Below, piece by piece: positions 1 through 64,000 of a DNA stretch of 64,000 nt (positions are counted from its first letter, which is position 1; each line of letters opens with the position of its first letter). Where the stretch lies: positions 62,001 to 126,000 of the forward strand of contig NZ_JABEQJ010000002.1 in the NCBI RefSeq assembly GCF_014174255.1. Reading direction: 5' to 3'. Position numbers and translations under genes: made by a program. Origin of the DNA: Gluconacetobacter sacchari (GTDB taxonomy: Bacteria > Pseudomonadota > Alphaproteobacteria > Acetobacterales > Acetobacteraceae). The notes beneath the pieces were generated by a model. The model made no database searches, had not been told where the DNA came from, and saw nothing but the letters and a program-made list of their open reading frames with translations.

Positions 1-94
1 CTCGATAACGGCGTTTGCCAAGGATAATCCGACCGTAATCTGCCGGCAGCACAAAACAACCCAGTAATGCAAACGAACTGTCAGGATTCACAGA

Positions 95-748
95 ATGAAT
101 ATCAGAGACGTGTCGCTGCATTTCGATCGCATGACCGGCGTGATGATGGCCTATATCGGCACATTCGCCATTTGCGTCATCGTGTGCGCGGTAATGGGGG
201 AATACTCTCTGCTGCTGGGATATTTTCTGGTGACGTGCCTGACTCTGTTCCAAATTCAGGCATGGCTCGGAAAACTCATTGCGCGTCGGATGTTCGGTGA
301 CCCAATGGCCGCGTTTCCGAAAATGTATGGTGAACTGTTTGCCCACCCACCTGTGCAGATCGATTACAGACTCGATTTCGACAATTACCTGACTGCCATC
401 TGCTACGACGGAGAGTTCCTTTATATCGTTGACAAAAACAAGATGGTTACGCTGAAATGGAGTGATGTAAGGTCGTGGTCATGGGAAATCATCGATCCTG
501 CCGTGCAGGTAACGACCGCCAACACACCAGGTCTCGCAGTGCAGGGGGCAGTCAACGATGCCTGGGCCAATCTGGGACCGAGGGTAAACGCGATCAAGAG
601 CAGCGGTATCCGGCTGACCGTCAAGGACGTCAACCACCCGCAATGGTTCTACAACACCGGGAAAGATAAAAAGGCCGAGGCGGTCTGCCGGAAATGGGAA
701 GAGATTTTCAGGCAGTTCAGCGACGGATCGCTCAAGATCGCGGCCTGA
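95..748 (+). CDS. Membrane protein of unknown function, two TM helices (DUF4755-like)
   Basis: A 217-residue protein with two adjacent hydrophobic helices at about residues 14-34 and 37-57, followed by a soluble domain of about 150 residues that should be cytoplasmic. The end of the soluble domain (IRLTVKDV near residue 170, then W-x-N and a final amphipathic helix) reminds me of DUF4755 proteins of plasmids and enterobacteria, from memory only. The start at 95 is supported by an AGGA eight bases upstream. The gene is followed 29 bp later by a coiled-coil protein in the same direction, so the two are probably co-transcribed. The function is unknown. Confidence 0.6.
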   Translation: MNIRDVSLHFDRMTGVMMAYIGTFAICVIVCAVMGEYSLLLGYFLVTCLTLFQIQAWLGKLIARRMFGDPMAAFPKMYGELFAHPPVQIDYRLDFDNYLTAICYDGEFLYIVDKNKMVTLKWSDVRSWSWEIIDPAVQVTTANTPGLAVQGAVNDAWANLGPRVNAIKSSGIRLTVKDVNHPQWFYNTGKDKKAEAVCRKWEEIFRQFSDGSLKIAA

Positions 749-777
749 TCGGGCGATAGCAACAGGGGGGCAGGATC

Positions 778-1764
778 ATGGGACCGGAAGAGCTTTCGAT
801 CATTATGAGTCCGCAATTTATCAACGCGACGTTCCGTGCGGGCGAAGACTGGTATAACAACCTGATGGAGCGGAAGCGGGCAGTTGAGCAGCAGGCGCAG
901 GAGGCTGCACGACAAAACCAGCTTCATGCCCTCCGCGCTGCCAACGCGAATCTCTGGCAATTCAACTCCGACCTCCTGCGTGAACTGTCTAACAAGCGGC
1001 TGGAGAATCGGGAGCAGAGCGCAGCACTGAGTGTCGCCGAGCGTGATCTATTCCTAGCTAATGCTGCGAACGCTGGACTCAGTAGCCGACTGGAACAAGT
1101 GACGTCGCCACCCAAGCCCGTCGGAGCCGTGCCTGATCTCGCGACGTTCACGTCCGACCTGCAAGCCAGTGTCCAGCGTGCCATCGCAAACGAACAGAAG
1201 CGAAAGGCCGATGAAGCGGCCAGCGCAGCGATGGCGAGTGAGCGTCGATCTCAGGAACGCATTCTGGCGCAAGCACAGGCCCAGGCGCAGGAACTGGCAC
1301 AGGTCCGGGCCGAGAGAGATGAAGCAAAAACCGGTTTGGAGGCCGCCAGGGCGGACGGCTATCGGCTCCAGTCGGAGGTTGATCTGGCCACGAGTGCCCT
1401 GAAGACGAAGGATATTCTGGTCACCGCTCTCGAAGCCGAACGCCGGGACAACGCGCTGGCGGCTCAGGCCATCGAGGCGGCGGGTATGACGGTGATGTAT
1501 GTCACGGCACAGGCGATGGAGGCATGGGCGGCCCAGGGCAAGGCGCCGATGCTCGACAACCTGATGACTTCGCACACCAAGGCTGGCGGTCGTCCGATGA
1601 CGATGCGGGAATACCTGTGGTTTGCGACGCTGATCAAGGAGATGAAGGCGCGCGATGTTCCCGATCACCTGATCCGCGCCCGCTGCCCCGTGGACGGGAT
1701 CGAGGACTTCCTGGCACGGGAGGTAGTCGTGTCGGATCGGAAGGTGGCGTTGACCCTGCCCTGA
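778..1764 (+). CDS. Coiled-coil protein of unknown function
   Basis: A 328-residue protein, mostly alpha-helical and rich in Ala, Gln, Glu and Arg. Long heptad-like stretches at about residues 25-110 and 135-230 suggest a rod-like coiled coil. The last 100 residues look globular and end near a VDGIEDFLAREV segment. There is no signal peptide or membrane helix. The start is preceded by a G-run and GGA seven bases upstream. It follows the two-helix membrane protein closely and probably shares its transcript. I do not recognise the family; a structural or partner-binding role for the element is only a guess. Confidence 0.6.
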   Translation: MGPEELSIIMSPQFINATFRAGEDWYNNLMERKRAVEQQAQEAARQNQLHALRAANANLWQFNSDLLRELSNKRLENREQSAALSVAERDLFLANAANAGLSSRLEQVTSPPKPVGAVPDLATFTSDLQASVQRAIANEQKRKADEAASAAMASERRSQERILAQAQAQAQELAQVRAERDEAKTGLEAARADGYRLQSEVDLATSALKTKDILVTALEAERRDNALAAQAIEAAGMTVMYVTAQAMEAWAAQGKAPMLDNLMTSHTKAGGRPMTMREYLWFATLIKEMKARDVPDHLIRARCPVDGIEDFLAREVVVSDRKVALTLP

Positions 1765-1844
1765 GATGGGGCCGGCGCGGACGGGCGAGAGCCGATCACG
1801 TCATATTCTGAACGCAACGACCATTATAACTGGGGATGCATGTC

Positions 1845-2489
1845 ATGGCCGAGATCATCAATCTGAATAGAACGATCCAGCACAGAAGCCGCATGAGCGT
1901 CTTTGTGGGCTACCTGACGGTGGACTGGAAATGTCATGCCTTCGCCGCCGAGACCAAACGCGAATGTATGCGCCAGATGGCCCTGTTCATCTGCGAAATG
2001 GACGAAATGCACCGTGCGGACGTGCGGGATTATCCGGAAGTCGCGGCGTTGCGGCCATATTATTACTCCGGTGTTGTTGCGTCGAATGACATCTGTCGGA
2101 TCGCATCTCTTGCCGAGATCGATCCTGACCATCTCGACGCAATGTTCGTTGACGCGATCGATGCATATCTCGTCGATCCAGATGTCCGGATCACATCCCA
2201 CGCGACCCCCGTTGTCGTGCCTGTCCACGGCGTCGATTTCGGGAATGCGCTGCATGCGGCATTTGTCGAAAGCGAAAGCGGGATCGCCGGACATGTCAGC
2301 ACGAAGAAGGAAGCGGCGCAGGTCTGGATGACGGATTACGTCCGAGACCAAATGAACATGACCGTGCCCCAGGCGGAGCGGCAGTTTCGGAACTGGAACG
2401 ACGGGTTCCTGGATGTCGTGCAGCTTCGGCTGTCTCCCAACCTCCAGACCGTCGTCACGCTCGCCTCGCTGACGCCTACGGCGGGCTAA
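1845..2489 (+). CDS. Hypothetical protein
   Basis: A soluble protein of 214 residues with no motif I recognise. An ATG at 1836 is in frame but sits directly against the only G-rich ribosome-binding site (GGGG, 1832-1835). The ATG at 1845 has normal spacing and is preferred. The middle region is acidic, and a Trp/Asn-rich stretch near residue 180 precedes the end. It lies in the same direction as the genes at 95 and 778 and is followed by a strong hairpin at 2548-2578, so it may be the last gene of that group. Confidence 0.5.
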   Translation: MAEIINLNRTIQHRSRMSVFVGYLTVDWKCHAFAAETKRECMRQMALFICEMDEMHRADVRDYPEVAALRPYYYSGVVASNDICRIASLAEIDPDHLDAMFVDAIDAYLVDPDVRITSHATPVVVPVHGVDFGNALHAAFVESESGIAGHVSTKKEAAQVWMTDYVRDQMNMTVPQAERQFRNWNDGFLDVVQLRLSPNLQTVVTLASLTPTAG

Positions 2490-2547
2490 TCAGAATCATC
2501 GGATTCAACCCGTCCGCTCTTTGACCTGATAGCGTTAATACCCCGGA

Positions 2548-2578
2548 ACCCCGCAGGAAACAGCCATTCCTGCGGGGT
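2548..2578 (+). terminator. Terminator-like hairpin
   Basis: A 12-bp perfect inverted repeat (ACCCCGCAGGAA and its complement) with a seven-base loop lies 59 bp after the stop at 2489 and before the next gene. No T-run follows, so it may be a weak terminator or an mRNA-stabilising hairpin. Confidence 0.45.
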
Positions 2579-2693
2579 CATCCGTGTGTTTGACGTGGGG
2601 GTCGGGATGGTGCTGCCGGGCTGCTGGTCCGGGCATTGTCGGGGCCGACATTACAATCAACTGGAGAGCCACGAGAGGCCCCAGGAGATTGAT

Positions 2694-3491
2694 ATGCACG
2701 ACAGAAGCACCCATTTTGACGATGCAGAGTCCGGTTTTATCCGTGACCTGATGCATTTCACACTCGACGAACCCGACGTTCAGCCGCTCGTCTGCGCGAG
2801 CCGTGACTTGGATTTCTACTACGGCGCGGAGGGGCCGGATAGCGTCGGTCCGCTCTGTGGCGTGCCAGGTCGCGAGCCGATCCCGTCCACCTCTGCCGAT
2901 CTCCGCTATGAAGACCGAAAGTGCATTCTGACCGTCCAGGAGGCAAAAATCCTTCGCTGGACGCAGAGGAATTTCGATCAGTCGGGGCGGAATATCTATC
3001 TCGCCCTGATCGCGCTCAGAGTGATGATCGGTGCTGAGTCACCGACGATTGCGTGCTATCGCTGTCAAGTGAGTGATGCCGTCGTGTATCCGGACCTGCC
3101 TGTACAAATGGCGTTGATGTCTGTCCTCGGTGTGCATCGCGATGACGTGCCGGCCTGGGCGGATATCGTTCATGCGCTTGCTCGGGCGACCGGTCGGGTC
3201 AAACAGGATGTCAAACCGCTGAAGCTGCTCCTGCTGCGCCTGTTGAGCGGGATACTGTTGAACATTGTGGACGCCCGCACGAGCGCCTTGAATACGCCCG
3301 GTTTTAATGACCGATCTGGCGAAGTCGAGGATCGCGTGCGGGCCATTATCGAGACAATACCTAAACGTGACCTCGCCGAGAGTGGGGCTCATGGCCAGGC
3401 CGGACGGGCGTCGGAGGGCGGAAAGAGGCCGACGCCCGCGCCACGAGGGCCGAGGCCACGTCCGCGCTCGCCTCGGCCCAGGATGTTCTGA
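2694..3491 (+). CDS. Hypothetical protein with basic Pro/Arg-rich tail
   Basis: A 265-residue protein. The ATG at 2694 is chosen because AGGAG lies nine bases upstream; the frame is open back to 2586 but without a good ribosome-binding site. The body is mixed alpha/beta with several Cys residues, including a C-x2-C at about residue 122. The last 30 residues are almost entirely Pro, Arg, Gly and Ser, which suggests a flexible tail that could bind nucleic acid. No family is recognised. A 12-bp inverted repeat just after the stop separates it from the convergent gene at 3565-4656. Confidence 0.5.
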   Translation: MHDRSTHFDDAESGFIRDLMHFTLDEPDVQPLVCASRDLDFYYGAEGPDSVGPLCGVPGREPIPSTSADLRYEDRKCILTVQEAKILRWTQRNFDQSGRNIYLALIALRVMIGAESPTIACYRCQVSDAVVYPDLPVQMALMSVLGVHRDDVPAWADIVHALARATGRVKQDVKPLKLLLLRLLSGILLNIVDARTSALNTPGFNDRSGEVEDRVRAIIETIPKRDLAESGAHGQAGRASEGGKRPTPAPRGPRPRPRSPRPRMF

Positions 3492-3495
3492 GTAT

Positions 3496-3533
3496 GTATT
3501 CCCCGTCCCTGCATGCGCGGAGACGGGGAATAC
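3496..3533. terminator. Bidirectional terminator-like hairpin between convergent genes
   Basis: A 12-bp inverted repeat (GTATTCCCCGTC and its complement) with a 14-base loop lies between two convergent coding regions ending at 3491 (+) and 3565 (-). It is well placed to stop transcripts from both sides, although T-runs are short. Confidence 0.5.
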
Positions 3534-3564
3534 GCCGCCAGGTTCTTGCGGCCCTGAGACGGCA

Positions 3565-4656
3565 TCAGCGACGCTTGTGTGCCGCCTCATCCTCCTTGTG
3601 CTGCGTCGCCTGGTGCTGGGCGAACGACTGGTCGGCTTTCTCGATCTGTCGCTCAAGAGCCGTTTTCGGCGCGGTCTTCACGTCCTGAGACGACCCTCCC
3701 AGCGTCATCTCCGGCTCCAGCTTCTGCTCCTGTCCCCTGTCCTCGTCGGGGTTGCGGGACAACTTCGCGGCGTCACGCTGCCGGTCCAGTTCGCCCTGTG
3801 GCAGGATGTGCGCGGCTTCCCGGCCCAGGAATTCAGCGTCGGACCGGCCCTGTTCGCGCTCGTCGGGCTGCTGACCGATGTGGGGGCCGGGCGGGGTCAG
3901 TTCGCGATCACGAGACTGCCCGGCGCGGCGCTCGTGATCCTCGTTGAAAGATTCGTTGGCCTCCTGCTTCTGATCACGGGCGTCACGCATCTCTGCAAGC
4001 CGGTCTTTGAGTTCATCCGCGTTGGGTCGCCGGTCGATTTCCTGCTCGACCTCCTTGACGTTATCGCGCGCGTCCTGGGCGAAATGCCGTTCCTCGACGG
4101 TGCGCCAGTCGTCGGTCAGGCCCCGCGCATCAGCCACGGTCCTGGCACGCATCACCGCATCGTCGGCCTCTCGGGCCTCGCCCTGCGCGTCGTTCTTCAG
4201 GTCGAAGGAGGGCTTGTCGGGCGATTTGATCAGCGCATCGATGTAGGGGCTGTTCGATGCATCCAGCCGCTCATTGTATGTTTTCCGGAGATCGTCGTCG
4301 CTCATTCCGATCAGCGACTGCCAGTCTCGTTTCGTCGCAGAATCGTCCGGCAGTTTGTCGGCCATGTCAGCGACATCGCGGATATGCCGTTCGCGCTTGA
4401 CTTCCGCCTTGTCGATTGCTTCAGCCAGGTAGCCGTCGCAATCCTGAGAGTATTTGTCCCACAGACCGGCCTCTGCCAGCAGATCGCGGTCGGACATTTT
4501 CGCGTAGTTCTCGTTACGCTCATCAGCCGATGCCGGTGCGGAGTCCGCGCCAGGGAACCGCCGGCTGAGAACAATGTTGTTTCCGGTCGTCCGCAGGGCG
4601 CTCTGTTCCCGTTCCTCAGCAGCAAGTTCTTCAGCAGTGCGTTCCATTTTATTCAT
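3565..4656 (-). CDS. Charged helical protein with the shared C-terminal tail
   Basis: A 363-residue, very hydrophilic protein with no signal peptide or membrane helix. At about residues 176-186 it has the segment VADARGLTDDWR, which recurs in the upstream gene 4750-5376 (GDARGITDTWR). Its C-terminus (about 333-352) reads ALERQIEKADQSFAQHQ followed by a basic end. The same tail closes three other proteins of the element (4750-5376, 30724-31239, 31230-32684). It lies 93 bp downstream of 4750-5376, so the two are probably one operon and distant paralogs. A tail of this kind could be a transfer signal or a docking motif, but that is inference. Confidence 0.6.
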   Translation of the reverse strand: MNKMERTAEELAAEEREQSALRTTGNNIVLSRRFPGADSAPASADERNENYAKMSDRDLLAEAGLWDKYSQDCDGYLAEAIDKAEVKRERHIRDVADMADKLPDDSATKRDWQSLIGMSDDDLRKTYNERLDASNSPYIDALIKSPDKPSFDLKNDAQGEAREADDAVMRARTVADARGLTDDWRTVEERHFAQDARDNVKEVEQEIDRRPNADELKDRLAEMRDARDQKQEANESFNEDHERRAGQSRDRELTPPGPHIGQQPDEREQGRSDAEFLGREAAHILPQGELDRQRDAAKLSRNPDEDRGQEQKLEPEMTLGGSSQDVKTAPKTALERQIEKADQSFAQHQATQHKEDEAAHKRR

Positions 4657-4749
4657 CCATTGTCTTTACCGTCAGCATCATCGCCGCCGGTTACGACGAA
4701 GCCCCGTGTCGAGGCCCCCTCGAAACCAGCAGGGAAGTCGCCTCGCCGG

Positions 4750-5376
4750 TTATCGGGTGACCGCCCGTTTCTCATTTCGCTGGTCAGTCTGATGGCTGGC
4801 GTAAGCGCGATCCGCCATATCGATCTGACGTTCGAGCGACGTTTTCCGCGCGCCAGCAATGGGCCGGTATGGAATCCCTGGCCTCGGCGGCAGAACGGAC
4901 GCCCTCTGTTTCGCTCCCTGTGCCTGCTGCCGTCCGCTAGAATCCTGTCGGGTCGGCACCTGCACATTTGTAGCCGTCTCCGGAATCCGCGTATCTGAAG
5001 CGGCCTTGTCCTGGCGCCAGGTGTCCGTGATCCCACGCGCGTCGCCGACCGCTAATGCTCGCAGATGTGCCCGGCTCGGGAATGGCTCGCCTGGCTTGGC
5101 CGAGAACATCCGGTCATCGATTTCTTTTTGAAGCCGATCCGCCGGCATTGAGAAAAGAGCCTCGTAATCTTGACGGCTTTCCGTCTCGTGCCCTTTGGTC
5201 TTCACCATGAAATGCAGGGAATACCGCTCGTCCGCGCGTTCTTTCTGTGCCTGCTGCGGCGAGAACAGGTCGGCCGGGGCGGTGTCGGCAAAACCGACGT
5301 CAGCGTCGCTCACTTTCTGGAAGTGCCGCCGATACGTCTGTTTCAGGATGTCGTCTTCGTTGAATGACACGATCAT
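4750..5376 (-). CDS. Charged protein with the shared C-terminal tail, paralog of the next gene
   Basis: A 208-residue soluble protein. Residues of about 110-125 match a segment of the downstream gene (VGDARGITDTWR against VADARGLTDDWR). Both end in the LERQI..AD..YA.HQ tail, here at about 180-199, after a Pro/Gln-rich linker. The ATG at 5376 lies directly on its only Shine-Dalgarno-like sequence (GGAGA). A GTG at 5370 has better spacing and may be the true start. The function is unknown. The shared pieces with the neighbour argue for duplication followed by divergence of the middle parts. Confidence 0.6.
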   Translation of the reverse strand: MIVSFNEDDILKQTYRRHFQKVSDADVGFADTAPADLFSPQQAQKERADERYSLHFMVKTKGHETESRQDYEALFSMPADRLQKEIDDRMFSAKPGEPFPSRAHLRALAVGDARGITDTWRQDKAASDTRIPETATNVQVPTRQDSSGRQQAQGAKQRASVLPPRPGIPYRPIAGARKTSLERQIDMADRAYASHQTDQRNEKRAVTR

Positions 5377-5411
5377 TCTCCGTATATTTGCCGGCGTGTT
5401 GTTCGCTCGGG

Positions 5412-5451
5412 CATCCAGGCCGTCCGGGACGGGCGACGGGCGGCCTGGATG
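5412..5451. promoter_or_regulatory. 11-bp inverted repeat upstream of the 5376 gene
   Basis: CATCCAGGCCG at 5412-5422 and its complement at 5441-5451 enclose an 18-base G/C-rich loop, 36 bp upstream of the minus-strand gene at 5376. On the same strand a TATAAT (plus-strand ATTATA at 5479-5484) lies just beyond, so the hairpin would fall in the mRNA leader of the 5376/4656 gene pair. Confidence 0.35.
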
Positions 5452-5494
5452 ACTGAGTGATGAATTGATTGTCTCTATATTATATCGTGGATTT

Positions 5495-5773
5495 CAAATT
5501 TCCGGGGTGGAGGCCGGGATGGGCAGTCCGGGCCATCCATGTCGATCAGTTCGCCCAATCGTCGTCGGTGTTGTCGCCGTCGTCCGGCCCGGTCGGGACG
5601 TAGTTGCCAGGGATGATGACCGGCTGCTGAACGCTGACCGGCTGCGGAACGACCGATCCCGTGGCCGGCGGAAGCCTGGGGGGCTGGCTTGGGGAACATG
5701 CAGCCAAGATCAGAAGACCGGCCGCGAGGATGAATTTCTTTGTCATTTCATTGTCTTCCAAATTTCCGGGGTG
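5495..5773. repeat. 15-bp direct repeat flanking the small lipoprotein gene
   Basis: CAAATTTCCGGGGTG occurs at 5495-5509 and again at 5759-5773, on either side of the small lipoprotein gene. Each copy is followed on the plus strand by a GATGG/CCATC-rich imperfect hairpin. They may be translation-initiation or operator elements, or scars of a local duplication. Confidence 0.5.
5546..5746 (-). CDS. Small lipoprotein (VirB7-like in size)
   Basis: A 66-residue protein starting MTKKFILAAGLLILAAC. The N-terminus has two Lys, a hydrophobic core and a lipobox L-A-A-C, so the Cys at residue 17 should be lipidated. The mature part is Pro/Val-rich and ends in an acidic GDNTDDDW stretch. The frame is open five codons further (5761), but the internal ATG gives a proper signal peptide. 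It lies just downstream of the coupling-protein gene. Small lipoproteins of this size in conjugation loci are often VirB7-like pore subunits or exclusion factors; nothing in the sequence decides between these. Confidence 0.6.
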   Translation of the reverse strand: MTKKFILAAGLLILAACSPSQPPRLPPATGSVVPQPVSVQQPVIIPGNYVPTGPDDGDNTDDDWAN

Positions 5774-5816
5774 CAGTGATGGAGACCCAGACTGTCCATC
5801 CGGGCCTCCATGACGA

Positions 5817-8603
5817 TCAGGCGGCGAGGTCGATCACGTCGATCGTGTGACCGCCGGCGCGCTGGACATAGGCAAGGGCGAAATTGGAGCCCTGCTTGAT
5901 GTCCGTGGCGGTGAAAAGCGGCTTGTTTTCAACGCCATGTCCGCGCATTTCGCGCTCTTTGTCTTCCTGGCGCCAGTAGGCGTCCTTGATCGATCCGGTC
6001 ACAGCGTCCGCGTTGTCGCTGTGTTTGTTCGCGTAGTATCGCAGGATGAATCTCGGATCGAACCGCTTGAGCGGCCGCATCTGATGGGTTTCCAAGCCGG
6101 GCTGGGCCGGACGGAGGCTGATCTGTTCAGCGCCGGTCAGGAATGGAACCGGCAGGTCCGGGAACTCGATCTCGCGCTGCCCCTGGGTCTCGAAATATTC
6201 GTCATCGACCACCAGACCACGCAAGGTCTCGCCGGCCATTTTCTGGAAATATTCGAGCGTTTCCTGCTCTTCGATGCGGAGACAGACCTTGGTGCGCAGG
6301 TTGTTCAGGAGGTCCTGCGTGTGCTTCTCACCGAGCCTCTTCTGCAATGATGGCAGGCCCTGCGTCGCCGCAACCATGAAGACGCCGGTGCTTCGTGCGA
6401 TATTGAAGAACTCAGCATCGGATTCGCTGCCGCCCTTGGTCGCCAGCATCTGGAACTCATCGACGAGCAGGGCCACCGACTGCCGTTTCGCGGCCTCCGG
6501 ATCGGCGATCTGGCGTTTACGGGCTGCGATAAACAACCTCGTTTTCAGCCACACCGCCACCACCTGGCCGACGGTGCCCCATTCACTCTCGCCGATGGCG
6601 ACGGCGAGAATCCCGCCGTTCAGGGCATAATCGACGTCGGTGATCTGGTCGGGCGGGAGCAGGCCGGAGGCGAAACGGGCTGCGACCGGTGGGGCGCCCG
6701 AGAATTTTCCGGTGACGCTCGACACGTTTGCGATGATTCCGGACCGGGTGTCCTGGGCCATTTTCTTCCACTCGCCGAGCGCATAATCGCCGGAGATCGC
6801 GACCTCGCGGCTGTTGATGAGGTCGCCCAGTTCCTGGTCCTTGCCGCTGTCCGCAATGAGTTTTCCGTGCGCCGCAATGCGCCGGAATGCTGCATCGAGC
6901 GCATCAGGGTTGGTTGCGAGGTGCGCGATGCCCTGAAGGCTCCAGGGGCGGAAGTTTTTCCAGGTCGCGTCGGAGTCATCCGAATCATCGCCCTGGTCCG
7001 CTCCCTCGGCAGCGGCAGGTTGAGCGGCAGGCGGCTCATCGAAATCGCCCGACGACAGGAGGTCTTCCCATGACGCCGACGCATCGGACACCGCATCGTC
7101 AACCTCCGCTGCGTCAGGTTCTTTGGCGCTCTCGGGAAGCGGCACGATCTTTTCGAGAACGCTCGCGATCACTGCCGAGTGATACACGATGATGCTGGCC
7201 TGCTCTGACCAGAAAACGTCCTCTTTTTCGCCGATTACCTGCGCCGACACCGTTTTCAGCATCGTTGCGACTTCGAGAGGGGTCATGCCCGCAACCAGGT
7301 TCACGCCGTAATGACCGTCGTCCGTTCCCAGCACACGGAGATCGCCACGGCCCGCCAGTTCCGGCAATGAAATCAGGTCTTTATACAGGACCCCCTTGCC
7401 GTCGGTGATGTAGCCGCCGATCCGGCGAGGGGGCGTGCCATCGGTCGGCTTGTCCCACGTCGCGCCGAAAATGCGCCGGGCCATCGGCTGGAGGAACGCG
7501 CGGGTTTTGCCTTCGCCGGTGCCTCCGAAAACGATGACGTGCTGGCGGATGGATTCCGCATCGAGCGCGACGTCCTGACCGACACCTGGCGACCGCATCG
7601 AACCACGGGCGCGCGCGATGCCGGTCGCCACACCGACTTTGATCACCGGCGCATCAGGATTCATCAGGGCCAGATCGACCTGCCTCGCATATGCCTCCTG
7701 CTCGGTGGCGCGGATATCCGCCCGGTTCTTGTATGCGACGATCGCGTCCCGCGTGGGTGTCGCCAGCGCCGACGATGCACGGGCGAAATAAGACTGGAGC
7801 CCGCGCACGACGTTGAACAGGGCCAGACCGGGGGCCATGACCGCCGCTGCAAGCAGGGCCAGGCCGAGGGTGCCGGCGGCCGAGACAGCGGTCGTGATGA
7901 TGGCGTCTGCATACCACGCGATCTGAGGGATCAGCGCGTGCAGTTCACCCGAGCGCGCCCAGTCCGGGTAAGGGAGCGCACTGTGCAGGCCGGTCAGGCA
8001 GACAGAGAGCAGGGCCGCCGCCGCGAAGACGACAGCCATGCCGGCGGAGTAGCGGACAGACCGTTGAATCTGGGTGCGCGCGATTGTCGAGATTGCGTCG
8101 ATCGTCAGATGGCGCCAGGCGAGCCAGGTCACTGGGATACCGCCGGGGAGCCGCCCATCCCAGGTCGGGGGGCGCACGAGATCGTCGGGGATGTTGCGAT
8201 ACAGCCAGCGGTAGCGATCCTCCGGCCACGTCGCGTTTGCGGCGGCGCGGATATCGCCGTCCAGGAGAGGATTGCCCGTGCCCGCTGTCCGGGCTGCGAG
8301 CCATTTGTCCAGGCGTGCGGGCTCGCAGAATGCGTCGATGCGGCTGGTCACGCCGTGGGGGATCAGGCGGTCGATCAGGCGGCTCCACAGTCGGCCTGCG
8401 ATCCGCCGGGGCGCGCGAGCGGTGCGCACGGTCAGACGGCCCAGCAGGGGGACGAAACATGCGACGGCCGCGAACAGGGCGCCGCCGACAACGACCTCGC
8501 CGAACGAGGACATGATCGAGTAGGGCATCAGCGTCGAAGCCAGCGCCGTCGTGCTGTCGAGGCTTGCCAGATTCCGCGCGAGGTTCTGCTGAAACAAATC
8601 CAT
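5817..8603 (-). CDS. Type IV secretion coupling protein (VirD4/TraD-type ATPase)
   Basis: A 928-residue inner-membrane ATPase expected to hand the relaxase-DNA complex to the mating pore. Hydrophobic segments near residues 25-45, 145-165 and 190-225 form the N-terminal membrane region. The P-loop GGTGEGKT is at about 360-367 and the Walker B segment LLVDEFQML at about 708-716. A conserved LNNLRTKVCLRIEEQET segment follows before the C-terminal domain. An acidic insertion (about 510-560) is unusual. The ATG at 8603 has GGAGAG about eight bases upstream; the open frame continues to 8780 but would overlap the small gene at 8677-8829. Lipoprotein and membrane-protein genes follow the same strand, suggesting a transfer operon. 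Confidence 0.85.
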   Translation of the reverse strand: MDLFQQNLARNLASLDSTTALASTLMPYSIMSSFGEVVVGGALFAAVACFVPLLGRLTVRTARAPRRIAGRLWSRLIDRLIPHGVTSRIDAFCEPARLDKWLAARTAGTGNPLLDGDIRAAANATWPEDRYRWLYRNIPDDLVRPPTWDGRLPGGIPVTWLAWRHLTIDAISTIARTQIQRSVRYSAGMAVVFAAAALLSVCLTGLHSALPYPDWARSGELHALIPQIAWYADAIITTAVSAAGTLGLALLAAAVMAPGLALFNVVRGLQSYFARASSALATPTRDAIVAYKNRADIRATEQEAYARQVDLALMNPDAPVIKVGVATGIARARGSMRSPGVGQDVALDAESIRQHVIVFGGTGEGKTRAFLQPMARRIFGATWDKPTDGTPPRRIGGYITDGKGVLYKDLISLPELAGRGDLRVLGTDDGHYGVNLVAGMTPLEVATMLKTVSAQVIGEKEDVFWSEQASIIVYHSAVIASVLEKIVPLPESAKEPDAAEVDDAVSDASASWEDLLSSGDFDEPPAAQPAAAEGADQGDDSDDSDATWKNFRPWSLQGIAHLATNPDALDAAFRRIAAHGKLIADSGKDQELGDLINSREVAISGDYALGEWKKMAQDTRSGIIANVSSVTGKFSGAPPVAARFASGLLPPDQITDVDYALNGGILAVAIGESEWGTVGQVVAVWLKTRLFIAARKRQIADPEAAKRQSVALLVDEFQMLATKGGSESDAEFFNIARSTGVFMVAATQGLPSLQKRLGEKHTQDLLNNLRTKVCLRIEEQETLEYFQKMAGETLRGLVVDDEYFETQGQREIEFPDLPVPFLTGAEQISLRPAQPGLETHQMRPLKRFDPRFILRYYANKHSDNADAVTGSIKDAYWRQEDKEREMRGHGVENKPLFTATDIKQGSNFALAYVQRAGGHTIDVIDLAA

Positions 8604-8676
8604 TGTCGTATCTCTCCATAGAGTGTGCGGTGACCGGAGCGGTCGATGCCGCTCCGGCTCGATGGGGCGGGTTGGG

Positions 8677-8829
8677 TCAGCCCATGTTTCCGCTGACCAG
8701 AGCCGCGATGCGGACGTTCGTCGAACGGGCGTCGTATGCCGCGGCGGCGCGACCCCAGGCGACCGTTCCGGCCGACCCAACGGCGCCGGTGATGACGATG
8801 GCGATTGCAGCGGCGATGATGATTTTCAT
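8677..8829 (-). CDS. Small membrane or secreted protein
   Basis: A 50-residue protein starting MKIIIAAAIAIVITGAVG, with one hydrophobic helix and an Ala/Arg-rich tail. The start at 8829 is preferred to 8859 because the hydrophobic segment then begins right after the initiator. It sits between a lipoprotein gene (8883-9323) and the coupling-protein gene on the same strand, with gaps of 53 and 73 bp, so it is probably part of the same transfer operon. No family is recognised. Confidence 0.5.
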   Translation of the reverse strand: MKIIIAAAIAIVITGAVGSAGTVAWGRAAAAYDARSTNVRIAALVSGNMG

Positions 8830-8882
8830 TGTTCTAATTCCTTGATTTCTTTGCGGCATGCTTGCGGTGTGAGTGGGGTCGA

Positions 8883-9323
8883 TCAGGTCCGCTTCGGACG
8901 GAGATCAGCGGCCAGCCCCTTCGCGCAGGCTTCGTGACGAAGAGCAGCCAGGCGGCGGTCGGGACGGGCCGAGGCGTGGAGGGCGGCTTCCTCGCGGCTG
9001 ATGCAGACGTTCAACCCAGTGCGGATTGTGGGCGCATCGCTCGGCTGCATTTCGGCGAGTTCGAGCAGAGCGGCATCGACGGCATCCGCGTTCTGGCGGG
9101 CGCCCACATAGTTCGCGGCGGTGTCGGGAACGGACATGATGCGGTCGTTGATGAACTGGCCGATCAGATGCGGCTGTGCGGTCGCGCTGGTGTCGTCATT
9201 CAGCGTGATCGAGGGCAGCCCATCGACATGGACCGGCCCACAGGCGGACAGAGCCAGCAGGGTTCCCAGGCTGTATGCTGTCGCGATCAGGCGACGGGTT
9301 GAGCGGTAATGACTTGAGAACAT
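8883..9323 (-). CDS. Lipoprotein of the transfer operon
   Basis: A 146-residue protein with a signal peptide ending in a lipobox L-S-A-C; the Cys at about residue 28 should be lipidated. The mature part is mixed and has one further Cys pair (C-I-S near 107 and a Cys near 133). Size, lipobox and position between conjugation genes suggest an outer-membrane lipoprotein of the transfer apparatus, comparable in role to DotD/TraH or VirB7-type proteins. No specific family match can be claimed. Its start lies only four bases after the stop of the upstream gene 9328-10026, a sign of translational coupling. Confidence 0.55.
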   Translation of the reverse strand: MFSSHYRSTRRLIATAYSLGTLLALSACGPVHVDGLPSITLNDDTSATAQPHLIGQFINDRIMSVPDTAANYVGARQNADAVDAALLELAEMQPSDAPTIRTGLNVCISREEAALHASARPDRRLAALRHEACAKGLAADLRPKRT

Positions 9324-9327
9324 TGTC

Positions 9328-10026
9328 TTATTCCATCTCGGTCATGCCCGTGAGCAGATCGCGGACGCATGTGCGGTTGAAATCGAGCAGATCGAGTTGA
9401 GCGCTGCCGCGAACGATGTGATCGGGGGCTGCTGCGCGCAGTTTTGCGAACATCGCCTCCCGCCGGCGGCCACACGCTTCGTAGCCATTGGTTACTCGAC
9501 TGCTGATTGTTGGATTTGGATCATTGACGAGACCGGTCATGATCTCGTCGATCTTGCGGCCCATGGCAGCGCCCTGAACGGTGTTCTCAGGCCGGCTCAT
9601 GCGGCCAATCGAGGCCAGAGCAGCGGTCACCGCCGGAGAGGACACTGGGACGGCCGGCGCAGCGACCGGGGCTGGGGCGGCGGACTGAGTGGCCGGTGCC
9701 GAAGTCGAAGACGCCTGCGCTGCCGATGCGGCCTGAGCCTGGGCCTGGGCCTGGGCCGCATGTTTCCTGGCCTCGGCGGCGGCGAGGGCGGCCTGGGCGC
9801 GGGCATCGGCCGCCCGCTGATACACGATCTCGTCAGCAGTGAATGCACGATCGAACCACGCCGGCATCGTCAGCGCATGGCCGCCGACGCCGGAGATGGC
9901 AGAGAGCGCGAGGACGATACCGGCGCCGTAGGAGACCAGGGCGGGCGTGTAGAACGGCCGCATTGCCGCCCTGACACGGTGCCCGGCGACGTGGCCGGGC
10001 GTGATCAATTTTTGGAACTCCTGCAT
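9328..10026 (-). CDS. Membrane-anchored protein with Ala/Gln-rich linker
   Basis: A 232-residue protein with one membrane helix at about residues 30-50. It is followed by an Ala/Gln-rich stretch (Q-A repeats at about 85-105), a Pro/Ala/Ser linker (about 105-135) and a globular C-terminal domain with two Cys. A single N-terminal anchor, an extended linker and a periplasmic domain are typical of envelope-spanning parts of secretion machines, but I cannot assign a VirB or Dot name. It is the first gene of a tight minus-strand group running to 5546. Confidence 0.5.
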   Translation of the reverse strand: MQEFQKLITPGHVAGHRVRAAMRPFYTPALVSYGAGIVLALSAISGVGGHALTMPAWFDRAFTADEIVYQRAADARAQAALAAAEARKHAAQAQAQAQAASAAQASSTSAPATQSAAPAPVAAPAVPVSSPAVTAALASIGRMSRPENTVQGAAMGRKIDEIMTGLVNDPNPTISSRVTNGYEACGRRREAMFAKLRAAAPDHIVRGSAQLDLLDFNRTCVRDLLTGMTEME

Positions 10027-10631
10027 GTGAGAACTCCAGTGTTAGCGAGCGAGGATCGCATCGCCGTCACTGTTAGATTATCACGGAAGTTGCACACTTA
10101 CCTGTCGTGAGCCGGTTTCCAGGGAGGCCGCCACTCACCTCGATGCGGAAAAGAGATGAAATATAAAGGGTAATTGCGATATTGATGGTAAGTGACTGAT
10201 TGCATTATTGATTTATCGCCGCGCTAATCCTTGAAAATATTGCGTCGGGAACTGGTCTGTTTTGAATCGGCGAGTTTCTGGTGCCTGCCGAGGTGCGCAG
10301 AAATGGCGGAAAACGGCCATTCCTGAAAACGGATTCCAGGAAGATTCCGAATGGATTCCGGCCGATTCATTTTTCTCGAAAAAATATTTGTGACGCTGGG
10401 GAATGTCGGAATCCGGGGGGCGATCGGATGGTCGGATTCCCGGCGGATTCAGAGAAGATGCTATTCGCTGAATGACATAACCATCTGAAAAGGCGCGATA
10501 ATTATTAATGAGGTCTTCATTGGTGCCTTGCCGAGCTTGGCCGAGAACGGAATCTGGAGAGAGAGGCACTTACCATAGTTCCGAAAGCCAATGTGTAGTC
10601 CGTCGATTGTCGCGGATCGGCTTCGGAGATT
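10027..10631. other. Intergenic region with GGATTCC cluster and a GGCGGAAAAC hairpin
   Basis: This 605-bp divergent region carries no convincing gene. It separates the minus-strand transfer operon from the plus-strand TpsB gene and should hold promoters for both. It contains AATGGCGGAAAACGGCCATT (10302-10321), a member of a hairpin family found elsewhere in the element, and seven GGATTC-type hexamers or heptamers between 10331 and 10451. The stretch around 10140-10210 is clearly richer in A and T than its surroundings. Confidence 0.5.
10331..10451. repeat. GGATTCC motif cluster
   Basis: GGATTCC or close variants (GATTCC, GATTCA, GGATTCA) occur at 10331, 10343, 10353, 10364, 10434 and 10445, and in reverse (GGAATCC) at 10408. 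They lie upstream of the TpsB gene in a region without an open frame of interest and could be binding sites for a regulator. Confidence 0.45.
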
Positions 10632-12398
10632 ATGACGATGATGCGCCGAAATATGGTGGTTACTGCGTCCGCGATTGCGATGATTGTCGGATGGAGCGCA
10701 AATGTTTACGCGCAGGCATATAACAGGGTCGCACCGCATGCGGCCGACGTGTCCAGCCCGGTCCTGGCGAGCGAGCCGGCGGTGACGCCGAATCTACTGC
10801 CGGATACGGAGCAGGTAGGGACGAAACGGCTGCTGGGGATATCCGTGGTTCCGCCGGGTCTGGACGGATGGCAGGGGGCCGGTGACGGGGTGTTCGTCAG
10901 TCGGGAACTGGACGATACGCTGAGGGGGACTTCGTTCCAGGCGGCGATGCGGGCCAGGATCGGCAAGCCGCTGACGATGGCGGACATCAATGCCGTGGTG
11001 GACGCTATATATAAAGAGTATCGCCGAGCCGGTCGGCCATTCCTGTTTGTGTCCATCCCGCCGCAGAAAGTCTCTGGGGGCCACATCCAGATCGTCGTTG
11101 ATGAGTATCGCGTCGGGAAGGTGAGCGTGAGCGGGAGCAGGTGGTTCCGGACTGCTGATCTGCTGAACGTCGGCGGGCTGGAGAGCGGGCAACGGCTGAC
11201 GTTGGGGCGGGAGCAGGAGGCGCTGGATCGACTGAATGGCAATCCATTTCGGTCCGCCGTTGCCGTCACGTCGTCCGGGACTGAGCGAGGTCAGGGCGAC
11301 GTGACGCTGAAAGTCTCCGATCACATGCCGCTGCGCGGATACGCCGGGTTCGATACGGGCGGAACACCTATCCTTGGCAGGCAGGAATGGTTCCTGGGTG
11401 GCTCTGTGGGCCGGTTGCCGCTCGACGGGACGCTGAGTTACCAGTTCACCCATGCTGTCTCTGAGCGGTATTCAGCGCATGCCCTGAACTACTCGATGAC
11501 CCTGCCGTGGCGCGACCGCATCCAGGTCTTCGGCGATTACGCATGGGAGCGCCCGGAGATCAGCATGGGGAGCGCGCTGGGGCCGATCCGCATGACCGAG
11601 AACGGCCATTCCGGGCAAGCGTCGATCAGGTATCTCCACGATTTCCGGCCATTGTTCCTGGGTGACGTTCTGATCAGGCAGCAGCTTTCTGGCGGATTCG
11701 ACTACAAAACGACGAACAATGCGATCGAGTTCGGCGGGGTCAATGTTTACGCGGGCAGTGCTGAAGTCGCGCAGTTTCCGATCTCGTATCTGGTCGATGA
11801 GACGGACAAATGGGGTCGGACGACCTTCCGGAACACGTTGACGTTTTCTCCGGGGGGCCTGACCGGGGGCAATAGCAAGAAGGCCATGCAGGCCATCGTG
11901 CCGGGGGCGCGGTCGGATTACGTCTATGACACGATGTCGTTGTCGAGGCAGACGTATCTGCCGCTCGGGATGTCCTGGTCGATGGATGCGGTCGGGCAAG
12001 TCGCCAGTGGGAACCTGATGTATAGCAACCAGATCGGGCTCGGCGGCCTCTATACGACGCGCGGGTATTTCACGTCCTCTGCATATGGGTCGGTGGGTGT
12101 GACGGTGCAGAACGAACTGCACTCGCCGGCCTGGAGTGTCTGGAGGGGGTGGGATACGGAGCAGATCGGGGCGTTTGTCGATTATGGACATGTCTCGCAG
12201 GTGAAACGGATTCCCCAGGGAGTGAATCGCCTGGACCTGGCGTCGGTGGGGCTGGATGCGAAGATGAAAGTCAGGGACTACCTGGATGTGACCTTCAATG
12301 TCGGGTGGCGGCTCGCGGGGATGCCAGCGGAAAGGCGGAGTGAGGGCTACGGCGACCGGGGCGCGTTCGGGAATGTCGCAGTGACAGTCGGATTCTGA
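10632..12398 (+). CDS. Two-partner secretion outer-membrane transporter (TpsB, FhaC/ShlB family)
   Basis: A 588-residue outer-membrane protein that should export the large TpsA exoprotein encoded at 22403-27538. It starts with a signal peptide ending near AYA or VYA-QA (about residue 28). A POTRA-like region follows at about 95-165 (IGKPLTMADINAVVDAIYKE, then Y-R-R-A-G-R-P), and then a 16-strand-type beta-barrel. The TRGYF segment near residue 478 corresponds to the conserved VRGY loop of this family. The last residue is Phe after alternating hydrophobic residues, the usual barrel-assembly signal. GGAG lies seven bases before the ATG. It is unusual that TpsA is not adjacent but 10 kb away. 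Confidence 0.85.
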   Translation: MTMMRRNMVVTASAIAMIVGWSANVYAQAYNRVAPHAADVSSPVLASEPAVTPNLLPDTEQVGTKRLLGISVVPPGLDGWQGAGDGVFVSRELDDTLRGTSFQAAMRARIGKPLTMADINAVVDAIYKEYRRAGRPFLFVSIPPQKVSGGHIQIVVDEYRVGKVSVSGSRWFRTADLLNVGGLESGQRLTLGREQEALDRLNGNPFRSAVAVTSSGTERGQGDVTLKVSDHMPLRGYAGFDTGGTPILGRQEWFLGGSVGRLPLDGTLSYQFTHAVSERYSAHALNYSMTLPWRDRIQVFGDYAWERPEISMGSALGPIRMTENGHSGQASIRYLHDFRPLFLGDVLIRQQLSGGFDYKTTNNAIEFGGVNVYAGSAEVAQFPISYLVDETDKWGRTTFRNTLTFSPGGLTGGNSKKAMQAIVPGARSDYVYDTMSLSRQTYLPLGMSWSMDAVGQVASGNLMYSNQIGLGGLYTTRGYFTSSAYGSVGVTVQNELHSPAWSVWRGWDTEQIGAFVDYGHVSQVKRIPQGVNRLDLASVGLDAKMKVRDYLDVTFNVGWRLAGMPAERRSEGYGDRGAFGNVAVTVGF

Positions 12399-12406
12399 TT
12401 GCGAGA

Positions 12407-12730
12407 GGTAACACCGAGGCGACAGGTAACACGAGTGGTAACAGAGAATTCTGTGTCGTATCAGTGCGTTATTGAGGCGTGTTACCTCTGTTACCGGTGT
12501 TACCTCGGTTTTTGGGAGAGGGCTGTAGTGTGGGTGGAAAAATAAATAATTACCGGAGCAGCCTGGACGGACCGCATTGAGGGGGCAGGCATTGTTAATT
12601 ATTTTCGTCTCGCGTGAAGGTGTCCTTTTTGACTGGTAACAGAGGTAACACTGGTAACAGATATAAAGAATGGCGGTTTTCTGCCGTTTTCCAGGCATTG
12701 AGTGTTACCTGTGGTGTTACCTCTGTTACC
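12407..12730. repeat. GGTAACA array: four triplets in alternating orientation
   Basis: The heptamer GGTAACA occurs forward at 12407, 12425 and 12437, reversed (TGTTACC) at 12480, 12489 and 12498, forward at 12635, 12644 and 12653, and reversed at 12703, 12715 and 12724. Most copies within a triplet start 9 bp apart. Each forward triplet faces a reversed triplet, giving two large inverted repeats. It resembles iteron or partition-type DNA, but the binding protein is unknown. Confidence 0.75.
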
Positions 12731-12776
12731 ACTGAGGGGCAGGAACGGGGCTGCCTTGGGGACGGTTACGGGATTT

Positions 12777-13349
12777 CTGAAGGGGGCGCTGAGAGACGCT
12801 CGGGGGATGCCCGGCTGCCGCCGGGGGTGGCGGTGATGGGGCATGTGTAGGGCTGACTAGATGATGGGTTCAGCGACCTGCTGCCGAATGCCATCTTGAT
12901 GCTGATCATTCATCAAGCCGCCCGGCGGAGCCGGGAATACCAGAGCCACGCTCCGCGAGGCCCCCTTCAGCCATCTCATAAACGCCTCACACAGCCCCCG
13001 AGACCTACATCAGAGACCTACAGACCTACATGGACCTACAGCCTAAACGCCATGTAGGTCCCTCGAAAAAGCGCGGAAGACTGCCACTTTTCGGCTACGA
13101 GACCTACAGACCTACATGATTCTTAAAAATACATATTTTACGCGGGGCATCCTCCCGCCTCCAGCCGCCCGCCGCGCCTCGTGTCGCCATACGTCAACGC
13201 GATGCGTATAACAGCGTGTTTTCTGCCGGTTATGTAGGTCTGTAGGTCTCGTGGCATGTTGTCTAATAATATCAATGCGTTGCGTGGGACCTACATGCGT
13301 TTATGATGTAGGTCTCGTGTGGGTCTCTGCGGTGACCCATGTAGGTCTC
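12777..13349. repeat. Duplicated module, copy 1 (with GACCTACA array)
   Basis: This segment is repeated in the same orientation at 35786-36374. The part from 13010 to 13320 differs from the other copy at only a few positions, while the left part is more diverged. It includes twelve GACCTACA/TGTAGGTC octamers: forward at 13002, 13015, 13023, 13033, 13101, 13109 and 13288; reverse at 13053, 13233, 13241, 13307 and 13340. It also holds a run of A+T at 13117-13140 and an inverted pair of CCCGGC..GCCGGG repeats. Confidence 0.8.
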
Positions 13350-13455
13350 CACAATAGACGGTCGCCGGGCATCCTCTCGTCGCTTATCGTTCTCCGGCTC
13401 GACCGGGTGTGCTATGAATCTGCGAACTCAACCGGCCACCAGGAGGGGGACCGCA

Positions 13456-13797
13456 ATGACGCTCGCATCATCTGACCGCCTCGCCGATCCTGATGGCCGT
13501 GCCTGGCTCCGGGCCGCACTCAAGACGGTAAACGCCCCTCTGCCGGTCGAGACAACTCCGGAAGACCTGGTGCATTACGTCCTGGACGATCATCCCGACC
13601 TCCATGCCGCCGTTCGGATCGGCGCGCTGATCGATGAGGTTCCCGGCCGGACCATCGCCAACCTCGTTTCCCGACACGTCTTCAGTTACAATGAGTTGAA
13701 TGCCGCAATGGAGCGCATCCGCTCCGTTGGCATCGATGTGACGGGGACGGAAAATGGGCGCTGGGTCTCAGAGATGGCAGGGTTCGAGGTGGTTTGA
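13456..13797 (+). CDS. Possible antitoxin-like partner of the AbiEii-type gene
   Basis: A 113-residue soluble protein. The ATG at 13456 is preceded by AGGAGGG eight bases upstream, which decides the start against 13414. The sequence is helical and mildly acidic and is not a typical AbiEi antitoxin, which is longer and has a winged helix. It overlaps the nucleotidyltransferase gene by 44 bp, so the two are translationally coupled. Small first genes in such pairs are often antitoxins, but no direct evidence for that is present here. Confidence 0.5.
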   Translation: MTLASSDRLADPDGRAWLRAALKTVNAPLPVETTPEDLVHYVLDDHPDLHAAVRIGALIDEVPGRTIANLVSRHVFSYNELNAAMERIRSVGIDVTGTENGRWVSEMAGFEVV

Positions 13798-14518
13798 ACT
13801 GCTGCCCGATGCGATCCGCATCCTCGACGCTGCCGGGCATAAGGACTGGACGTTCGGGGGCGGGACGGCTCTCGCGCTCTGGCTTGATCACCGGGTCAGC
13901 TACGACATCGACATATTCACCCGAGGCAGTCTGATCCACCTGACCTCCCAGTTCTGCCCGGAGACCAAGCGTGTGCTGGGAGCCGATGGGCAGTCCCAGT
14001 TTCCGGGCCATTATCTGAAACTGGAACTGGAGGGCGGTGAGATCGATTTCCTGACACCACCCCCGCTGACCCGCAGCCCGACGCAGGAGATGCGCCTCGA
14101 AGACATTCTGGCCCATGCTGACGTGGTGGACGCCGGGCCGGCAGGTGACAGGATCATCAACGTCGAGGTTCCGACAGAAATCCTGACACGCAAGATCATG
14201 TTCCGGGGACAGGGGTTCAAGCCGCGCGATGTGTTTGACCTGGCGGCCTCTCTGCGATGGTCGCCTGATGTCCTCGTGCCAGCCGTCGAGGTGTTCAAGG
14301 TCCAGCCCGATGCTCTCGAACAACTGGGGACCCGGCTGACCATGATGCGGCCCGTTTATGAGAAGCAGGCTCAGGAGGTCATCAATCCGCGTCCTGGATA
14401 CGAATATCTACTGTCAGTCGATGCGATTGACCTAAGCCTTGCCGGAATCAGCCGGATCAAGGGGATGGTGGTCGAGCCTGATCCGGGGCTGGAGCCGGGG
14501 CCGGCTCTATCTCCATAA
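13754..14518 (+). CDS. AbiEii-type nucleotidyltransferase (toxin candidate)
   Basis: A 254-residue protein with the nucleotidyltransferase fold signature FGGGTALALWLDHR (about 33-46) followed by YDIDIF (about 50-55). This is the G-G-[ST]..D-x-D arrangement of the AbiEii/DUF1814 family. In AbiE and MenT systems such enzymes modify tRNA and arrest growth, giving phage resistance. The substrate here is unknown. The start at 13754 lies inside the upstream gene; GGACGGA is about six bases before it. Downstream come a Fic gene and an XRE regulator, so this part of the element looks like a small toxin/defence group. Confidence 0.7.
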   Translation: MGAGSQRWQGSRWFELLPDAIRILDAAGHKDWTFGGGTALALWLDHRVSYDIDIFTRGSLIHLTSQFCPETKRVLGADGQSQFPGHYLKLELEGGEIDFLTPPPLTRSPTQEMRLEDILAHADVVDAGPAGDRIINVEVPTEILTRKIMFRGQGFKPRDVFDLAASLRWSPDVLVPAVEVFKVQPDALEQLGTRLTMMRPVYEKQAQEVINPRPGYEYLLSVDAIDLSLAGISRIKGMVVEPDPGLEPGPALSP

Positions 14519-14550
14519 CGGACTGTCTCTTTGACGGGCGAGGGCGGAAT

Positions 14551-15426
14551 ATGAGCGACCACGACCTTGACCGATGCAAGGCAAACATCAGCGCAATGCG
14601 GCAACGGCTTGGTGAGATCAGGCCGCTGGCGTCTGACGCCATATCTTATGTCCGTCGGTTTTATGACATCGAATTCGTTTACGAGTCGAATGCGATCGAA
14701 GGAAACACGCTGACGCTACGAGAAACGTCAGAAGTCATCGAGCACGGCATTGCAATCGGGTCGAAGCGATTGAAAGACTACATCGAGGCGATCGACCATT
14801 ACGATGCCGTCCTGCTGATGCGGAGCCAGGCGGAGAGGCGCGAGATTGCGATACGAGAGGGTGACATCTGCGCTCTGCATCAATGCGTCGTCGCCAGGAG
14901 CGAGCCTCATGTTGGAGGCCGCTATAGCGAATTCCAGCGGCGGATTGCCGGGTCAGGGGTGGTGTTTCCCGACCCTTCGGAAATTCCCGACCTGATGTCG
15001 CAGTTCGGGCAAGACCTCTCACGGATCGCGGCTGACGAAGAAAACTTGCCGGAACGCGCATTCGACGCCCATCTTCGGCTTGTCTCAATTCACCCCTTCT
15101 CGGATGGAAACGGCAGGACCGCCAGGCTGTTGATGAACCTGATTCTCCTGCGTGCAGGCTACCCAATGTTGTCCATCAAACCGGAAGATCGTGGCGCTTA
15201 TCTCGACGTGATCGAACATGCGCAACTGAACAATGACGACAAGCCGTTCCAGGAGTTCATGCACTTCAAGCTGGAGCGCGGAATGTCGTCCTATCTGAGC
15301 GCGATCATCGAAAATACCCCGGCGTTGAGGGATATCAGTCCAGGCGACAACGTGCCTGCCGGCGAGACGAACAAGACAACGAGCCCACGATCATCTGATC
15401 AGGGCATGTCGCCGCTCAGGCCCTGA
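14551..15426 (+). CDS. Fic domain protein (AMP transferase) with N-terminal inhibitory motif
   Basis: A 291-residue protein. The Fic core motif HPFSDGNGRTAR (residues 181-192) matches the HxFx[DE]GNGRxxR consensus perfectly, so it should be catalytically competent and transfer AMP to a hydroxyl side chain. Residues 46-51 (SNAIEG) fit the [ST]xxxE[GN] inhibitory helix placed N-terminal to the Fic core, as in self-inhibited class II Fic proteins. No separate antitoxin is then needed. The C-terminal 60 residues are less conserved and Ser/Thr-rich. It starts 32 bp after the nucleotidyltransferase gene and probably shares its transcript. The target protein is unknown. Confidence 0.85.
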   Translation: MSDHDLDRCKANISAMRQRLGEIRPLASDAISYVRRFYDIEFVYESNAIEGNTLTLRETSEVIEHGIAIGSKRLKDYIEAIDHYDAVLLMRSQAERREIAIREGDICALHQCVVARSEPHVGGRYSEFQRRIAGSGVVFPDPSEIPDLMSQFGQDLSRIAADEENLPERAFDAHLRLVSIHPFSDGNGRTARLLMNLILLRAGYPMLSIKPEDRGAYLDVIEHAQLNNDDKPFQEFMHFKLERGMSSYLSAIIENTPALRDISPGDNVPAGETNKTTSPRSSDQGMSPLRP

Positions 15427-15464
15427 TCGGATGCTGCCATCTGTGTCGCTCCCGTGAGGCCGTC

Positions 15465-15767
15465 TCATTGGAACTCTTCATCCAGGAATGACTTCCGGTG
15501 TTTTTCCATCGTGATAGCGAAACGGCTCGGCCCCTGCTGTTCCTGCGCGGCTGCCTCGGTGGATATATCCCCAACAACGATCCCCAGCGCCGACATGACC
15601 GCCAGGGCGCGCCCCAATTCGACCGATGTGTGCCCTCGCTCAAATGCGATGACCCAGTTCCTGGTCTGCCCGGAAAGCTCCGCGAGCCGCGCCTGCGACA
15701 TACCAAGACTCTGACGCCTCGCCTTGGCTACGTAGCGAAACTCAAACTGCGTTGTCAGTTTTATCAT
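15465..15767 (-). CDS. XRE-family regulator (HipB-like)
   Basis: A 100-residue protein with a helix-turn-helix at about residues 12-65 (ARRQSLGMSQARLAELSGQT, then W-V-I-A-F-E-R-G). The layout is that of HipB-like or y4mF-like XRE regulators. No hipA lies next to it. It is convergent with the Fic gene, whose stop is 38 bp away. Upstream, at 15807-15851, two near-identical inverted repeats (TGCACG..CGTGCA) lie 40 bp before its start and are the likely operator, giving autoregulation and possibly control of the relaxase region. Confidence 0.75.
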   Translation of the reverse strand: MIKLTTQFEFRYVAKARRQSLGMSQARLAELSGQTRNWVIAFERGHTSVELGRALAVMSALGIVVGDISTEAAAQEQQGPSRFAITMEKHRKSFLDEEFQ

Positions 15768-15806
15768 GGTTCCCTCCCACCGATCGGGCTGCCCAGAATG
15801 TAAGGA

Positions 15807-15851
15807 TGCACGCTATACCGTGCAACGAAGTGATGCACGGTTTAGCGTGCA
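15807..15851. promoter_or_regulatory. Pair of TGCACG/CGTGCA operators upstream of the XRE gene
   Basis: Two 18-bp elements with perfect six-base arms, TGCACG-n6-CGTGCA, lie at 15807-15824 and 15834-15851, with centres 27 bp apart. They sit between the start of the XRE regulator (15767) and the end of the relaxase gene (15876). This is the layout expected of a co-operative autoregulatory operator. Confidence 0.6.
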
Positions 15852-15875
15852 TGTGTGTGGCCGCGAGGTTGACGG

Positions 15876-18800
15876 TCACCGCCCACGGACCATCCCCTCC
15901 GCCCGGTGCCGTGCCGCCTCAGCTTCGGCCCGGCGCCTGGCCTCGGCCGCAACCTTTTCCGCCTCAGCCGCCGCTTTGGCCGACAGCCCGTCCGTCACCG
16001 CCGCCATCGTTTTTTCCGCCGGAGCCACCCTGTCCGGCGCGGGCACATTCTCATTGCCCCACGCCTCCTTCAGCGCTTCCATCCGCTCTTCAGCCGACTT
16101 TGGCGCTTCCTTGATACGCTCCAGAGCCACCCGCCGCATCTCGATGTCGTTCCGAACAGCCTCCTGAGCAGACGGCGCGGATGCCCATGCGTGCCGGTCC
16201 ATCACGAAGTCGGCAGCGTTGCCCTTTTCGCGGCTTTGCTGTCCCTCGTAAACGATTTGCCGGACCACCGTCTCGCGATCGACGGCATCCCCGACATCGC
16301 CCCGGTCGGCCGCATCCGGGGCCTCCAAGTGGCCCTCGTCGCTGATCGTCGCAGTCACTCCGTCGCGCCGGATGCGGTTGTCCCTGACATTCAGGCCGAT
16401 GCGCGTGACATCAGTATAGAGACGGCAGTCCTCGCGGTGTCTGGTCATCCCCACGTAGAGCGATTCCCTGTCCAGCCCGGCCGCGTTGAGAACATACGCC
16501 CTGTCCACCGACGCACCCTGGGCGGAATGCGCCGTGACGGAATATGCATGCTGGACACGCAACGGTCTGGTATCCGGCTCATTATCCTCGGCCAGCGACA
16601 GCCGCTCTAGGTCACTCCATCTCGTTGTCACCTCGAATCCGCGCTCAAACACTAGAGTCACGACAGGCTGGCCATCCGCATTGTCCCGACAGACGTCGCG
16701 AACAACCGCAACATCGTTGTTCCGGATCATGTCCTGCCCAGCCTTGATGTTCTCGCCGAAAATTATTCGATCTCCGGCCGCCAGCGCCATCATTCCGACC
16801 ACAGGTTTCCGTCCCCGGCTCAGTGCCTCGATCTCAATATCGTCTCCAGCAATCCGTCCCTCCTGACGCAGCAGGGCACGCAGATCGGAGTTCAGGTTCC
16901 GGACCTCATTATGTGTCCGGGCCAGGACCATGCGCGTTCCGGCCGGGTTCCGACGAACGTCATCGAGATAGTCCCCGATCAGGCGGCCCCGTAGTTCCTG
17001 ACCTTCGCCGATGACGATCCGTCCGTGGCTATCATAAGCGCGAACAGCTTTCTCGATATCACCCGCCGCGAAGTCCCGGCTAGCCTGCCGCTGCCAGTCT
17101 GTTCTCTGTCGCCGGATTTCATCGATGCGTTGCGCTCCCAACGTTTCCGCCAGAAGCCGCATTGGCGACCCAGGGGCTACCGGCTTCAATTGCCGAGTGT
17201 CGCCGGACAGGATCACCTTCGCGCCGACCCTGGCTGTCTCTCGGAGCAGTTCTCGCATTTCCGCTGTGCCGACCATTCCGGCTTCATCGAGGATCACGAC
17301 ATCGTTCCGGGTGAGCTTGATTGCCTGTCCGTGCCGGTCGTCGGCAATGCGGTTCAGGAATGACCTCAAGACCGCCGCTTGCGCCTGATCGGTGTTCGTG
17401 TCCTTGGCGATAACCGATACCGCCTGGTGGCTCGGCGCGGTCACCCAGACACGCATTCCAACATCCCGAGCGGCCTCGGCGGCGGTCCCCAAGGAGAATG
17501 ATTTTCCAGTCCCGGCTGAGCCTTCGACGACAGATACACCGTCACGATTCAGCGCGTGCCTTACCAATGCCGCCTGCTCGTCAGATATGGTCCCCCGGCC
17601 GGCAATGGCCCGGTCAACGATGTCACGCGATACGAATTCCCGCTCACCACGCCTGGCGAGTGCGATCCGGACGATCTCCCGTTCCGCGTCGATCATCTCG
17701 GGCGTTGCGTAAAACCGTTCGTTGGTCCTTGCGCTGACACCTCCCGTCAACTCGATCAGGTGTCCCGATCGGCGGGCGGCATTGGCCTGCTCGATGGCGT
17801 GATCGACGGTGACGCCGCGTCCCTGATGATGCTCCAGGACCGTTCCGATCAGGCGTCGATCCTCGATCACCGATTCCGTCGATGTCAGTTCCGTCAGTGC
17901 CCGCTGGAATGCCGTCTGTTTGTCCTTCGGTTCGTCCTTGGCGATGGAAGATGCAGCCAGCGCGGATTCCCAAACCGACTCCCGTGTCCAGCCTTCCTCG
18001 CGCATCTCTTTGTCCCACCGCTCACGCAGTTCGGCGCGCGTCGGCATGTCTGCTTTCGATCCCCTTGTCGCCATTGAGATGTTAGCCGCCGCTTCGCGAT
18101 GGATTTCTGTGTCGATTCCCATCTTGGAGGCTGCGGCTTCGATAGCAGCGCGGCGCTTCGAGAATTTCTGTTCCAGGACCTGCGGAACGCCGAGGACGCG
18201 GAAGTTCCGCTTGACCTTAACCGTTGTTACCCCCAGTTCCCGTTCGAGTCCTTGAGCCAATGCCAAGCGATACACTGCGCCCATCGCCTGCTGATGCCGA
18301 AGCAGTTCGAAATTATCGAGCGTCCCTGTCGTGCCGTCAGCCCGACGACACACGTTCGCTAATACCGCATGATCGTGGAGTTGGGGATCGCCAGCGCGGC
18401 TGTGACCCTGCTTCGGCTTGTGAGTGTCCTTCGGATCGCTGGGGCGGCTTGTTGTGTGCTGGAATACCGCAACCATAATCTCTGCTGGTATCTCCTTAAT
18501 CTCCCCGTTCTTGCCACGGCGAGTTACGATGAGCCCATTCTTGTGTGCGTATTCCAGCGCAAAGATAGTTGCCTGACTCTGCGCCCGCTCGATTTTCTCA
18601 CGCTGAATGTCAGTCCCGGCGGCCCACAAAATTGACACCGATTTTGGTGCCGCGAATTGCAGATCGTAGCCCACCCGTCTCTTCTTGCCATGTTGGACGA
18701 TCGATTCCTTCGTGAGCGGATCGCGGCCCATAGAAAGGTTCCGAAAATCTTTGGAATCGACCTCCGTGCCATTCATCACGAACGGGAGCGGCTGTCCCGG

Positions 18801-19061
18801 TTGGAGTCGTGCATTCGTCCACCAAGTGCCCGGCCTCTCGCCGGTTCCATTGTCGAGGTAGTAGGCCGCGCGGTCCCGGCCAGACCAGTCGCCTCGTTTC
18901 CGGCCCGTGGTGGATTTCTGTCCCGATGACGCTGCGGGGCTGTCTCCGGAGCCTGCCAAAATCTGTTCCCCGGCAGCCGTAACGGCAGCCTCGTCGGTCA
19001 AGCTCTCGTCCACGGATTCAATATAGTACTCAACGTCGGACAGGGGCGTGCAGGTGAACAT
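15876..19061 (-). CDS. MobF-family conjugative relaxase-helicase (TraA/TrwC-like)
   Basis: A 1,061-residue protein that should nick the transfer origin and unwind the transferred strand. N-terminal Tyr residues (VEYYIES, about 11-17) are candidates for the catalytic tyrosines. GYDLQFAAPKSVSIL (about 130-145) and LHDHAVLAN (His 229 and 231) form the metal-binding relaxase core. The RecD-like helicase half has GSAGTGKS at about 514-521, ILDEAGM near 595, and the late motif YSVTAHSAQGAS near 895. The C-terminus is an Ala/Glu/Arg-rich helix. AGGA lies nine bases before the ATG at 19061. A shorter copy of the APKSVSIL region survives as a fragment at 39291-39620. Confidence 0.9.
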   Translation of the reverse strand: MFTCTPLSDVEYYIESVDESLTDEAAVTAAGEQILAGSGDSPAASSGQKSTTGRKRGDWSGRDRAAYYLDNGTGERPGTWWTNARLQPGQPLPFVMNGTEVDSKDFRNLSMGRDPLTKESIVQHGKKRRVGYDLQFAAPKSVSILWAAGTDIQREKIERAQSQATIFALEYAHKNGLIVTRRGKNGEIKEIPAEIMVAVFQHTTSRPSDPKDTHKPKQGHSRAGDPQLHDHAVLANVCRRADGTTGTLDNFELLRHQQAMGAVYRLALAQGLERELGVTTVKVKRNFRVLGVPQVLEQKFSKRRAAIEAAASKMGIDTEIHREAAANISMATRGSKADMPTRAELRERWDKEMREEGWTRESVWESALAASSIAKDEPKDKQTAFQRALTELTSTESVIEDRRLIGTVLEHHQGRGVTVDHAIEQANAARRSGHLIELTGGVSARTNERFYATPEMIDAEREIVRIALARRGEREFVSRDIVDRAIAGRGTISDEQAALVRHALNRDGVSVVEGSAGTGKSFSLGTAAEAARDVGMRVWVTAPSHQAVSVIAKDTNTDQAQAAVLRSFLNRIADDRHGQAIKLTRNDVVILDEAGMVGTAEMRELLRETARVGAKVILSGDTRQLKPVAPGSPMRLLAETLGAQRIDEIRRQRTDWQRQASRDFAAGDIEKAVRAYDSHGRIVIGEGQELRGRLIGDYLDDVRRNPAGTRMVLARTHNEVRNLNSDLRALLRQEGRIAGDDIEIEALSRGRKPVVGMMALAAGDRIIFGENIKAGQDMIRNNDVAVVRDVCRDNADGQPVVTLVFERGFEVTTRWSDLERLSLAEDNEPDTRPLRVQHAYSVTAHSAQGASVDRAYVLNAAGLDRESLYVGMTRHREDCRLYTDVTRIGLNVRDNRIRRDGVTATISDEGHLEAPDAADRGDVGDAVDRETVVRQIVYEGQQSREKGNAADFVMDRHAWASAPSAQEAVRNDIEMRRVALERIKEAPKSAEERMEALKEAWGNENVPAPDRVAPAEKTMAAVTDGLSAKAAAEAEKVAAEARRRAEAEAARHRAEGMVRGR

Positions 19062-19352
19062 GATTCCGGTTCCTGGAGAGGTGGTGTCATCTGCTTGATG
19101 ATACCTCGGGCGCTGGCATGTTTCCGGTTCCGGAGACGATCCGGCGGAGTGCCTCGCGGAATACAGCCAGAAATGATCGGGGTCAGTTTGAATCGGCGGC
19201 TGATCCCGTCCCAGAGCGCCGCGATGGCGGTTGCTGGAATTGGCTCCGTTTCGGCAGGGTTGAATGCGTGGGTGAGTGTCCAGGACAGGCAGGATGGAGG
19301 CTCGGGAACTGTCGTGTTCTCAGGGAACGCAGTTCCCGCGTCGCGAAGCGAT

Positions 19353-19376
19353 AAAATGGCGGAAAACCGCCATTTT
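19353..19376. repeat. Perfect hairpin AAAATGGCGG-AAAA-CCGCCATTTT
   Basis: A ten-base perfect stem with a four-base A loop. Relatives with the same GGCGGAAAAC core occur at 10302-10321, 12669-12690 (inverted and imperfect), 13068-13091 and 36104-36127. It lies in the leader region of the relaxase gene and could be a terminator, an attenuator or part of oriT. Confidence 0.6.
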
Positions 19377-19469
19377 CTGTCCCTACCCAGCATCGAAGGT
19401 GCGTGGTGTGTTGAGAAAAAGATTCTATTGTTTTTGAAGTTTCGTTGATGCTGAGGGTGTCTTGCTAAT

Positions 19470-19670
19470 GCTGAGGTGTAGGCGGGAATTGAGGGGGTGT
19501 TGGGGAATGGAAGAGAGGTTTGGAAATGGTGCGAATTGGCATGGTGATGATGGGATTCGGAAATGAAGAGGAATGTGGTGGCGAGGATATGGGATGTGGT
19601 GATTCTGAAATGTGGAGTGATTCTGTAATTGAGGATGCGGGAATGAAGAGATGGAGGTGATGGATTCTGG
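19470..19670 (-). promoter_or_regulatory. C-rich, G-poor minus-strand tract (rut-like)
   Basis: Over about 200 bp the plus strand contains only about 4-5% C and is mainly G, A and T, so a minus-strand transcript would be C-rich and nearly free of G, hence unstructured. That is the hallmark of Rho-utilisation sites. The tract would lie in the leader of the relaxase gene if its promoter is upstream of 19680. Confidence 0.4.
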
Positions 19671-19813
19671 CTGATAGAGGCTGCTTCGGATCGGTAGCAT
19701 GTGATCAAGATCGCTAGAAATGGACAGGAGGTCATCGGCGATCTGATCGGATGCGTGATTCGATCTATAATAGATTTAGACGATCAACGTCTGAACGCAT
19801 CAGGAGACGAAGC

Positions 19814-20320
19814 ATGTCAACAACAACGAAACGGTCGCGCCACAATTTCGTAGGAACGGTCGATGATCTGATTCGCGAACTGGAGAACGATTGCAAGGAG
19901 AGGGAGGCGCGGAACCCGGCGACGACGTTCGACATGATCCGCGCGATCCATCCGACACTTGTCGGCATGAAGGCCAAGGGGTGGACCGACGCCGATGTGT
20001 GCGATGCCCTGGGCAAACGCGGCCTCGTCATCAGCGCCGGAACGTTCGCGACGTATATGAAAAGGATCAACAGGGAACAGCGCGAAGGGCGGGCGAAACC
20101 GGGCCGCAAGCCGAAGAACGATTCCCGGACACCCGGCTCGTCCAAACCCCCTCGCGCCGCTGAGGATTCTCCCGTCCACCAGAAAAATGCTGCGGACGAT
20201 TCCACGGATTCAAACGCGCACAGTTCCTCGCGTCCGCCTGTGGATTCCGGCGCGACACGGCCTGCTGCGCCGACGATGATGGGCTTCACGTCACGGAAAC
20301 CGCCATCTCTGGACGCATAA
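19814..20320 (+). CDS. DNA-binding accessory protein candidate
   Basis: A 168-residue basic protein. The ATG at 19814 has GGAG nine bases upstream, which decides against the longer frame from 19751. The first 95 residues are helical (a DDLIRELENDCKER helix, then FDMIRAIHPTLVGMKAKGWT and an SAGTFATYMKRINRE helix), compatible with a helix-turn-helix that recognises DNA. The rest is a Pro/Ser/Lys-rich disordered tail. Its place divergent to the relaxase and 179 bp before a ParA-like gene suggests a relaxosome accessory or partition protein similar in role to TraK or StbC. The assignment is inferred. Confidence 0.55.
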   Translation: MSTTTKRSRHNFVGTVDDLIRELENDCKEREARNPATTFDMIRAIHPTLVGMKAKGWTDADVCDALGKRGLVISAGTFATYMKRINREQREGRAKPGRKPKNDSRTPGSSKPPRAAEDSPVHQKNAADDSTDSNAHSSSRPPVDSGATRPAAPTMMGFTSRKPPSLDA

Positions 20321-20498
20321 CACCAGACATGGCGGCGCTGGAGAGTGCATCGGGCGGATCGGGGAATGTCTCGGTCCGCCCGATCTGTATCCGGCCAATG
20401 GCGAAAACCTCCGCCGCGATCTGAGTTATTCACTCACCCACGCTACAATGATCTCAGGGAATGCAATCGCGCATTTCAGGAAAATTGGAGTGTGAACA

Positions 20499-21260
20499 AT
20501 GACACAGTCATCAAAGCGGCTCGTCCTCGTCGTCTCGGGCAAAGGCGGCGTCGGCAAAACGACCTTCTCCCGCCTGCTGACAGACGTGTATCGCGAGAAC
20601 AACACGAAGGCCGCGATCTTCGACGCCGACGGACAGATTGGCGGCCTGGCGCGCGTCTATCACAAGGCGGGCGTGGCCTTCTATGACCTCCGGCAGGACG
20701 CAGACAGGGCAACGCTATTGAACTCGATTGCGTCGGACGCGGACGTGATTCTCCACGATCTGCCCGGCGGTTCGCTGCCCGAGATCAGCAAGATCGTTGA
20801 CGGCGACGGGGAAAGCGTCGGCGGATTCCTGGCGGCCCTGCGCGAGAACGATGTCCGCCTGACGTTGGTGCATGTCATCGATAACGAGATCGAGAGCGCA
20901 CAGAGCGTCGGTCAATATCTCGATTCCTTCGGCACGGATTCCGTGGATCATGTCGCCGTCCTGAACATGCGCGAAAGCCGTGATCTGAAGGCCGACTTCC
21001 CTTACTGGTTCGGCTACGAGGTCGATGGCAAGCGCCGCCATGGCAAGGCGCGCGATCGTCTGATTGCCGCCGGCGGTGTCGAGATCACCATGCCCGCGAT
21101 GCAGGCCGGGACGCGCGCCAAAATCAACGCGCTGAACCTTCGCTATTCGGAGTGCGCCCGACATCCCGAACTGACGATCACCGAACGATCGATCGCGTCC
21201 CAGTTCCTGCGCGGATTCCGGAAGGCGGTTGAACCGGCCGGCGGTTTCCTCGGGCTGTGA
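20499..21260 (+). CDS. ParA/MinD-type ATPase (partition or relaxosome, StbB/VirC1-like)
   Basis: A 253-residue P-loop ATPase with the deviant Walker A GKGGVGKTTF (residues 14-23), the A' segment AAIFDADGQIGG (about 39-50) and Walker B VILHDLPGG (about 84-92). This places it among ParA-like proteins. The sequence style is closer to StbB and VirC1 of conjugative plasmids than to chromosomal ParA. Such proteins segregate plasmids or bring the relaxosome to the transfer machinery. No ParB-like gene follows; the next gene (21275) is a membrane protein, and the DNA-binding candidate at 19814 may be its partner. Confidence 0.8.
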   Translation: MTQSSKRLVLVVSGKGGVGKTTFSRLLTDVYRENNTKAAIFDADGQIGGLARVYHKAGVAFYDLRQDADRATLLNSIASDADVILHDLPGGSLPEISKIVDGDGESVGGFLAALRENDVRLTLVHVIDNEIESAQSVGQYLDSFGTDSVDHVAVLNMRESRDLKADFPYWFGYEVDGKRRHGKARDRLIAAGGVEITMPAMQAGTRAKINALNLRYSECARHPELTITERSIASQFLRGFRKAVEPAGGFLGL

Positions 21261-21274
21261 TCGGAGGATGTGTC

Positions 21275-21898
21275 ATGGCAACCATCTTCAACGATACGGC
21301 CGATGCCCTGGGCGTCGCCCCCGAGGCCCGCAACCGCGCTTGGGCTGCGGTCGGCGCGGCCGGGATCAGTCCTGATGATCCCGAGGTCGTGCGGTTATTG
21401 GTCAACGAGCATGTCCGTTCGACGATGGCCGCACTCACGAGCGATCTGGAGAAGGCAGCGGGCACGGCGATCCGGGAATTCGGGGACGCCCAGGCTCAAG
21501 GTGAGGCTGCGGCATCGGCACGGCTTGCGACGCGCGGGACGGAATTGGCCCAGAGCCTGTCGTCTGCAATAGCAGCGAACGTCGAGCGCACGCTGGATCG
21601 GCGGGCTGAGGCCAAACTGAACATCTCGATGACGACGCAATGGGCCTGCGGGGCGATCGTTTTCTCGGTCGGATTCTACTTGGGGTCGCTGAGTATCGGT
21701 TACGTCGATGTGCCTGACGACCAGATCACGCGCTGGCTTCAGGCCCGGACGCCTTGGTTTCTGCTGTCTGCCGGCGCGGTGACGTTTATGGCCCTGCGTC
21801 TGATCGTCGCTTGGGTCGCTTCGTCACCCCTGATCCGATTCCTGCTGTGCCTGCCTCCCCGCGAGAGCATCCGGGCGTGGATGGGCCGCGATTACTGA
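21275..21898 (+). CDS. Membrane protein, coiled-coil N-terminus and two TM helices
   Basis: A 207-residue protein. A GTG at 21257 overlaps the previous stop, but the ATG at 21275 has GGAGG seven bases upstream and is preferred. Residues 1-115 are helical and Ala-rich. Two membrane helices follow at about 120-140 and 155-180, with a basic C-terminal end. Its position directly after the ParA-like gene and before small secreted or basic proteins suggests a role in DNA transfer or element maintenance. I do not recognise the family. Confidence 0.55.
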   Translation: MATIFNDTADALGVAPEARNRAWAAVGAAGISPDDPEVVRLLVNEHVRSTMAALTSDLEKAAGTAIREFGDAQAQGEAAASARLATRGTELAQSLSSAIAANVERTLDRRAEAKLNISMTTQWACGAIVFSVGFYLGSLSIGYVDVPDDQITRWLQARTPWFLLSAGAVTFMALRLIVAWVASSPLIRFLLCLPPRESIRAWMGRDY

Positions 21899-21925
21899 AA
21901 CCACGAAAATACAAGGAGAGGACCG

Positions 21926-22180
21926 ATGATCAAAATCGTCAGGACATCACTGAGTATCGCGGCGGGGACAATGTTCCTGTCCGCCGCCAGCCCGATCGTG
22001 AGCATCGCGAATATGACCGGCACCGGTGCCGCGCTGCCCGGCCCGGTTCAGGCACTCGGGCAGACGATCCATCAGATCGCCCAGGCCGCGATCAGCAACT
22101 CGGGTCTGCCGCTGCCATCGGCTGACCTGGCGATTGGGCCGAATCTTGAAGCGCCAGGGCGGCTGGAGTTCGGGCAGTGA
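21926..22180 (+). CDS. Small exported protein
   Basis: An 84-residue protein with an N-terminal signal sequence (MIKIVRTSLSIAAGTMFLSA, cleavage near SAASP or IANM) and a short Pro/Ala/Leu-rich mature part. AAGGAGAGG lies just upstream of the ATG. It is the third gene of the 20499-22398 group and overlaps the next start by four bases. No family recognised. Confidence 0.5.
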   Translation: MIKIVRTSLSIAAGTMFLSAASPIVSIANMTGTGAALPGPVQALGQTIHQIAQAAISNSGLPLPSADLAIGPNLEAPGRLEFGQ

Positions 22181-22398
22181 AGCGCGACGGCAAGCTCGGC
22201 GCCGGCCGGCGCGGGACCCGCGCAGCAATCACGGCCGCATACAGGGCGCGGCGGATCGCAGCCGGCTGGGTTGATTTCCGCCGCTATGTGCCTGGCGAAA
22301 TCCGGGGCGAGATCGGGAAATCAGTCAGCCGGAAAATTCGGCGCTGGCAACTCAAACAGAACAAACCGAACGACAACGACAAGACGGACGGAGAATGA
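22177..22398 (+). CDS. Small basic protein
   Basis: A 73-residue, strongly basic protein (many Arg and Lys, ending in an acidic hexapeptide). It starts with GTG at 22177, overlapping the previous stop as GTGA, which implies translational coupling. Four bases separate its stop from the start of the large exoprotein gene. It may bind nucleic acid or act as a secretion accessory; this is not established. Confidence 0.45.
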   Translation: MKRDGKLGAGRRGTRAAITAAYRARRIAAGWVDFRRYVPGEIRGEIGKSVSRKIRRWQLKQNKPNDNDKTDGE

Positions 22399-22402
22399 CA
22401 TC

Positions 22403-25400
22403 ATGTTCCGCAACTCACGTATTCTCACAGCACTCCTGCTCTCCACCGCCTTGGCGTCAGTCCGGGCCTCGATGGCGCTTGCTGGCACACTGCCGACGGG
22501 TGGCAGCTTCGTCGCCGGCTCGGGCCAGATCGCCACCAGCGGCTCGGCGATGACGATCAACCAGACCTCCGCGCGGGGCGTCATCGACTGGCGCGGATTC
22601 TCGATCGGCTCTGGCAACTTTGTGCAGTTCAATAACGGCGCCGGGGCGACCATGAACCGGGTCACCGGCGCCCAGATGAGCCAGATCGACGGCAAGCTAG
22701 GGGCGACGGGGAGCGTTTTCCTGATCAATCCGAACGGGATAGTCGTCGGCCCCGGCGGGCAGGTGGTCACAAACGGCTCGTTCGTTGCTTCTTCGCGCGA
22801 CATCAGCGACGGTCAGTTCATGGCTGGTGGATCGATGACAGCCTCGGGCCGCTCGTCCAGTGCCGTTGTCAACAGGGGCACGATCAGGGCTGCGAACGGC
22901 AACGTCGTGTTGATCGGTCAGAGCGTCACAAACGAGGGCGTCATCGTAACCGGCCATCGGACTGCGGCCATGGTTGCGGCCGATTCTGTCGTTCTGTCAG
23001 AGACCGGCGGGCCATCTGGCATTTATGTTGCCGCCGGTTCGACCGGCCGGGGTGACGTGACCAATGCCGGCCGCATCCAGGCGGCGGCGGTTGAACTGGC
23101 ATCCGCGCACGGCAATGTCTATGCGCTGGGTGGGAACCATACCGGGGCGATTCAGGCGACCGGGACGCGCGAGGTTGACGGCGAGGTCTATCTGACGGCC
23201 GCTGACGGAACGGTCGATGTCGGTGGCCGCATCACCGCCCACAACACCGACGGCTCGGGTGGCCAGATCGTCGCAAACGGCCATGACGTTGCGGTCGCTG
23301 CCGGCGCTGTCATGGATGCAGGATCGACGGTTGCCGGCCGGGCTGGGGGCACCATCCTCGTCGGCACGTCGGGCCACGGCCAGAACCTGGCCCAGACGGT
23401 CAAGCTCGCGGACGGGGCCAGTCTGACGGCCGGCGGCAAAGGGGCCGGACTGATCGAGACATCCGGTCATCACGTCTCGACCGGCGCGCTGACCGTCGAT
23501 GCTGGACGGGGCGGCACATGGCTGACTGACCCTGATGACCTGACGATCGACAGCGCGGCGGCCGGGACGATTCAGACGGCGCTGAATGCGGGGACGAACG
23601 TCTCGGAGCAGACGACAGCGACCGGAACGTCCGGGGCTGGGAGCGTGGCCGCCGGGAACGGGGACATCAACGTCAATGCGCCGATCTCGTGGACGGGCGG
23701 CGCGACCCTGACGCTTGATGCGTATCGCAATCTGAATGTGTCTGCTCCGATCACGGTTCAGACCGGCGGCGGGGTAGTGATCCAGACCGGCGGTGATGAC
23801 ATTTTCAATCCCGGCGGATCGCTGACATATGCCACGTCCGGATCGGGCTCCTTGTCCGTTAATGGGTCTCCGTATGCGCTCGTATGGGACCGTGCCGGTC
23901 TTGAGAGCATTGGAACGGCAGGGACGATCAGCGGCAATTACGCGCTGGCGAAGGACGTTGACCTGGGGAATGTCGCGTTCACGCCGATCGCGCATACGGG
24001 GAATTTCGGCGGCACCTTCGACGGCCTCGGGCATTCCGTTGACAACCTCCTGGTCAACGACACCACGCATGCCCTGGACGGCCTGTTCGGCGCAGTCAGT
24101 GGCACGATCGCCAATGTGACCGTCTCTGGCCTGATCGATGGCCGTGGCGGACCATCGGCATATGCTGGCGGCATTGCCGGTCAGAACAACGGACTGATCC
24201 GCGATTCTCATTCGTCCGCAACCGTTTACGGATACTATGTTGGCGGCCTGTCCGGCGGCTCCGCATCCGGCACGGGGCGGATCGAGCGGTCCACGGCATC
24301 GGGTGACGTCTATGCCCTCGACGGCTCGCCTTATGCTGGCGGCCTGGCCGGCTATGCTGCATCGGTCACCGATTCCTCGGCATCAGGCAACGTGACTACC
24401 ACCAGTTCCGGCTGGACCTACGCTGGCGGTCTGGTCGGCGAGGTGACCGGCGCGATCTCCGGGTCGTTCGCAACTGGCAACGTCACGGCACCTGGCAGCA
24501 ACGAGCGGGTCGGCGGACTGGTCGGACTGACGAACGGCGCCATCTCTGACTCATATGCGACAGGCACTATCTCGGCCGGCAAAGACGCCTATGCCGGCGG
24601 CCTGGTCGGACAGTCGAGCGGCGATGTCACGTCATCGTATGCGACCGGCACCGTGACGGCGGGCGACGAATCATATGCTGGCGGCCTGGCGGGTATCGTC
24701 CGTGCAGTCACCGATGGCCGGGCGTCCGGCAACGTGACGGGCGGCGAGGATTCCACGGTCGGCGGCCTGGTCGGCAAGAGCAGTGGCCTGATTTCCGACG
24801 CTATCGCGGTCGGCAATGTGACGGCCGGCACCTATGGATCAGCCGGCGGCCTGGCGGGCGAGAACATCGGCGGTATCAGCAACTCGTATGCGACCGGCAC
24901 GGTCACGGCTTCGGGCGCGGCCGATGGCGCGGGCTATGCCGGCGGCCTAGTCGGCGACAATGAAGCGGCCGTCTCCGATGCGTATGCAACAGGCGCAGTG
25001 ACCGGGCTGGTCAACGCCGACATCGGTGGCCTGGTCGGCAAGGCCGGCGGCGGCATGAGCGGCACCCTGTCGGACGTGTATGCAACCGGCGCGCTGACGG
25101 GGCAGGCTGGCCAGATCGGCGGCGTGATCGGCAAGATGTCGGGCCAGCCGACCATCACTGACGCATATTTCGACACGACGACGACCGGTGCGACCGCCAG
25201 TGTCGGAGTGACGGACTCCGGGGTGACAGCATCGGGAATCACTGGGCTGACAACCGAGCAGTTCGCGAATGGGTCGGCCACGCTGGCGGGCGGGTCGAGC
25301 GTTTGGGTCTCTGGGGCGCCGTATCAGGTGCTTGCGGCTCTTCCATATATTGTCGTGACCGGCTCTCCGGGGGCACACGAGACGTATGGCAGTGCGAGCG

Positions 25401-27538
25401 TCACCGCCCCAACGACGGTGACGGCGGCGGCGTCGGACGGGATCGATACCTCGGCCGCGCTGGCCGGCATCGGGCCATGGCATGGCTATTCGACGGCCGA
25501 TGCGGGGACGTATGCGACGTGGGCTGAGGGCGTTGCCGCGCCATGGCACCAGATCACGTATCGGGCTGCGCTCACGGTCGATCCTGCCGCGTTGACGATC
25601 GCGGCCGGGAGCGGATTGAGCGTTTACGGACAGCCCGTTTCTGCACCTGGATACACCGTCAGCGGCTTGGTGAACGGCGACTCGGTTACCGGTGCGACGG
25701 TCGTGAACGGAGCTACGTCGGCGTCAAGCGTCGGGCAGTATGCTGTCGATGTGTCCAGGGCGACCGGTCGCGGGCTCGGGAACTATGTCATCGACTATGT
25801 GTCCGGGAACTGGCAGATCACGCCTGCAACGCTGACGGCAACAGCCGGTGACGGGTCGAGCGTTTATGGCCAGATGCCGACTGTGGCCGGTGACGGATTC
25901 ACCTCGAAGGGGCTGGTCAACGGCGACACGATCTCGGGCGTCACCCTGACGACACCAGCGACGAAGACCAGCAGTGTCGGCACGTATGCGATCAATGCAT
26001 CGGATGCGACAGGAACCGGCCTCGGCAATTACGACATCTCGTATGCACCTGGCACGCTGACGATCACACCTGCGCCGCTGACGATCACGGCGGGCAGCGG
26101 GTCGAGCGTGTATGGTCAGGCGCCGGCGACTGCTGGGTTTACGGCGACTGGGCTCGTCAACGGCGATGCTGTCTCCGGAGCAACCCTGACGACGGCGGCG
26201 ACGGCGACATCGAGCGTCGGACAGTATGCAATCAATGCAGCCAACGCGACTGGGACCGGTCTGTCGAACTATGACATCTCCTACGTGCCCGGCACCCTGA
26301 CGATCGATCCGGCGGCGCTGACGGTTGTGGCGAATGACCAGGCGATGACCTACGGCAACGCGCCGTCGCTTGGGAACGCTGCATTCACCGCATCAGGGCT
26401 CGTGAATGGTGACAGCATCAGTGCCGTTGATCTGTCCACGACGGCCACGAAGACCAGCGCTGTCGGGACCTACGGGATCACGGCCGCAAACGCGGTTGGC
26501 CAGGGCCTGTCGAACTATGACATCGCCTATGTGCCCGGCACGCTGACGATCGATCCGGCAGCGTTGACGGTCGCGGCAAATGACCAGACCAGCACCTATG
26601 GCAACGCGCCAGCCCTGGGCACGACGGCCTTCACGGCTTCAGGCTTGGTCAATGGTGATGCGGTTTCTGGCGTCAACCTGGCTACGGCCGCGACCGGGGC
26701 ATCGTCGGTCGGCACGTATGGCATCACCGCGTCCGGAGCAACGGGAACCGGCCTGAGCAACTATACCGTCACCTATGCGCCGGGCACGTTGACGATCGAT
26801 CCGGCAGCGCTGACGGTGACGGCGCTCGACCAGACCAGCACATACGGGCAGGCTCCGGCCTTGGGCACGACGGGCTTCACGGCGCAGGGCCTGGTCAACG
26901 GCGATGCGATCTCCGGGGTCAGGCTGACGACGGCGGCGACAGGAGCGTCCAGTGTCGGCGACTATGTGATCGATGCGTCGTCAGCGACCGGGCACGGGCT
27001 GGGGAATTATGCGATCACCTACCAGGGTGGCACGCTGACTGTCGATCCGGCGACGTTGACGGTGACGGCGGGCAGCGGGAGCAGCGTTTATGGCCGGGCG
27101 TCGGAGTCACCCGGCTATCAGGTCCTGGGGCTCGTGAATGGTGACAGCGTGACATCGGTCGATGTCACGAAGTCGGCGACCATCGAGTCCGGAGTCGGCA
27201 GTTACACGACGACGGCATCCAACGCGACGGGGCAGGGCCTGTCGAACTACACGATCGGTTACCAGAGCGGGACCTGGACGGTGACGCCTGCGCCGCTCGG
27301 CGTGACAGCCAGCGACCAGACCTCGACCTATGGTCAAACTCCACTGTCGCCAACCTCTCCGTCCGTCATTGCGGTCGCGGCCGTCACGCCGACCCTGCCG
27401 CCGGTCACGACGGTCGCGCAGGCACCTGGGGCTGAGGTTCAGCAGGAGAAACTGTCGGTCAGCCCGACCCTCTCGTGCAGTTCGTCGGGCAGCCTCGTGG
27501 GCGAAACCCAGATGACCTGCCAGACGCGCGGACGGTGA
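22403..27538 (+). CDS. Filamentous haemagglutinin-like exoprotein (TpsA) with GLUG and MBG/YDG repeats
   Basis: A 1,711-residue secreted adhesin candidate. The start at 22403 follows GGAG and gives a signal peptide (MFRNSRILTALLLSTALASV, ending near LAG). Residues of about 35-260 are the TPS secretion domain (NPNGIVVGPGG and VVNRGTIRAANGNVVLIGQ are typical). A long GLUG-type region follows, with YAGGLVG and SYATGTV units (about 590-930), then seven MBG/YDG-type repeats of about 81 residues (from about 1,060) and a truncated eighth. The end contains a Cys pair (about 1692 and 1706), as in HMW1-type proteins held on the cell surface. It should be exported by the TpsB at 10632-12398. It is the largest cargo gene. 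Confidence 0.85.
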   Translation: MFRNSRILTALLLSTALASVRASMALAGTLPTGGSFVAGSGQIATSGSAMTINQTSARGVIDWRGFSIGSGNFVQFNNGAGATMNRVTGAQMSQIDGKLGATGSVFLINPNGIVVGPGGQVVTNGSFVASSRDISDGQFMAGGSMTASGRSSSAVVNRGTIRAANGNVVLIGQSVTNEGVIVTGHRTAAMVAADSVVLSETGGPSGIYVAAGSTGRGDVTNAGRIQAAAVELASAHGNVYALGGNHTGAIQATGTREVDGEVYLTAADGTVDVGGRITAHNTDGSGGQIVANGHDVAVAAGAVMDAGSTVAGRAGGTILVGTSGHGQNLAQTVKLADGASLTAGGKGAGLIETSGHHVSTGALTVDAGRGGTWLTDPDDLTIDSAAAGTIQTALNAGTNVSEQTTATGTSGAGSVAAGNGDINVNAPISWTGGATLTLDAYRNLNVSAPITVQTGGGVVIQTGGDDIFNPGGSLTYATSGSGSLSVNGSPYALVWDRAGLESIGTAGTISGNYALAKDVDLGNVAFTPIAHTGNFGGTFDGLGHSVDNLLVNDTTHALDGLFGAVSGTIANVTVSGLIDGRGGPSAYAGGIAGQNNGLIRDSHSSATVYGYYVGGLSGGSASGTGRIERSTASGDVYALDGSPYAGGLAGYAASVTDSSASGNVTTTSSGWTYAGGLVGEVTGAISGSFATGNVTAPGSNERVGGLVGLTNGAISDSYATGTISAGKDAYAGGLVGQSSGDVTSSYATGTVTAGDESYAGGLAGIVRAVTDGRASGNVTGGEDSTVGGLVGKSSGLISDAIAVGNVTAGTYGSAGGLAGENIGGISNSYATGTVTASGAADGAGYAGGLVGDNEAAVSDAYATGAVTGLVNADIGGLVGKAGGGMSGTLSDVYATGALTGQAGQIGGVIGKMSGQPTITDAYFDTTTTGATASVGVTDSGVTASGITGLTTEQFANGSATLAGGSSVWVSGAPYQVLAALPYIVVTGSPGAHETYGSASVTAPTTVTAAASDGIDTSAALAGIGPWHGYSTADAGTYATWAEGVAAPWHQITYRAALTVDPAALTIAAGSGLSVYGQPVSAPGYTVSGLVNGDSVTGATVVNGATSASSVGQYAVDVSRATGRGLGNYVIDYVSGNWQITPATLTATAGDGSSVYGQMPTVAGDGFTSKGLVNGDTISGVTLTTPATKTSSVGTYAINASDATGTGLGNYDISYAPGTLTITPAPLTITAGSGSSVYGQAPATAGFTATGLVNGDAVSGATLTTAATATSSVGQYAINAANATGTGLSNYDISYVPGTLTIDPAALTVVANDQAMTYGNAPSLGNAAFTASGLVNGDSISAVDLSTTATKTSAVGTYGITAANAVGQGLSNYDIAYVPGTLTIDPAALTVAANDQTSTYGNAPALGTTAFTASGLVNGDAVSGVNLATAATGASSVGTYGITASGATGTGLSNYTVTYAPGTLTIDPAALTVTALDQTSTYGQAPALGTTGFTAQGLVNGDAISGVRLTTAATGASSVGDYVIDASSATGHGLGNYAITYQGGTLTVDPATLTVTAGSGSSVYGRASESPGYQVLGLVNGDSVTSVDVTKSATIESGVGSYTTTASNATGQGLSNYTIGYQSGTWTVTPAPLGVTASDQTSTYGQTPLSPTSPSVIAVAAVTPTLPPVTTVAQAPGAEVQQEKLSVSPTLSCSSSGSLVGETQMTCQTRGR
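25588..27350 (+). repeat. Seven tandem MBG/YDG-type coding repeats plus a partial eighth
   Basis: Inside the exoprotein gene, units of about 243 bp begin with a sequence coding for (A/P)LT(I/V).A.(D/G)(Q/S)..YG and contain GLVNGD and (T/Q)GL(S/G)NY. Units 4 to 6 (AND/ALDQTSTYG type) resemble each other most. The eighth unit stops after its first 18 residues and runs into the Pro-rich C-terminus. Confidence 0.8.
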
Positions 27539-27543
27539 CACGC

Positions 27544-27711
27544 TGCGACCAATGGTCGCATGACGAAGGGGGCATCCTGGCGACGGGGTGCCCCTTTTCC
27601 GTTCGCCGATCGCCATCGCTTGCCCTGGGGTGCGACCAATGGTCGCGTGGTCGATGACGATATGGGCTGGGGGCTGGCTCTGGATCGGGGCCGTTACGCG
27701 ACCATTGGTCG
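27544..27711. repeat. Three GCGACCAATGGTCGC palindromes
   Basis: TGCGACCAATGGTCGCA (27544-27560) is a perfect palindrome around a central A. The same core recurs at 27631-27646 and, as GCGACCATTGGTCG, at 27698-27711. They look like binding sites of a dimeric regulator. Confidence 0.6.
27566..27598 (+). terminator. Rho-independent terminator of the exoprotein gene
   Basis: GGGGCA (27569-27574) pairs with TGCCCC (27589-27594), followed by TTTTCC, 30 bp after the stop codon. Confidence 0.6.
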
Positions 27712-27849
27712 GGGGAGCGGGCGGATGTTTCCGTTCGGGATGCCTCCGGCGGGGAGAGCGAGAGGGCTCTCGGGATGCCCGGCTGCCGCCGGGGTGGCGG
27801 TCACGGCGCATCCGTCTGACCGTCCTCACCATCATCGAGCGACACAAAG

Positions 27850-27878
27850 GAAAAGGCGACCCGCAAGAGCCGCCTTCT
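27850..27878 (-). terminator. Rho-independent terminator of the regulator gene
   Basis: On the minus strand AAGGCG and CGCCTT pair around a 12-base loop and are followed by TTTTCC, about 20 bp after the stop of the gene 27898-28794. Confidence 0.5.
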
Positions 27879-27897
27879 GTCCTCTCCCTGGATTTGT

Positions 27898-28794
27898 TCA
27901 GGATGCGCGCTCCATGCGGATAAATGCATCTCTCCAGTGCGGAATCCCCATAAGGATAGCCGACAGGCCCCTCACAACCAGATCATCATCCCTGCGGATG
28001 GACCAAACGTCATACTCGCCGCCACTCAGGACCGGCATTTCGCGACCGGGTGCCGCCGCAACCCATCTCTCCGCCCGCGCCGTCGCGATGGTGTTGACAG
28101 TCTGCTTCAGATCGGCCGGCTGGACGTAGCATATCCCCACCGCGATGACGTCACGCGGGCGAGGCGGCCAGCATCCATAGATGCCACCCGTCGGGACTGA
28201 CTCGTCGTAGATTTCTGCATAGAGATCGTTCGCACGCCAGGCCGACCAATCGGACCAGATCGGGTCGGATGGTGCCGGGATCGCGTTTACCGCGCGCCGC
28301 ACTGCCTTTATTCGCGCTGGAGTGAGTCCCGGCCATACGCTCAGTTGGCGCGCGAGCTTCGGCGGCAAGGACTCTCTGAGGTTCTCGTTATCGACTATCA
28401 GAGTCATCGTGTGCTTGATGATCCGGCTCGGGTCTGATCGCCAGCCATCCTCGTCGAACCTGAGTCCAACGTCGTAATACTCTCCGTAAGAACGGCGCCA
28501 TTCGGCTTCATCTTTCCAAATCGGAGCGTCCACGGGCGGCAGGATACCAACGATCGCCTCGGCGATGAACTGGCTGACGCCTGCCATGCAGGCGATGCTT
28601 TCGATTACATCGACTTCGGCGAGATGATCGAACGTCCGGCGGGGCATCTGGTGCTTGCCGGATTCCCACCGTTTCCATGTTGAAAGATTGACGCCTGCGA
28701 GACCTGCGGCCTGAGCCTGAGTCTTGCCCATCTCGGCGCGCAGATGGCGAATTTCGTCCGGGGTGACCGGAGAACGATTATGAGAGATATCCAT
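27898..28794 (-). CDS. XRE-type regulator with large C-terminal domain
   Basis: A 298-residue protein. A helix-turn-helix at about residues 13-60 (LRAEMGKTQAQAAGLAGVN, then STWKRWESGKHQMP) is of the type seen in plasmid and phage XRE proteins. The remaining 230 residues have several Trp-rich segments (PIWKDEAEWRR, PIWSDWSAWRA) and no recognised domain. They may sense a ligand or protein. Upstream, three GCTAGGG direct repeats and a seven-base-arm inverted repeat (28821-28867) probably form its operator. A related HTH (STWKRWESG versus TSWRRWEGG) occurs in the small gene 34256-34462. Confidence 0.65.
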   Translation of the reverse strand: MDISHNRSPVTPDEIRHLRAEMGKTQAQAAGLAGVNLSTWKRWESGKHQMPRRTFDHLAEVDVIESIACMAGVSQFIAEAIVGILPPVDAPIWKDEAEWRRSYGEYYDVGLRFDEDGWRSDPSRIIKHTMTLIVDNENLRESLPPKLARQLSVWPGLTPARIKAVRRAVNAIPAPSDPIWSDWSAWRANDLYAEIYDESVPTGGIYGCWPPRPRDVIAVGICYVQPADLKQTVNTIATARAERWVAAAPGREMPVLSGGEYDVWSIRRDDDLVVRGLSAILMGIPHWRDAFIRMERAS

Positions 28795-29700
28795 AGTGAA
28801 TCTCCAGATTTCGGGAGCGGCTAGGGTCAGTCGCTAGGGGCAGCTAGGGTCGGTGGCATCTGCCACCTGCCATCATCGATATGGGGCGATTGCCACCATG
28901 GTCAAGAAAGAAATATCAAAAAAACTAGAAATAATAAGGAGGTAAACATGTTTACCGTGGAGAAATATTGCCTCGGTATTTAGGATTCTGCGATGATGAC
29001 ATGCTGCGACCTGTCGATGACATGACGTTGACGGGGTGTGTCATGGGGATGACTTGGCCCCAGTGCGTCGCTCCTGGCTGCACCATCCTGGAGCGGTTAG
29101 CTGTCCCCGACATCGCCAATCGACATTTAGTGCGCCCAGAATGCGTCGGCCTTACGTGAATATTATGTTGTTATCGAGACGAATGCCGATTTCAGCATGA
29201 TGGCGGCGCGGTCCGGGACGACGAATGCTCCGGAGCCACGCGCCCCGGCGGCAGCCGGGCATACCGTCGCCTCCCTTCGAGGCCCCCTTCGCCTACCGCG
29301 TAACGGCCGGACTCCCAGCGACGATTCGCACGATTCCCCGATTCCGGTGCTCTCTGTCCTCCAGCCGACCATTCGGGAGCGACGTGCTTAATGATCCACG
29401 CTATTCCGCCGTGGCCGCCCATGAGACCCGTTTGCCGTCGCCGGGCAATTAGGCAGCAGGCGAATAGGCCCCCTCCAGGAGAAAATGATCGACCTGCGGG
29501 CAGAGGCGCGGCAACGGATTCTCGATGATTCCGCCGAGCTATTGCGGAATTCCGGGCCAGATCAAGCGGCCGGCAGAAAATCGGTGCGCGATTTATGAAA
29601 TATGCCGCCAGATAGATTATAGAATAGGGCTTGTGCAATCGCACCGGTGCCCCGGCCGCATGACCGGCCGGGGCTCACTTGCAACGATGGATTGAACATC
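28795..29700. other. Gene-poor intergenic region
   Basis: About 900 bp between the divergent regulator and antirepressor genes. The left 70 bp holds the GCTAGGG repeats and inverted repeat. A reversed copy of the dispersed CCCGGC..GCCGGG repeat lies at 29242-29262, followed by GAGGCCCCCTTCG. The small ORFs here, including one of 150 codons on the minus strand, lack ribosome-binding sites and overlap the repeat, so I do not annotate them. Confidence 0.5.
28820..28867. promoter_or_regulatory. GCTAGGG repeats and GGTGGCA-TC-TGCCACC inverted repeat
   Basis: GCTAGGGTC-type elements occur at 28820, 28833 and 28843. They are followed by GGTGGCATCTGCCACC (28852-28867), a seven-base inverted repeat with a two-base centre; a further TGCCACC lies at 28890. 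They lie 26-73 bp upstream of the regulator start at 28794 and are the likely operator. Confidence 0.5.
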
Positions 29701-30672
29701 ATGCAAGCCGACCTTTTTAACACGCCAGATCGCAACCCCTCAAATTCCGGGCTGACCGCTTTCGATTTCGAGGGGGTTCCCGTCCGCGTCACCGATATCC
29801 ATGGAGAGGCATGGTGGCTGCTGACGGATGTGTGCCGGGTGCTGGAGATCAGCAACACAGGGAACGCCTCCGCGCGGCTTGATGGCGACCAGAAGTCCAC
29901 TATCCGTATTGCGGACAGTGGCAATCTCAACGCCGATCGCGTCATCGTCAACGAATCTGGCCTCTATTCACTCGTGTTTGCCAGCCGCAAGCCGGCGGCC
30001 CAGCGGTTCAGGAAATGGGTCGCGTCGGACGTGTTGCCAGCGATCCGGAGGACCGGCTCCTACCATCTCAACCCGGCCCCGGAGCCAGCACGAGCCCGCC
30101 AGATGACCATGGCCGAGATGACCCTGGCCGTGATCGGCAACCTGCAAGGCCAGGTCGCAGAACAGGCGGCCACGATCCATGCCCAAAACGCCCTGCTCAA
30201 TGCGAACATGCCGAAAGCGGCGGTCTATGACCGGATCGCCGACGCGGACGGGAGCATGTGCATCTCAGACGCTGCGAAAACGCTCGGCATCGGCCCACAG
30301 GCGCTGTTCCGGTGGATGTCCGCGAATGCCTGGATATTCAAGCGCGGACGCGGCGCCTCATGGCTCGGCCGTGAGGAAAAGGCGGAGAATGGCACAGGCT
30401 ACCTGACGCATATCGCGACGACTGTCCTGCGTCCTGACGGCCGCGAGATCGTAACGAAGCAGGTCCGGGTGACGGCGAAGGGACTGGCCCGGCTGGCCCG
30501 ACTGGTGCCTGGTGCGCGGAGCCACGCTGCGCCTGTCGCGGTGGCCTCGGAACGGGTCCAGCATGGAGGGTATTTCCATGGTCGCCGCCGGAGTGTCCAT
30601 GCGGGCATGGACCCGGACGATATCGACGCCCTGGGCCGGCACGACGGCGCTCCGCCGCTCTGGCTCAACTGA
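29701..30672 (+). CDS. BRO/KilAC antirepressor-like protein
   Basis: A 323-residue protein. Residues of about 15-110 form a BRO-N domain (FEGVPVRVTDIHGEAWWLLT, then a VNESGLYSLVFASRKPAAQ segment and FRKWVASDVLPAIRRTG, all typical). About 125-160 is a helical linker, and about 175-265 is a KilAC-like domain (AAKTLGIGPQALFRWMSANA and VTAKGLARLARLVPG). Such proteins are DNA-binding antirepressors of phages and mobile elements. The ATG at 29701 is chosen over 29647 by domain boundary; no strong ribosome-binding site decides. A clear terminator follows at 30693-30718. Confidence 0.8.
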   Translation: MQADLFNTPDRNPSNSGLTAFDFEGVPVRVTDIHGEAWWLLTDVCRVLEISNTGNASARLDGDQKSTIRIADSGNLNADRVIVNESGLYSLVFASRKPAAQRFRKWVASDVLPAIRRTGSYHLNPAPEPARARQMTMAEMTLAVIGNLQGQVAEQAATIHAQNALLNANMPKAAVYDRIADADGSMCISDAAKTLGIGPQALFRWMSANAWIFKRGRGASWLGREEKAENGTGYLTHIATTVLRPDGREIVTKQVRVTAKGLARLARLVPGARSHAAPVAVASERVQHGGYFHGRRRSVHAGMDPDDIDALGRHDGAPPLWLN

Positions 30673-30692
30673 TCCACCATCTCAATAAGTTA

Positions 30693-30718
30693 GGCCCCGG
30701 CGATAAACCGGGGCCTTT
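30693..30718 (+). terminator. Rho-independent terminator
   Basis: GGCCCCGG (30693-30700) pairs with CCGGGGCC (30708-30715), followed by TTTCC and an AT-rich stretch. It ends the antirepressor transcript just before the convergent gene at 30724. Confidence 0.7.
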
Positions 30719-30723
30719 CCATT

Positions 30724-31239
30724 TTATAGAGACCGCCCGTCGGTCTTTGATTCTGATCCAGAGCGAGTCTGGTGCTTCGTGTAGGACCGGTCCGCCGCCG
30801 CGATCTGCTTGTCGAGCGGCGTCTGGTCTGCCGCCCGCACCCTAGACGGGGATGCTGAGGTTGGCGGCCCGGAAACCTTGTTGGGGGTGGCCATGGGACC
30901 AGCCTTCGGTGCCGGCTTCAACGGCGGCGGCTTGTTGATCGGCGCCAGCTTTTTCGGAGGCAAGGGTGGCGGTGGTTTCGGTGCCGGACCAGGTGGTGGC
31001 GGCTTGATGCTGGGCTCATCTGGAAGCGGAATTTCCGGCTCGCCCTTGTGTGTGACCGCTGGGGTAACCTCTTGTTTATGCGGGTCGTTACCATGCTGGT
31101 CGCATGGGCTCTTCGTCGCCGGGCTGCTGATGTTCGATTGTGTCTGCTTCTGGACCTCCGCGCCGGCTGCGTCCGCCATCGAGGACGGGACGGCCCTGAT
31201 CGCGGACACAAACGACAGCAACGATGACATTATCGACAT
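30724..31239 (-). CDS. Proline-rich protein with the shared C-terminal tail
   Basis: A 171-residue protein. The N-terminus (about 1-22) is mildly hydrophobic. The middle (about 70-125) is a Pro/Lys repeat region, and the C-terminus carries PLDKQIAAADRSYTKHQ (about 141-157), the tail also seen in the neighbour 31230-32684 and in 3565-4656 and 4750-5376. GGAGAAG lies six bases before the ATG. It overlaps the end of the primase-like gene by 10 bp, so the two are co-translated, and the overlap joins two proteins with the same tail. The long Pro-rich spacer suggests an extended molecule that exposes the tail. Confidence 0.6.
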   Translation of the reverse strand: MSIMSSLLSFVSAIRAVPSSMADAAGAEVQKQTQSNISSPATKSPCDQHGNDPHKQEVTPAVTHKGEPEIPLPDEPSIKPPPPGPAPKPPPPLPPKKLAPINKPPPLKPAPKAGPMATPNKVSGPPTSASPSRVRAADQTPLDKQIAAADRSYTKHQTRSGSESKTDGRSL

Positions 31240-32684
31240 TGTGGCTTCTCCGCCGTTTTCTGTGCGTTTTCAGCCTGATGCCGCGCATACGACCGGTCCG
31301 ATGACGCGATCTGTCGCTCCAGGGGCGTGGGTCGTGCCGGCGAGACCATGTTCCGGGCCGGCAGCACGCCACCGCGCGGTGGCAAGGTCGCCCTCGGCGC
31401 CGGCTGATCCGATGCACATCCAGGCCGCTCGACCGGCGCCGAGGTGATCGCTCGCGATGGCGGGCTTGGGGCCGGACCGGATGCGACCATGGTCTTGACC
31501 GGGGGGACGCCACCGCGCGGGGGCAGGACCGTCCTTGGTGGCGGTTGATCCGGATCGCGGCTGGCGCGCTCGGCCATGTGCTGGGCTATGGCATCACGAC
31601 GGGCCTCGATATTACCAACGACATCCGATGCGCAGAATTTGAGTGCATCCCTCATCGTCTTCTCACAAAAGACGCTCTCTGCATGCGTGATCTCGATGAA
31701 TGGGAATTCGACTGACCACGCCTTACCTTCCACGTCGCGCGCGTGCTTGGGCTTCATGTTTCGATACCCGGCCAGGCGTATTCCATGGCGCAGTCCGCTG
31801 ATGCGCGGATCGCCGTGTTTCTGGTTCAGGTCTGTAAAAAACTGGTTCAGGCCACGACGATCGAACATCTGATCATCAGTTCCGCTGGTGACGCCCTGGC
31901 GCCGGAACGGTTCTTTCGGCACTCGGAAAATGATCTGGTGACTGTTCCATGATGTTTGCAATGCGAGGCATGGTTTGTAGCCAGCCTCAATCCACGATTT
32001 CACCGGCAACTCAGTATCCGATCCGGTGATGGGTCGGGCATCGTCGATCAAGACATAGAACGCATGGTTGTCCATCGGCGTGATCAGGACGTTCATGCCC
32101 TCACTGTTCTTCTTTCGTAAGAGGCCGACCGAGTTCTGGATGTCTTTGGTGTTGAAGAACTTCTCGCGTTTCTCGCCGTTTTCGGTGCGCTTGCCGACGA
32201 GATAGCCGAACTTCGTCTTCATCTTTCCGGGCTTGTCTTCCCGATCCGACGCCGCATTTTCCAGGTCGGATTCTGTTACGGTGTCGGTTTCGGCATTAGC
32301 CTGGATCGTTTCGTCCGCCTGCTTGAACATCAAGGTGAGCCTGGCCTCGCTGCACCCCAGCGCGTCCATCTGCTGTTTGACCAGCTTGTTGATGACCGCT
32401 TCGGAGCCGAACAGGTCGCGGCTCATCTCGCCTTTGCCGACATTCCGTTCGTGCGTTCGATCATCTCCAAGATTCTCGTGGAGCCAGCCAAGCGACTGAT
32501 TGTAATCGCATTTCCGTGCCCACATGACCGCATCGATAGCGTTGTCGGCCGGCCGCAGGTCGCCGACGCGCTTCGGGAGAGGGGCCGATATCGACAGGTC
32601 ACCGGCCGCAATCAGAGCGGCATGGACGCCGGCAGGATCGAGCCGGCGCAAGCGGGCGACTTCTTCAGGGGTGAGATCGGCCAT
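31230..32684 (-). CDS. RepB-type primase-like protein with the shared C-terminal tail
   Basis: A 484-residue protein. The ATG at 32684 has TGGAG nine bases upstream; the frame is open to 33032 but overlaps the gene at 32707-33087. Residues of about 190-345 resemble RepB-type archaeo-eukaryotic primase domains: FYVLIDDA with its acidic pair, then LQTSWNSHQIIFRV and GLRHGIRLAGYRNMKPKH. Such primases start plasmid replication. After a Pro-rich linker with two copies of LPPRGGV the protein ends in PLERQIASSDRSYARHQ (about 454-470). With the helicase at 36432-39107 and the iteron-like arrays it would form a replication module. Confidence 0.65.
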   Translation of the reverse strand: MADLTPEEVARLRRLDPAGVHAALIAAGDLSISAPLPKRVGDLRPADNAIDAVMWARKCDYNQSLGWLHENLGDDRTHERNVGKGEMSRDLFGSEAVINKLVKQQMDALGCSEARLTLMFKQADETIQANAETDTVTESDLENAASDREDKPGKMKTKFGYLVGKRTENGEKREKFFNTKDIQNSVGLLRKKNSEGMNVLITPMDNHAFYVLIDDARPITGSDTELPVKSWIEAGYKPCLALQTSWNSHQIIFRVPKEPFRRQGVTSGTDDQMFDRRGLNQFFTDLNQKHGDPRISGLRHGIRLAGYRNMKPKHARDVEGKAWSVEFPFIEITHAESVFCEKTMRDALKFCASDVVGNIEARRDAIAQHMAERASRDPDQPPPRTVLPPRGGVPPVKTMVASGPAPSPPSRAITSAPVERPGCASDQPAPRATLPPRGGVLPARNMVSPARPTPLERQIASSDRSYARHQAENAQKTAEKPQCR

Positions 32685-32706
32685 GACGATTCTCCAGGCG
32701 CGTCGG

Positions 32707-33087
32707 TCAGGTGGTCGCGGGCACGGGCGGGCTGGGCACACGGTCGCGATAGAGATGTCCCAGCGGATATGCATTGATTCTATCATGGATTCTGGAGAGG
32801 ACGGACCAGACGACCCTCTCGGACGGGCCGGACCATGTGCCGGCCAGCGCGTCATACGTGACAGGCCGATCGCGGGGAAACGTAATGCCGGCCATGTGTT
32901 GGTTCGTCGAACGAAAATGGACGCGGCATACGAGCCAGTCGCGGGCGTCGTCGTAGAGAATGAAGCCATCATCTGACTCAGGCTCCGACTGGCGCCATGC
33001 ACGGTCGGACGGAACTTGCTCGATCTCGCCATCAGCCTCGCGCATCAAGAAAACGTCCAGGTCCGGATCGAGTTTGCGGGCGATCAT
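32707..33087 (-). CDS. Hypothetical protein, paralog of the upstream gene
   Basis: A 126-residue acidic protein. Its second half (HMAGITFPRDRPVTYDALAG, then a W-S segment and a V-x-S-R-I helix) aligns with the upstream gene 33084-33440 (MLAGIDFHDLPSVHYDALRD). The two are diverged tandem duplicates. Its start overlaps the stop of that gene as ATGA, with GGAGA upstream, so translation is coupled. Function unknown; it is in the same run of genes as the primase-like protein. Confidence 0.55.
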   Translation of the reverse strand: MIARKLDPDLDVFLMREADGEIEQVPSDRAWRQSEPESDDGFILYDDARDWLVCRVHFRSTNQHMAGITFPRDRPVTYDALAGTWSGPSERVVWSVLSRIHDRINAYPLGHLYRDRVPSPPVPATT

Positions 33088-33440
33088 GGTGCGTCTCCAG
33101 GAATCATCACGGCAGAATCGAGACGTTTGCGGACGGCTGCAATCACGGATTCTGTGTGTTCTGTGCTGTCCGCAGACCAGCGGTCACGAAGGGCGTCGTA
33201 GTGAACCGACGGCAGGTCATGGAAGTCGATGCCGGCCAGCATCGGCGCCTTGCGGTTGAAGAAAATGCGATAGTCTCGCCAATATCTGGTGTCATCCGGC
33301 TCGACGTGCCGCAGTTCGCGATCTCTGTCATCTGGATCGTCGTGCCATGATCTGACTGGCGGCGGCTCTGGGTGCTTGATAACCATGCCGCCGGCGGCGA
33401 TGAGGCGGCTGATCTTGGCTGTGTCGATTTTCGGCATCAT
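33084..33440 (-). CDS. Hypothetical protein, paralog of the downstream gene
   Basis: A 118-residue protein, acidic and rich in Asp, Arg and His. The segment AGIDFHDLPSVHYDAL is shared in pattern with 32707-33087, including the tail helix. It sits in a compact minus-strand run (35351 to 30724) of small unknown genes ahead of the primase-like gene. No domain is recognised. Confidence 0.55.
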   Translation of the reverse strand: MMPKIDTAKISRLIAAGGMVIKHPEPPPVRSWHDDPDDRDRELRHVEPDDTRYWRDYRIFFNRKAPMLAGIDFHDLPSVHYDALRDRWSADSTEHTESVIAAVRKRLDSAVMIPGDAP

Positions 33441-33467
33441 CGCGGTCCTGTGTATGTCGATTCGGAA

Positions 33468-33842
33468 TCACTCAGCGGCGATCGGCATGGTCTCGGCCTC
33501 AGACTGCCCGGCCATCATCGCGGCGTCGCGAGCGGCCTGGGCCTCAGCCTCGCGGCGACGGACCTGCTCCAGGAATTCCCGGCCGGTCAGGACCATCCTG
33601 GCCATGATGGCGCCTTTGCGGTTCTCCAGGTCGATCTCGTTGCGGCTGTCGGCGTCCAGTTCCAGACGGGCGCCGTTGGGCCAGACAAGGCTGCCGTCGC
33701 GATAGGTCAGGTGGGCACGGGTGGACAGGTCGATGATGATGCCGGCGGCGGCGTTGATGACGATCTCGACGGCGGTGCCGGGGGTGATGTCGCCAGCCGG
33801 ATCGTGGGCCTCGCCGGCGATGGTGAGTCTGGAAAATGACAT
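33468..33842 (-). CDS. Hypothetical protein
   Basis: A 124-residue protein. The ATG at 33842 is chosen because GGAG lies nine bases upstream; the frame is open further up, but the longer version is a basic low-complexity stretch. The first 75 residues look like a beta-rich domain (ITPGTAVEIVINAAAGIIID) and the last 45 form a charged helix with Arg/Glu/Ala repeats. No known family. Confidence 0.5.
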   Translation of the reverse strand: MSFSRLTIAGEAHDPAGDITPGTAVEIVINAAAGIIIDLSTRAHLTYRDGSLVWPNGARLELDADSRNEIDLENRKGAIMARMVLTGREFLEQVRRREAEAQAARDAAMMAGQSEAETMPIAAE

Positions 33843-33864
33843 GATGGAAACTCCGGAAATGCCA

Positions 33865-34224
33865 TCAGGGGGCGGCTGGACGGCCGATAATTCTGTTCGG
33901 CGACAGGGAGCGCATGAACGTGGCGATCCGGGTTTCGCTGCTGAGGTGGATCGGCGTTTCGTCGATCGTGATCTCGACGACCCCATCAGGACGGCGCCAG
34001 ACGACGATCAGGTGGTCACCGAGGCGCATCGTCAGCGCGTTCCCGTCTGGGCCTCGGCTGGTCTTGCTGTCCCAACCGGGCAGCTTCATGAACAGGGCGA
34101 GTTCCAGAACGGCATCGCGGGCCAGGATGTCGTGGATATCAAATGATTGAAATTCCAGGGTGAATCGGCCGTCCTGGTGGAACACGGGCTTGAACGCGGG
34201 TTGTGGGCGGGTGTAAGGGGTCAT
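33865..34224 (-). CDS. Hypothetical protein
   Basis: A 119-residue protein with an alternating pattern of beta strands (DHLIVVWRRPDGVVEITID) and a short C-terminal helix. The ATG at 34224 is taken as start; a GTG at 34281 would overlap the upstream regulator gene. It belongs to the small-gene run between the HTH gene at 34256 and the primase-like gene. Confidence 0.45.
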   Translation of the reverse strand: MTPYTRPQPAFKPVFHQDGRFTLEFQSFDIHDILARDAVLELALFMKLPGWDSKTSRGPDGNALTMRLGDHLIVVWRRPDGVVEITIDETPIHLSSETRIATFMRSLSPNRIIGRPAAP

Positions 34225-34255
34225 GGCGCCACCGTCTTGTTTTCGGATTCGGACA

Positions 34256-34462
34256 TCATGGCTGGGCTCCTGCTGAGGCACTGCTGCCGGTCTCGATCAG
34301 AAAATAATCGAACAGGGCTGGAGACATGCGGTGAATGCCGCCCTCCCAGCGTCTCCAGGACGTTTGGGTCTTGGAAACGACCTGGGCGGCCTCGGCCTGG
34401 GTCATGCCTGCCGCTCGCCGCGCATCGCGTATCTGCATAGGCGTCGGGGATATCGTTTGCAT
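34256..34462 (-). CDS. Small XRE-type helix-turn-helix regulator
   Basis: A 68-residue protein that is almost entirely a helix-turn-helix: DARRAAGMTQAEAAQVVSKT (about 12-31) then SWRRWEGGIHRMSPALFDYF. The domain resembles the N-terminus of the regulator at 27898-28794. It is a Cro/C1-type repressor candidate for this gene run. Its leader carries the 16-bp element at 34504-34519, which also precedes the gene at 34569-35351. The ATG at 34462 fits the HTH boundary; no strong ribosome-binding site is visible. Confidence 0.65.
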   Translation of the reverse strand: MQTISPTPMQIRDARRAAGMTQAEAAQVVSKTQTSWRRWEGGIHRMSPALFDYFLIETGSSASAGAQP

Positions 34463-34503
34463 TTTATGTTGCCTGTTTGAGATGAAATTGCTAAAAGGAA
34501 ATC

Positions 34504-34519
34504 GCTGAAGGGCACCCGC
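34504..34519 (-). promoter_or_regulatory. Leader element GCGGGTGCCCTTCAGC, copy 1
   Basis: A 16-bp sequence on the minus strand, 42 bases before the ATG of the HTH gene at 34462. It is identical to a copy at 35396-35411, which lies 45 bases before the next gene upstream (35351). The equal distance to both starts suggests a shared operator or mRNA leader element. Confidence 0.5.
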
Positions 34520-34537
34520 CATGCGGTTGCTAGTTCG

Positions 34538-34560
34538 AGGGCCGGGTAACTCCCGGCCCT
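34538..34560. terminator. Hairpin between two minus-strand genes
   Basis: AGGGCCGGG and CCCGGCCCT pair around a five-base loop, eight bases after the stop of the gene 34569-35351. There is no T-run; it may be a weak terminator or processing site. Confidence 0.45.
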
Positions 34561-34568
34561 GAACACCC

Positions 34569-35351
34569 TCAATCTCCGAATCTCTCCGAGAAATCCCAGG
34601 CGACCGCCTCGTCTGCGAGACGGATCGAGAACCAGCCATGATTGCCGGACCGAGGGGCCGACACTGTGGCGTGCTGCCCCTTGCTGTGGCGGAGGATTGG
34701 GTGTTTCGCGAGGACGCGCGATACTGATCCGCCGGGGCTGCGGACGATCAGGATTTCCTCAGCCTGCACGGCATGGGACGAGACGAGGAACGTGGCATCC
34801 AGGCCCGTCAAATGGTCGATCCGCAAATTCGGATATTTCCGTTCCAATGCCGCCCGCATGTCGGCCTGACGCTCGGGAACGATCAGGATATCGCCCTGGC
34901 GGCGGCTCTCGGCGAGCTGCTTTGCCGTGACACCCCACATCCAGCGCTGGGCGGCTGCGACCGTTTCGGCGGGAGAACCGGAGCATGCACGACGCACGGC
35001 ATGGGCGGAGACCGGGTGCCGGAAGGGCGTGCCGCTCTCGTTAAACCCGCACAAAACATAGGTTTTCCGGACGTTGGTGAACTCCTGACGCTTGTAGATC
35101 CTGAATGCCTGCCGGACCTGCACGACACCGACGGACTGGTCCTGATCCCAGCCATACAGGTCGAGGTTCAGCGCGTCGCCCCGGCGGTGCTTGTCGAACT
35201 CTGCGTATTCGTCCGGCAGGGCGGGCTTCAGGAACGACAGGACCTGGTAAGCGTCCGCTCCAATCAGTTCGTTGTAGTCGCCGCGTCGCCCTGTGACGGA
35301 CAGGGTGGAACGTGGAACATAACTCCGGGCGTGAGTCACCTTTGACGCCAT
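34569..35351 (-). CDS. Hypothetical protein
   Basis: A 260-residue soluble protein with mixed helices and strands. No motif is recognised; the segments LCGFNESGTPFRHP and LVSSHAVQAEEILIVRSPGG look like parts of an ordered domain. The ATG at 35351 has GGAG nine bases upstream; a further ATG at 35366 lacks one. A TATAAT on the minus strand (plus-strand 35442-35447) and the shared leader element at 35396-35411 mark the likely start of the transcript that runs down to the primase-like gene. Confidence 0.55.
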   Translation of the reverse strand: MASKVTHARSYVPRSTLSVTGRRGDYNELIGADAYQVLSFLKPALPDEYAEFDKHRRGDALNLDLYGWDQDQSVGVVQVRQAFRIYKRQEFTNVRKTYVLCGFNESGTPFRHPVSAHAVRRACSGSPAETVAAAQRWMWGVTAKQLAESRRQGDILIVPERQADMRAALERKYPNLRIDHLTGLDATFLVSSHAVQAEEILIVRSPGGSVSRVLAKHPILRHSKGQHATVSAPRSGNHGWFSIRLADEAVAWDFSERFGD

Positions 35352-35395
35352 GACGGCCATCTCCATCAGAAATCTGTTGTCTGACGATGGGCCTT

Positions 35396-35411
35396 GCTGA
35401 AGGGCACCCGC
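35396..35411 (-). promoter_or_regulatory. Leader element GCGGGTGCCCTTCAGC, copy 2
   Basis: Identical to 34504-34519. It lies 45 bases before the ATG at 35351 and just downstream (minus strand) of a candidate -10 box at 35442-35447, so it would be in the transcript leader. Confidence 0.5.
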
Positions 35412-35576
35412 TCGTCATCAGCGCATGGGTCACGCTGACAGATTATACATAGTACGTTTCGACCTATTGTTCAAGAAATAATCGCAGAAAATAGATGAAG
35501 GATCGTACATGTGTGCGAGTTGTATTGAATTCGTGACGACATTTCGATGGTGTCTATTTCGGATTCGAGGAATAGA

Positions 35577-35592
35577 TGACAACATGTTGTCA
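35577..35592. promoter_or_regulatory. 16-bp perfect palindrome TGACAACATGTTGTCA
   Basis: A perfect palindrome with a second half-site (ATGTTGTTGG) at 35606. It is likely an operator for a dimeric regulator of the minus-strand transcript that starts near 35440. Confidence 0.45.
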
Positions 35593-35785
35593 GAGAACTG
35601 CAATATGTTGTTGGGGCAGCACCTGGTCTGGGTGGCTGAGTGGATTCCGAGATGGCGGGGAGTGGGGTGTGGCCATAGGGGGCTAAGGAAAAGGGACGTG
35701 GCTGGCGGGATGTTTCGTCGAGGGGGCATCGACGGATGGCGGGAGGATAGGGGCTGCCTGGGGGAAGGGGCCTTTACCAGATGGG

Positions 35786-36374
35786 CTGAAGGGGGCGCTG
35801 AAGGCGGCGAGGGGATGCCCGGCTGCCGCCGGGGTGGCGGTGATGGGGCATGCGCTGGGCTGGCTGGCTGAACAGATCAGCGACCTGCTGCTGAATGCCG
35901 GCTAGACGATCTGATCAGCCACTGGACGCTGATAAATGCATCAGGCCGCCCGGCGGAGCCGGGAATACCAGAGCCTCCCTTCGAGGCCCCCTTCAGCCAT
36001 CTCGTAAACGTTCTATCCTGCCCCGAGACCTACATCAGAGACCTACAGACCTACCGGGACCTACAGCCTAAACGCCATGTAGGTCCCTCGAAAAAGCGCG
36101 GAAGACTGCCACTTTTCGGCTACGAGACCTACAGACCTACATGATTCTTAAAAATACATATTTTACGCGGGGCATCCTCCCGCCTCCAGCCGCCCGCCGC
36201 GCCTCGTGTCGCCATACGTCAACGCGATGCGTATAACAGCGTGTTTTCTGCCGGTTATGTAGGTCTGTAGGTCCCGTGGCATGTTGTCTAATAATATCAA
36301 TGCGTTGCGTGGGACCTACATGCGTTTATGATGTAGGTCTCGTGTGGGTCCCCACGCTGATCCCTGTAGGTCTC
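35786..36374. repeat. Duplicated module, copy 2 (with GACCTACA array)
   Basis: Direct repeat of 12777-13349. GACCTACA octamers are forward at 36027, 36040, 36058, 36126, 36134 and 36313, and reverse at 36078, 36258, 36266, 36332 and 36365. One copy (36048) has decayed to GACCTACC. The A+T-rich stretch lies at 36142-36165. It ends 57 bp from the end of the helicase gene. Confidence 0.8.
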
Positions 36375-36431
36375 GACAAAAATGGGCGGCCAGTTGCCTG
36401 ACCGCCCCCGATCGTCCCCGCTTCAGGCGAC

Positions 36432-39107
36432 TTATTCCTGATCGTCGTCGTCAGCGTCGTCAGCGTCGCCTGCTCGCATGATGGCAGGGGTGATGACGTA
36501 AACCCTGACCTTGCCGACCCCAGGGATCATTTTTTTCATGGTGAGATTCCTGCCAGCGCCGGTCTGGAGGGCTCCAGCGTCGCGAACCGCCTTGGCCGCG
36601 CGGGTGGAGTCGATCCCCTTGCAGACGGCGTTCTTCCATTGCTCCGCTTGGACATAATATGAATACGCTTCGGTTCCGTCGCTGTCCCTGGTCAGTTCAC
36701 GGAATCCGACAGCATCCCGGACGTTAGACAGATAGCAATCAGCGCCCTCCTTGCCAGTCGTGCCGATGGCTGTCCGGGCGGCGTCCACGTCCTCGAATCG
36801 CGAGAACCTGTGCTGCTCGATGAACCGACGAACCTGCTGGACGGCCAGGATATCCTCACGCGCGCCCAGGCCGCCCCGGTCAGCGAGCCACGATTGGAAA
36901 CACGCCCCAACGCCACGGAATGCCTCCCCCTTGGCCCAAGGCAGCGTGCCATATTCCAGAGCGAGTTCTCCGACCGTCGCCATCACGGCGAACCGCTTTG
37001 CGACGCGATGGATCATTTTATCTGCACCGGCGGGGACGTAATCATCAATGAATAACTCAATGGATTCGGCGAACCATTGCCTGATGCTCTCGCGACCGGT
37101 CTGCGTAAGGTCCTCGATCAATCGGGCGACGAAATGGCGGCCGGCCGTCCCGTGGTAGCATTCGCAATCATCTTTCATGCGATCGACGAACGCCTTCGAC
37201 GTGTGGGCATCGTGAATAGTGTCGAGCAATCCGTAGCCCGATCCATCCGGCTCGGCCTTTATGGATGTCATGCGAGCTTCTATGCCGCCCGTATATGTGC
37301 CGCCTGATGTTTCGATGACGGTCTTGAGGTGGTATTCGCCAGTCGAGCAGAACATGATGTCGAATTCTTTTGTTTCACGCAGAGCAATGTTCGGCCCGGA
37401 TCGCAATCCGCCCTTCCTGTTCGCCCACATATAGATGATTCGGCCAATCTCTTTATTGATGCCCTTGTCGTCGTTTTTTAGTTCTTCAAGGAACAAGCCG
37501 ATGCACGATGCGAGTTCGGCCGCGTTCTCGAAGCCCGTTTTCGTTCCATCGAGTTCAGTCATCAGCTTGCGCGGATCACCCCAGACACTCGTCAGGACAT
37601 GAGAGTATGTTGATTTACCCAGACCGTTTCCGCCCCAAATGTGGACACCTCCGGCTTCGATCACGCTTCCCAGGACCTTCAGGAGCGGGCTTGTCAGCGC
37701 AAGGCAGATACCCAGGACAAGACGGCTGTTTCCGGCCGCTCGCGCTGCGACATATTCCTGCCACTCGTCGAGGGTGCCCGACGGCGTGTATTTCAGGCGC
37801 TCCTTCGCGGCATTGACATTCGGTGCGGCAAAGCGGATTTCCGAGTGCCCTGATCCGACGACGTCACCGCCGGGCATCACGAATAGAGGCCGCTCCCAGC
37901 CTGAGCCCTGATCCCACCCAACAGTATTGACCGTTCGGATAAATTTCCTGGCCTCGACGGTGCCCAGGAAATCAAGCAGTAGCCTGGCCATGCTTTCGGG
38001 AAAAAGCATCTTGTTCTCACGGAGTTCCTTCGTCAGGCTTGAACCTCGCGCCGAAATCTGGCCGCGCAGAGCGACAAACTCGACGGTCTGACCACGATTC
38101 TGCCAGCGCAGAATCACGCCGGCCGCACCGTTTTCAGCAAGGTCAGACTCAGCGACGACACGGAATGGCGTCTTGGTGACCTGATGGGTGACATCATCGT
38201 CGCCCTTAAAGACCAAGCCGGTCTTCGACATTTTGTAGCCATGGGGCATGATGACGAACGGGCGAAACGCCTGCTCGGTTGGCACCGGGTTCCGGGCGAG
38301 TGAAGCGATGTCGATGCCGAACTGTTCAGGATCGGAGACTGCCGGATTCCAGCCATCAGGCAGGTTATCCGGCAAGTCGATGCCGAGCGTCTGGCCCCGT
38401 GACTCTCCCGTGCTGTATCGGACTTTTTTGATGGCGTCGGCCGCTTCGATAGCGGCATTGGTGCCAGCCTCGCCAGCGTCGGGCCAAATGGTTACCGCCC
38501 TGGCGGACAGGGGGTCGAGGCACGTTTCGTTAGCCCCCGAGACGACGACGTGATCGGGAAGCATCTCCTGGGCGACGTCTGCACCATATTCATCAAACAT
38601 ATAGAGAACCGGCGCATCGGGTCGGGCGAGCAACCTGTCGAGGCCGTAGAGTGGCACTTTCCCGCCGTGGACCGCCTTTCCGATCGCATCTTTGGCATCA
38701 GCAGAATCAACAAGATGCCAGCGCTCGATGCCGTGTCGCGTCCCGTGAACGATGACCTGCCGCTGGAACCCGCCGTCCTCCGGCACCCGCAGGATGCCGA
38801 ACAGCGGACGCGAATTGGCATCGTTGTAAACATGGATCGACGCCGGGCCAGGCGACATAAAGCCGAAGTCGGCGAGAGTGGGGCTCGTTGCCGGCATCGT
38901 GGGGTTTAGCTTCGACGGGTCGGGCGTCTTCTCCTTGGGCGCTCCCTGGGACCGCTTCGCGTTGGCGTTTTTTTTCCGTGAGGCGTTAACCGCGCGATCG
39001 TCCAGGTCTTCGTCTGCATGATGGGCCGGCGCAGGCGGAGGCGCCATTGGACGCGAAGGAGTCGCGATCGTGCGGGGCGGCAATTGAACGACATTGGTGG
39101 TAGCCAT
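36432..39107 (-). CDS. Replicative helicase/primase-like protein (Toprim and DUF927-type)
   Basis: An 891-residue protein. After a disordered, charged N-terminus (about 1-75), residues of about 80-270 look like a Toprim-type primase part (VLYMFDEYGADVAQEML). From about 305 a DUF927-type region follows, with the P-loop WGGNGLGKSTYSHV at about 488-501 and the acidic strand IGLFLEELKNDDKG near 545. Such proteins unwind and prime plasmid or element DNA. The end is an Asp-rich tail. The ATG at 39107 has GGAGAAAACG upstream; the frame continues to 39206 without support. It lies between an iteron-like module (downstream) and a set of inverted repeats (upstream). Confidence 0.75.
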   Translation of the reverse strand: MATTNVVQLPPRTIATPSRPMAPPPAPAHHADEDLDDRAVNASRKKNANAKRSQGAPKEKTPDPSKLNPTMPATSPTLADFGFMSPGPASIHVYNDANSRPLFGILRVPEDGGFQRQVIVHGTRHGIERWHLVDSADAKDAIGKAVHGGKVPLYGLDRLLARPDAPVLYMFDEYGADVAQEMLPDHVVVSGANETCLDPLSARAVTIWPDAGEAGTNAAIEAADAIKKVRYSTGESRGQTLGIDLPDNLPDGWNPAVSDPEQFGIDIASLARNPVPTEQAFRPFVIMPHGYKMSKTGLVFKGDDDVTHQVTKTPFRVVAESDLAENGAAGVILRWQNRGQTVEFVALRGQISARGSSLTKELRENKMLFPESMARLLLDFLGTVEARKFIRTVNTVGWDQGSGWERPLFVMPGGDVVGSGHSEIRFAAPNVNAAKERLKYTPSGTLDEWQEYVAARAAGNSRLVLGICLALTSPLLKVLGSVIEAGGVHIWGGNGLGKSTYSHVLTSVWGDPRKLMTELDGTKTGFENAAELASCIGLFLEELKNDDKGINKEIGRIIYMWANRKGGLRSGPNIALRETKEFDIMFCSTGEYHLKTVIETSGGTYTGGIEARMTSIKAEPDGSGYGLLDTIHDAHTSKAFVDRMKDDCECYHGTAGRHFVARLIEDLTQTGRESIRQWFAESIELFIDDYVPAGADKMIHRVAKRFAVMATVGELALEYGTLPWAKGEAFRGVGACFQSWLADRGGLGAREDILAVQQVRRFIEQHRFSRFEDVDAARTAIGTTGKEGADCYLSNVRDAVGFRELTRDSDGTEAYSYYVQAEQWKNAVCKGIDSTRAAKAVRDAGALQTGAGRNLTMKKMIPGVGKVRVYVITPAIMRAGDADDADDDDQE

Positions 39108-39134
39108 CTTCGTTTTCTCCAACAAAATGAATGA

Positions 39135-39276
39135 GAAAACGCTTGACCCTGCGAGTCCGATACCCATATCTGGGGACGAGTCCCCTGATATCTTTGCTTG
39201 CGGCAAGTGTTGGTGGGTGTGGTTGTGGGTATCGGATCGCTGGCTTACCCCTTCGCCGGGGTGGGTCAGCGTTTTC
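39135..39276. promoter_or_regulatory. Nested inverted repeats upstream of the helicase gene
   Basis: GAAAACGCTTGACCC (39135-39149) is matched in reverse by GGGTCAGCGTTTTC (39263-39276). Inside these, TCCGATACCCA (39156-39166) is matched by TGGGTATCGGA (39226-39236). A small GGGGACGAGTCCCC hairpin lies at 39171-39184. The set is 28-169 bp upstream of the helicase start and is probably its operator/promoter region or an origin component. Confidence 0.5.
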
Positions 39277-39290
39277 GTTTTTGGGCGAGG

Positions 39291-39620
39291 TTATGCGGCC
39301 GGTCCGGACCTGACCTGGATCACTAGATGATGTCCTGGATGTCCTGTTCCCAGCGCGAGTGCCATACGGCGAGTTACGGTGAGCCCATTCTTGTGTGCAT
39401 ATTCCAGCGCAAGTGCCGTCGCCTGGCTTTGCGCTTTGTCGATCTGTTCACGCTGATCGTCAGTCAATGCTGCACAGAGAATCGATACCGATTTGGGTGC
39501 CTTGAATTGCAGATCGCGGGGACTCGCAAGGTCGGGGTTCAGGCGCTCGACCGGGCACGGGGGCTCGCGCCGGCTGCCGCGAAAAGGGTTAGCGGTGCGG
39601 GTGGCAGTGGCAGCGTTCAT
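39291..39620 (-). pseudogene. Fragment of a MobF relaxase
   Basis: A 109-codon frame whose middle part (DLQFKAPKSVSILCAALTDD, then QREQIDKAQSQATALALEYAHKNGL) is clearly related to residues of about 132-180 of the relaxase at 15876-19061. Nothing else of that 1,061-residue protein remains: the catalytic Tyr, the His triad and the helicase are absent, and both ends read into unrelated sequence. It is best seen as a remnant left by recombination between related transfer regions near the attachment site. Confidence 0.75.
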
Positions 39621-39661
39621 CGGACTGCGACTCCTTATATATAGAGAGAGGTGTGCGGGCT

Positions 39662-39970
39662 TCAGGCCGCGATCTCGGTCTTGCGGGGCCGGCGGGGGCG
39701 GCGGGTCTGGCCGCGCGCGGTCACGAGAACGTCTGCTGGATCGACGGTCTGCGCCGCAATCCAGTCATGGATGTCAGCGACTCGATACCGGACAGCCCGC
39801 CCGAGTCGGATGAATCGCGGTCCGGCTGGCAGTCCGTGGCGGTTGTTGTCCGGACGGAGGTCACGGAGCCGGATCAGGGTCCGGACCGGAATGTTGAAGA
39901 TTTCGGAGACCTGAATGTCGTCCAGCAGGCGACAGTCGGAGGTGGTATCCGCTGCGATTTCCGTGGTCAT
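39662..39970 (-). CDS. AlpA/excisionase-type helix-turn-helix protein
   Basis: A 102-residue basic protein. Residues of about 14-72 (LLDDIQVSEIFNIPVRTLIR, then GPRFIRLGRAVRYRVADIHDWI) have the MerR-like winged helix arrangement of AlpA and Xis proteins, in which the final D-I-x-x-W-I is typical. The C-terminal 25 residues are Arg/Pro-rich. It is the last gene before the attachment site, 466 bp away, which suits a recombination directionality factor. A transcriptional activator of the integrase is the alternative. A CGATCTAGATCG palindrome (40006-40017) lies in its upstream region. Confidence 0.7.
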   Translation of the reverse strand: MTTEIAADTTSDCRLLDDIQVSEIFNIPVRTLIRLRDLRPDNNRHGLPAGPRFIRLGRAVRYRVADIHDWIAAQTVDPADVLVTARGQTRRPRRPRKTEIAA

Positions 39971-40435
39971 TTCTGGCGTCCTTAATGCTTTTTAGGCATC
40001 CAGCGCGATCTAGATCGGCGCCGTTGCAATACACATAGTGCATTGGACGTCATTTTGTATCTCATGACCTGAAATGCCTTCGCCTATGCTTGGGAGGGTG
40101 TTGAAGTCATGGAGTCGCGAAGGCAAATCACGAAGGCCGTGGCGGAAGTCATGGAGTGCCCGGACAAAGATGTCGATATGTCCTCGGGACAGACATCACA
40201 TATTCGTGAGGTGCTATTTCAGGGTGGAGTGAGCATAAGCTGGAACGGACGGAGAGGGCTCGGCGGCCTACCTGGACACGGCCCTGTCAGTCCAGTATCA
40301 GGCGCCCATCGTGAGCCATTTTTGAGCCACGGTGGGGGTGATTTAGGGTGACAACGGGTGACGCGGGGTGACAAAATAATCTTGCAAGATCAACGCGATA
40401 ACCACGGAGCCCGCAGTCTTCCATGACTACATTTT
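39971..40435. other. Non-coding end of the element
   Basis: No supportable gene. It contains a CGATCTAGATCG palindrome (40006-40017), an imperfect inverted repeat CAATaCAC..GTGcATTG (40025-40045), a 13-bp direct repeat GAAGTCATGGAGT (40104 and 40146) and three GGGTGAC repeats at exactly 10-bp spacing next to the attachment core. An open frame at 40109-40351 looks non-coding. Confidence 0.5.
40346..40372. promoter_or_regulatory. Three GGGTGAC repeats at 10-bp spacing (recombinase arm sites?)
   Basis: GGGTGAC occurs at 40346, 40356 and 40366, one helical turn apart, 64 bp from the att core. A fourth, weaker copy (GGGGTGAT) lies at 40335. In-phase repeats beside an att core are typical of integrase-arm or excisionase binding sites. 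Confidence 0.5.
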
Positions 40436-40482
40436 GCCCTTTCACGGCGGTAACACGGGTTCGAATCCCGTACGGGACGCCA
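40436..40482 (+). other. Attachment site: 3' fragment of tRNA-Glu(UUC)
   Basis: The sequence holds the 3' side of the anticodon arm (GCCCTTTCACGGCGG, anticodon TTC), the variable region, a complete T-arm (ACGGG-TTCGAAT-CCCGT), the 3' acceptor strand ACGGGAC, G73 and an encoded CCA. The bases upstream of 40436 do not match the 5' half of a tRNA. It is therefore the duplicated att core left by integration at the 3' end of an intact tRNA-Glu outside the window. Confidence 0.85.
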
Positions 40483-40576
40483 TAGACTGTTTCGGTCGAT
40501 GGCATGAATGGCCAATCGACAAAAAGCAGCCGCTGATCGATGTTCGTCCAGTGCCGAGCTAGGAATGGCCGGACTT

Positions 40577-40602
40577 GGCGCGGATGGTCCTGATGCCGCG
40601 CC
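40577..40602 (-). terminator. Hairpin after the GT2 gene
   Basis: GGCGCGG and CCGCGCC pair around a 12-base loop, nine bases after the stop of the minus-strand glycosyltransferase gene. No T-run follows. Confidence 0.4.
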
Positions 40603-40610
40603 TTCCGCCG

Positions 40611-41558
40611 TTATTCCGGTATGAATTCGAACCGGGCGAAGCCTAATTTTCCGAGGGCTTTGCAGATCTGGAGCACGTAGGCGGGCTTTCGGCGCAGCGC
40701 CCACAACGTTCCGAAGACCGATAGCTGCGACAGGGCGATAAAATAGACGCTCATGCGGGTCAGCAGCTTATGGGAACTGATGGCCATGCGGACTTCTGCC
40801 GAATGGCGGGAACTTCGCTGAACGCGGCGACACATATAGCGAAAGCTCTGCCGCCCGGCTTCATTGAACTCGACGACCTCGGCCCCCACGCACCAGACGA
40901 ATCGCCTTCCGGCCTGCGCCAGGCGCAGGAGCAGGAGCGTATCCTCGCCTCCGGTGCGCCCGAAATCCTCGTCGAATGGCTTGTCTCCTGAAAAACAGGA
41001 AGAGCGTTTCAGCATGACATTCGCGGTGCTGACCCCGCGGGGGCGGGGGGGAAACCATTTCAGCGGCTCGATCGTCGTGCCGTCGGGCAACCCGAAATCG
41101 GTGCTGTAATAGCGGCCCTGGGGATCCCACCCCGGAGGGGAGCCGCCTTCGAAGATCGGGGAGATGGCCCCGAAACTGGCATCGGCGCCGGTTCGGGCCA
41201 GGCACCGGTAATGGGCCATCAGCCAGCCTGGCTCGGGTGCCTCGTCATCATCGACGAATGCGATGAAGGCACCTCTCGCGGCCTTGACGCCCAGATTGCG
41301 TGCCTCGGCGATGTTGCGGTCGCCGGCCGCGATATGACGCAATGGGATCGTGCTGTCGAAAGCCGATACCACGGGTGCGGCCAGGCGGTCGGGGTGGTTG
41401 TCCGCGACGACGATCTCCCACGAGATCGCGGCATCGACCTGTTGGGACAGGCAGGCCTGGATCGTGCGTGTCAGCAGGTTCAGGCGATCGTAACATGGCA
41501 CCACGATGCTGATATCGATGGCGGGTTGGGATAATGCCCGCTCTCCGGCCTCTGTCAT
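40611..41558 (-). CDS. Family 2 glycosyltransferase (EPS)
   Basis: A 315-residue GT-A type enzyme. ISIVVPCYDRLNLLTRTIQA (about 16-35) is the nucleotide-binding start, FVDDDEAPEPGWL (about 112-124) the DXD region, and TGGEDTLLLLRLAQAG (about 209-224) the acceptor-side motif. A hydrophobic stretch near 275-290 may touch the membrane. It should add one sugar to the lipid-linked repeat unit. It is a paralog of the enzyme at 44355-45329 (GGEDLDLFLRL). It is the first chromosomal gene after the element and lies 164 bp downstream of the polymerase gene on the same strand. Confidence 0.85.
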   Translation of the reverse strand: MTEAGERALSQPAIDISIVVPCYDRLNLLTRTIQACLSQQVDAAISWEIVVADNHPDRLAAPVVSAFDSTIPLRHIAAGDRNIAEARNLGVKAARGAFIAFVDDDEAPEPGWLMAHYRCLARTGADASFGAISPIFEGGSPPGWDPQGRYYSTDFGLPDGTTIEPLKWFPPRPRGVSTANVMLKRSSCFSGDKPFDEDFGRTGGEDTLLLLRLAQAGRRFVWCVGAEVVEFNEAGRQSFRYMCRRVQRSSRHSAEVRMAISSHKLLTRMSVYFIALSQLSVFGTLWALRRKPAYVLQICKALGKLGFARFEFIPE

Positions 41559-41722
41559 GGGTTTGTCAGTTCCTCAGCCGTTTCGAACGGGATACGATTC
41601 TCTCGCGATGCTAACACAGTCATGAGGCATGGGCATGTCTTCAGGATGCGAACGCGATCGACGATGGGGGGAGCCCATCTGGACCATGCCTTTGCCGTCA
41701 TGTTGTTCATGCTCAAGGGACA

Positions 41723-43096
41723 TCATGGGACGAGTTGTGCCTCGTGCGTGCGGGAAGGCAGGGTGACCGATCCGTCCCATGGCTTGTGCGCCGGATCGTG
41801 CATGATCCGTTGCCTGTTCCAGGATGTCAGTTCGAACAGTGAGAAATAGAGTGCCACGGCCAGCAAGCCATTATTGCTGAAGAGATTGGATTCCGTGAAA
41901 TTATGGATGCTCAGGGCGAGAAGAAAGGCAAGGTGGAAGAACGCCACGGGCCTGATCATCGTCGCCGAATGAGGCCCGTGCCATATCGGCGCCTTGGCGA
42001 CAGCCTTCACGGCCAATGTGATGGCATAAACCAGAATCCCGACGCCCATGGCCAATCCGACCAGTCCGCCTGTAGCGATCAGATCGATATAGCCTTCGTG
42101 GCCTTCATTGATATGGACTTCGTTACCGAACCACATGGATGACTTCAGGCTGGGTTGAACGGCGGGATTGATGGCCCAGAATGAATAGAAGCCGGCCCCG
42201 AACCATGGACGCTTCTGGATTTCAAGAAGCATGAAGCTCCAGAGATCCGTGCGGCCGGTGAAGGTCATGTTCCTGAAGAGAACCATCGGGTCGCTATTGG
42301 TCGTGCTGCACCAGATCAGATAGCCGAAGACCGTGCCTATCGCGCTGCCCACCGTTCCGCAGGCGATGGCCAGCGCCGCGGATTTACGGCTGCGGGTGAG
42401 CATGAAAAACAACCATAGCAGCCCGGGCATCACGAGGATGATGGCAAGGCTGGTCTTGGAGCGACTTGCAAGAAGGAGGGCCAGCAGCAGGGCGTTTCCC
42501 GCCCATGTCAGTCGACGCTCCTGCTTGCCGAGGCGGCAGAAGAGCAGCGTGCCGCCGGCCAGGAGGCCATACATCATGATCAACCCGGTCAGGTTTTTCT
42601 GCGGTTGCAGGCCAGCCAGGCCTTCGTCGGTCATGGCAAAACCGGGCATGACGACCCATGTGACCAGATCGGCGCACGCCGTGATGACGCAGCTCATGAA
42701 GATACAGCGAATCAGGATCAGCCTGTCGCGTATGGAGCTTGTCAGTGTTGCCACAAGGATAATCTGTACCCATGCGAGCAGGACACGGCGTCTCGATGCA
42801 TCCGGGTCGAGTGCCCACACTGTGCTGCATGTAAAATAGACAAACAGGGCGATAAGGGGCCACCCCGCCTTGAACGTGTCCTGGAGCCCCGTCCACCTGC
42901 TTCTGATCAGGGGAAGGGCCGCGGCCATAAGAGCCAGCCAGATGAAGCGATTGATCGGATTGACGGAATCCGTGCTGGCAACCGTCAAGGCATCGCGATG
43001 GAAATCGGGCGTGCCGATCGCGGAGTACAAAAGCGTGAGAAGCAGAAGCCAGGAAGAGAGGCGATGGACCCAGCTTGGTGTCGGATGCGTTTCCAT
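41723..43096 (-). CDS. O-antigen/EPS polymerase (Wzy/ExoQ-like)
   Basis: A 457-residue inner-membrane protein with about 11-12 hydrophobic helices spread over its whole length and a larger periplasmic loop at about 290-345 (MTFTGRTDLWSFMLLEIQKR, then GAGFYSFW). That is the layout of Wzy_C/O-antigen ligase-type proteins that polymerise repeat units in the periplasm. The ATG at 43096 follows AGGAA; a GTG at 43117 is also in frame. Ligase activity cannot be excluded by sequence, but in a locus with Wzx, Wzz-like and Wza proteins a polymerase is more likely. Confidence 0.75.
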   Translation of the reverse strand: METHPTPSWVHRLSSWLLLLTLLYSAIGTPDFHRDALTVASTDSVNPINRFIWLALMAAALPLIRSRWTGLQDTFKAGWPLIALFVYFTCSTVWALDPDASRRRVLLAWVQIILVATLTSSIRDRLILIRCIFMSCVITACADLVTWVVMPGFAMTDEGLAGLQPQKNLTGLIMMYGLLAGGTLLFCRLGKQERRLTWAGNALLLALLLASRSKTSLAIILVMPGLLWLFFMLTRSRKSAALAIACGTVGSAIGTVFGYLIWCSTTNSDPMVLFRNMTFTGRTDLWSFMLLEIQKRPWFGAGFYSFWAINPAVQPSLKSSMWFGNEVHINEGHEGYIDLIATGGLVGLAMGVGILVYAITLAVKAVAKAPIWHGPHSATMIRPVAFFHLAFLLALSIHNFTESNLFSNNGLLAVALYFSLFELTSWNRQRIMHDPAHKPWDGSVTLPSRTHEAQLVP

Positions 43097-43329
43097 GCGT
43101 GTTCCTGCTACCGTCACGACGTGGGGCGGGAAGGCGCGCCGGTGTCGTGCTTCTTTATTCAGCCGTCTTCGTCAAGTCATGAGCGCCTTGTCTCTCGTGG
43201 AGCTTCCGGCTCCGGCCTGCAAGGGCGATCCATATGATCTATCCATGCGGCGGCCATTTTCCAAGCTCGTTTACGTATGCGCCGGTCGAGCGGCCGGCGC
43301 GTGCGTGAACAGGCCCGGTTTCTCCGGAA

Positions 43330-43357
43330 TTGCAACTTTTCTCCGATCTTCTATAGT
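43330..43357 (+). promoter_or_regulatory. Candidate sigma-70 promoter for the epimerase operon
   Basis: TTGCAA (43330-43335) and TATAGT (43352-43357) are separated by 16 bp. They lie 45 bp before the epimerase start, in the 305-bp divergent region between the polymerase and epimerase genes. The rest of that region shows no gene. Confidence 0.55.
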
Positions 43358-43401
43358 TTTTCTTCGCAGGACGGTAGAGACGCTCCCCGGAGGACATTTT
43401 C

Positions 43402-44355
43402 ATGAAGGTGCTCGTGACGGGAAGCAACGGCTTTCTTGGAAAAGCCGTCGTAAGGACTTTGGGCGCGCGGCCCGACATGCGGGTATTGGCCACGGCCCGT
43501 CAGCCCAGCGATCGCACGGCAAGGCTGGATATCACGGAGGATGCGGCGATACAGGCCGATATTCTGCGGGGCGTCGACGGTGTGGTCCATTGCGCCGCCG
43601 GTGGGGCGGACGTGGTGATCGACGGTACGCGGAAGCTGCTCGAGGCCTGCCAGATGGCGGGTGTCAGACGTGTTGTGCTGATCAGTTCCATCTCGGTTTA
43701 TGGCGGGGCCGCCGGCTGCGTTTCGGAAGCCACACCGCGTATCAAGGGGACACGGTCGAATTACGCGGGCTGGAAGGCCATGGCGGAAGAGGCAAGCGAA
43801 GGTTTTCCCGGTGTGGAAATCGTCATCCTCAGGCCGACCATTATCTATGGGCCGGACAGTCCGCTCTGGGTGACGGGTCTTGAGCGGCGTATCCTTGGCG
43901 GATATTGGGGCGAGTTCGGCGCGTTGGGGGACGGATCATGTAATCTCGTGCATGTCGACGACGTCGCGGGGGCGGTTGAGGCCGCTCTCGTCGTTCGCTC
44001 GGCCGCGGGACATGTTTTCAACGTCAATGGTCCGGACTGCGTGAGTTGGAACAGTTGGTTCCAGAAAATGGCGGACCTGGTGGGCTATGGGCCGCTGCGT
44101 CATATTACGCCGCCTGTTCTATACGGGCGGGTTCTGGTGGCGCTTCCCTTCAAGGCGTTGAGAAAACTGTTGCGGTCGGACAGATTCGCCTGGGTCAGCG
44201 GTGCTCCGGCGCTCAGTGAGCTTGCTCTGTTCAGACGGAAGGTCTTCTACCCGACGGACAAGGCAAAAGCGATTCTGAACTGGTCTGCGCACATGACGCT
44301 GGCGGACGGTCTGGCGACCATCGGGCATTCGAGGGCGGGGAGTGGGCGCACGTGA
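43402..44355 (+). CDS. NAD(P)-dependent sugar epimerase/dehydratase
   Basis: A 317-residue extended short-chain dehydrogenase. The Rossmann motif TGSNGFLG is at 6-13, the catalytic Ser in LISSISVYGG at about 94-103 and the YxxxK motif as YAGWK at about 122-126. It should modify a nucleotide sugar for the polysaccharide; the exact substrate is not readable. GGAGG lies nine bases before the ATG. Its stop overlaps the start of the next glycosyltransferase as TGATG, so the two are translationally coupled. Confidence 0.8.
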   Translation: MKVLVTGSNGFLGKAVVRTLGARPDMRVLATARQPSDRTARLDITEDAAIQADILRGVDGVVHCAAGGADVVIDGTRKLLEACQMAGVRRVVLISSISVYGGAAGCVSEATPRIKGTRSNYAGWKAMAEEASEGFPGVEIVILRPTIIYGPDSPLWVTGLERRILGGYWGEFGALGDGSCNLVHVDDVAGAVEAALVVRSAAGHVFNVNGPDCVSWNSWFQKMADLVGYGPLRHITPPVLYGRVLVALPFKALRKLLRSDRFAWVSGAPALSELALFRRKVFYPTDKAKAILNWSAHMTLADGLATIGHSRAGSGRT

Positions 44356-45329
44356 TGGAACCGCCGCTCATTTCCATTGTCATCTGTACGTTCAACCGTC
44401 CCGACTCCCTGGCGCGACTGGTCGATGATTGCATCGGGCGAGCCAGTCCGAAGGGATTGCGTTTTGAGGTGGTGATTTCCGACAATAGCCCCGCGGGCTA
44501 TGGACGCGACATTGTGGCGGGCTATCAGCGGGGACCCGTGCCGGTCCGATATGTCAGCGCCCATCCGGCCAATATCTCGATTGCCCGTAATCGGGGCATC
44601 GGGACGGCCCATGCTGATATCATCGCGTTGCTGGATGACGACGTCACGATAGCGAGCGGATGGCTGGATCGGATGTACGCGACTTTGGACGCCAGCGGCG
44701 CGGATTGCGTGCTCTCGGCCGTATCCGTGCGGCCCGCCGAGGACCCTCCCGTATGGGATAGGGAAACCCGGCAGTTCGTGCGCGCCTGGCCCATGCCGGA
44801 CGGTACACCCATACCTCTCGGGCGTGGCGGCGGATCGCCGGTGACGGTGTCCACCAATGCCTCGATGTGGCGACGGCAGAGATGTTTCAGGGACGGTGAG
44901 CCTTTTGACCCGGCGTTCGGGAAATCGGGGGGCGAGGATCTGGACCTCTTTCTCCGGCTGCGGAGAGAGGATCTACGCATTGCCTGGTGTGGGTCGGCCG
45001 TCGCGTACGAATGGGTGCCGGCCCATCGCATGAACTTCCGTTATCTCTTCCTGCGTGCGTTCAGCGGGGGCCAGGTCTTTGCCGCCGCTGTGATTCATAA
45101 TGCCGATCGTGCATGGTTGTCCGCGTCGGGGCTCATGCTGCGCGGCCTGCTGCAATGCGCCGGCGGTTGCCTGCTGCTGCTGTTGCGTGTCGTACCCTAT
45201 GTCATGCGTGGTGGCTCTCTGACACCGGCCTTGGCCGTTCTCCTGCTCAAGATGGCCGGGGCGGCGGGCAAATGCTTCTGGTTTTATAAAATTCCGCTTT
45301 ATCCGATCGAGGCCGCCGGTCAGCGTTGA
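44355..45329 (+). CDS. Family 2 glycosyltransferase (EPS), paralog of 40611-41558
   Basis: A 324-residue enzyme. LISIVICTFNRPDSLARLVD (about 5-24) starts the GT-A fold, ALLDDDVTIASGWLDRMY (about 95-112) holds the DXD region and KSGGEDLDLFLRLRRED (about 194-210) the acceptor motif. Like its paralog it has STNASMW/STANVML before that motif. Hydrophobic stretches near 255-290 may associate with the membrane. The ATG overlaps the epimerase stop; a GTG three bases upstream is also possible. It should add another sugar of the repeat unit. Confidence 0.85.
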   Translation: MEPPLISIVICTFNRPDSLARLVDDCIGRASPKGLRFEVVISDNSPAGYGRDIVAGYQRGPVPVRYVSAHPANISIARNRGIGTAHADIIALLDDDVTIASGWLDRMYATLDASGADCVLSAVSVRPAEDPPVWDRETRQFVRAWPMPDGTPIPLGRGGGSPVTVSTNASMWRRQRCFRDGEPFDPAFGKSGGEDLDLFLRLRREDLRIAWCGSAVAYEWVPAHRMNFRYLFLRAFSGGQVFAAAVIHNADRAWLSASGLMLRGLLQCAGGCLLLLLRVVPYVMRGGSLTPALAVLLLKMAGAAGKCFWFYKIPLYPIEAAGQR

Positions 45330-45397
45330 ATGTGCTTGCGCGGGTTGGCGGCCATGTTCGGCAGGCCGGCGACAACGATCTCGTGGAAGGACAGACA

Positions 45398-46474
45398 GTG
45401 CGTGTCTCACGTCGAACAATTCTGGCAGGTGGCATGGTTGTTGCGGGTAGCGGACTGCCAAACCCGCGACGCTCCATCGCTCGCGCTACGAAACGCGTGA
45501 GGAAATCATTTGTCTGCGGCCTGAATTGCTCGGGGCTGGAAGATAGCCCGCCTGGGGCGCCGACCCTGGCCATGCTCCGTTATTATGCCCGCAAGGGCAT
45601 ACGATATATTCGCCTGCCCGGGCGGTGGGAGCATTTCCAGCCCGCGCTGGGGGGAGGGTTCGACGCGCAATATTGCAATCTCTACCGATCGGTACTGGAA
45701 TATTGCAAGGTTGCGGGTATCCGGGTGATCTGTGAACCTTGCCACAATTTTGGCCGGTACAAGGAGAAGGGGCAAACATACCGCTTTGGTGACGGCAGGC
45801 TGACCCCGGCCGCTTTCGCGCAATTCTGGTCGGAATTTTGCCGCAGGTTCGGCGACATGTCCTGTATCGCCGGGTGGGATCTCATGAACGAGCCATATGA
45901 CCTGGCCGGTCAAGGGGGACTGTCCTGGCAGGAGGCGGCCCAGGCGGCCATTCTTGCGATCCGCGATATCGATGGCGTGCGACCCGTTTGGGTGGAGGGG
46001 TACGGCTATTCGAACCCGGCAACATGGCCGGCCGCGAACCCCACGTTGCATTTATTGGACGACCCTGCCCGGAATCTGATTTTTTCGGCGCACTGCTATC
46101 TGGATCGGGATAATTCCGGCACGCATTATTACTGGGATGAGGAGGCTCGCATTGGCGACCAGATCCTTGGCGCCCCTCTTGACCGTGACACAGGCATAAG
46201 GCGGATAAGGCCGTTTGTGGAATGGCTGCGGACTCATTCGCTCCGAGGCAATATCGGGGAATGCGGCGCCGGACGGCAGGATGCTGCCGGTAGGCCGGGA
46301 AATGAAGGCTGGCTCGCTGCACTGGATGCGACCATGCGGTTTTGCGACGCGCTGGACATGCCGATTTATTATTGGGGCACCGGCACGGATCTGGGGACCG
46401 CGTATCCGTACGGCCTGGAGCCGATCCATGGCAAGGATGCGCCGCAATGGAGAATTTTGCGCAAATACCTCTGA
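45398..46474 (+). CDS. Exported GH5-type glycoside hydrolase
   Basis: A 358-residue protein with a GH5-like TIM barrel. GIRYIRLPGRWEHF is near residue 65, the acid/base Glu is in WDLMNEPYD at about 155-163, and the candidate nucleophile Glu is in GNIGECGAGRQ near 288. The GTG at 45398, with GGAAGG upstream, gives an N-terminus SRRTILAGGMVVAGSGLP, which looks like a twin-arginine signal. A longer version from TTG 45326 overlaps the previous stop. Endoglycosidases in EPS loci often trim or release polymer. The substrate is presumably the polysaccharide made here or cellulose. Confidence 0.8.
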   Translation: MRVSRRTILAGGMVVAGSGLPNPRRSIARATKRVRKSFVCGLNCSGLEDSPPGAPTLAMLRYYARKGIRYIRLPGRWEHFQPALGGGFDAQYCNLYRSVLEYCKVAGIRVICEPCHNFGRYKEKGQTYRFGDGRLTPAAFAQFWSEFCRRFGDMSCIAGWDLMNEPYDLAGQGGLSWQEAAQAAILAIRDIDGVRPVWVEGYGYSNPATWPAANPTLHLLDDPARNLIFSAHCYLDRDNSGTHYYWDEEARIGDQILGAPLDRDTGIRRIRPFVEWLRTHSLRGNIGECGAGRQDAAGRPGNEGWLAALDATMRFCDALDMPIYYWGTGTDLGTAYPYGLEPIHGKDAPQWRILRKYL

Positions 46475-46560
46475 ATAGTCGTTCGGGACGCGGCGTGGTG
46501 TGACGGTCCGAAGCGTGACCGGACATGTGTCCGCGGCGTTGCGACCGACGCGCGGCTTCT

Positions 46561-46578
46561 CCAGGCGCTTCGGCCTGG
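46561..46578. terminator. Hairpin between convergent genes
   Basis: CCAGGC-GCTTCG-GCCTGG lies directly after the stop of the minus-strand GT4 gene (46580) and faces the plus-strand GH5 gene. A compact UUCG-like loop is typical of strong hairpins. Confidence 0.5.
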
Positions 46579-46579
46579 T

Positions 46580-47929
46580 TCAGTCATCCTTGAAGGGGAT
46601 ACCCCAGTCGGGGCGTGTCGTTTCCTGTCCGAGCACCCAGCGATAGACCGCCAGGATCTGTTCCGCCTTTTGGGGCCACGTAAACAGTTTGTCAGCCCTT
46701 TGACGCCCGTTTTCCGCCAGCGGAAGAAGCCGGGCCGGGTCCGATGCGATCGTGTGCAATACGTCGCGAAACGCCTGGATATAGGCATCCCGTTCCTGCA
46801 AGGGCACCAGAAAAGCGCAATGGGGCGACGCCAGTTCTGCCGGACCGCCGTAATCCGAAATGACAGGCACGACACCCATGGCCATGGCCTCGAGCACTAC
46901 GGCGCCGCCGAATTCATGTACCGAGGGGAAGGTCAGGATATCGGCCCGTCTCAGATACTCCGCGACCTGACGATGGGGGAGTTCGCCGGTACATTCGACG
47001 GCGTGACCGATATCAAGCCGGGCGATCAGGTTCCGAATCCGCTTGCTTTCCGGACCTGAGCCGACGACGGTCATTGTCATCCGTCCCTGGCGCAACAGGT
47101 CTGCCGCAGCCTCCAGCAGCATGTCGCAGCCTTTATAGGGGACCAGTCGGCCAAGATAGATGGCGCGCAGGGGGCGCCCCTGATAGTCCTGCGCGGAGCG
47201 GCGGTGCGTCGGTACTGGAAAACGAGACGGATCAAACGCATTTTCCGGGATGTAGACGACCTTGTCTTTCCAGATGCCGGGAATTTCGCGGAAGGCGCTC
47301 TTTCCGCCGGCGATAATGGCGGCAGCGGCGTTTCGTGTGGATCTGTAACCCGGCAGGGCGCGGAAAAGCGAGCGAAAGCCCGACAGCCATTCGCCCTCCT
47401 GTTTGCGCAGGTTGGGAAATTCCTTGGGCCAGGGTAGGCCGCCATTAAGGGGGCCAAGAACAAACGGCACGCCGGCTCTGCGGCACCATGTTGCCATCGG
47501 GCTGGGAACCGCCGGACTGACCGGCGTTATTCTGTGGACGAGATCGAACTCCCGCAAACGCTTCTTGAAACGTTTGCGGGCGATCAACTCGAACAGCAGG
47601 TAGGACGGAATGGTGAGGGCCGTGACGACCGCCCATCCCTTGTTGGGACCGCTGATCCAGCGGACCAGCCGCGCGATCGGTTCGAACAGGAATTCCGTAT
47701 TGATCGCTGTGTAGTCCTGTCCTTCCTTCAGGCCGCAACGGTCGAGGGCGGGACGATTCCGCACGCGCGTGACCAGATGCACATCCGCAACACGAGACAG
47801 GGCCTCGTAGTGCGACCACCCGACGAGCGGGACGCTTGACCATTCGGGATTACAGGATTCTGCCAGAATCAGAACCCTCAGGCGCCGAGCCGAACTATTA
47901 TTGCCCCGAAAAGGAGACACTGAAACCAC
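46580..47929 (-). CDS. Family 4 glycosyltransferase (EPS)
   Basis: A 449-residue GT-B enzyme. The C-terminal half has RAIYLGRLVPYKGCDMLLEA (about 253-272), TMTVVGSGPESKRI (about 283-296), the conserved E-x7-E as HEFGGAVVLEAM (about 343-354) and PVISDYGGPAEL. This retaining-type layout uses a nucleotide-sugar donor. The N-terminal half has a hydrophobic patch near 95-115 (WAVVTALTIPSYLLFELIA), probably for membrane contact. The start is a GTG without a strong ribosome-binding site, so a start a few codons downstream is possible. Confidence 0.85.
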   Translation of the reverse strand: MVSVSPFRGNNSSARRLRVLILAESCNPEWSSVPLVGWSHYEALSRVADVHLVTRVRNRPALDRCGLKEGQDYTAINTEFLFEPIARLVRWISGPNKGWAVVTALTIPSYLLFELIARKRFKKRLREFDLVHRITPVSPAVPSPMATWCRRAGVPFVLGPLNGGLPWPKEFPNLRKQEGEWLSGFRSLFRALPGYRSTRNAAAAIIAGGKSAFREIPGIWKDKVVYIPENAFDPSRFPVPTHRRSAQDYQGRPLRAIYLGRLVPYKGCDMLLEAAADLLRQGRMTMTVVGSGPESKRIRNLIARLDIGHAVECTGELPHRQVAEYLRRADILTFPSVHEFGGAVVLEAMAMGVVPVISDYGGPAELASPHCAFLVPLQERDAYIQAFRDVLHTIASDPARLLPLAENGRQRADKLFTWPQKAEQILAVYRWVLGQETTRPDWGIPFKDD

Positions 47930-47993
47930 GCACGCCTGTTTTCATATTCTACAGTCTTTATCATACTTGAATTTTCAGAGAAGTGTAATGGTT

Positions 47994-48581
47994 TTATAAG
48001 TCCGGCGTCCAGGCGGAAAACTGGGTCTGAAGCAGCGTCTCCGTGTGGGAATGATCACCATGAAAGAACATTATGGTGATAAGCATGATCGCAAATGTCG
48101 GAATAATCAGCCGAGAGGGCAGGGGGATGAGCACGCGGCTGGAGATCAAAGCGACCGAAACGCCAAGGATGGCTCCTAACGCCACTTCGGCGGGTGTATG
48201 GGAATGAAGCGCGAGCCGCGTATAGGAGAACAGGCTGGCAACGAAGACCGGAACCGGAAGACAGGCGAGCAGGCTTTTTCTTTTGCGGAAGATCAGCAGA
48301 TTGAGCAGGCTGCCGTAAATCGCACTTCCGGCCGCGACATGGCCGCTGATACTGAACGCCCGGCCGGGAGCGTCGGAAAGATATGCCCACTCCAGACCTA
48401 TGAACTTGACCGTCATCAGCAGGGCAAGGGCCGTGCCGGCCAGTCCTCCCCACACAATGGCGCCACGCACCCAGCCAAAGACTGCAAACAGGATAATGGA
48501 CAAGCCGAAAATCGGAAGCAGGACGGCGCCGTCTCCAAAATCGGTGGCAAACCGATCCATTCCCAAATAATTAAAATTCAT
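47994..48581 (-). CDS. PAP2-family phosphatase, membrane-bound
   Basis: A 195-residue protein with five or six hydrophobic helices. FSISGHVAAGSAIYG (about 77-91) corresponds to the PSGH motif and SYTRLALHSHTPAEVALGA (about 118-136) to the SRxxxxxHxxxD motif, though the first KxxxxxxRP motif is only partly kept. It may recycle undecaprenyl pyrophosphate released during polymer assembly. Its start overlaps the previous stop as ATGA, which places it in one operon with the Wzc-like proteins. Confidence 0.7.
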   Translation of the reverse strand: MNFNYLGMDRFATDFGDGAVLLPIFGLSIILFAVFGWVRGAIVWGGLAGTALALLMTVKFIGLEWAYLSDAPGRAFSISGHVAAGSAIYGSLLNLLIFRKRKSLLACLPVPVFVASLFSYTRLALHSHTPAEVALGAILGVSVALISSRVLIPLPSRLIIPTFAIMLITIMFFHGDHSHTETLLQTQFSAWTPDL

Positions 48582-49255
48582 ATTGGGAGATTGTAAAGTG
48601 CTTTTGGAATATGATGACGCCGTTTATTCAGTATTGCTCCGATAATATTCCCTTTCAATTCTTCTATTCTGAATATGAGATCCTTCGCGTCGCTCTTATT
48701 CGTATCTTCCGCCCCGATTATGATAATTGATGCGTCAACCTGGGATGCCAGTGCCACGCCAAGATAAGACTGCTTGAGAGGGGGCGCATCGATCAAAATC
48801 AGGTCGAAGCAAGACCGCCAGGTCTGGATTTGTGTGATCCAGTCAATGGGATGTTTTTGCTGGTCCACCGCCGTCATTGCAAAGGTCAGCGTTGAATCTC
48901 GGACCATGCGAAACCGTACCCAGTCCGGACCGGGCGGATCGGCATCGGGTGACGACAGGAGGGTGGGCGACAGATGATATTTTTGCGCCAGACCCTCGTC
49001 GGTGAGTGCCGTGGATTCGTCGAGCGAGAGGATGAGGGTGGAAATTCCCATGTCGCCGCCTGCTACGGCTGCGAATTCACGCGTAATCGAACTTGTGCCG
49101 ACACCGGCCTGACTGGCGATAAACTGCAGGACCGTCGCGTTGTTCTTCCTGCGCGGCACCATGTAGAGGAGCCGCTTTATTTCGTTCTCCGCGACGAGAT
49201 GTGAGTGGAGATCGTTCGCGGTGGCCCGTACCGGAATGGAGGATATGTCGTTCAC
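48578..49255 (-). CDS. BY-kinase-like protein with degenerate P-loop (CpsD/Wzc C-terminal type)
   Basis: A 225-residue soluble protein with the fold pattern of tyrosine autokinase domains: FIASQAGVGTSSITREFAAV at about 45-64 in the P-loop position, TLILSLDES in place of Walker A', and CFDLILIDAPPLKQSYLGVA at about 150-169 as Walker B. The P-loop lacks the Lys of GKS/T (GVGTSS), and no Tyr cluster is present at the C-terminus, so kinase activity is doubtful. It starts with GTG, sharing one base with the stop of the Wzc-like gene. It may act as a non-catalytic regulator of chain length. Confidence 0.7.
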   Translation of the reverse strand: MNDISSIPVRATANDLHSHLVAENEIKRLLYMVPRRKNNATVLQFIASQAGVGTSSITREFAAVAGGDMGISTLILSLDESTALTDEGLAQKYHLSPTLLSSPDADPPGPDWVRFRMVRDSTLTFAMTAVDQQKHPIDWITQIQTWRSCFDLILIDAPPLKQSYLGVALASQVDASIIIIGAEDTNKSDAKDLIFRIEELKGNIIGAILNKRRHHIPKALYNLPI

Positions 49256-50730
49256 TATTCGTTACTTTTATATAAAGGAATGGATAGAAGAACGGGCAGA
49301 TGGAGCCCTAGCTCGACGTCGCGAACCGTGACGAATATTTTCTGGGTGGAAACGCGGAAAGCCAGCACACCGACAGCGGCGATCATGCCAAACATCAGCC
49401 CGGTCGCCATGATCGGCAGCCGCAGGGTGGTGCCATGCATGGAAGCATTCGGCGGATGAACGACGCGGATATTGGTGCTGGCCACCTGGGCGAGGGTAGA
49501 GCCCATCGTCGAGACCCCGACATTGGTTTCGAGCGTCCGATAGCTTTCGGTGAGTGAATCGCGCGCCGTTTGCAGATCGCGATATTGACCCGACAGACTG
49601 GTCAGTTCGGCGAGGCGCGCCTGGAGGGCATTCTTCTCGGCTTCGATCGCGACCCGCTTGGCGCGGAGGCCTGCTGCCCGCGAACTCAGCAATATCCGCT
49701 GCTGGTTCAGCGCATCATAGACGGTATTGACGCCGTTGCGCTTCACGTTCGTTTCGCGCGGTGTCGCCTGAGCGATCTGCTGCTTGATATCGCTGATCTG
49801 GTGTTCGATATCGACGACCAGCGGAAACGTGTCCTTGTAGCGTTGCCGGGCGTCGGCAAGCTGGATTTGCAGCCGCGCCAGACGTTCCTGCATGGTTTTG
49901 CGGGCTTGCCCGATATCTGTCTCCGAAAAAAGCTCGACCTGCGACGGGGTCAGCCGCAATGCGCTGTCCAGAGTCCTGATCTGGCCATCGAAATCGTCCA
50001 CCTCGCTGGCGTTCGTCGTCAGTTGGTCCGACAGATCGCCCAGGCGGCGCAGGATGATGGTGGTCTGCTGCCCCAGGTCGCTGATCTTGTGCGCCAGGCT
50101 GAAGGCAACGAGCTTGTCTTCCGCGGCATTCAACCGGGCGGCCATCTGGGCCAGCAGGCGCATCGGTCCGCTGTCCCGGTTCGCGGCGAAGATTTCGCCA
50201 TGATAGACGATATAGTCGTGGATAATGACGTCGAGCGTGTCCAGGGCCGTCTGACGCCCGCGGTTGCGCAGGGAAAGTTCCAGAATATTGGATTGCGGGA
50301 TGGCGTCGACCCGCAGATCGCGCAGAAGACGGGTGGCCGCCTGCTGTTCTCCCTGCTGGTTGGCGGGGAGGTCGGGGTAGAGGCGCCGAATTCCGACGTC
50401 CTGGACCACCTGCGCCGCCAGCGCGGGACTTTGAAGAATCTCCAGCTCGCCCTGAATGATCTGATTCCGGTCCAGGGCGACGTCGCCGCCCATTTCCTGC
50501 CCCAGCGGATGGAAGACATATTCGCCGCCATACAGGACCAGCAAGCGCGCCTGCGCGGTATAGACACGCTGCGCGGCGGCGACGGCCAGGAGGCTGAGCG
50601 CGACTGGAACCAGCGCGGCGACCAGGAGGCTTCTTTTATAATAAAAGACGGCTGCCAGAATATCGCGAGTCGAATGCCGAGCGTACGACATCGACCTGCT
50701 GGTCAGGCGGAGCTGAAAGGATTCTTTCAT
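49255..50730 (-). CDS. Chain-length determinant / Wzc-GumC-like polysaccharide co-polymerase
   Basis: A 491-residue inner-membrane protein. A Wzz-type region has one membrane helix at about 33-55, a periplasmic part with ARLLVLYGGEYVFHPLG, and long coiled coils (about 180-255 and 285-400). A second membrane helix lies at about 440-465. There is no kinase domain; that part is encoded separately by 48578-49255. It should control chain length and link the polymerase to the Wza channel. A further ATG 13 codons downstream could also serve as start. It is divergent from the Wza gene, with about 160 bp between the starts. Confidence 0.8.
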   Translation of the reverse strand: MKESFQLRLTSRSMSYARHSTRDILAAVFYYKRSLLVAALVPVALSLLAVAAAQRVYTAQARLLVLYGGEYVFHPLGQEMGGDVALDRNQIIQGELEILQSPALAAQVVQDVGIRRLYPDLPANQQGEQQAATRLLRDLRVDAIPQSNILELSLRNRGRQTALDTLDVIIHDYIVYHGEIFAANRDSGPMRLLAQMAARLNAAEDKLVAFSLAHKISDLGQQTTIILRRLGDLSDQLTTNASEVDDFDGQIRTLDSALRLTPSQVELFSETDIGQARKTMQERLARLQIQLADARQRYKDTFPLVVDIEHQISDIKQQIAQATPRETNVKRNGVNTVYDALNQQRILLSSRAAGLRAKRVAIEAEKNALQARLAELTSLSGQYRDLQTARDSLTESYRTLETNVGVSTMGSTLAQVASTNIRVVHPPNASMHGTTLRLPIMATGLMFGMIAAVGVLAFRVSTQKIFVTVRDVELGLHLPVLLSIPLYKSNE

Positions 50731-50889
50731 AGTATGTTCAGACCGCCAAAGCTCTCATTATGTATTTGAATGCTAGCATGGATAAGGGCCGGTGTGAAAT
50801 GCGAAACGTTGCGCGGCATCGTATTACGTCGATTGCTCTGGTCCTCGGAAACCTTTATTAACGAAGCAACATTGGCCAGAAGGAACAAG

Positions 50890-51609
50890 TTGGTTGTGAC
50901 ATTCTTGCACCGGTTGTTGGTAATATTGTTTGCCATAGGCGTCACGGGCTGCGTCCAGCATCTTGATCCTCAACCTCATGGCGCACGTAATTTCGTTCCC
51001 TGGACGGACGAGCAGGTTCCCTACCGGCTTGCGCCTGGAGACACATTGGCTCTTCGTTATACGCTTAATCCAGAACTCAACGAAAATGAACTGTCAATCG
51101 CCCCCGACGGTACAATTACTGCGCCGTTGCTGGGAACGGTCATGGCGGCGGGACAGCCGCTTGCGACCCTGAAGAGTACGATGCAGAAACGATATGCCGC
51201 TTATCTTCGCGACCCGGCATTCGATATCATCGTGCGCAGTTATGTGGCCGCGCAGATCTATGTCGGTGGCGAGGTGAAGACGCAGGGGATCTATCCGCTC
51301 AAGGGCGAAATGGATGCGATGCAGGCGGTTGTTACCGCGGGAGGTGCCATCGATTCCGCCAAATTGTCCCAGGCGGTCCTGATCCGTCATCGCAGCGACG
51401 GGCGTCCGATGATGCGGACGATCGATCTGCGGCATTACATGAATACCGCGGACATAAGTGATCATGTTATGCTTCAGCCGGGCGACCTGGTTTTCGTGCC
51501 CAAGACCACCATTGCATCGTTCGATGTCTTCATTGATCAGTATCTGAACAAGAGCGTGCCGTTCAACAAGACATTGAATTACAATATGGGGTCGAGTGTT
51601 TTCTATTGA
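50890..51609 (+). CDS. Polysaccharide export lipoprotein (Wza-like)
   Basis: About 239 residues. A signal sequence (VVTFLHRLLVILFAIGVTGC) ends in a lipobox V-T-G-C, so the mature protein is anchored in the outer membrane. PYRLAPGDTLALRYTLNPEL starts the export domain, VYVGGEVKTQGIYPL-type residues form the SLBB region (here IYVGGEVKTQGIYPLKG), and LQPGDLVFVPKT closes it. AAGGA lies five bases before the TTG at 50890; GTG 50896 or the ATG at 50770 are alternatives. It should form the outer channel with the Wzc-like protein. The C-terminus lacks the extra helix domain of E. coli Wza. Confidence 0.8.
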   Translation: MVVTFLHRLLVILFAIGVTGCVQHLDPQPHGARNFVPWTDEQVPYRLAPGDTLALRYTLNPELNENELSIAPDGTITAPLLGTVMAAGQPLATLKSTMQKRYAAYLRDPAFDIIVRSYVAAQIYVGGEVKTQGIYPLKGEMDAMQAVVTAGGAIDSAKLSQAVLIRHRSDGRPMMRTIDLRHYMNTADISDHVMLQPGDLVFVPKTTIASFDVFIDQYLNKSVPFNKTLNYNMGSSVFY

Positions 51610-51695
51610 TCGCATTCCTCCGGACGAATTATCGAGTCGGGGACTGATGTGTATTGTGAATTTTTGCCGGTGAATGGCGGACGAGGAACGAAGTT

Positions 51696-52628
51696 ATGAT
51701 CCATTTTCGAGAGAAAATGAGAAAAATAAAGTCGTTCCTCATGTATTTTGTTTTTTATTATCCGTCTTCACGTGCAATGTCCGCTGGGGCTGGTGCAGTC
51801 GGTGATATTTCTCTTTTAAATACCGAAGGAGAAGTCTCCTATCTTCCTAAAATTGTTTGGATGTATTGGGATAATCCGAACTATCCAAAATATATAGATA
51901 GCCTGATCGAACGGGTGCGCGGTCTGAACCCGGATTGTGACGTTCGGCTTCTGAACCGACACACCGTGTCCCACTATATAGACGACTATATGACGGGACA
52001 GGACGATTTGTCCGCCGCGATGAAGGCTGACCTGATCAGGCTGGAATTGATCCTGCGATATGGCGGGATTTGGCTGGATGTAACCAGTCTCGTGTTTGAC
52101 GATTTTTCCTGGATTTATGAAAAATTTGCCAGCGGGCGCTATAATTTTGTCGGATATTATTATGAGAAATGGACGAAGATAGAGCGCTTCCCTGTTTTTG
52201 AAAGCTGGTTGATCGCATCCCTGCCGGACGATCCATTTATTCGGGCATGGCGGGATGAGTTCAGGAAAGTCATTCCGGGTGTCGACTCGTATTTTTTGAG
52301 TTTACAAAACCGACCCGACTATAAAGAACTTCTTCAGGCTATCGAGAACCCCAGATATCTTCTGGTTTATCTGGCAGCGCAGGTGGCGATGCGTCGGATT
52401 CAATCCTGCTCCTTTCATCTCAGGGCCGCCGGGACGTCGGCGTTTCTCTATCATGAATTGTCTCGATGGGTTCCCTACAAGATCGCCTTGAAGCTATGTG
52501 CGAATAAAATGCCGCCGAATCCGCCTGCCATTATAAAAATAACGCATGCGGAACGCTATTTGATCAATACTATATGGAAATATAGTTTATTCAGTAAAAA
52601 AAGTTACTTATCTCTTTTGAAGAAGTGA
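51696..52628 (+). CDS. Caps_synth-type glycosyltransferase
   Basis: A 310-residue protein. PKIVWMYWDNPNYPKYIDSL at about 51-70 and ADLIRLELILRYGGIWLDVT at about 110-129 are the typical start and the DxT/DxD segment of capsular polysaccharide synthesis proteins (Caps_synth, related to GT32). It probably adds a sugar at the cytoplasmic face. The gene is clearly richer in A and T than the neighbours and rich in Lys, Tyr and Ile codons, a sign of separate acquisition. The start at 51696 is followed by a second in-frame ATG at residue 8. Confidence 0.75.
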   Translation: MIHFREKMRKIKSFLMYFVFYYPSSRAMSAGAGAVGDISLLNTEGEVSYLPKIVWMYWDNPNYPKYIDSLIERVRGLNPDCDVRLLNRHTVSHYIDDYMTGQDDLSAAMKADLIRLELILRYGGIWLDVTSLVFDDFSWIYEKFASGRYNFVGYYYEKWTKIERFPVFESWLIASLPDDPFIRAWRDEFRKVIPGVDSYFLSLQNRPDYKELLQAIENPRYLLVYLAAQVAMRRIQSCSFHLRAAGTSAFLYHELSRWVPYKIALKLCANKMPPNPPAIIKITHAERYLINTIWKYSLFSKKSYLSLLKK

Positions 52629-52642
52629 ATCGGTAACCTGTG

Positions 52643-52665
52643 CCGGCGCGCAGGAAGCGCGGCCG
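52643..52665. terminator. G/C-rich hairpin between convergent genes
   Basis: CCGGCGCGC and GCGCGGCCGG pair with one bulged base around an AGGAA loop, 15 bp after the Caps_synth stop. It may end that transcript; no T-run follows. Confidence 0.35.
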
Positions 52666-52753
52666 GGATGTTCCTGTATATTGGGGCGGGCATGGCGGCG
52701 GCTGGTGACTTTTCGAAGGAGTGAGTGGGTCGCTTCCGATGGTGCCGCTGCTT

Positions 52754-54025
52754 TCATGTATCCTTGCGCGGGGCGGACAGAATGCGCCGAACGACGTGTA
52801 TCATGAAGAAGCATTGAACGGTCTGGCCGGCAACGGTTCCGACGATGACCATGGCCGGGTGGGAGTTCATGGCGATGAGCACCATGCATGAGGTCGTCGT
52901 CAGCGCGGCGGCCACATCGGTCAGTGCAAGGATGCGATATTGGCGCATGGACAGCAGGGTTATGGTTCCGACGGCGGACAGGCCGCCGAGGATGACATTT
53001 GCACCCCACAGGAGGACCAGCGTGCTGTTCTGCTGATAATGTCCTTTATACAGCAGATGGGACAATTCCGGCCAGCTTAACGCGATGCCGCCCGTCCAGA
53101 GGATGCTGCCGACCAGTGGCAGCGCCAGACCCGCGACGATTGTCGTCATGAAAGGATGACGATCGCGATGCGCCCACATGCGCGAAAGCTGCGGCAGGCT
53201 GATGGATGCCCATGCCGCGCTGAGCATCCACGCCGGCCTGATGACGACCTGTGTGGCCGTCAGTTCCGCGAGGGCGAGCGCCCCGTAGCGCCAGGCGCCG
53301 ACAAAGTTGAACATCCGGCTTGTCAGTTCGGCCGACGCCGCGCCAAGCAGGATCCAGCCCGAACTGCCCAGATAATGGAGATGCGGGCGCATCTCGCGCC
53401 AGCGCAGCAGGGGGCGTTGCCCCTTGGTCCGGGTCAGGAGCCAGGTGAATGCCGCAGTACCATACGAACCGCCGGCCAGGAGCAGTCCGATATCGGGTGT
53501 CGGCGTATCCCCGGCCAGGGAACAGGTGGAGGCGGCGACAATAAAGAGGAACAGGGATGTCGCCGTCAGGGCCGTGGCGAAATCTGCCCGGTGATGGGCG
53601 AAGAACAGGGCGCGCGTATATTGGTAGACAAGGAACATCGGGACAAAAACGATCGCGCCCGCGGCATGGAACTTGCTGTGATGCTGACCGAGGATCGCCA
53701 TGACGAGGGCTGTCGCCAGGAAGGCGGCCAGGACGAAAAGGATCTGGATCGTCAGCAGGAAACGCTCGGCCGTCGCTCTTTCTTCCCCGTCGAGCGCGGT
53801 CAGCCCCGAAAGGTGGCAGGTAATCAATGTCGACTGGGCTGTTCCCGTGATCCAGGCGACCGCAAGCCACAAGGCATAGACGCCATAGGAGTTGGGCAGC
53901 CCTTCGCGTGCCATCCACAGGTTCACGGTGAAGTTCAGCAGGGCGCCGAGTGCCTGATCGGACAGGGAAATCAGAAAGGGCAGCGGCGGAAAGGACACAT
54001 GACGGAACAGGGGCGCGCGGGGCAT
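52754..54025 (-). CDS. Polysaccharide flippase (Wzx-like, MOP superfamily)
   Basis: A 423-residue inner-membrane protein with about 12 hydrophobic helices from residue 18 to the end and short charged loops, for instance LTRTKGQRPLLRWREMRPHL in the middle. Topology, length and context fit Wzx proteins that flip the lipid-linked repeat unit across the membrane. Conserved motifs are weak in this family, so the call rests mainly on topology and neighbours. It is transcribed alone on the minus strand between two plus-strand blocks. Confidence 0.7.
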   Translation of the reverse strand: MPRAPLFRHVSFPPLPFLISLSDQALGALLNFTVNLWMAREGLPNSYGVYALWLAVAWITGTAQSTLITCHLSGLTALDGEERATAERFLLTIQILFVLAAFLATALVMAILGQHHSKFHAAGAIVFVPMFLVYQYTRALFFAHHRADFATALTATSLFLFIVAASTCSLAGDTPTPDIGLLLAGGSYGTAAFTWLLTRTKGQRPLLRWREMRPHLHYLGSSGWILLGAASAELTSRMFNFVGAWRYGALALAELTATQVVIRPAWMLSAAWASISLPQLSRMWAHRDRHPFMTTIVAGLALPLVGSILWTGGIALSWPELSHLLYKGHYQQNSTLVLLWGANVILGGLSAVGTITLLSMRQYRILALTDVAAALTTTSCMVLIAMNSHPAMVIVGTVAGQTVQCFFMIHVVRRILSAPRKDT

Positions 54026-54217
54026 GAAAGAAGATATAGCCTTTCGACGTCCTTTGATGAAGCGTCAAAATAGGAATTGGAAGGGCGGGGGATCCGGGTT
54101 AGAGAAAAGAGCGGCTTATTGGTTGAATGTACCCATGGACGAGCAATCGCGTTTACGTCTGTTCGATTTGTTTCGCTGTTTTTCGGGCTGCAATCCAGGT
54201 TCGACGGCTCGCGACCG

Positions 54218-54565
54218 ATGACGTGTCGTTTCGGGCGCGCCGGCCTGTTGGTGATCGCGACCATCCTGGCCGTTCCGCTGGATGCCGGAAGAGCGTTGGC
54301 TCAGAGGGAGATCGAGCAGAATGTTGGCCGGCATCTGTGTAAGTGGAGTTGGAATTGTACGCAGGGGCGATGCAAGCATGTCGCCCAATGCGCTGACTCC
54401 TATGATCTGGTACCGCCCGAACCGCAGGAGCTTCCGCCCCTTTCTCCGGTAGATAGCGGACCATACATGGTCCCCGACACGCTTCCGACCGGAGGCAGCC
54501 ATTGCCCGCCCACGAGAACGTGCGACCAGATGGGCGAATGTGTCTGGGAAGTCAAATGCGGATAG
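54218..54565 (+). CDS. Cys-rich exported small protein
   Basis: A 115-residue protein. The ATG at 54218 gives a signal peptide (FGRAGLLVIATILAVPLDAG, cleavage near RALA-Q). The mature part has eight Cys in two groups of four (LCKWSWNCTQGRCKHVAQC and HCPPTRTCDQMGECVWEVKC) separated by a Pro-rich stretch, so four disulfide bonds are likely. The frame is open upstream to 54077 but with no signal sequence. I do not recognise the family. Its place inside the EPS locus may be accidental. Confidence 0.55.
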   Translation: MTCRFGRAGLLVIATILAVPLDAGRALAQREIEQNVGRHLCKWSWNCTQGRCKHVAQCADSYDLVPPEPQELPPLSPVDSGPYMVPDTLPTGGSHCPPTRTCDQMGECVWEVKCG

Positions 54566-54804
54566 GCTCGGGCATCTGGCCGACGGCTAGTGGTGCGCAT
54601 GTGCTTATGGTAGTATTGCTTTTGTCTGTTCGCCCGTGGCGAATGACGTGAACTTGCGTTATTTCATGCTCATCCGAGCCATGTTCGGCTTGGAGGTCCA
54701 TTGCCGCTGTTGCGTATCAATGGAAAATCGGCAGATCATAATGTCGAAGCCGGCTTTTTTTTCAACCTCCCGGGTCGGGCACATAAGTAAGAACGAGAAC
54801 AAAG

Positions 54805-55881
54805 ATGCTCGGAACAGACGTTGCTTACTCACAAACCGTTTCCGCGCCACCGAGACCGGTTCTAAGAGGATATTATCCCTGGGTGGATTATGCCAAGGGC
54901 ATGGGAATCATTCTGGTCGTCTTCGGTCATGTGCTCAGAGGCATAGAAAAGGCCGGGATCGCGCGGGGAAACGATGCTCTGGTTATTCTGGACAGCGTCA
55001 TATACAGTTTCCATATGCCTTTGTTTTTCTTTGTGTCGGGATTGTTTTTTTACAATTCTCTGGAAAAGCGGCGTAGCGATGGACTTATAAGAAATAAATT
55101 TGATACGATCGTCTATCCATATATTGTATGGTCGACGATACAGGGTGTTGTTGAGATCGTATTGTCGAGCCATACAAATGGCCACTTCAGTTCCGGGGAA
55201 TTGGTTTCCATTCTCTGGGCGCCGCGCGATCAGTTTTGGTTTCTGTATATATTGATGATGTGTTTTGTTGTTTTCATCATATTCGAGGTGTCATTCTCAA
55301 AAATAAACTATTTGTTTATGTCGGTCATTCTTTCATTTTTCTGTGTTTTTCGCGGCAAGCTTGATGCCCCATTTATATTTGATTTGTTTCTTGCGAATGC
55401 TGTGTTTTTTTCTGTTGGTATATTGTGCGGCAGATACATGTCCTTCTTTGAGGAAGTGTGCCGAAAATACATCATTCTGCTTCTGGTCGTCGCCGGCTGC
55501 TCGCAATATATATTTCATTTTACGTATCATTTCATTTACACGAGAATGGGATTCTCGACGCTGTTTCTGGCCATGGCGTCAATTCTGTTTTTCATCGGTG
55601 TGAGTTTGAATTTGGAAGGGAAATTGAATATAATAAAAATTATCGGCAAGTATTCCATGCCGATCTATCTTATCCATGTCATTACCGGAAGCGGTACGCG
55701 CATTGTATTGCACGGTGTCTTTCATGTGGATGACCCATACGTCCATGTGGCGTTGGGCACGGCGATGGGCGTCTTCTGTCCGATCGCACTATACAAATAT
55801 GCCAATGCTCACGGGATGGGGGCGCTCTTTACCATGCCGCGCGGAAGGAAATCTCTTCTTTCGCCCTCTTCTGCCAATTGA
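54805..55881 (+). CDS. Acyltransferase 3 family membrane protein
   Basis: A 358-residue protein with about ten membrane helices. The N-terminal WVDYAKGMGIILVVFGHVLR (about 26-45) contains the His of acyltransferase 3 proteins, and FHMPLFFFVSGLFF (about 70-83) is also typical. Such enzymes put acetyl or other acyl groups on sugars of the polysaccharide. The coding sequence is rich in A, T and Phe/Ile codons compared with its neighbours, like the Caps_synth gene, which suggests transfer. The ATG at 54805 is preceded by GAGAAC, a weak site. Confidence 0.8.
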   Translation: MLGTDVAYSQTVSAPPRPVLRGYYPWVDYAKGMGIILVVFGHVLRGIEKAGIARGNDALVILDSVIYSFHMPLFFFVSGLFFYNSLEKRRSDGLIRNKFDTIVYPYIVWSTIQGVVEIVLSSHTNGHFSSGELVSILWAPRDQFWFLYILMMCFVVFIIFEVSFSKINYLFMSVILSFFCVFRGKLDAPFIFDLFLANAVFFSVGILCGRYMSFFEEVCRKYIILLLVVAGCSQYIFHFTYHFIYTRMGFSTLFLAMASILFFIGVSLNLEGKLNIIKIIGKYSMPIYLIHVITGSGTRIVLHGVFHVDDPYVHVALGTAMGVFCPIALYKYANAHGMGALFTMPRGRKSLLSPSSAN

Positions 55882-56045
55882 GCGCGCGTTCGGCACGCGT
55901 GCCGATTGATCGATCGGTCAGTGATATTGCAAACCAGAGCCGCGCCTGTGGAATGCGAATAAATGAATCATAATTGGCTGTTCATTTTTCCGTAGATCGG
56001 CGATACCTTGTTTTAAACTATATTATGGTCAAGGGCTCGGACGCC

Positions 56046-56819
56046 ATGTCGGCACGTGTGTCTCGTTTAGCTATCATGTTATTCGGCCTGCCTTTCAGCC
56101 CTTTATCCGCCGCTGATATTTCGAAACTCATTGCGGATCACATCCGAGCGCCCGACGAAAATGTGGGCCTTCTGATTACGCCCAATATCCAGCATATCGC
56201 ATTGATGCGGACGAATGAGGAGTTTCGGCGGGCCTGCGAGCAGGCCGAGATTCTCACATGTGACGGTTTTCCGCTTTATTACTATGGCCGTTGCCGTGGC
56301 TTGCCATTACCCGGACGGGTGACGGGGCGCGAGATCACGGAGGATCTGATGTCGATGCCATCGGCATTGCGGAAACATCGGATTTTCGCTGTGGTCGATA
56401 GTGAACGAACGGGGAAGGCCGTTGTCGAATGGGCGCGTGCCCATGGGCTGGATGACCGATTTTCCTTTTACGTGCCGGCGGTTGGTTTTGAAAACGATCC
56501 GACCGAGGCGCGGCATCTGGCGCGACTGATCCGCGACCACGCGACAAGCTTGCTTTTCATGGGTGTCGGAGCGCCGCGAAGCGAACTGTTTGTCAGCCGG
56601 TATAAAGACGATCTGCCGCCGTGCTGGGCGCTGTGCATCGGGCAGTCGCTGATTGTGGCTCTGGGGCTGTTGCCCAAGCCTCCGGTGCTCGTCCAGCGTC
56701 TCAACCTGGAATGGCTCTGGCGGATCGCGCTGGAGCCCAGGCGCCTCGCGAAGCGATACGTTTGGGCATTGTCCGAGTTCTTGATTGCATTGTTCAAGGA
56801 TCTTTCGCGCGTTGGCTGA
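56046..56819 (+). CDS. WecG/TagA/GumM-type glycosyltransferase (GT26)
   Basis: About 257 residues. LLITPNIQHIALMRTNEEFR (about 41-60), ILTCDGFPLYY (about 68-78), VTGREITEDL (about 92-101), LLFMGVGAPRSELF (about 166-179) and LNLEWLWRIALEPRRLAKRY near 220-239 form the family pattern. The usual PKQE motif is PRSE here. Such enzymes add the second sugar after the priming step. In-frame ATGs at 55974 and 56025 exist; 56046 best fits the domain start. Its stop overlaps the start of the priming transferase, so the two are translated together. Confidence 0.8.
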   Translation: MSARVSRLAIMLFGLPFSPLSAADISKLIADHIRAPDENVGLLITPNIQHIALMRTNEEFRRACEQAEILTCDGFPLYYYGRCRGLPLPGRVTGREITEDLMSMPSALRKHRIFAVVDSERTGKAVVEWARAHGLDDRFSFYVPAVGFENDPTEARHLARLIRDHATSLLFMGVGAPRSELFVSRYKDDLPPCWALCIGQSLIVALGLLPKPPVLVQRLNLEWLWRIALEPRRLAKRYVWALSEFLIALFKDLSRVG

Positions 56820-57906
56820 TATATCCGATCTTCATACGGAGGCGTCGTATCTCGCCGCACGTATTTCGGCGTCGCGGGCCAGAAGGACCGCGTCGTTTCT
56901 TGGTGGCGGCTTGCCGAAGCAGCGAAAGCGCGTGGTGATCGTCGGGGCCGGCGCGGATGGAGAGAAGGTGGCGCGCTGGCTCCGGCAGGCGCCGGATCGG
57001 TATGAGATCCTGGGAATCTTCGATGATCGGACCCGGGGTCTGAATGAAGTCAGGCCGTCGGCCCAGTATCTGGGAAATCTCGATGATTTGCTGGCGTTCT
57101 GTCGGCGGAGTTTGCCCGACATCATTATCCTGTCCATATTCTCCCTGAGTCGCGAGCGGTTCCTTGGGATCTTTCAAAAGATTCGGGTCTTGCCCGTCGA
57201 TATTGATATCGCATTGAAAAAATCGGATTTCGATGACGAAAACGGAGCGTCGGGACCAGAGTTTTCCATCGTCCTTATAGAAAAACAGCCGCTCTCCGGA
57301 TTTGATTATGTTGTCAAATTTCTGGAAGACAAAATAATTTCGATTTTACTGCTTTTATTTTTGTCTCCGATTTTTGCTCTTATTGCGATTCTGATCAAAT
57401 GCGACAGTAAGGGGCCGATTTTTTTTGAACAGATGCGTTATGGGTTTAATTCGAACCCGATTCCGGTACTCAAATTCCGGACGATGTATACGACCATGTC
57501 GGATCCGACCGGCGTGCAGAAAACGGTACGGGACGATCCACGCGTCACGCGGATCGGCCGCTATCTGCGCCGCTACTCCCTGGATGAACTGCCACAGTTA
57601 TGGAATGTGCTGGCGGGACAGATGTCCATTGTCGGTCCGCGCGCGCATGTCGCCTCCATGCGTGTGGGAGAGGGGATATATGAAGATGTCGTTAAGAACT
57701 ACCTGCTTCGACACAAACTGCATCCGGGAATTACAGGGCTTGCGCAGGTAAAAGGGTTTCGTGGTGAAATAAAGGCAATAAAAGATGCCAGAAGACGGCT
57801 GAGTTATGATATTTTCTATATAAACCATTGGTCTTTGTGGCTTGATTTGAAAATCATTATCGAAACAGTACGTATTGTCCTCTTCAAGAACGAAGATACG
57901 TATTGA
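56812..57906 (+). CDS. Undecaprenyl-phosphate sugar-phosphate transferase (priming enzyme)
   Basis: A 364-residue protein that starts repeat-unit synthesis by placing a sugar phosphate on the lipid carrier. Residues of about 35-145 are a Rossmann-like part (RVVIVGAGADGEKVARWLRQ). The catalytic C-terminal domain starts with a membrane helix at about 172-197 and contains GPIFFEQMRYGFNSNPIPV, KFRTMYT, RIGRYLRRYSLDELPQLWNV and MSIVGPRAH, the bacterial sugar transferase signature. The N-terminal block of four helices found in WbaP/GumD proteins (usually about 470 residues in total) is missing. TTG at 56812 with AAGGATC upstream is the likely start; an earlier TTG at 56785 adds nine residues. Confidence 0.85.
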   Translation: MADISDLHTEASYLAARISASRARRTASFLGGGLPKQRKRVVIVGAGADGEKVARWLRQAPDRYEILGIFDDRTRGLNEVRPSAQYLGNLDDLLAFCRRSLPDIIILSIFSLSRERFLGIFQKIRVLPVDIDIALKKSDFDDENGASGPEFSIVLIEKQPLSGFDYVVKFLEDKIISILLLLFLSPIFALIAILIKCDSKGPIFFEQMRYGFNSNPIPVLKFRTMYTTMSDPTGVQKTVRDDPRVTRIGRYLRRYSLDELPQLWNVLAGQMSIVGPRAHVASMRVGEGIYEDVVKNYLLRHKLHPGITGLAQVKGFRGEIKAIKDARRRLSYDIFYINHWSLWLDLKIIIETVRIVLFKNEDTY

Positions 57907-57964
57907 ATGGAAATCGGGGTGGCCAATGCTTTGGCCGCCGGGGCCCGCTGTCGGGATTTTCGGG

Positions 57965-58039
57965 TGGAGGTCCGGGCGGGAATCGAACCCACATACGCGG
58001 ATTTGCAGTCCGCTGCATCACCATTCTGCCACCGGACCC
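57965..58039 (-). tRNA. tRNA-Cys (GCA)
   Basis: The minus strand reads GGGTCCGG at the 5' end, an anticodon arm with GCA in GGACTGCAAATCC, a T-arm with GTTCGATTC and a 3' end CCGGACCTCCA. Acceptor, anticodon and T stems pair and CCA is encoded. It lies between the EPS locus and the methyltransferase gene and is not interrupted. Confidence 0.95.
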
Positions 58040-58216
58040 GACATGGTGCGTTGGCTATATCCACGCTCTGGTGGCGCTGGTCAAGCCGTTGTGTGCAACC
58101 GGCCTGCTAGGCAGATGCCGCGCGGGGACATAAAACGGGCAGGACAGTAGCGAACCGCCCCGGAGGCCCCTCCATGATGGGGTGCGTGCCGTGGGTTACA
58201 GTGCGAAGGGAACGCC

Positions 58217-58897
58217 ATGGACCAGTCCGCGCCTGGAGAGGCCATCCTCGATTACGATGCCGCGCGGCAGCGGATGGTGGATGCCCAGATCCGCCCCGTG
58301 CAGATCAATGATCCGCGAATCGTCGCCGTGATGCGCGAACTGCCGCGCGAATGCTGCGTGCCGGCGGCGCTGCGGGCCATTGCCTATGCCGACCAGAGCC
58401 TGGAACTGGGCCGGGGACGCGTGCTGACCGAACCGCGCATCGCGGGCCGCATGGTCCAGATCGCGGAGCCCGCGGCCGGGCAGCGCGCGCTGGTGGTGGG
58501 GGCGGGGACCGGGTACATCGCGGCCTTGTTGGCGCGCCTGGGCGTGGCGGTCGTGGCGCTGGAATCGGATTCCGCCCTGAGCGCGATCGGCAAGGCCTTC
58601 TGTGCCGCGGAGGCGCCGGCCGTGGTGTGGCGCGATGGCGCGCTGGCGGCCGGCGCGGCGCCCGATTCGCCGTTCGACCTGATTTTGATCGACGGCGCCG
58701 TGCGCGCCGTGCCGCCGGCGCTGGTGGACCAGCTTGCGCCGCATGGCAGGATTGTCTGCGTGATCTGGCCCGAAGGCGGCGTGGCGGCGGCCAGCATCGG
58801 GGAAGCGTCCGAGAACGGGCTGGCGACGCGGCCCGTGTTCGATGTGGCGCTCCCGTTGCTGCCCGAACTGGAACCGGCCCCGGCCTTCGCGTTCTGA
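58217..58897 (+). CDS. Protein-L-isoaspartate O-methyltransferase family protein
   Basis: A 226-residue methyltransferase-like protein. RQRMVDAQIRPVQINDPRIV (about 17-36) and SLELGRGRVLTEPRIAGRM are typical of the Pcm family variant found next to tolC in alphaproteobacteria. The SAM-binding motif is RALVVGAGTGYIAALLARLG (about 89-108), and FDLILIDGAV (about 155-164) follows. The usual repair role is methylation of isoaspartyl residues; this shorter, Ala-rich variant may differ. GAAGGGAA precedes the ATG. Tight spacing (77 bp) with the TolC gene suggests an operon. Confidence 0.8.
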   Translation: MDQSAPGEAILDYDAARQRMVDAQIRPVQINDPRIVAVMRELPRECCVPAALRAIAYADQSLELGRGRVLTEPRIAGRMVQIAEPAAGQRALVVGAGTGYIAALLARLGVAVVALESDSALSAIGKAFCAAEAPAVVWRDGALAAGAAPDSPFDLILIDGAVRAVPPALVDQLAPHGRIVCVIWPEGGVAAASIGEASENGLATRPVFDVALPLLPELEPAPAFAF

Positions 58898-58974
58898 GGC
58901 CCGACATCGTTTGATATATTCTTTACCCGCGCATGCGATACCCAGTCCCGGACAGTATTTCCGGGGAGGGGCGA

Positions 58975-60408
58975 ATGAGACGCGGACGCGGGGTTGGAGT
59001 GGGTGTGGCCGCGCTGTTATGCAGCTCGGCCGCGTGGGCCCAGCGCTATGACGGCAGCGGGTCGCCGAGCTTCGTCCCCCATACGTTGCAGGAGGCCCTG
59101 GCGGCGGCCTATCTGACCAATCCCACCTTGCAGAAGGAACGCGCGACCCTGCGCGCGACCGACGAGCAGGTGCCGACGGCGCTGGCCGGCTGGCGGCCCA
59201 CCATTACCAGTTCCGTCGGCTTGACCTATTATTCCGGCGTCAGCAGCGTGGCGCGGCAGCAGGGATATGCCGGCTACGACCGCAAGTTCGAAGTGCCGGG
59301 CTATACCGGTGGCGTCACGATCTCGGAGCCGCTTTATGCGGGCGGGCGGACCACGGCCAGCACCCACAAGGCGGTCAATGCCGTCATGGCCGAGCGGGCG
59401 CAACTGATTGCGACCGAACAGCAGGTCTTCAGCGATGTCGTCAGCGCCTATGTCGGTGTGATCGAGGACGAGCAATTGCTGCAACTCAACATCAACAACG
59501 AGAAAGTGTTGCAGGAACAGCTTCGTGCGACTTCGGAGCGATTCCATGTCGGCGAGATTACACGGACCGACGTGGCCCAGGCCGAGGCCGCCCTGGCCAG
59601 CGCCCGCGCGGCCAGGCAGGAGGCGGAGGGGACGTTGCAGACCGCCCAGGCGACCTATGCCCAGGTGGTCGGCATGTCGCCGCCGCCCAACCTGGTGCCG
59701 CCGCAGCCGCTGGTGCTGCCGGCGCGGTCGCAGAACGAGGCGATCGCCCGGGCCGTGCAGAACAATCCGAACGTCATCGGCGCCCTGTTTACCGAGGCGT
59801 CGCAGAAGGACGCGGTCGGCGTGGCCATGGCGGCGATCATGCCCAAGGTCTCGGCGGAGGCGAGCTATGTGCATGATCTCAACCAGAGCAGCGGCCGTTC
59901 GCTGACGGACGAGAAATACGCCATGCTGAACGTCCAGTTTCCGCTCTACCAGGGAGGGTCGGAATATGCCGCCGTGCGCCAGGCGCGCCAGCAGGCGGCA
60001 GAGGCCCACCGCGCGGTGGATATCGCGCGCCGGGCGGCGATGCAGCTTGCCTCGTCGAACTGGCAGCAACTGGTGGCCTATACGGCGGCGATCAAGAGCG
60101 ACCGGGTGGCCATCGCGTCGAACATCGTCGCGCTGGACGGGGTGGAGCGCCAGGCGATCGTCGGCACCAGTACGACGCTGGAAGTGCTGCAACAGCAACA
60201 GACGCTGTTGCAGGCGCAGGTGGCGCTGGTGCAGAGTCTGAGCAACCTCGTGACCGCGTCCTACGGGGTTGCAGCCGCCATCGGCCGGCTGACGGCGCAG
60301 GATCTGAAGCTGGACGTGCCGCGCTATGACGAGACCGCCTATTACAAGGCGGTGAAGGACCGGCTATGGGGAATCAGCGATCAGGCGGAGAACCAGCCGG
60401 GACGGTGA
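58975..60408 (+). CDS. tolC: TolC-family outer-membrane efflux/secretion channel
   Basis: A 477-residue protein. The ATG at 58975 follows GGGGAGGGG and begins a signal peptide (GVGVGVAALLCSSAAWA, cleavage near AWA-Q). Two OEP repeats are visible: TLQEALAAAYLTNPTLQKER at about 36-55, and a second with ARQQAAEAHRAVDIARRAAM near 345. YTGGVTISEPLYAGGRT is a typical strand region and TSTTLEVLQQQQTLLQAQVA (about 400-419) a conserved helix. As a trimer it forms the outer exit duct for type I secretion and efflux. Its place after the methyltransferase gene is conserved in related alphaproteobacteria. Confidence 0.9.
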   Translation: MRRGRGVGVGVAALLCSSAAWAQRYDGSGSPSFVPHTLQEALAAAYLTNPTLQKERATLRATDEQVPTALAGWRPTITSSVGLTYYSGVSSVARQQGYAGYDRKFEVPGYTGGVTISEPLYAGGRTTASTHKAVNAVMAERAQLIATEQQVFSDVVSAYVGVIEDEQLLQLNINNEKVLQEQLRATSERFHVGEITRTDVAQAEAALASARAARQEAEGTLQTAQATYAQVVGMSPPPNLVPPQPLVLPARSQNEAIARAVQNNPNVIGALFTEASQKDAVGVAMAAIMPKVSAEASYVHDLNQSSGRSLTDEKYAMLNVQFPLYQGGSEYAAVRQARQQAAEAHRAVDIARRAAMQLASSNWQQLVAYTAAIKSDRVAIASNIVALDGVERQAIVGTSTTLEVLQQQQTLLQAQVALVQSLSNLVTASYGVAAAIGRLTAQDLKLDVPRYDETAYYKAVKDRLWGISDQAENQPGR

Positions 60409-60454
60409 GGGGTGCCTGATCCGGCGGGGGCCGGACAGCGCGGCGAAGGACGGA

Positions 60455-60859
60455 ATGGCGAAAATGGCGCGCCGAGGCATGGTGATGCTGTTGCCGGCGA
60501 TGCTGGTGGCCCCCGGCGCGATTGGCGCCGGGCCCGCGCATCGGCCGATCGATACCAGTCTCCCGGTCGCCCTCTCCGCGCAGGCCACGCCGCCGCCAGC
60601 GACCGCCACGCGGTCGCTGGACGGGGGGACGGAGCGGCTGGAGGTCGTGGCGAGGCGGACGGTCTATGCCGAGGCGCCGGTGCCGGACCATCGGGTCCGG
60701 CCGCCGCCGGGGGATGACGACCTGGGACTTCCGCTGGGCCCCTTGGGGAAATTCCGCCTTGGCGGAAGCCCGGACCCGGATCATGACCCGGTGACCGGCA
60801 CCTATCTGGCGCCGTTTGGCGCGGCGTACGAAGGATCGAGCCCCCTGATGACCCGCTGA
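60455..60859 (+). CDS. Small exported protein of unknown function
   Basis: A 134-residue protein with an N-terminal signal sequence (MVMLLPAMLVAPGAIGAG), then a Pro/Ala/Arg-rich mature part ending in a short ordered segment. No domain is recognised. It lies between the TolC gene and valS on the same strand, with gaps of 46 and 115 bp. Codon use is normal for the region, which supports it being real, but a longer start cannot be excluded. Confidence 0.5.
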   Translation: MAKMARRGMVMLLPAMLVAPGAIGAGPAHRPIDTSLPVALSAQATPPPATATRSLDGGTERLEVVARRTVYAEAPVPDHRVRPPPGDDDLGLPLGPLGKFRLGGSPDPDHDPVTGTYLAPFGAAYEGSSPLMTR

Positions 60860-60974
60860 GAGCCGTTGCCGCCCGCGTGGCGTTTCTTTCGGGAGGAAGT
60901 CCGCTATAAGCGGCGGACCGGTGGGGGTGGCCCTGTCCGGCCGGTCTTCCTTCATGATCAGGTCTGGTTTTGCG

Positions 60975-63671
60975 ATGCTGAACAAGTCTTTCTCGCCCGG
61001 CGAGATCGAACCCGCCCTCTATGCGGAATGGGAGCGCGCGGGCGCGTTCTCGGCCGCGCCGGGCAGCAACGCGCAGCCTTATACGATCATGATTCCGCCG
61101 CCCAACGTAACCGGTACGCTGCATGTCGGGCACGCGCTGACCATGACGTTGCAGGACACGCTGATCCGCTGGCGGCGGATGCAGGGCCGCGACACCCTTT
61201 GGCAGCCGGGCACCGACCATGCGGGCATCGCCACCCAGATGGTGGTCGAGCGCACGTTGCAGAAGGAAGGGACCAGCCGCCAGGCGCTGGGGCGCGAGGC
61301 CTTCGAAGAACGGGTGTGGCAGTGGAAGGCGGAATCCGGTGGCGGCATCACCACCCAGCTTCGCCGTCTGGGCGCCTCGCTGGACTGGCCGCGCGAGCGG
61401 TTTACCATGGATGACGGCCTGTCCAAGGCGGTGCTGGAGGTGTTCGTCACCCTGTATCGCGAGGGGCTGATCTATCGCGATCGGCGGCTGGTGAACTGGG
61501 ACCCGGCCTTCCGTTCGGCGATTTCGGACCTGGAGGTCGATAATCGCGAGGTCCAGGGCAGCCTGTGGTATATTCGCTACCCCGTCGCCGACGACGCGGA
61601 AGGCCGCACCATCACGGTTGCGACCACGCGCCCCGAGACGCTGCTGGGCGACATGGCGGTGGCGGTGCATCCCGAGGACGAGCGCTATGCCGGGCTGGTG
61701 GGGCGCTTCGTCGTGCTGCCGCTGACCGGGCGGCGGATCCCGATCGTGGCCGACAGCCATTCCGACCCCGAGAAGGGCAGCGGCGCGGTCAAGATCACGC
61801 CCGCCCATGATTTCAACGATTTCGAGGTCGGCCGCCGGCACGATCTGGCGATGCCGAGCGTGCTGGACGAAGATGCCCGGGTGACCCTGGTCGAGATCGC
61901 CGACGACCTGCGCGCGGTGGAGGGGCTGGCCGACCCGGTCTTTACGCGCGGACTGGAAGGGCTGGGGCGCGACGAGGCGCGCAAGGCGGTGGTGGCCGAG
62001 CTGGAGCGGCTGGGCTGGCTGGAGAAGATCGAGCCGCATCGCAACCAGGTGCCGCATGCCGAGCGGAGCGGGGCGGTGGTCGAGCCGCGCCTGACCACGC
62101 AATGGTATTGCGACGCCGCGACCCTGGCCGGACCGGCCATCGCGGCGGTGGAGACCGGACAGGTGCGTTTCGTGCCCCAGCAGTGGGAGAACACGTTCTT
62201 CGCCTGGATGCGCGATATCCAGCCCTGGTGCATCAGCCGGCAGCTCTGGTGGGGGCACCGTATTCCGGCCTGGTACGGGCCGGACGGGCATGTCTTCGTG
62301 GCGCATGACGAGGCGCGGGCGCATGCGGAGGCACGGGCGCATTACGGGCGGGACGAGGTGCTGACGCGCGACGAGGATGTGCTGGATACCTGGTTCTCAT
62401 CCGCGCTGTGGCCCTTCTCGACGCTCGGCTGGCCGGAAAAGACGGACGACCTGGCGCGCTATTATCCGACCGACGTGCTGGTGACGGGTTTCGACATCAT
62501 TTTCTTCTGGGTGGCCCGGATGATGATGATGGGGCTGCATTTCATGAAGGATGTGCCCTTCCGCACCGTCTTCATCCACGGGCTGGTCCGCGACGAGCGC
62601 GGGCAGAAGATGTCCAAGAGCAAGGGCAACGGCATCGACCCGCTGGACATGGTCGATCAGTACGGCGCCGATGCGCTGCGCTTTACCGTCTGCGCGCTGA
62701 CCGGGCTGGGGCGGGACCTCAAGCTGGGGCAGAAGCGGATCGAGGAATATCGGTCGTTCGTGACCAAGATCTGGAATGCCGCGCGGTTCTGCGAGATGAA
62801 CGGCGTGGCGCCGGTCGCGGATTTCCGGATCGAAAGCGTGACCTCGCCGCTGGGGCGCTGGCTGCTGGACGAGGCCGCGCGAGCGGTGGCCGATGCCGAT
62901 GCGGCGCTGGAAGCCTATCGGTTCGATGAGTATGCGGCCGTCTGCTATCGGTTTGTCTGGAACTGTTTCTGCGACTGGTTTCTGGAATTCGCCAAGCCGA
63001 TCTTCACCGGGTCCGACGATGCCCTGGCGGTGGAGATCCGGGCGGTGGCGGCGCATGTGCTGGGGCTGATCCTGCGCCTGGTGCAGCCGGTGATGCCGTT
63101 CGTGACCGACGAATTGTGGGTGCAGTTCGGCTTTGGCGCGCCGGGTAGCCTGATGACCGCGCCCTGGCCGATGCCCGAGCGCCCGGCGGATGCGGCCGGG
63201 GCGGTGGCGGAACTGGACTGGGTGGTGCGCTTCATCTCCGCGATCCGGACTGTGCGGGCGGAAATGAACGTGCCGCCGTCGCGCCTGGCGCCGGTGCTGC
63301 TGCGCGAGGCCGACGACCGGACCGTCGAGCGTGCCGGCCGGTGGGCGGAGGCGATCGGCCGTATGGCGCGCGTCTCGGCGGTCGAGCGCCTGAGCGGGGA
63401 AATGCCGCGCGGGGCTGCGCAACTGGTGGTGGACGAGGCGACGCTGGTGATTCCGCTGGCCGGCATCATCGATCTGGACCAGGAGCGGCAGCGGCTGGAG
63501 AAGGAGCGCGCGCGGCTGGACGGCGAGATCGCGAAGGTCGAGCGCAAGCTGGGCAACGCGGATTTCGTCGCCCGCGCCAAGCCGGAGGTGGTCGAGGAAA
63601 ATCGCGAGCGCCTGGCGCAGTTCCGCGACGAGCGGGTGCGTGTGGCGGCGGCGCTTGGATATCTCGCCTGA
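60975..63671 (+). CDS. valS: Valyl-tRNA synthetase
   Basis: An 898-residue class I aminoacyl-tRNA synthetase that charges tRNA-Val. HIGH is present in [13 protein letters not shown] (about 37-49), the editing domain lies at about 180-320, and KMSKS is in [12 protein letters not shown] near 545. The anticodon-binding domain follows, and the C-terminal coiled coil ([19 protein letters not shown] near 835-853) is typical of ValS. The ATG at 60975 matches the family start ([12 protein letters not shown]); in-frame codons from 60921 and 60954 are possible but unusual. Length and motifs are complete. Confidence 0.95.
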
Positions 63672-63802
63672 GCGCCGGGCCGGCATCCGGACCGGGAGGA
63701 GCCGGGAGCGGTCACGTTCGCTCCATCATGATCGCTTCTCTTTTCAATTCGTGTCCGGACACCACATTCTTGCGACAGAGGGTGCGAATCCGACGCGGGG
63801 TG

Positions 63803-64000
63803 ATGATGACGAACGGGATGAAGGGGCGTGACCCATCGTGGCAGACCGCCTATCTGGGTGGTGGCTGCTTCTGGTGTACCGAGGCGGCGCTGCGGGAATT
63901 GGCTGGCATCAAGGATGTGGTGCCCGGCTATGCCGGCGGGGATGTGGCCGATCCGACCTATGAGCAGGTCTGTACCGGACGGACCGGCCATGCCGAACTT
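63803..64000 (+). CDS. msrA: Peptide methionine sulfoxide reductase A (partial, 5' end)
   Basis: The first 66 codons are present before the window ends. [16 protein letters not shown] (about 17-32) contains the GCFWC active-site motif with the catalytic Cys, and GYAGG follows at about 44-48, both typical of MsrA, which reduces S-methionine sulfoxide in proteins. Two adjacent ATGs (63803 and 63806) are possible starts. Confidence 0.9.

Follow-up and report, generated by a model that had tools for sequence, protein, structure and literature searches.

Several described systems come close to the locus presented here, as far as the available excerpts of the literature go. In bacteria-killing T4SSs of the Xanthomonas type, a C-terminal module (XVIPCD) is common to several effectors and is required for VirD4 binding. 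The Arg-motif of Agrobacterium VirB/D4 and the E-block of Dot/Icm are short C-terminal signals, described as clusters of residues, and the R1162 relaxase/primase also carries T4SS signals (PMC10025392). Plasmid primases, namely RepB'/MobA of RSF1010/R1162 and SogL of ColIb-P9, have been linked to transfer into recipients. SogL and F maintenance proteins are themselves transferred, and several maintenance proteins are co-transferred by the T4SS of the F plasmid pED208 (PMC8406263). In a related F-plasmid study, signals are C-terminal or internal, and the excerpted text names no shared motif (PMC11288057). How coupling proteins choose their protein cargo is poorly understood, and the excerpted reviews describe signals without a common sequence. 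No description of the tails reported below was found in the literature searched.

Four proteins encoded in the window (the whole 64,000-nucleotide stretch of Gluconacetobacter sacchari DNA analysed), named p1 to p4, end in a similar tail (Table 1). The four ORFs of the initial annotation are all present in the ORF listing, on the minus strand, and a six-frame regex scan of the window finds the shared motif exactly four times, once per protein. The Q of its HQ lies 12-14 residues ahead of the stop in 4/4 proteins, which upholds a location near the C-terminus and corrects the distance of 9-11 residues first given. The linker ahead of the tail, initially described as Pro-rich or disordered, is proline-rich in p4; that of p1 is charged and not proline-rich. 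Ungapped tail-tail scores range from 65 to 81 for the six pairs, against shuffle maxima of 41-51, and for none of the pairs does any of 300 shuffles attain the observed score. In the window's genome, an HMM built from the four tails has only these four as full-length matches, the fifth match covering 11 residues at E 0.2. The four tails are confirmed as real and located near the C-terminus.

In AF2 models of p2 and p1, the tail is drawn as a helix of its own, set off by a linker of low confidence; average pLDDT is as low as 54 and 57, respectively, and both models were kept out of fold searches. A tag for proteolysis, stability or oligomerisation, through which its carriers would bind one another or the adaptor of a host protease, would be compatible with the C-terminal position and this low-confidence helical prediction. 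It is nevertheless unlikely: the extreme C-terminus is not formed by the motif but by the charged stretch behind it, as first reported, and a host adaptor leaves unexplained why each element has its own version (see below).

Table 1. Coordinates of the tails, their carrier proteins and neighbouring gene products within the window.
Feature	Coordinates	Strand	Basis or remark
p1, 363 aa, helical body outside known families	3565..4656	-	ORF listing; no Pfam match; low-confidence AF2
Tail of p1	3610..3663	-	TALERQIEKADQSFAQHQ
p2, 208 aa, with a conserved body followed by a low-confidence linker; gene adjacent to that of the T4CP, on its downstream side	4750..5376	-	ORF listing; alignment; low-confidence AF2
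Tail of p2	4789..4842	-	TSLERQIDMADRAYASHQ
Type IV coupling protein (T4CP), TraG-D_C / TrwB_AAD_bind	5817..8780	-	Pfam over cut-off; proposed tail partner
Small lipoprotein-like protein upstream of T4CP	8883..9323	-	Lipoprotein reading by eye
Apparent single-pass membrane protein upstream of T4CP	9328..10026	-	By eye; alternative partner
MobF/TrwC relaxase-helicase	15876..19061	-	Pfam; without tail
ParA/MinD-like ATPase	20499..21260	+	Alternative partner; homologs in 8/9 other elements compared
p3, 171 aa, proline-rich protein	30724..31239	-	ORF listing; orthologs
Tail of p3	30769..30822	-	TPLDKQIAAADRSYTKHQ
p4, 484 aa, RepB-type DNA primase domain and proline-rich linker	31230..32684	-	Pfam; weak RSF1010 RepB' match
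Tail of p4	31275..31328	-	TPLERQIASSDRSYARHQ

The bodies that carry these tails had been considered unrelated. This stands for five of the six pairs, among which blastp gives no significant match (E 0.9 or worse, or none), and falls for p1 and p2, which are distant paralogs (body blastp E 9e-6, 26% over 81 aa). The primase-like nature attributed to p4 is borne out by its RepB_primase domain (PF16793, E 2.8e-12, 47.4 bits for a curated cut-off of 24.3), a sub-threshold TetR_C_14 being its only other Pfam match. The match of p4 to the solved structure of RSF1010 RepB' (3h25) is weak (phmmer E 0.027). RepB-type primase domains are also found inside relaxases of IncQ2-type plasmids. The start of p4 is an in-frame ATG within a longer ORF beginning at 33032. 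No Pfam family is detected in p1, p2 and p3 at E<=0.1, and Pfam gives no XVIPCD or BID domain in any of the four proteins (E<=0.1 for p1, p2 and p3). The genes of p3 and p4 are overlapping neighbours; by eye, both proteins and a DUF927 protein resemble a replication module. The genes of p1 and p2 directly follow that of the T4CP, which has a PDB profile match to IcmO/DotL (E 1e-5) and an acidic insert whose core is SWEDLL-like. The lipoprotein-like protein upstream of the T4CP is kept across the Acetobacteraceae elements.

Orthologs of p1-p4 occur in Acidomonas methanolica and Acetobacter sp. UBA5411, where they bear other tails, of patterns [ST]xLG[KR]AAAxFD and [ST]ALG[KR]M[IV]xAQD, respectively. 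The single tag sequence initially proposed is consequently not fixed: every element has its own. Among the three elements, with four orthologous proteins each, tails agree within the element rather than by orthology, even though the p4 bodies are 66-72% identical. The real arrangement has the top score of the 216 ways to deal the tails among the three elements, and is the best of 36 when p1, p3 and p4 alone are considered. In UBA5411, the pattern derived from its tails occurs four times in 73 kb of contig C31, once per p1-p4 ortholog. The tails of p1, p3 and p4 have changed in concert, and p2 clearly follows only in Gluconacetobacter: its fit to the other tails of its element is poor in Acidomonas (scores -1, -1 and 12) and weak in UBA5411 (10, 22 and 30). 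The score between p3 of Acidomonas and p3 of UBA5411 (40) also exceeds that between p1 and p3 within Acidomonas (35). Taken alone, the p1-p2 tail match lacks significance, being equalled by 271/300 shuffles in UBA5411 and by 22/300 in Acidomonas; the swap argument is carried by the p3/p4 orthologs and not by this match. In Acidomonas, p1 harbors a tandem that the self-repeat score missed, probably due to a length constraint in scoring, and that an HMM built from its two copies recovers in both places, a circular result.

Alternatively, gene conversion or duplication might recently have copied a DNA segment among genes, the resulting tails being of little function. The distant paralogy of p1 and p2 and the overlap of p3 and p4 would suit such copying, which is disfavoured as highly improbable: identical tail residues are encoded by different codons in 3/11 to 7/8 cases per pair (7/8 for p1 versus p3 of Acidomonas) and in 14/17 between proteins a and b of Agrobacterium Kin002. 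These differing codons favour selection over recent copying. Moreover, the matching tails sit on genes ~26-30 kb apart, and several lineages show this pattern, each with other sequences.

Used alone as a query on whole genomes, the window tail has matches at E<=0.1 in 11/150 genomes of the family, and the window's own genome is the sole convincing case; such a search returns mostly chance matches because other elements bear other tails. A tblastn search of PLSDB with the p4 tail yields two chance matches only, and a T4CP profile scan of IMG/VR yields no relative. In several more distant plasmids with the same T4CP family, a private motif is repeated in proteins encoded just downstream of the T4CP. 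Rhizobium plasmids possess FAxMADRAxAAA in 3-4 such proteins, and Agrobacterium Kin002 has AAAQAAARAKEAIERS in two, with weaker forms in two others. In A. fabrum, M. radiotolerans and K. nataicola, tandem motifs (each 0/200 shuffles) are repeated inside one protein and are not common to several; in M. radiotolerans, 104 and 61 residues lie between the ends of the copies and the C-terminus. The tandem of R. phaseoli protein a is reached by 10/200 shuffles, and the tail match between proteins a and b of A. fabrum, equalled by 172/300, lacks significance. No repeated tail was seen in 4/16 elements, those of M. phyllosphaerae, M. oryzae, Aeromonas and genome G667, around which the order-level and family-level sets are the same 82 genomes.

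A first all-against-all comparison of tails was noisy. A census of same-strand nearby ORF pairs in the 16 elements retained 16/2028 pairs with strongly matching tails and no body match (z>=5, score>=45). Ten of these are located downstream of the T4CP (9/10 from Rhizobium plasmids), two correspond to p3/p4, and the remaining four each join small proteins resembling whole-protein paralogs. Both comparisons cover pairs other than p1/p2, for which the ORF caller took an overlapping frame.

The tails may serve, in a version specific to each element, as docking or translocation signals that address a single common partner, most likely the T4CP; this explanation stands at close to an even chance. 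The initial idea of a mobile C-terminal tag for one partner is well supported by the element-wise matching of tails on orthologs, with p2 as a partial exception, and a single partner is suggested because the tails change together on the same proteins. The tail of ~18 residues follows a linker, probably forms a short helix and precedes the charged end. It would allow the accessory proteins of the MOBF element (p4, p3, p1 and p2) to bind this partner, likeliest the element's own T4CP, and thereby to be brought to the transfer channel. The tails would change together upon element divergence because partner and clients must match. At least the primase p4 might travel with the DNA and start second-strand synthesis in the recipient.

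Evidence for shared docking includes the matching within elements, the swap between elements, the differing codons, the position of the p1 and p2 genes next to that of the T4CP and the private motifs in the corresponding place on more distant plasmids. The RepB-type primase domains inside IncQ2-type relaxases, the T4SS signals of the R1162 relaxase/primase and the transfer of SogL and F maintenance proteins also speak for it. The gene linkage that the initial annotation proposed to check applies to p1, p2 and the Rhizobium and Agrobacterium clusters; p3/p4 sit ~22 kb from the T4CP gene in the window, and Acidomonas has them on a different contig. Evidence against a type IV secretion signal comes from relaxases without tail and from inconsistent net charges. 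The motif is absent from the C-termini of the window relaxase and of the related relaxases inspected. A resemblance of relaxase ends, rich in Ala, Glu and Arg, was judged to be low complexity and dropped. According to the excerpted source, known relaxase translocation signals are larger and internal, and a tail on the relaxase is thus not strictly required (PMC10025392). The net charge of the last 25 residues ranges from -6 to +3 across proteins, the eight Acetobacteraceae proteins listed covering 0 to +3, while the values for A. fabrum and K. nataicola are -5 and -6. A role of the tail as a type IV secretion signal is a plausible hypothesis.

In Acidomonas, p3/p4 are located on contig C16, separate from the T4CP contig, and may sit on another element than the T4CP. 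C16 encodes a Trb-type T4SS of the conventional kind, including a separate coupling protein, ~20 kb from p3/p4; this arrangement slightly lowered confidence in the shared-docking explanation, which had previously been exactly even. The same location, the tail-less relaxases, the replication-like module seen by eye and the ParA-like gene with homologs in 8/9 other elements speak for another donor-side partner: the ParA/MinD-like ATPase, the membrane protein upstream of the T4CP or the relaxosome. Tails would then place or assemble a transfer-replication complex, without translocation. In ParA/MinD cargo adaptors, short cargo tags bind one ATPase, and ParA binding by the window tails is a candidate idea. 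The tail-sharing cluster of R. phaseoli, however, is directly downstream of the T4CP and >20 kb from the parA homolog, and the membrane protein has one short match outside Acetobacteraceae (48 residues, M. radiotolerans). Another donor-side partner is regarded as possible, though less likely than not.

MOBF elements with this T4CP family may possess a C-terminal address tag that is private and can be swapped, with a different sequence in each lineage. As many as four non-homologous proteins, including a primase, would carry it, and all its copies would change along with the cognate receptor, tying co-transferred proteins to the element's own pump and not to that of a rival. This wider proposal is given somewhat less than an even chance. 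Since nature has exchanged the tag on equivalent proteins of three elements, cognate and non-cognate combinations are at hand with which to search for the receptor. The tail also offers a sequence handle for predicting proteins that travel with, or dock beside, mobile DNA.

Like XVIPCD, the window tail is one C-terminal module present on several proteins. XVIPCD, as described in the excerpted text, has ~120 residues, conserved motifs and a Gln-rich tail, whereas the window tails have ~18 residues, are element-specific and lack a Pfam match. The Arg-motif and the E-block share with them the character of short C-terminal signals; in place of residue clusters, a recognisable sequence here unites the proteins of one element, and another takes its place in concert in other elements, with inconsistent charge. 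With its RepB_primase domain, p4 recalls RepB', MobA and SogL, but the primase is fused to the relaxase in MobA-type proteins, while p4 is not fused to a relaxase and bears a tail that can be swapped. As with pED208 F, several plasmid proteins are concerned; no shared motif is named in the excerpted text of the related F-plasmid study, in contrast to the shared tail found here.

Four minus-strand proteins of the window, p1 to p4, end in a common tail, followed in each by 12-14 residues before the stop. The tail is found in the window at these four ends and at no others, and full-length matches across the genome (4.83 Mb) are confined to the same proteins, all on contig C2. The six tail pairs score 65-81, a value reached by 0/300 residue shuffles in each pair, which bears out the initial annotation on this point. 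The same annotation called the protein bodies unrelated; this holds for five of the six body pairs, without significant match, but not for p1 and p2, which display a weak homology (E 9e-6 over 81 aa). Protein p4 harbors a RepB_primase domain (47.4 bits against a cut-off of 24.3), while at E<=0.1 Pfam offers no family for p1, p2, or p3. None of the four matches a PHROG, and NCBIfam yields a single chance-level match, to p2. The AF2 models of p1 and p2 are poor (mean pLDDT 57 and 54); they place the tail in a predicted helix (residues 333-362 and 180-193, respectively) after a low-confidence stretch, and would be compatible with a short linear motif carried by a flexible linker.

Features of the element and of compared elements (window positions, or sequence handle of the compared element with position)
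Feature	Location	Strand	Remark
p1	3565-4656	-	tail TALERQIEKADQSFAQHQ
p2	4750-5376	-	tail TSLERQIDMADRAYASHQ
p3	30724-31239	-	tail TPLDKQIAAADRSYTKHQ
p4	31230-32684	-	tail TPLERQIASSDRSYARHQ
Type IV coupling protein (T4CP)	5817-8780	-	adjoins p2; TraG-D_C / TrwB_AAD_bind domain matches
MobF/TrwC relaxase	15876-19061		domain match
Relaxase fragment	39366-39515	-	50 residues, 80% identity to relaxase residues 133-182; intact gene ~20 kb off
ParA-like ATPase	20499-21260		
Two-partner secretion pair	10632-12398 and 22271-27538	+	inside element; FhaC/ShlB transporter and large TPS/MBG/GLUG adhesin
AbiEii-type nucleotidyltransferase gene, then Fic protein gene	13754-15426	+	within element
Small overlapping genes upstream of p4	32707-33087 and 33084-33440	-	mutual paralogs, about 33% identity
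xxDL-ending genes	L017:23308-24135; L018:26951-28345; L020:24249-24815; L021:17563-18366; L085:26384-27493		
Three small consecutive Kin002 proteins	L085:27502-28520		common CPDYF motif; resemble tandem paralogs
Trb-type T4SS	L099/L100 (Acidomonas contig C16), about 30-40 kb		on p3/p4-bearing contig

Related elements carry the same proteins with other tails. Gluconacetobacter dulcium possesses orthologs of all four, with the tail type of the window. Acidomonas methanolica and Acetobacter sp. UBA5411 have a T4CP with 76% identity over the alignment, adjoined by p1 and p2, and a search with the p4 body retrieves orthologs in both (69% and 67% identity), each followed by a p3 counterpart. Their tails are unlike those of the window and alike within their own element: in Acidomonas, SALGKAAAYFDRK and SVLGRAAAYFDRK for p1, TALGKAAARFDKL for p3, and TALGRAAAEFDRR for p4; in UBA5411, TALGKMIQAQDNE, TALGKMVAAQDKA, and SALGRMISAQDAE for p1, p3, and p4. 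For p2, the sequences are SPLRQMMTRYQ and SPLRRMIDEQN, a weaker relative. A pattern built from the UBA5411 tails occurs four times in 73 kb of its contig, once per p1-p4 protein. The bodies show the reverse pattern: across elements, identity is 66-72% for p4, 59-67% for p2, and 42-63% over 54-235 residues for p1; p3 reaches 40% between window and UBA5411 and 49% between Acidomonas and UBA5411. Since the window and Acidomonas p3 bodies do not match directly, the orthology of the latter is based on position and on UBA5411 as the intermediate. Inside single elements, bodies match only for p1 and p2 of the window (27%). Scored on 18-residue cores picked by eye and anchored at [ST]xL, p1, p3, and p4 tails of one element reach 35-72 and those of the same protein between elements 9-40, with a slight overlap (40 for Acidomonas-UBA5411 p3 against 35 for Acidomonas p1-p3). 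The true arrangement ranks first of the 216 possible deals among the three elements (720, the second scoring 659), and first of 36 without p2.

Recent copying of the tails is disfavoured by their codons: where two tails of one element have the same residue, the codons differ in 3/11 up to 7/8 of cases, and in 14/17 between proteins a and b downstream of the T4CP in Agrobacterium plasmid Kin002. Selection on the protein is the simpler reading.

Shared or tandem tails extend to 12 of the 16 elements examined, or 8 lineages once near relatives are merged (two Gluconacetobacter elements; three Rhizobium plasmids; K. nataicola with G225). The ending FAxMADRAxAAA recurs on the proteins encoded after the T4CP in three Rhizobium plasmids: on four each in R. 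phaseoli N841 and Rhizobium sp. N1341, where the first protein has two copies and the fourth of N841 is a weak match, and on three in N671. Kin002 proteins a and b share the ending AAAQAAARAKEAIERS (0/300 shuffles); proteins c and d are weaker, the five pairs involving them giving 0/300 (c-d), 4/300 (b-c), and 24-44/300 (the others). A tandem motif lies within one protein in A. fabrum, M. radiotolerans, and K. nataicola (0/200 shuffles each), its last copy 10, 61, and 24 residues from the C-terminus, respectively. No shared or tandem tail is seen in M. phyllosphaerae (also self-repeat-tested), M. oryzae, G667, or Aeromonas. Among 2028 nearby same-strand ORF pairs of the 16 elements, 16 attain z of at least 5 and a score of at least 45 without body match; ten belong to T4CP-downstream clusters (nine in Rhizobium), two are p3/p4, and the last four, in Kin002 and G. 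dulcium, are small proteins resembling whole-protein paralogs. This survey missed p1/p2, for which the ORF caller picked an overlapping frame. In five other elements, the products of genes following the tagged ones close with a short xxDL sequence, preceded by a linker rich in proline or alanine; this may be a second conserved end signal, and several of these products resemble signal-peptide proteins.

Concerted replacement of the tail at the same position on several non-homologous proteins suggests one shared partner, differing between elements, and the T4CP is the partner suggested by gene order, both that of p1/p2 and that of the clusters in Rhizobium and Agrobacterium. The tails may thus be element-specific docking or translocation signals for one shared partner, most likely the T4CP, an explanation that we put at nearly even chances. 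Ahead of the NFRPW motif, the T4CP has an acidic insert whose core, SW(E/D)DLL, is conserved in the four Acetobacteraceae proteins compared; it is a candidate docking site, as a lead only. Several observations weaken the T4CP-signal reading: the relaxases compared have no such tail at their C-terminus, the charge of the tail ends is inconsistent, and p2 fits its own element's tail poorly in two of three elements. The mobile C-terminal tag for a shared partner, as initially proposed, is well borne out by the concerted swap, p2 being a partial exception. The proposed linkage to the coupling-protein gene likewise stands for p1/p2, which adjoin it, but not for p3/p4 in the Acidomonas assembly, a further weak point: contig C2 of that assembly carries T4CP, p1, and p2, and contig C16 p3 and p4, about 20-30 kb from a conventional T4SS of the Trb type, which has a TraG-type coupling protein of its own as well as VirB4 and TrbL. 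Either one element is split at a contig end, or tails match across two elements; in UBA5411, as in the window, all four genes share one contig. With tblastn, the C16 VirB4 has no match on the window contig (1-166000), G. dulcium C9 (1-100000), or UBA5411 C31 (100001-173372). The Acidomonas contig result slightly favours a less likely alternative, that the tails dock proteins on ParA or the relaxosome in the donor, without translocation; it slightly lowers confidence in the T4CP explanation and in the address-tag reading considered below.

The T4CP family is uncommon in databases: 16 PLSDB records at E<=1e-5, 4/397 family genomes at E<=1e-20, and 2/385 class genomes at E<=1e-60, the window's own counted in both genome sets. 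Ten of the 16 records were compared, leaving out two apparent near-duplicates, a second K. nataicola plasmid, and three distant ones. PLSDB types ten as mobilizable, six as non-mobilizable, and none as conjugative. VirB4, the only T4SS part looked for (PF03135), has no match on 7/7 plasmids searched; it matches four times in the window genome and twice in G. dulcium, always on contigs other than the element's, and seven times in Acidomonas, once on C16. The two-partner secretion pair, which may be a mating adhesin, has a similar annotated counterpart on the Aeromonas plasmid (L086), which encodes a related T4CP; judged by eye, genes of the Acidomonas and UBA5411 elements resemble it.

Under the T4CP explanation, the p4 primase would move with the transferred DNA, its tail serving as the ticket in place of a relaxase fusion. 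By analogy, this would agree with known primases that accompany the DNA on transfer, namely SogL and the relaxase/primase of R1162 (PMC8406263, PMC10025392). IncQ2-like plasmids harbor RepB-type primase domains fused within their relaxases, whereas the window element has a separate, tailed primase. The tails could also be regarded, somewhat more doubtfully, as a private, swappable, element-specific address tag changing in concert with its cognate receptor. In the open-licence literature searched, no description was found of a short lineage-specific tag that unlike proteins have in common and that is replaced in concert. PMC10025392 describes C-terminal type IV signals as clusters of charged or hydrophobic residues or as large domains, XVIPCD for example, in contrast to the short tag of these elements.
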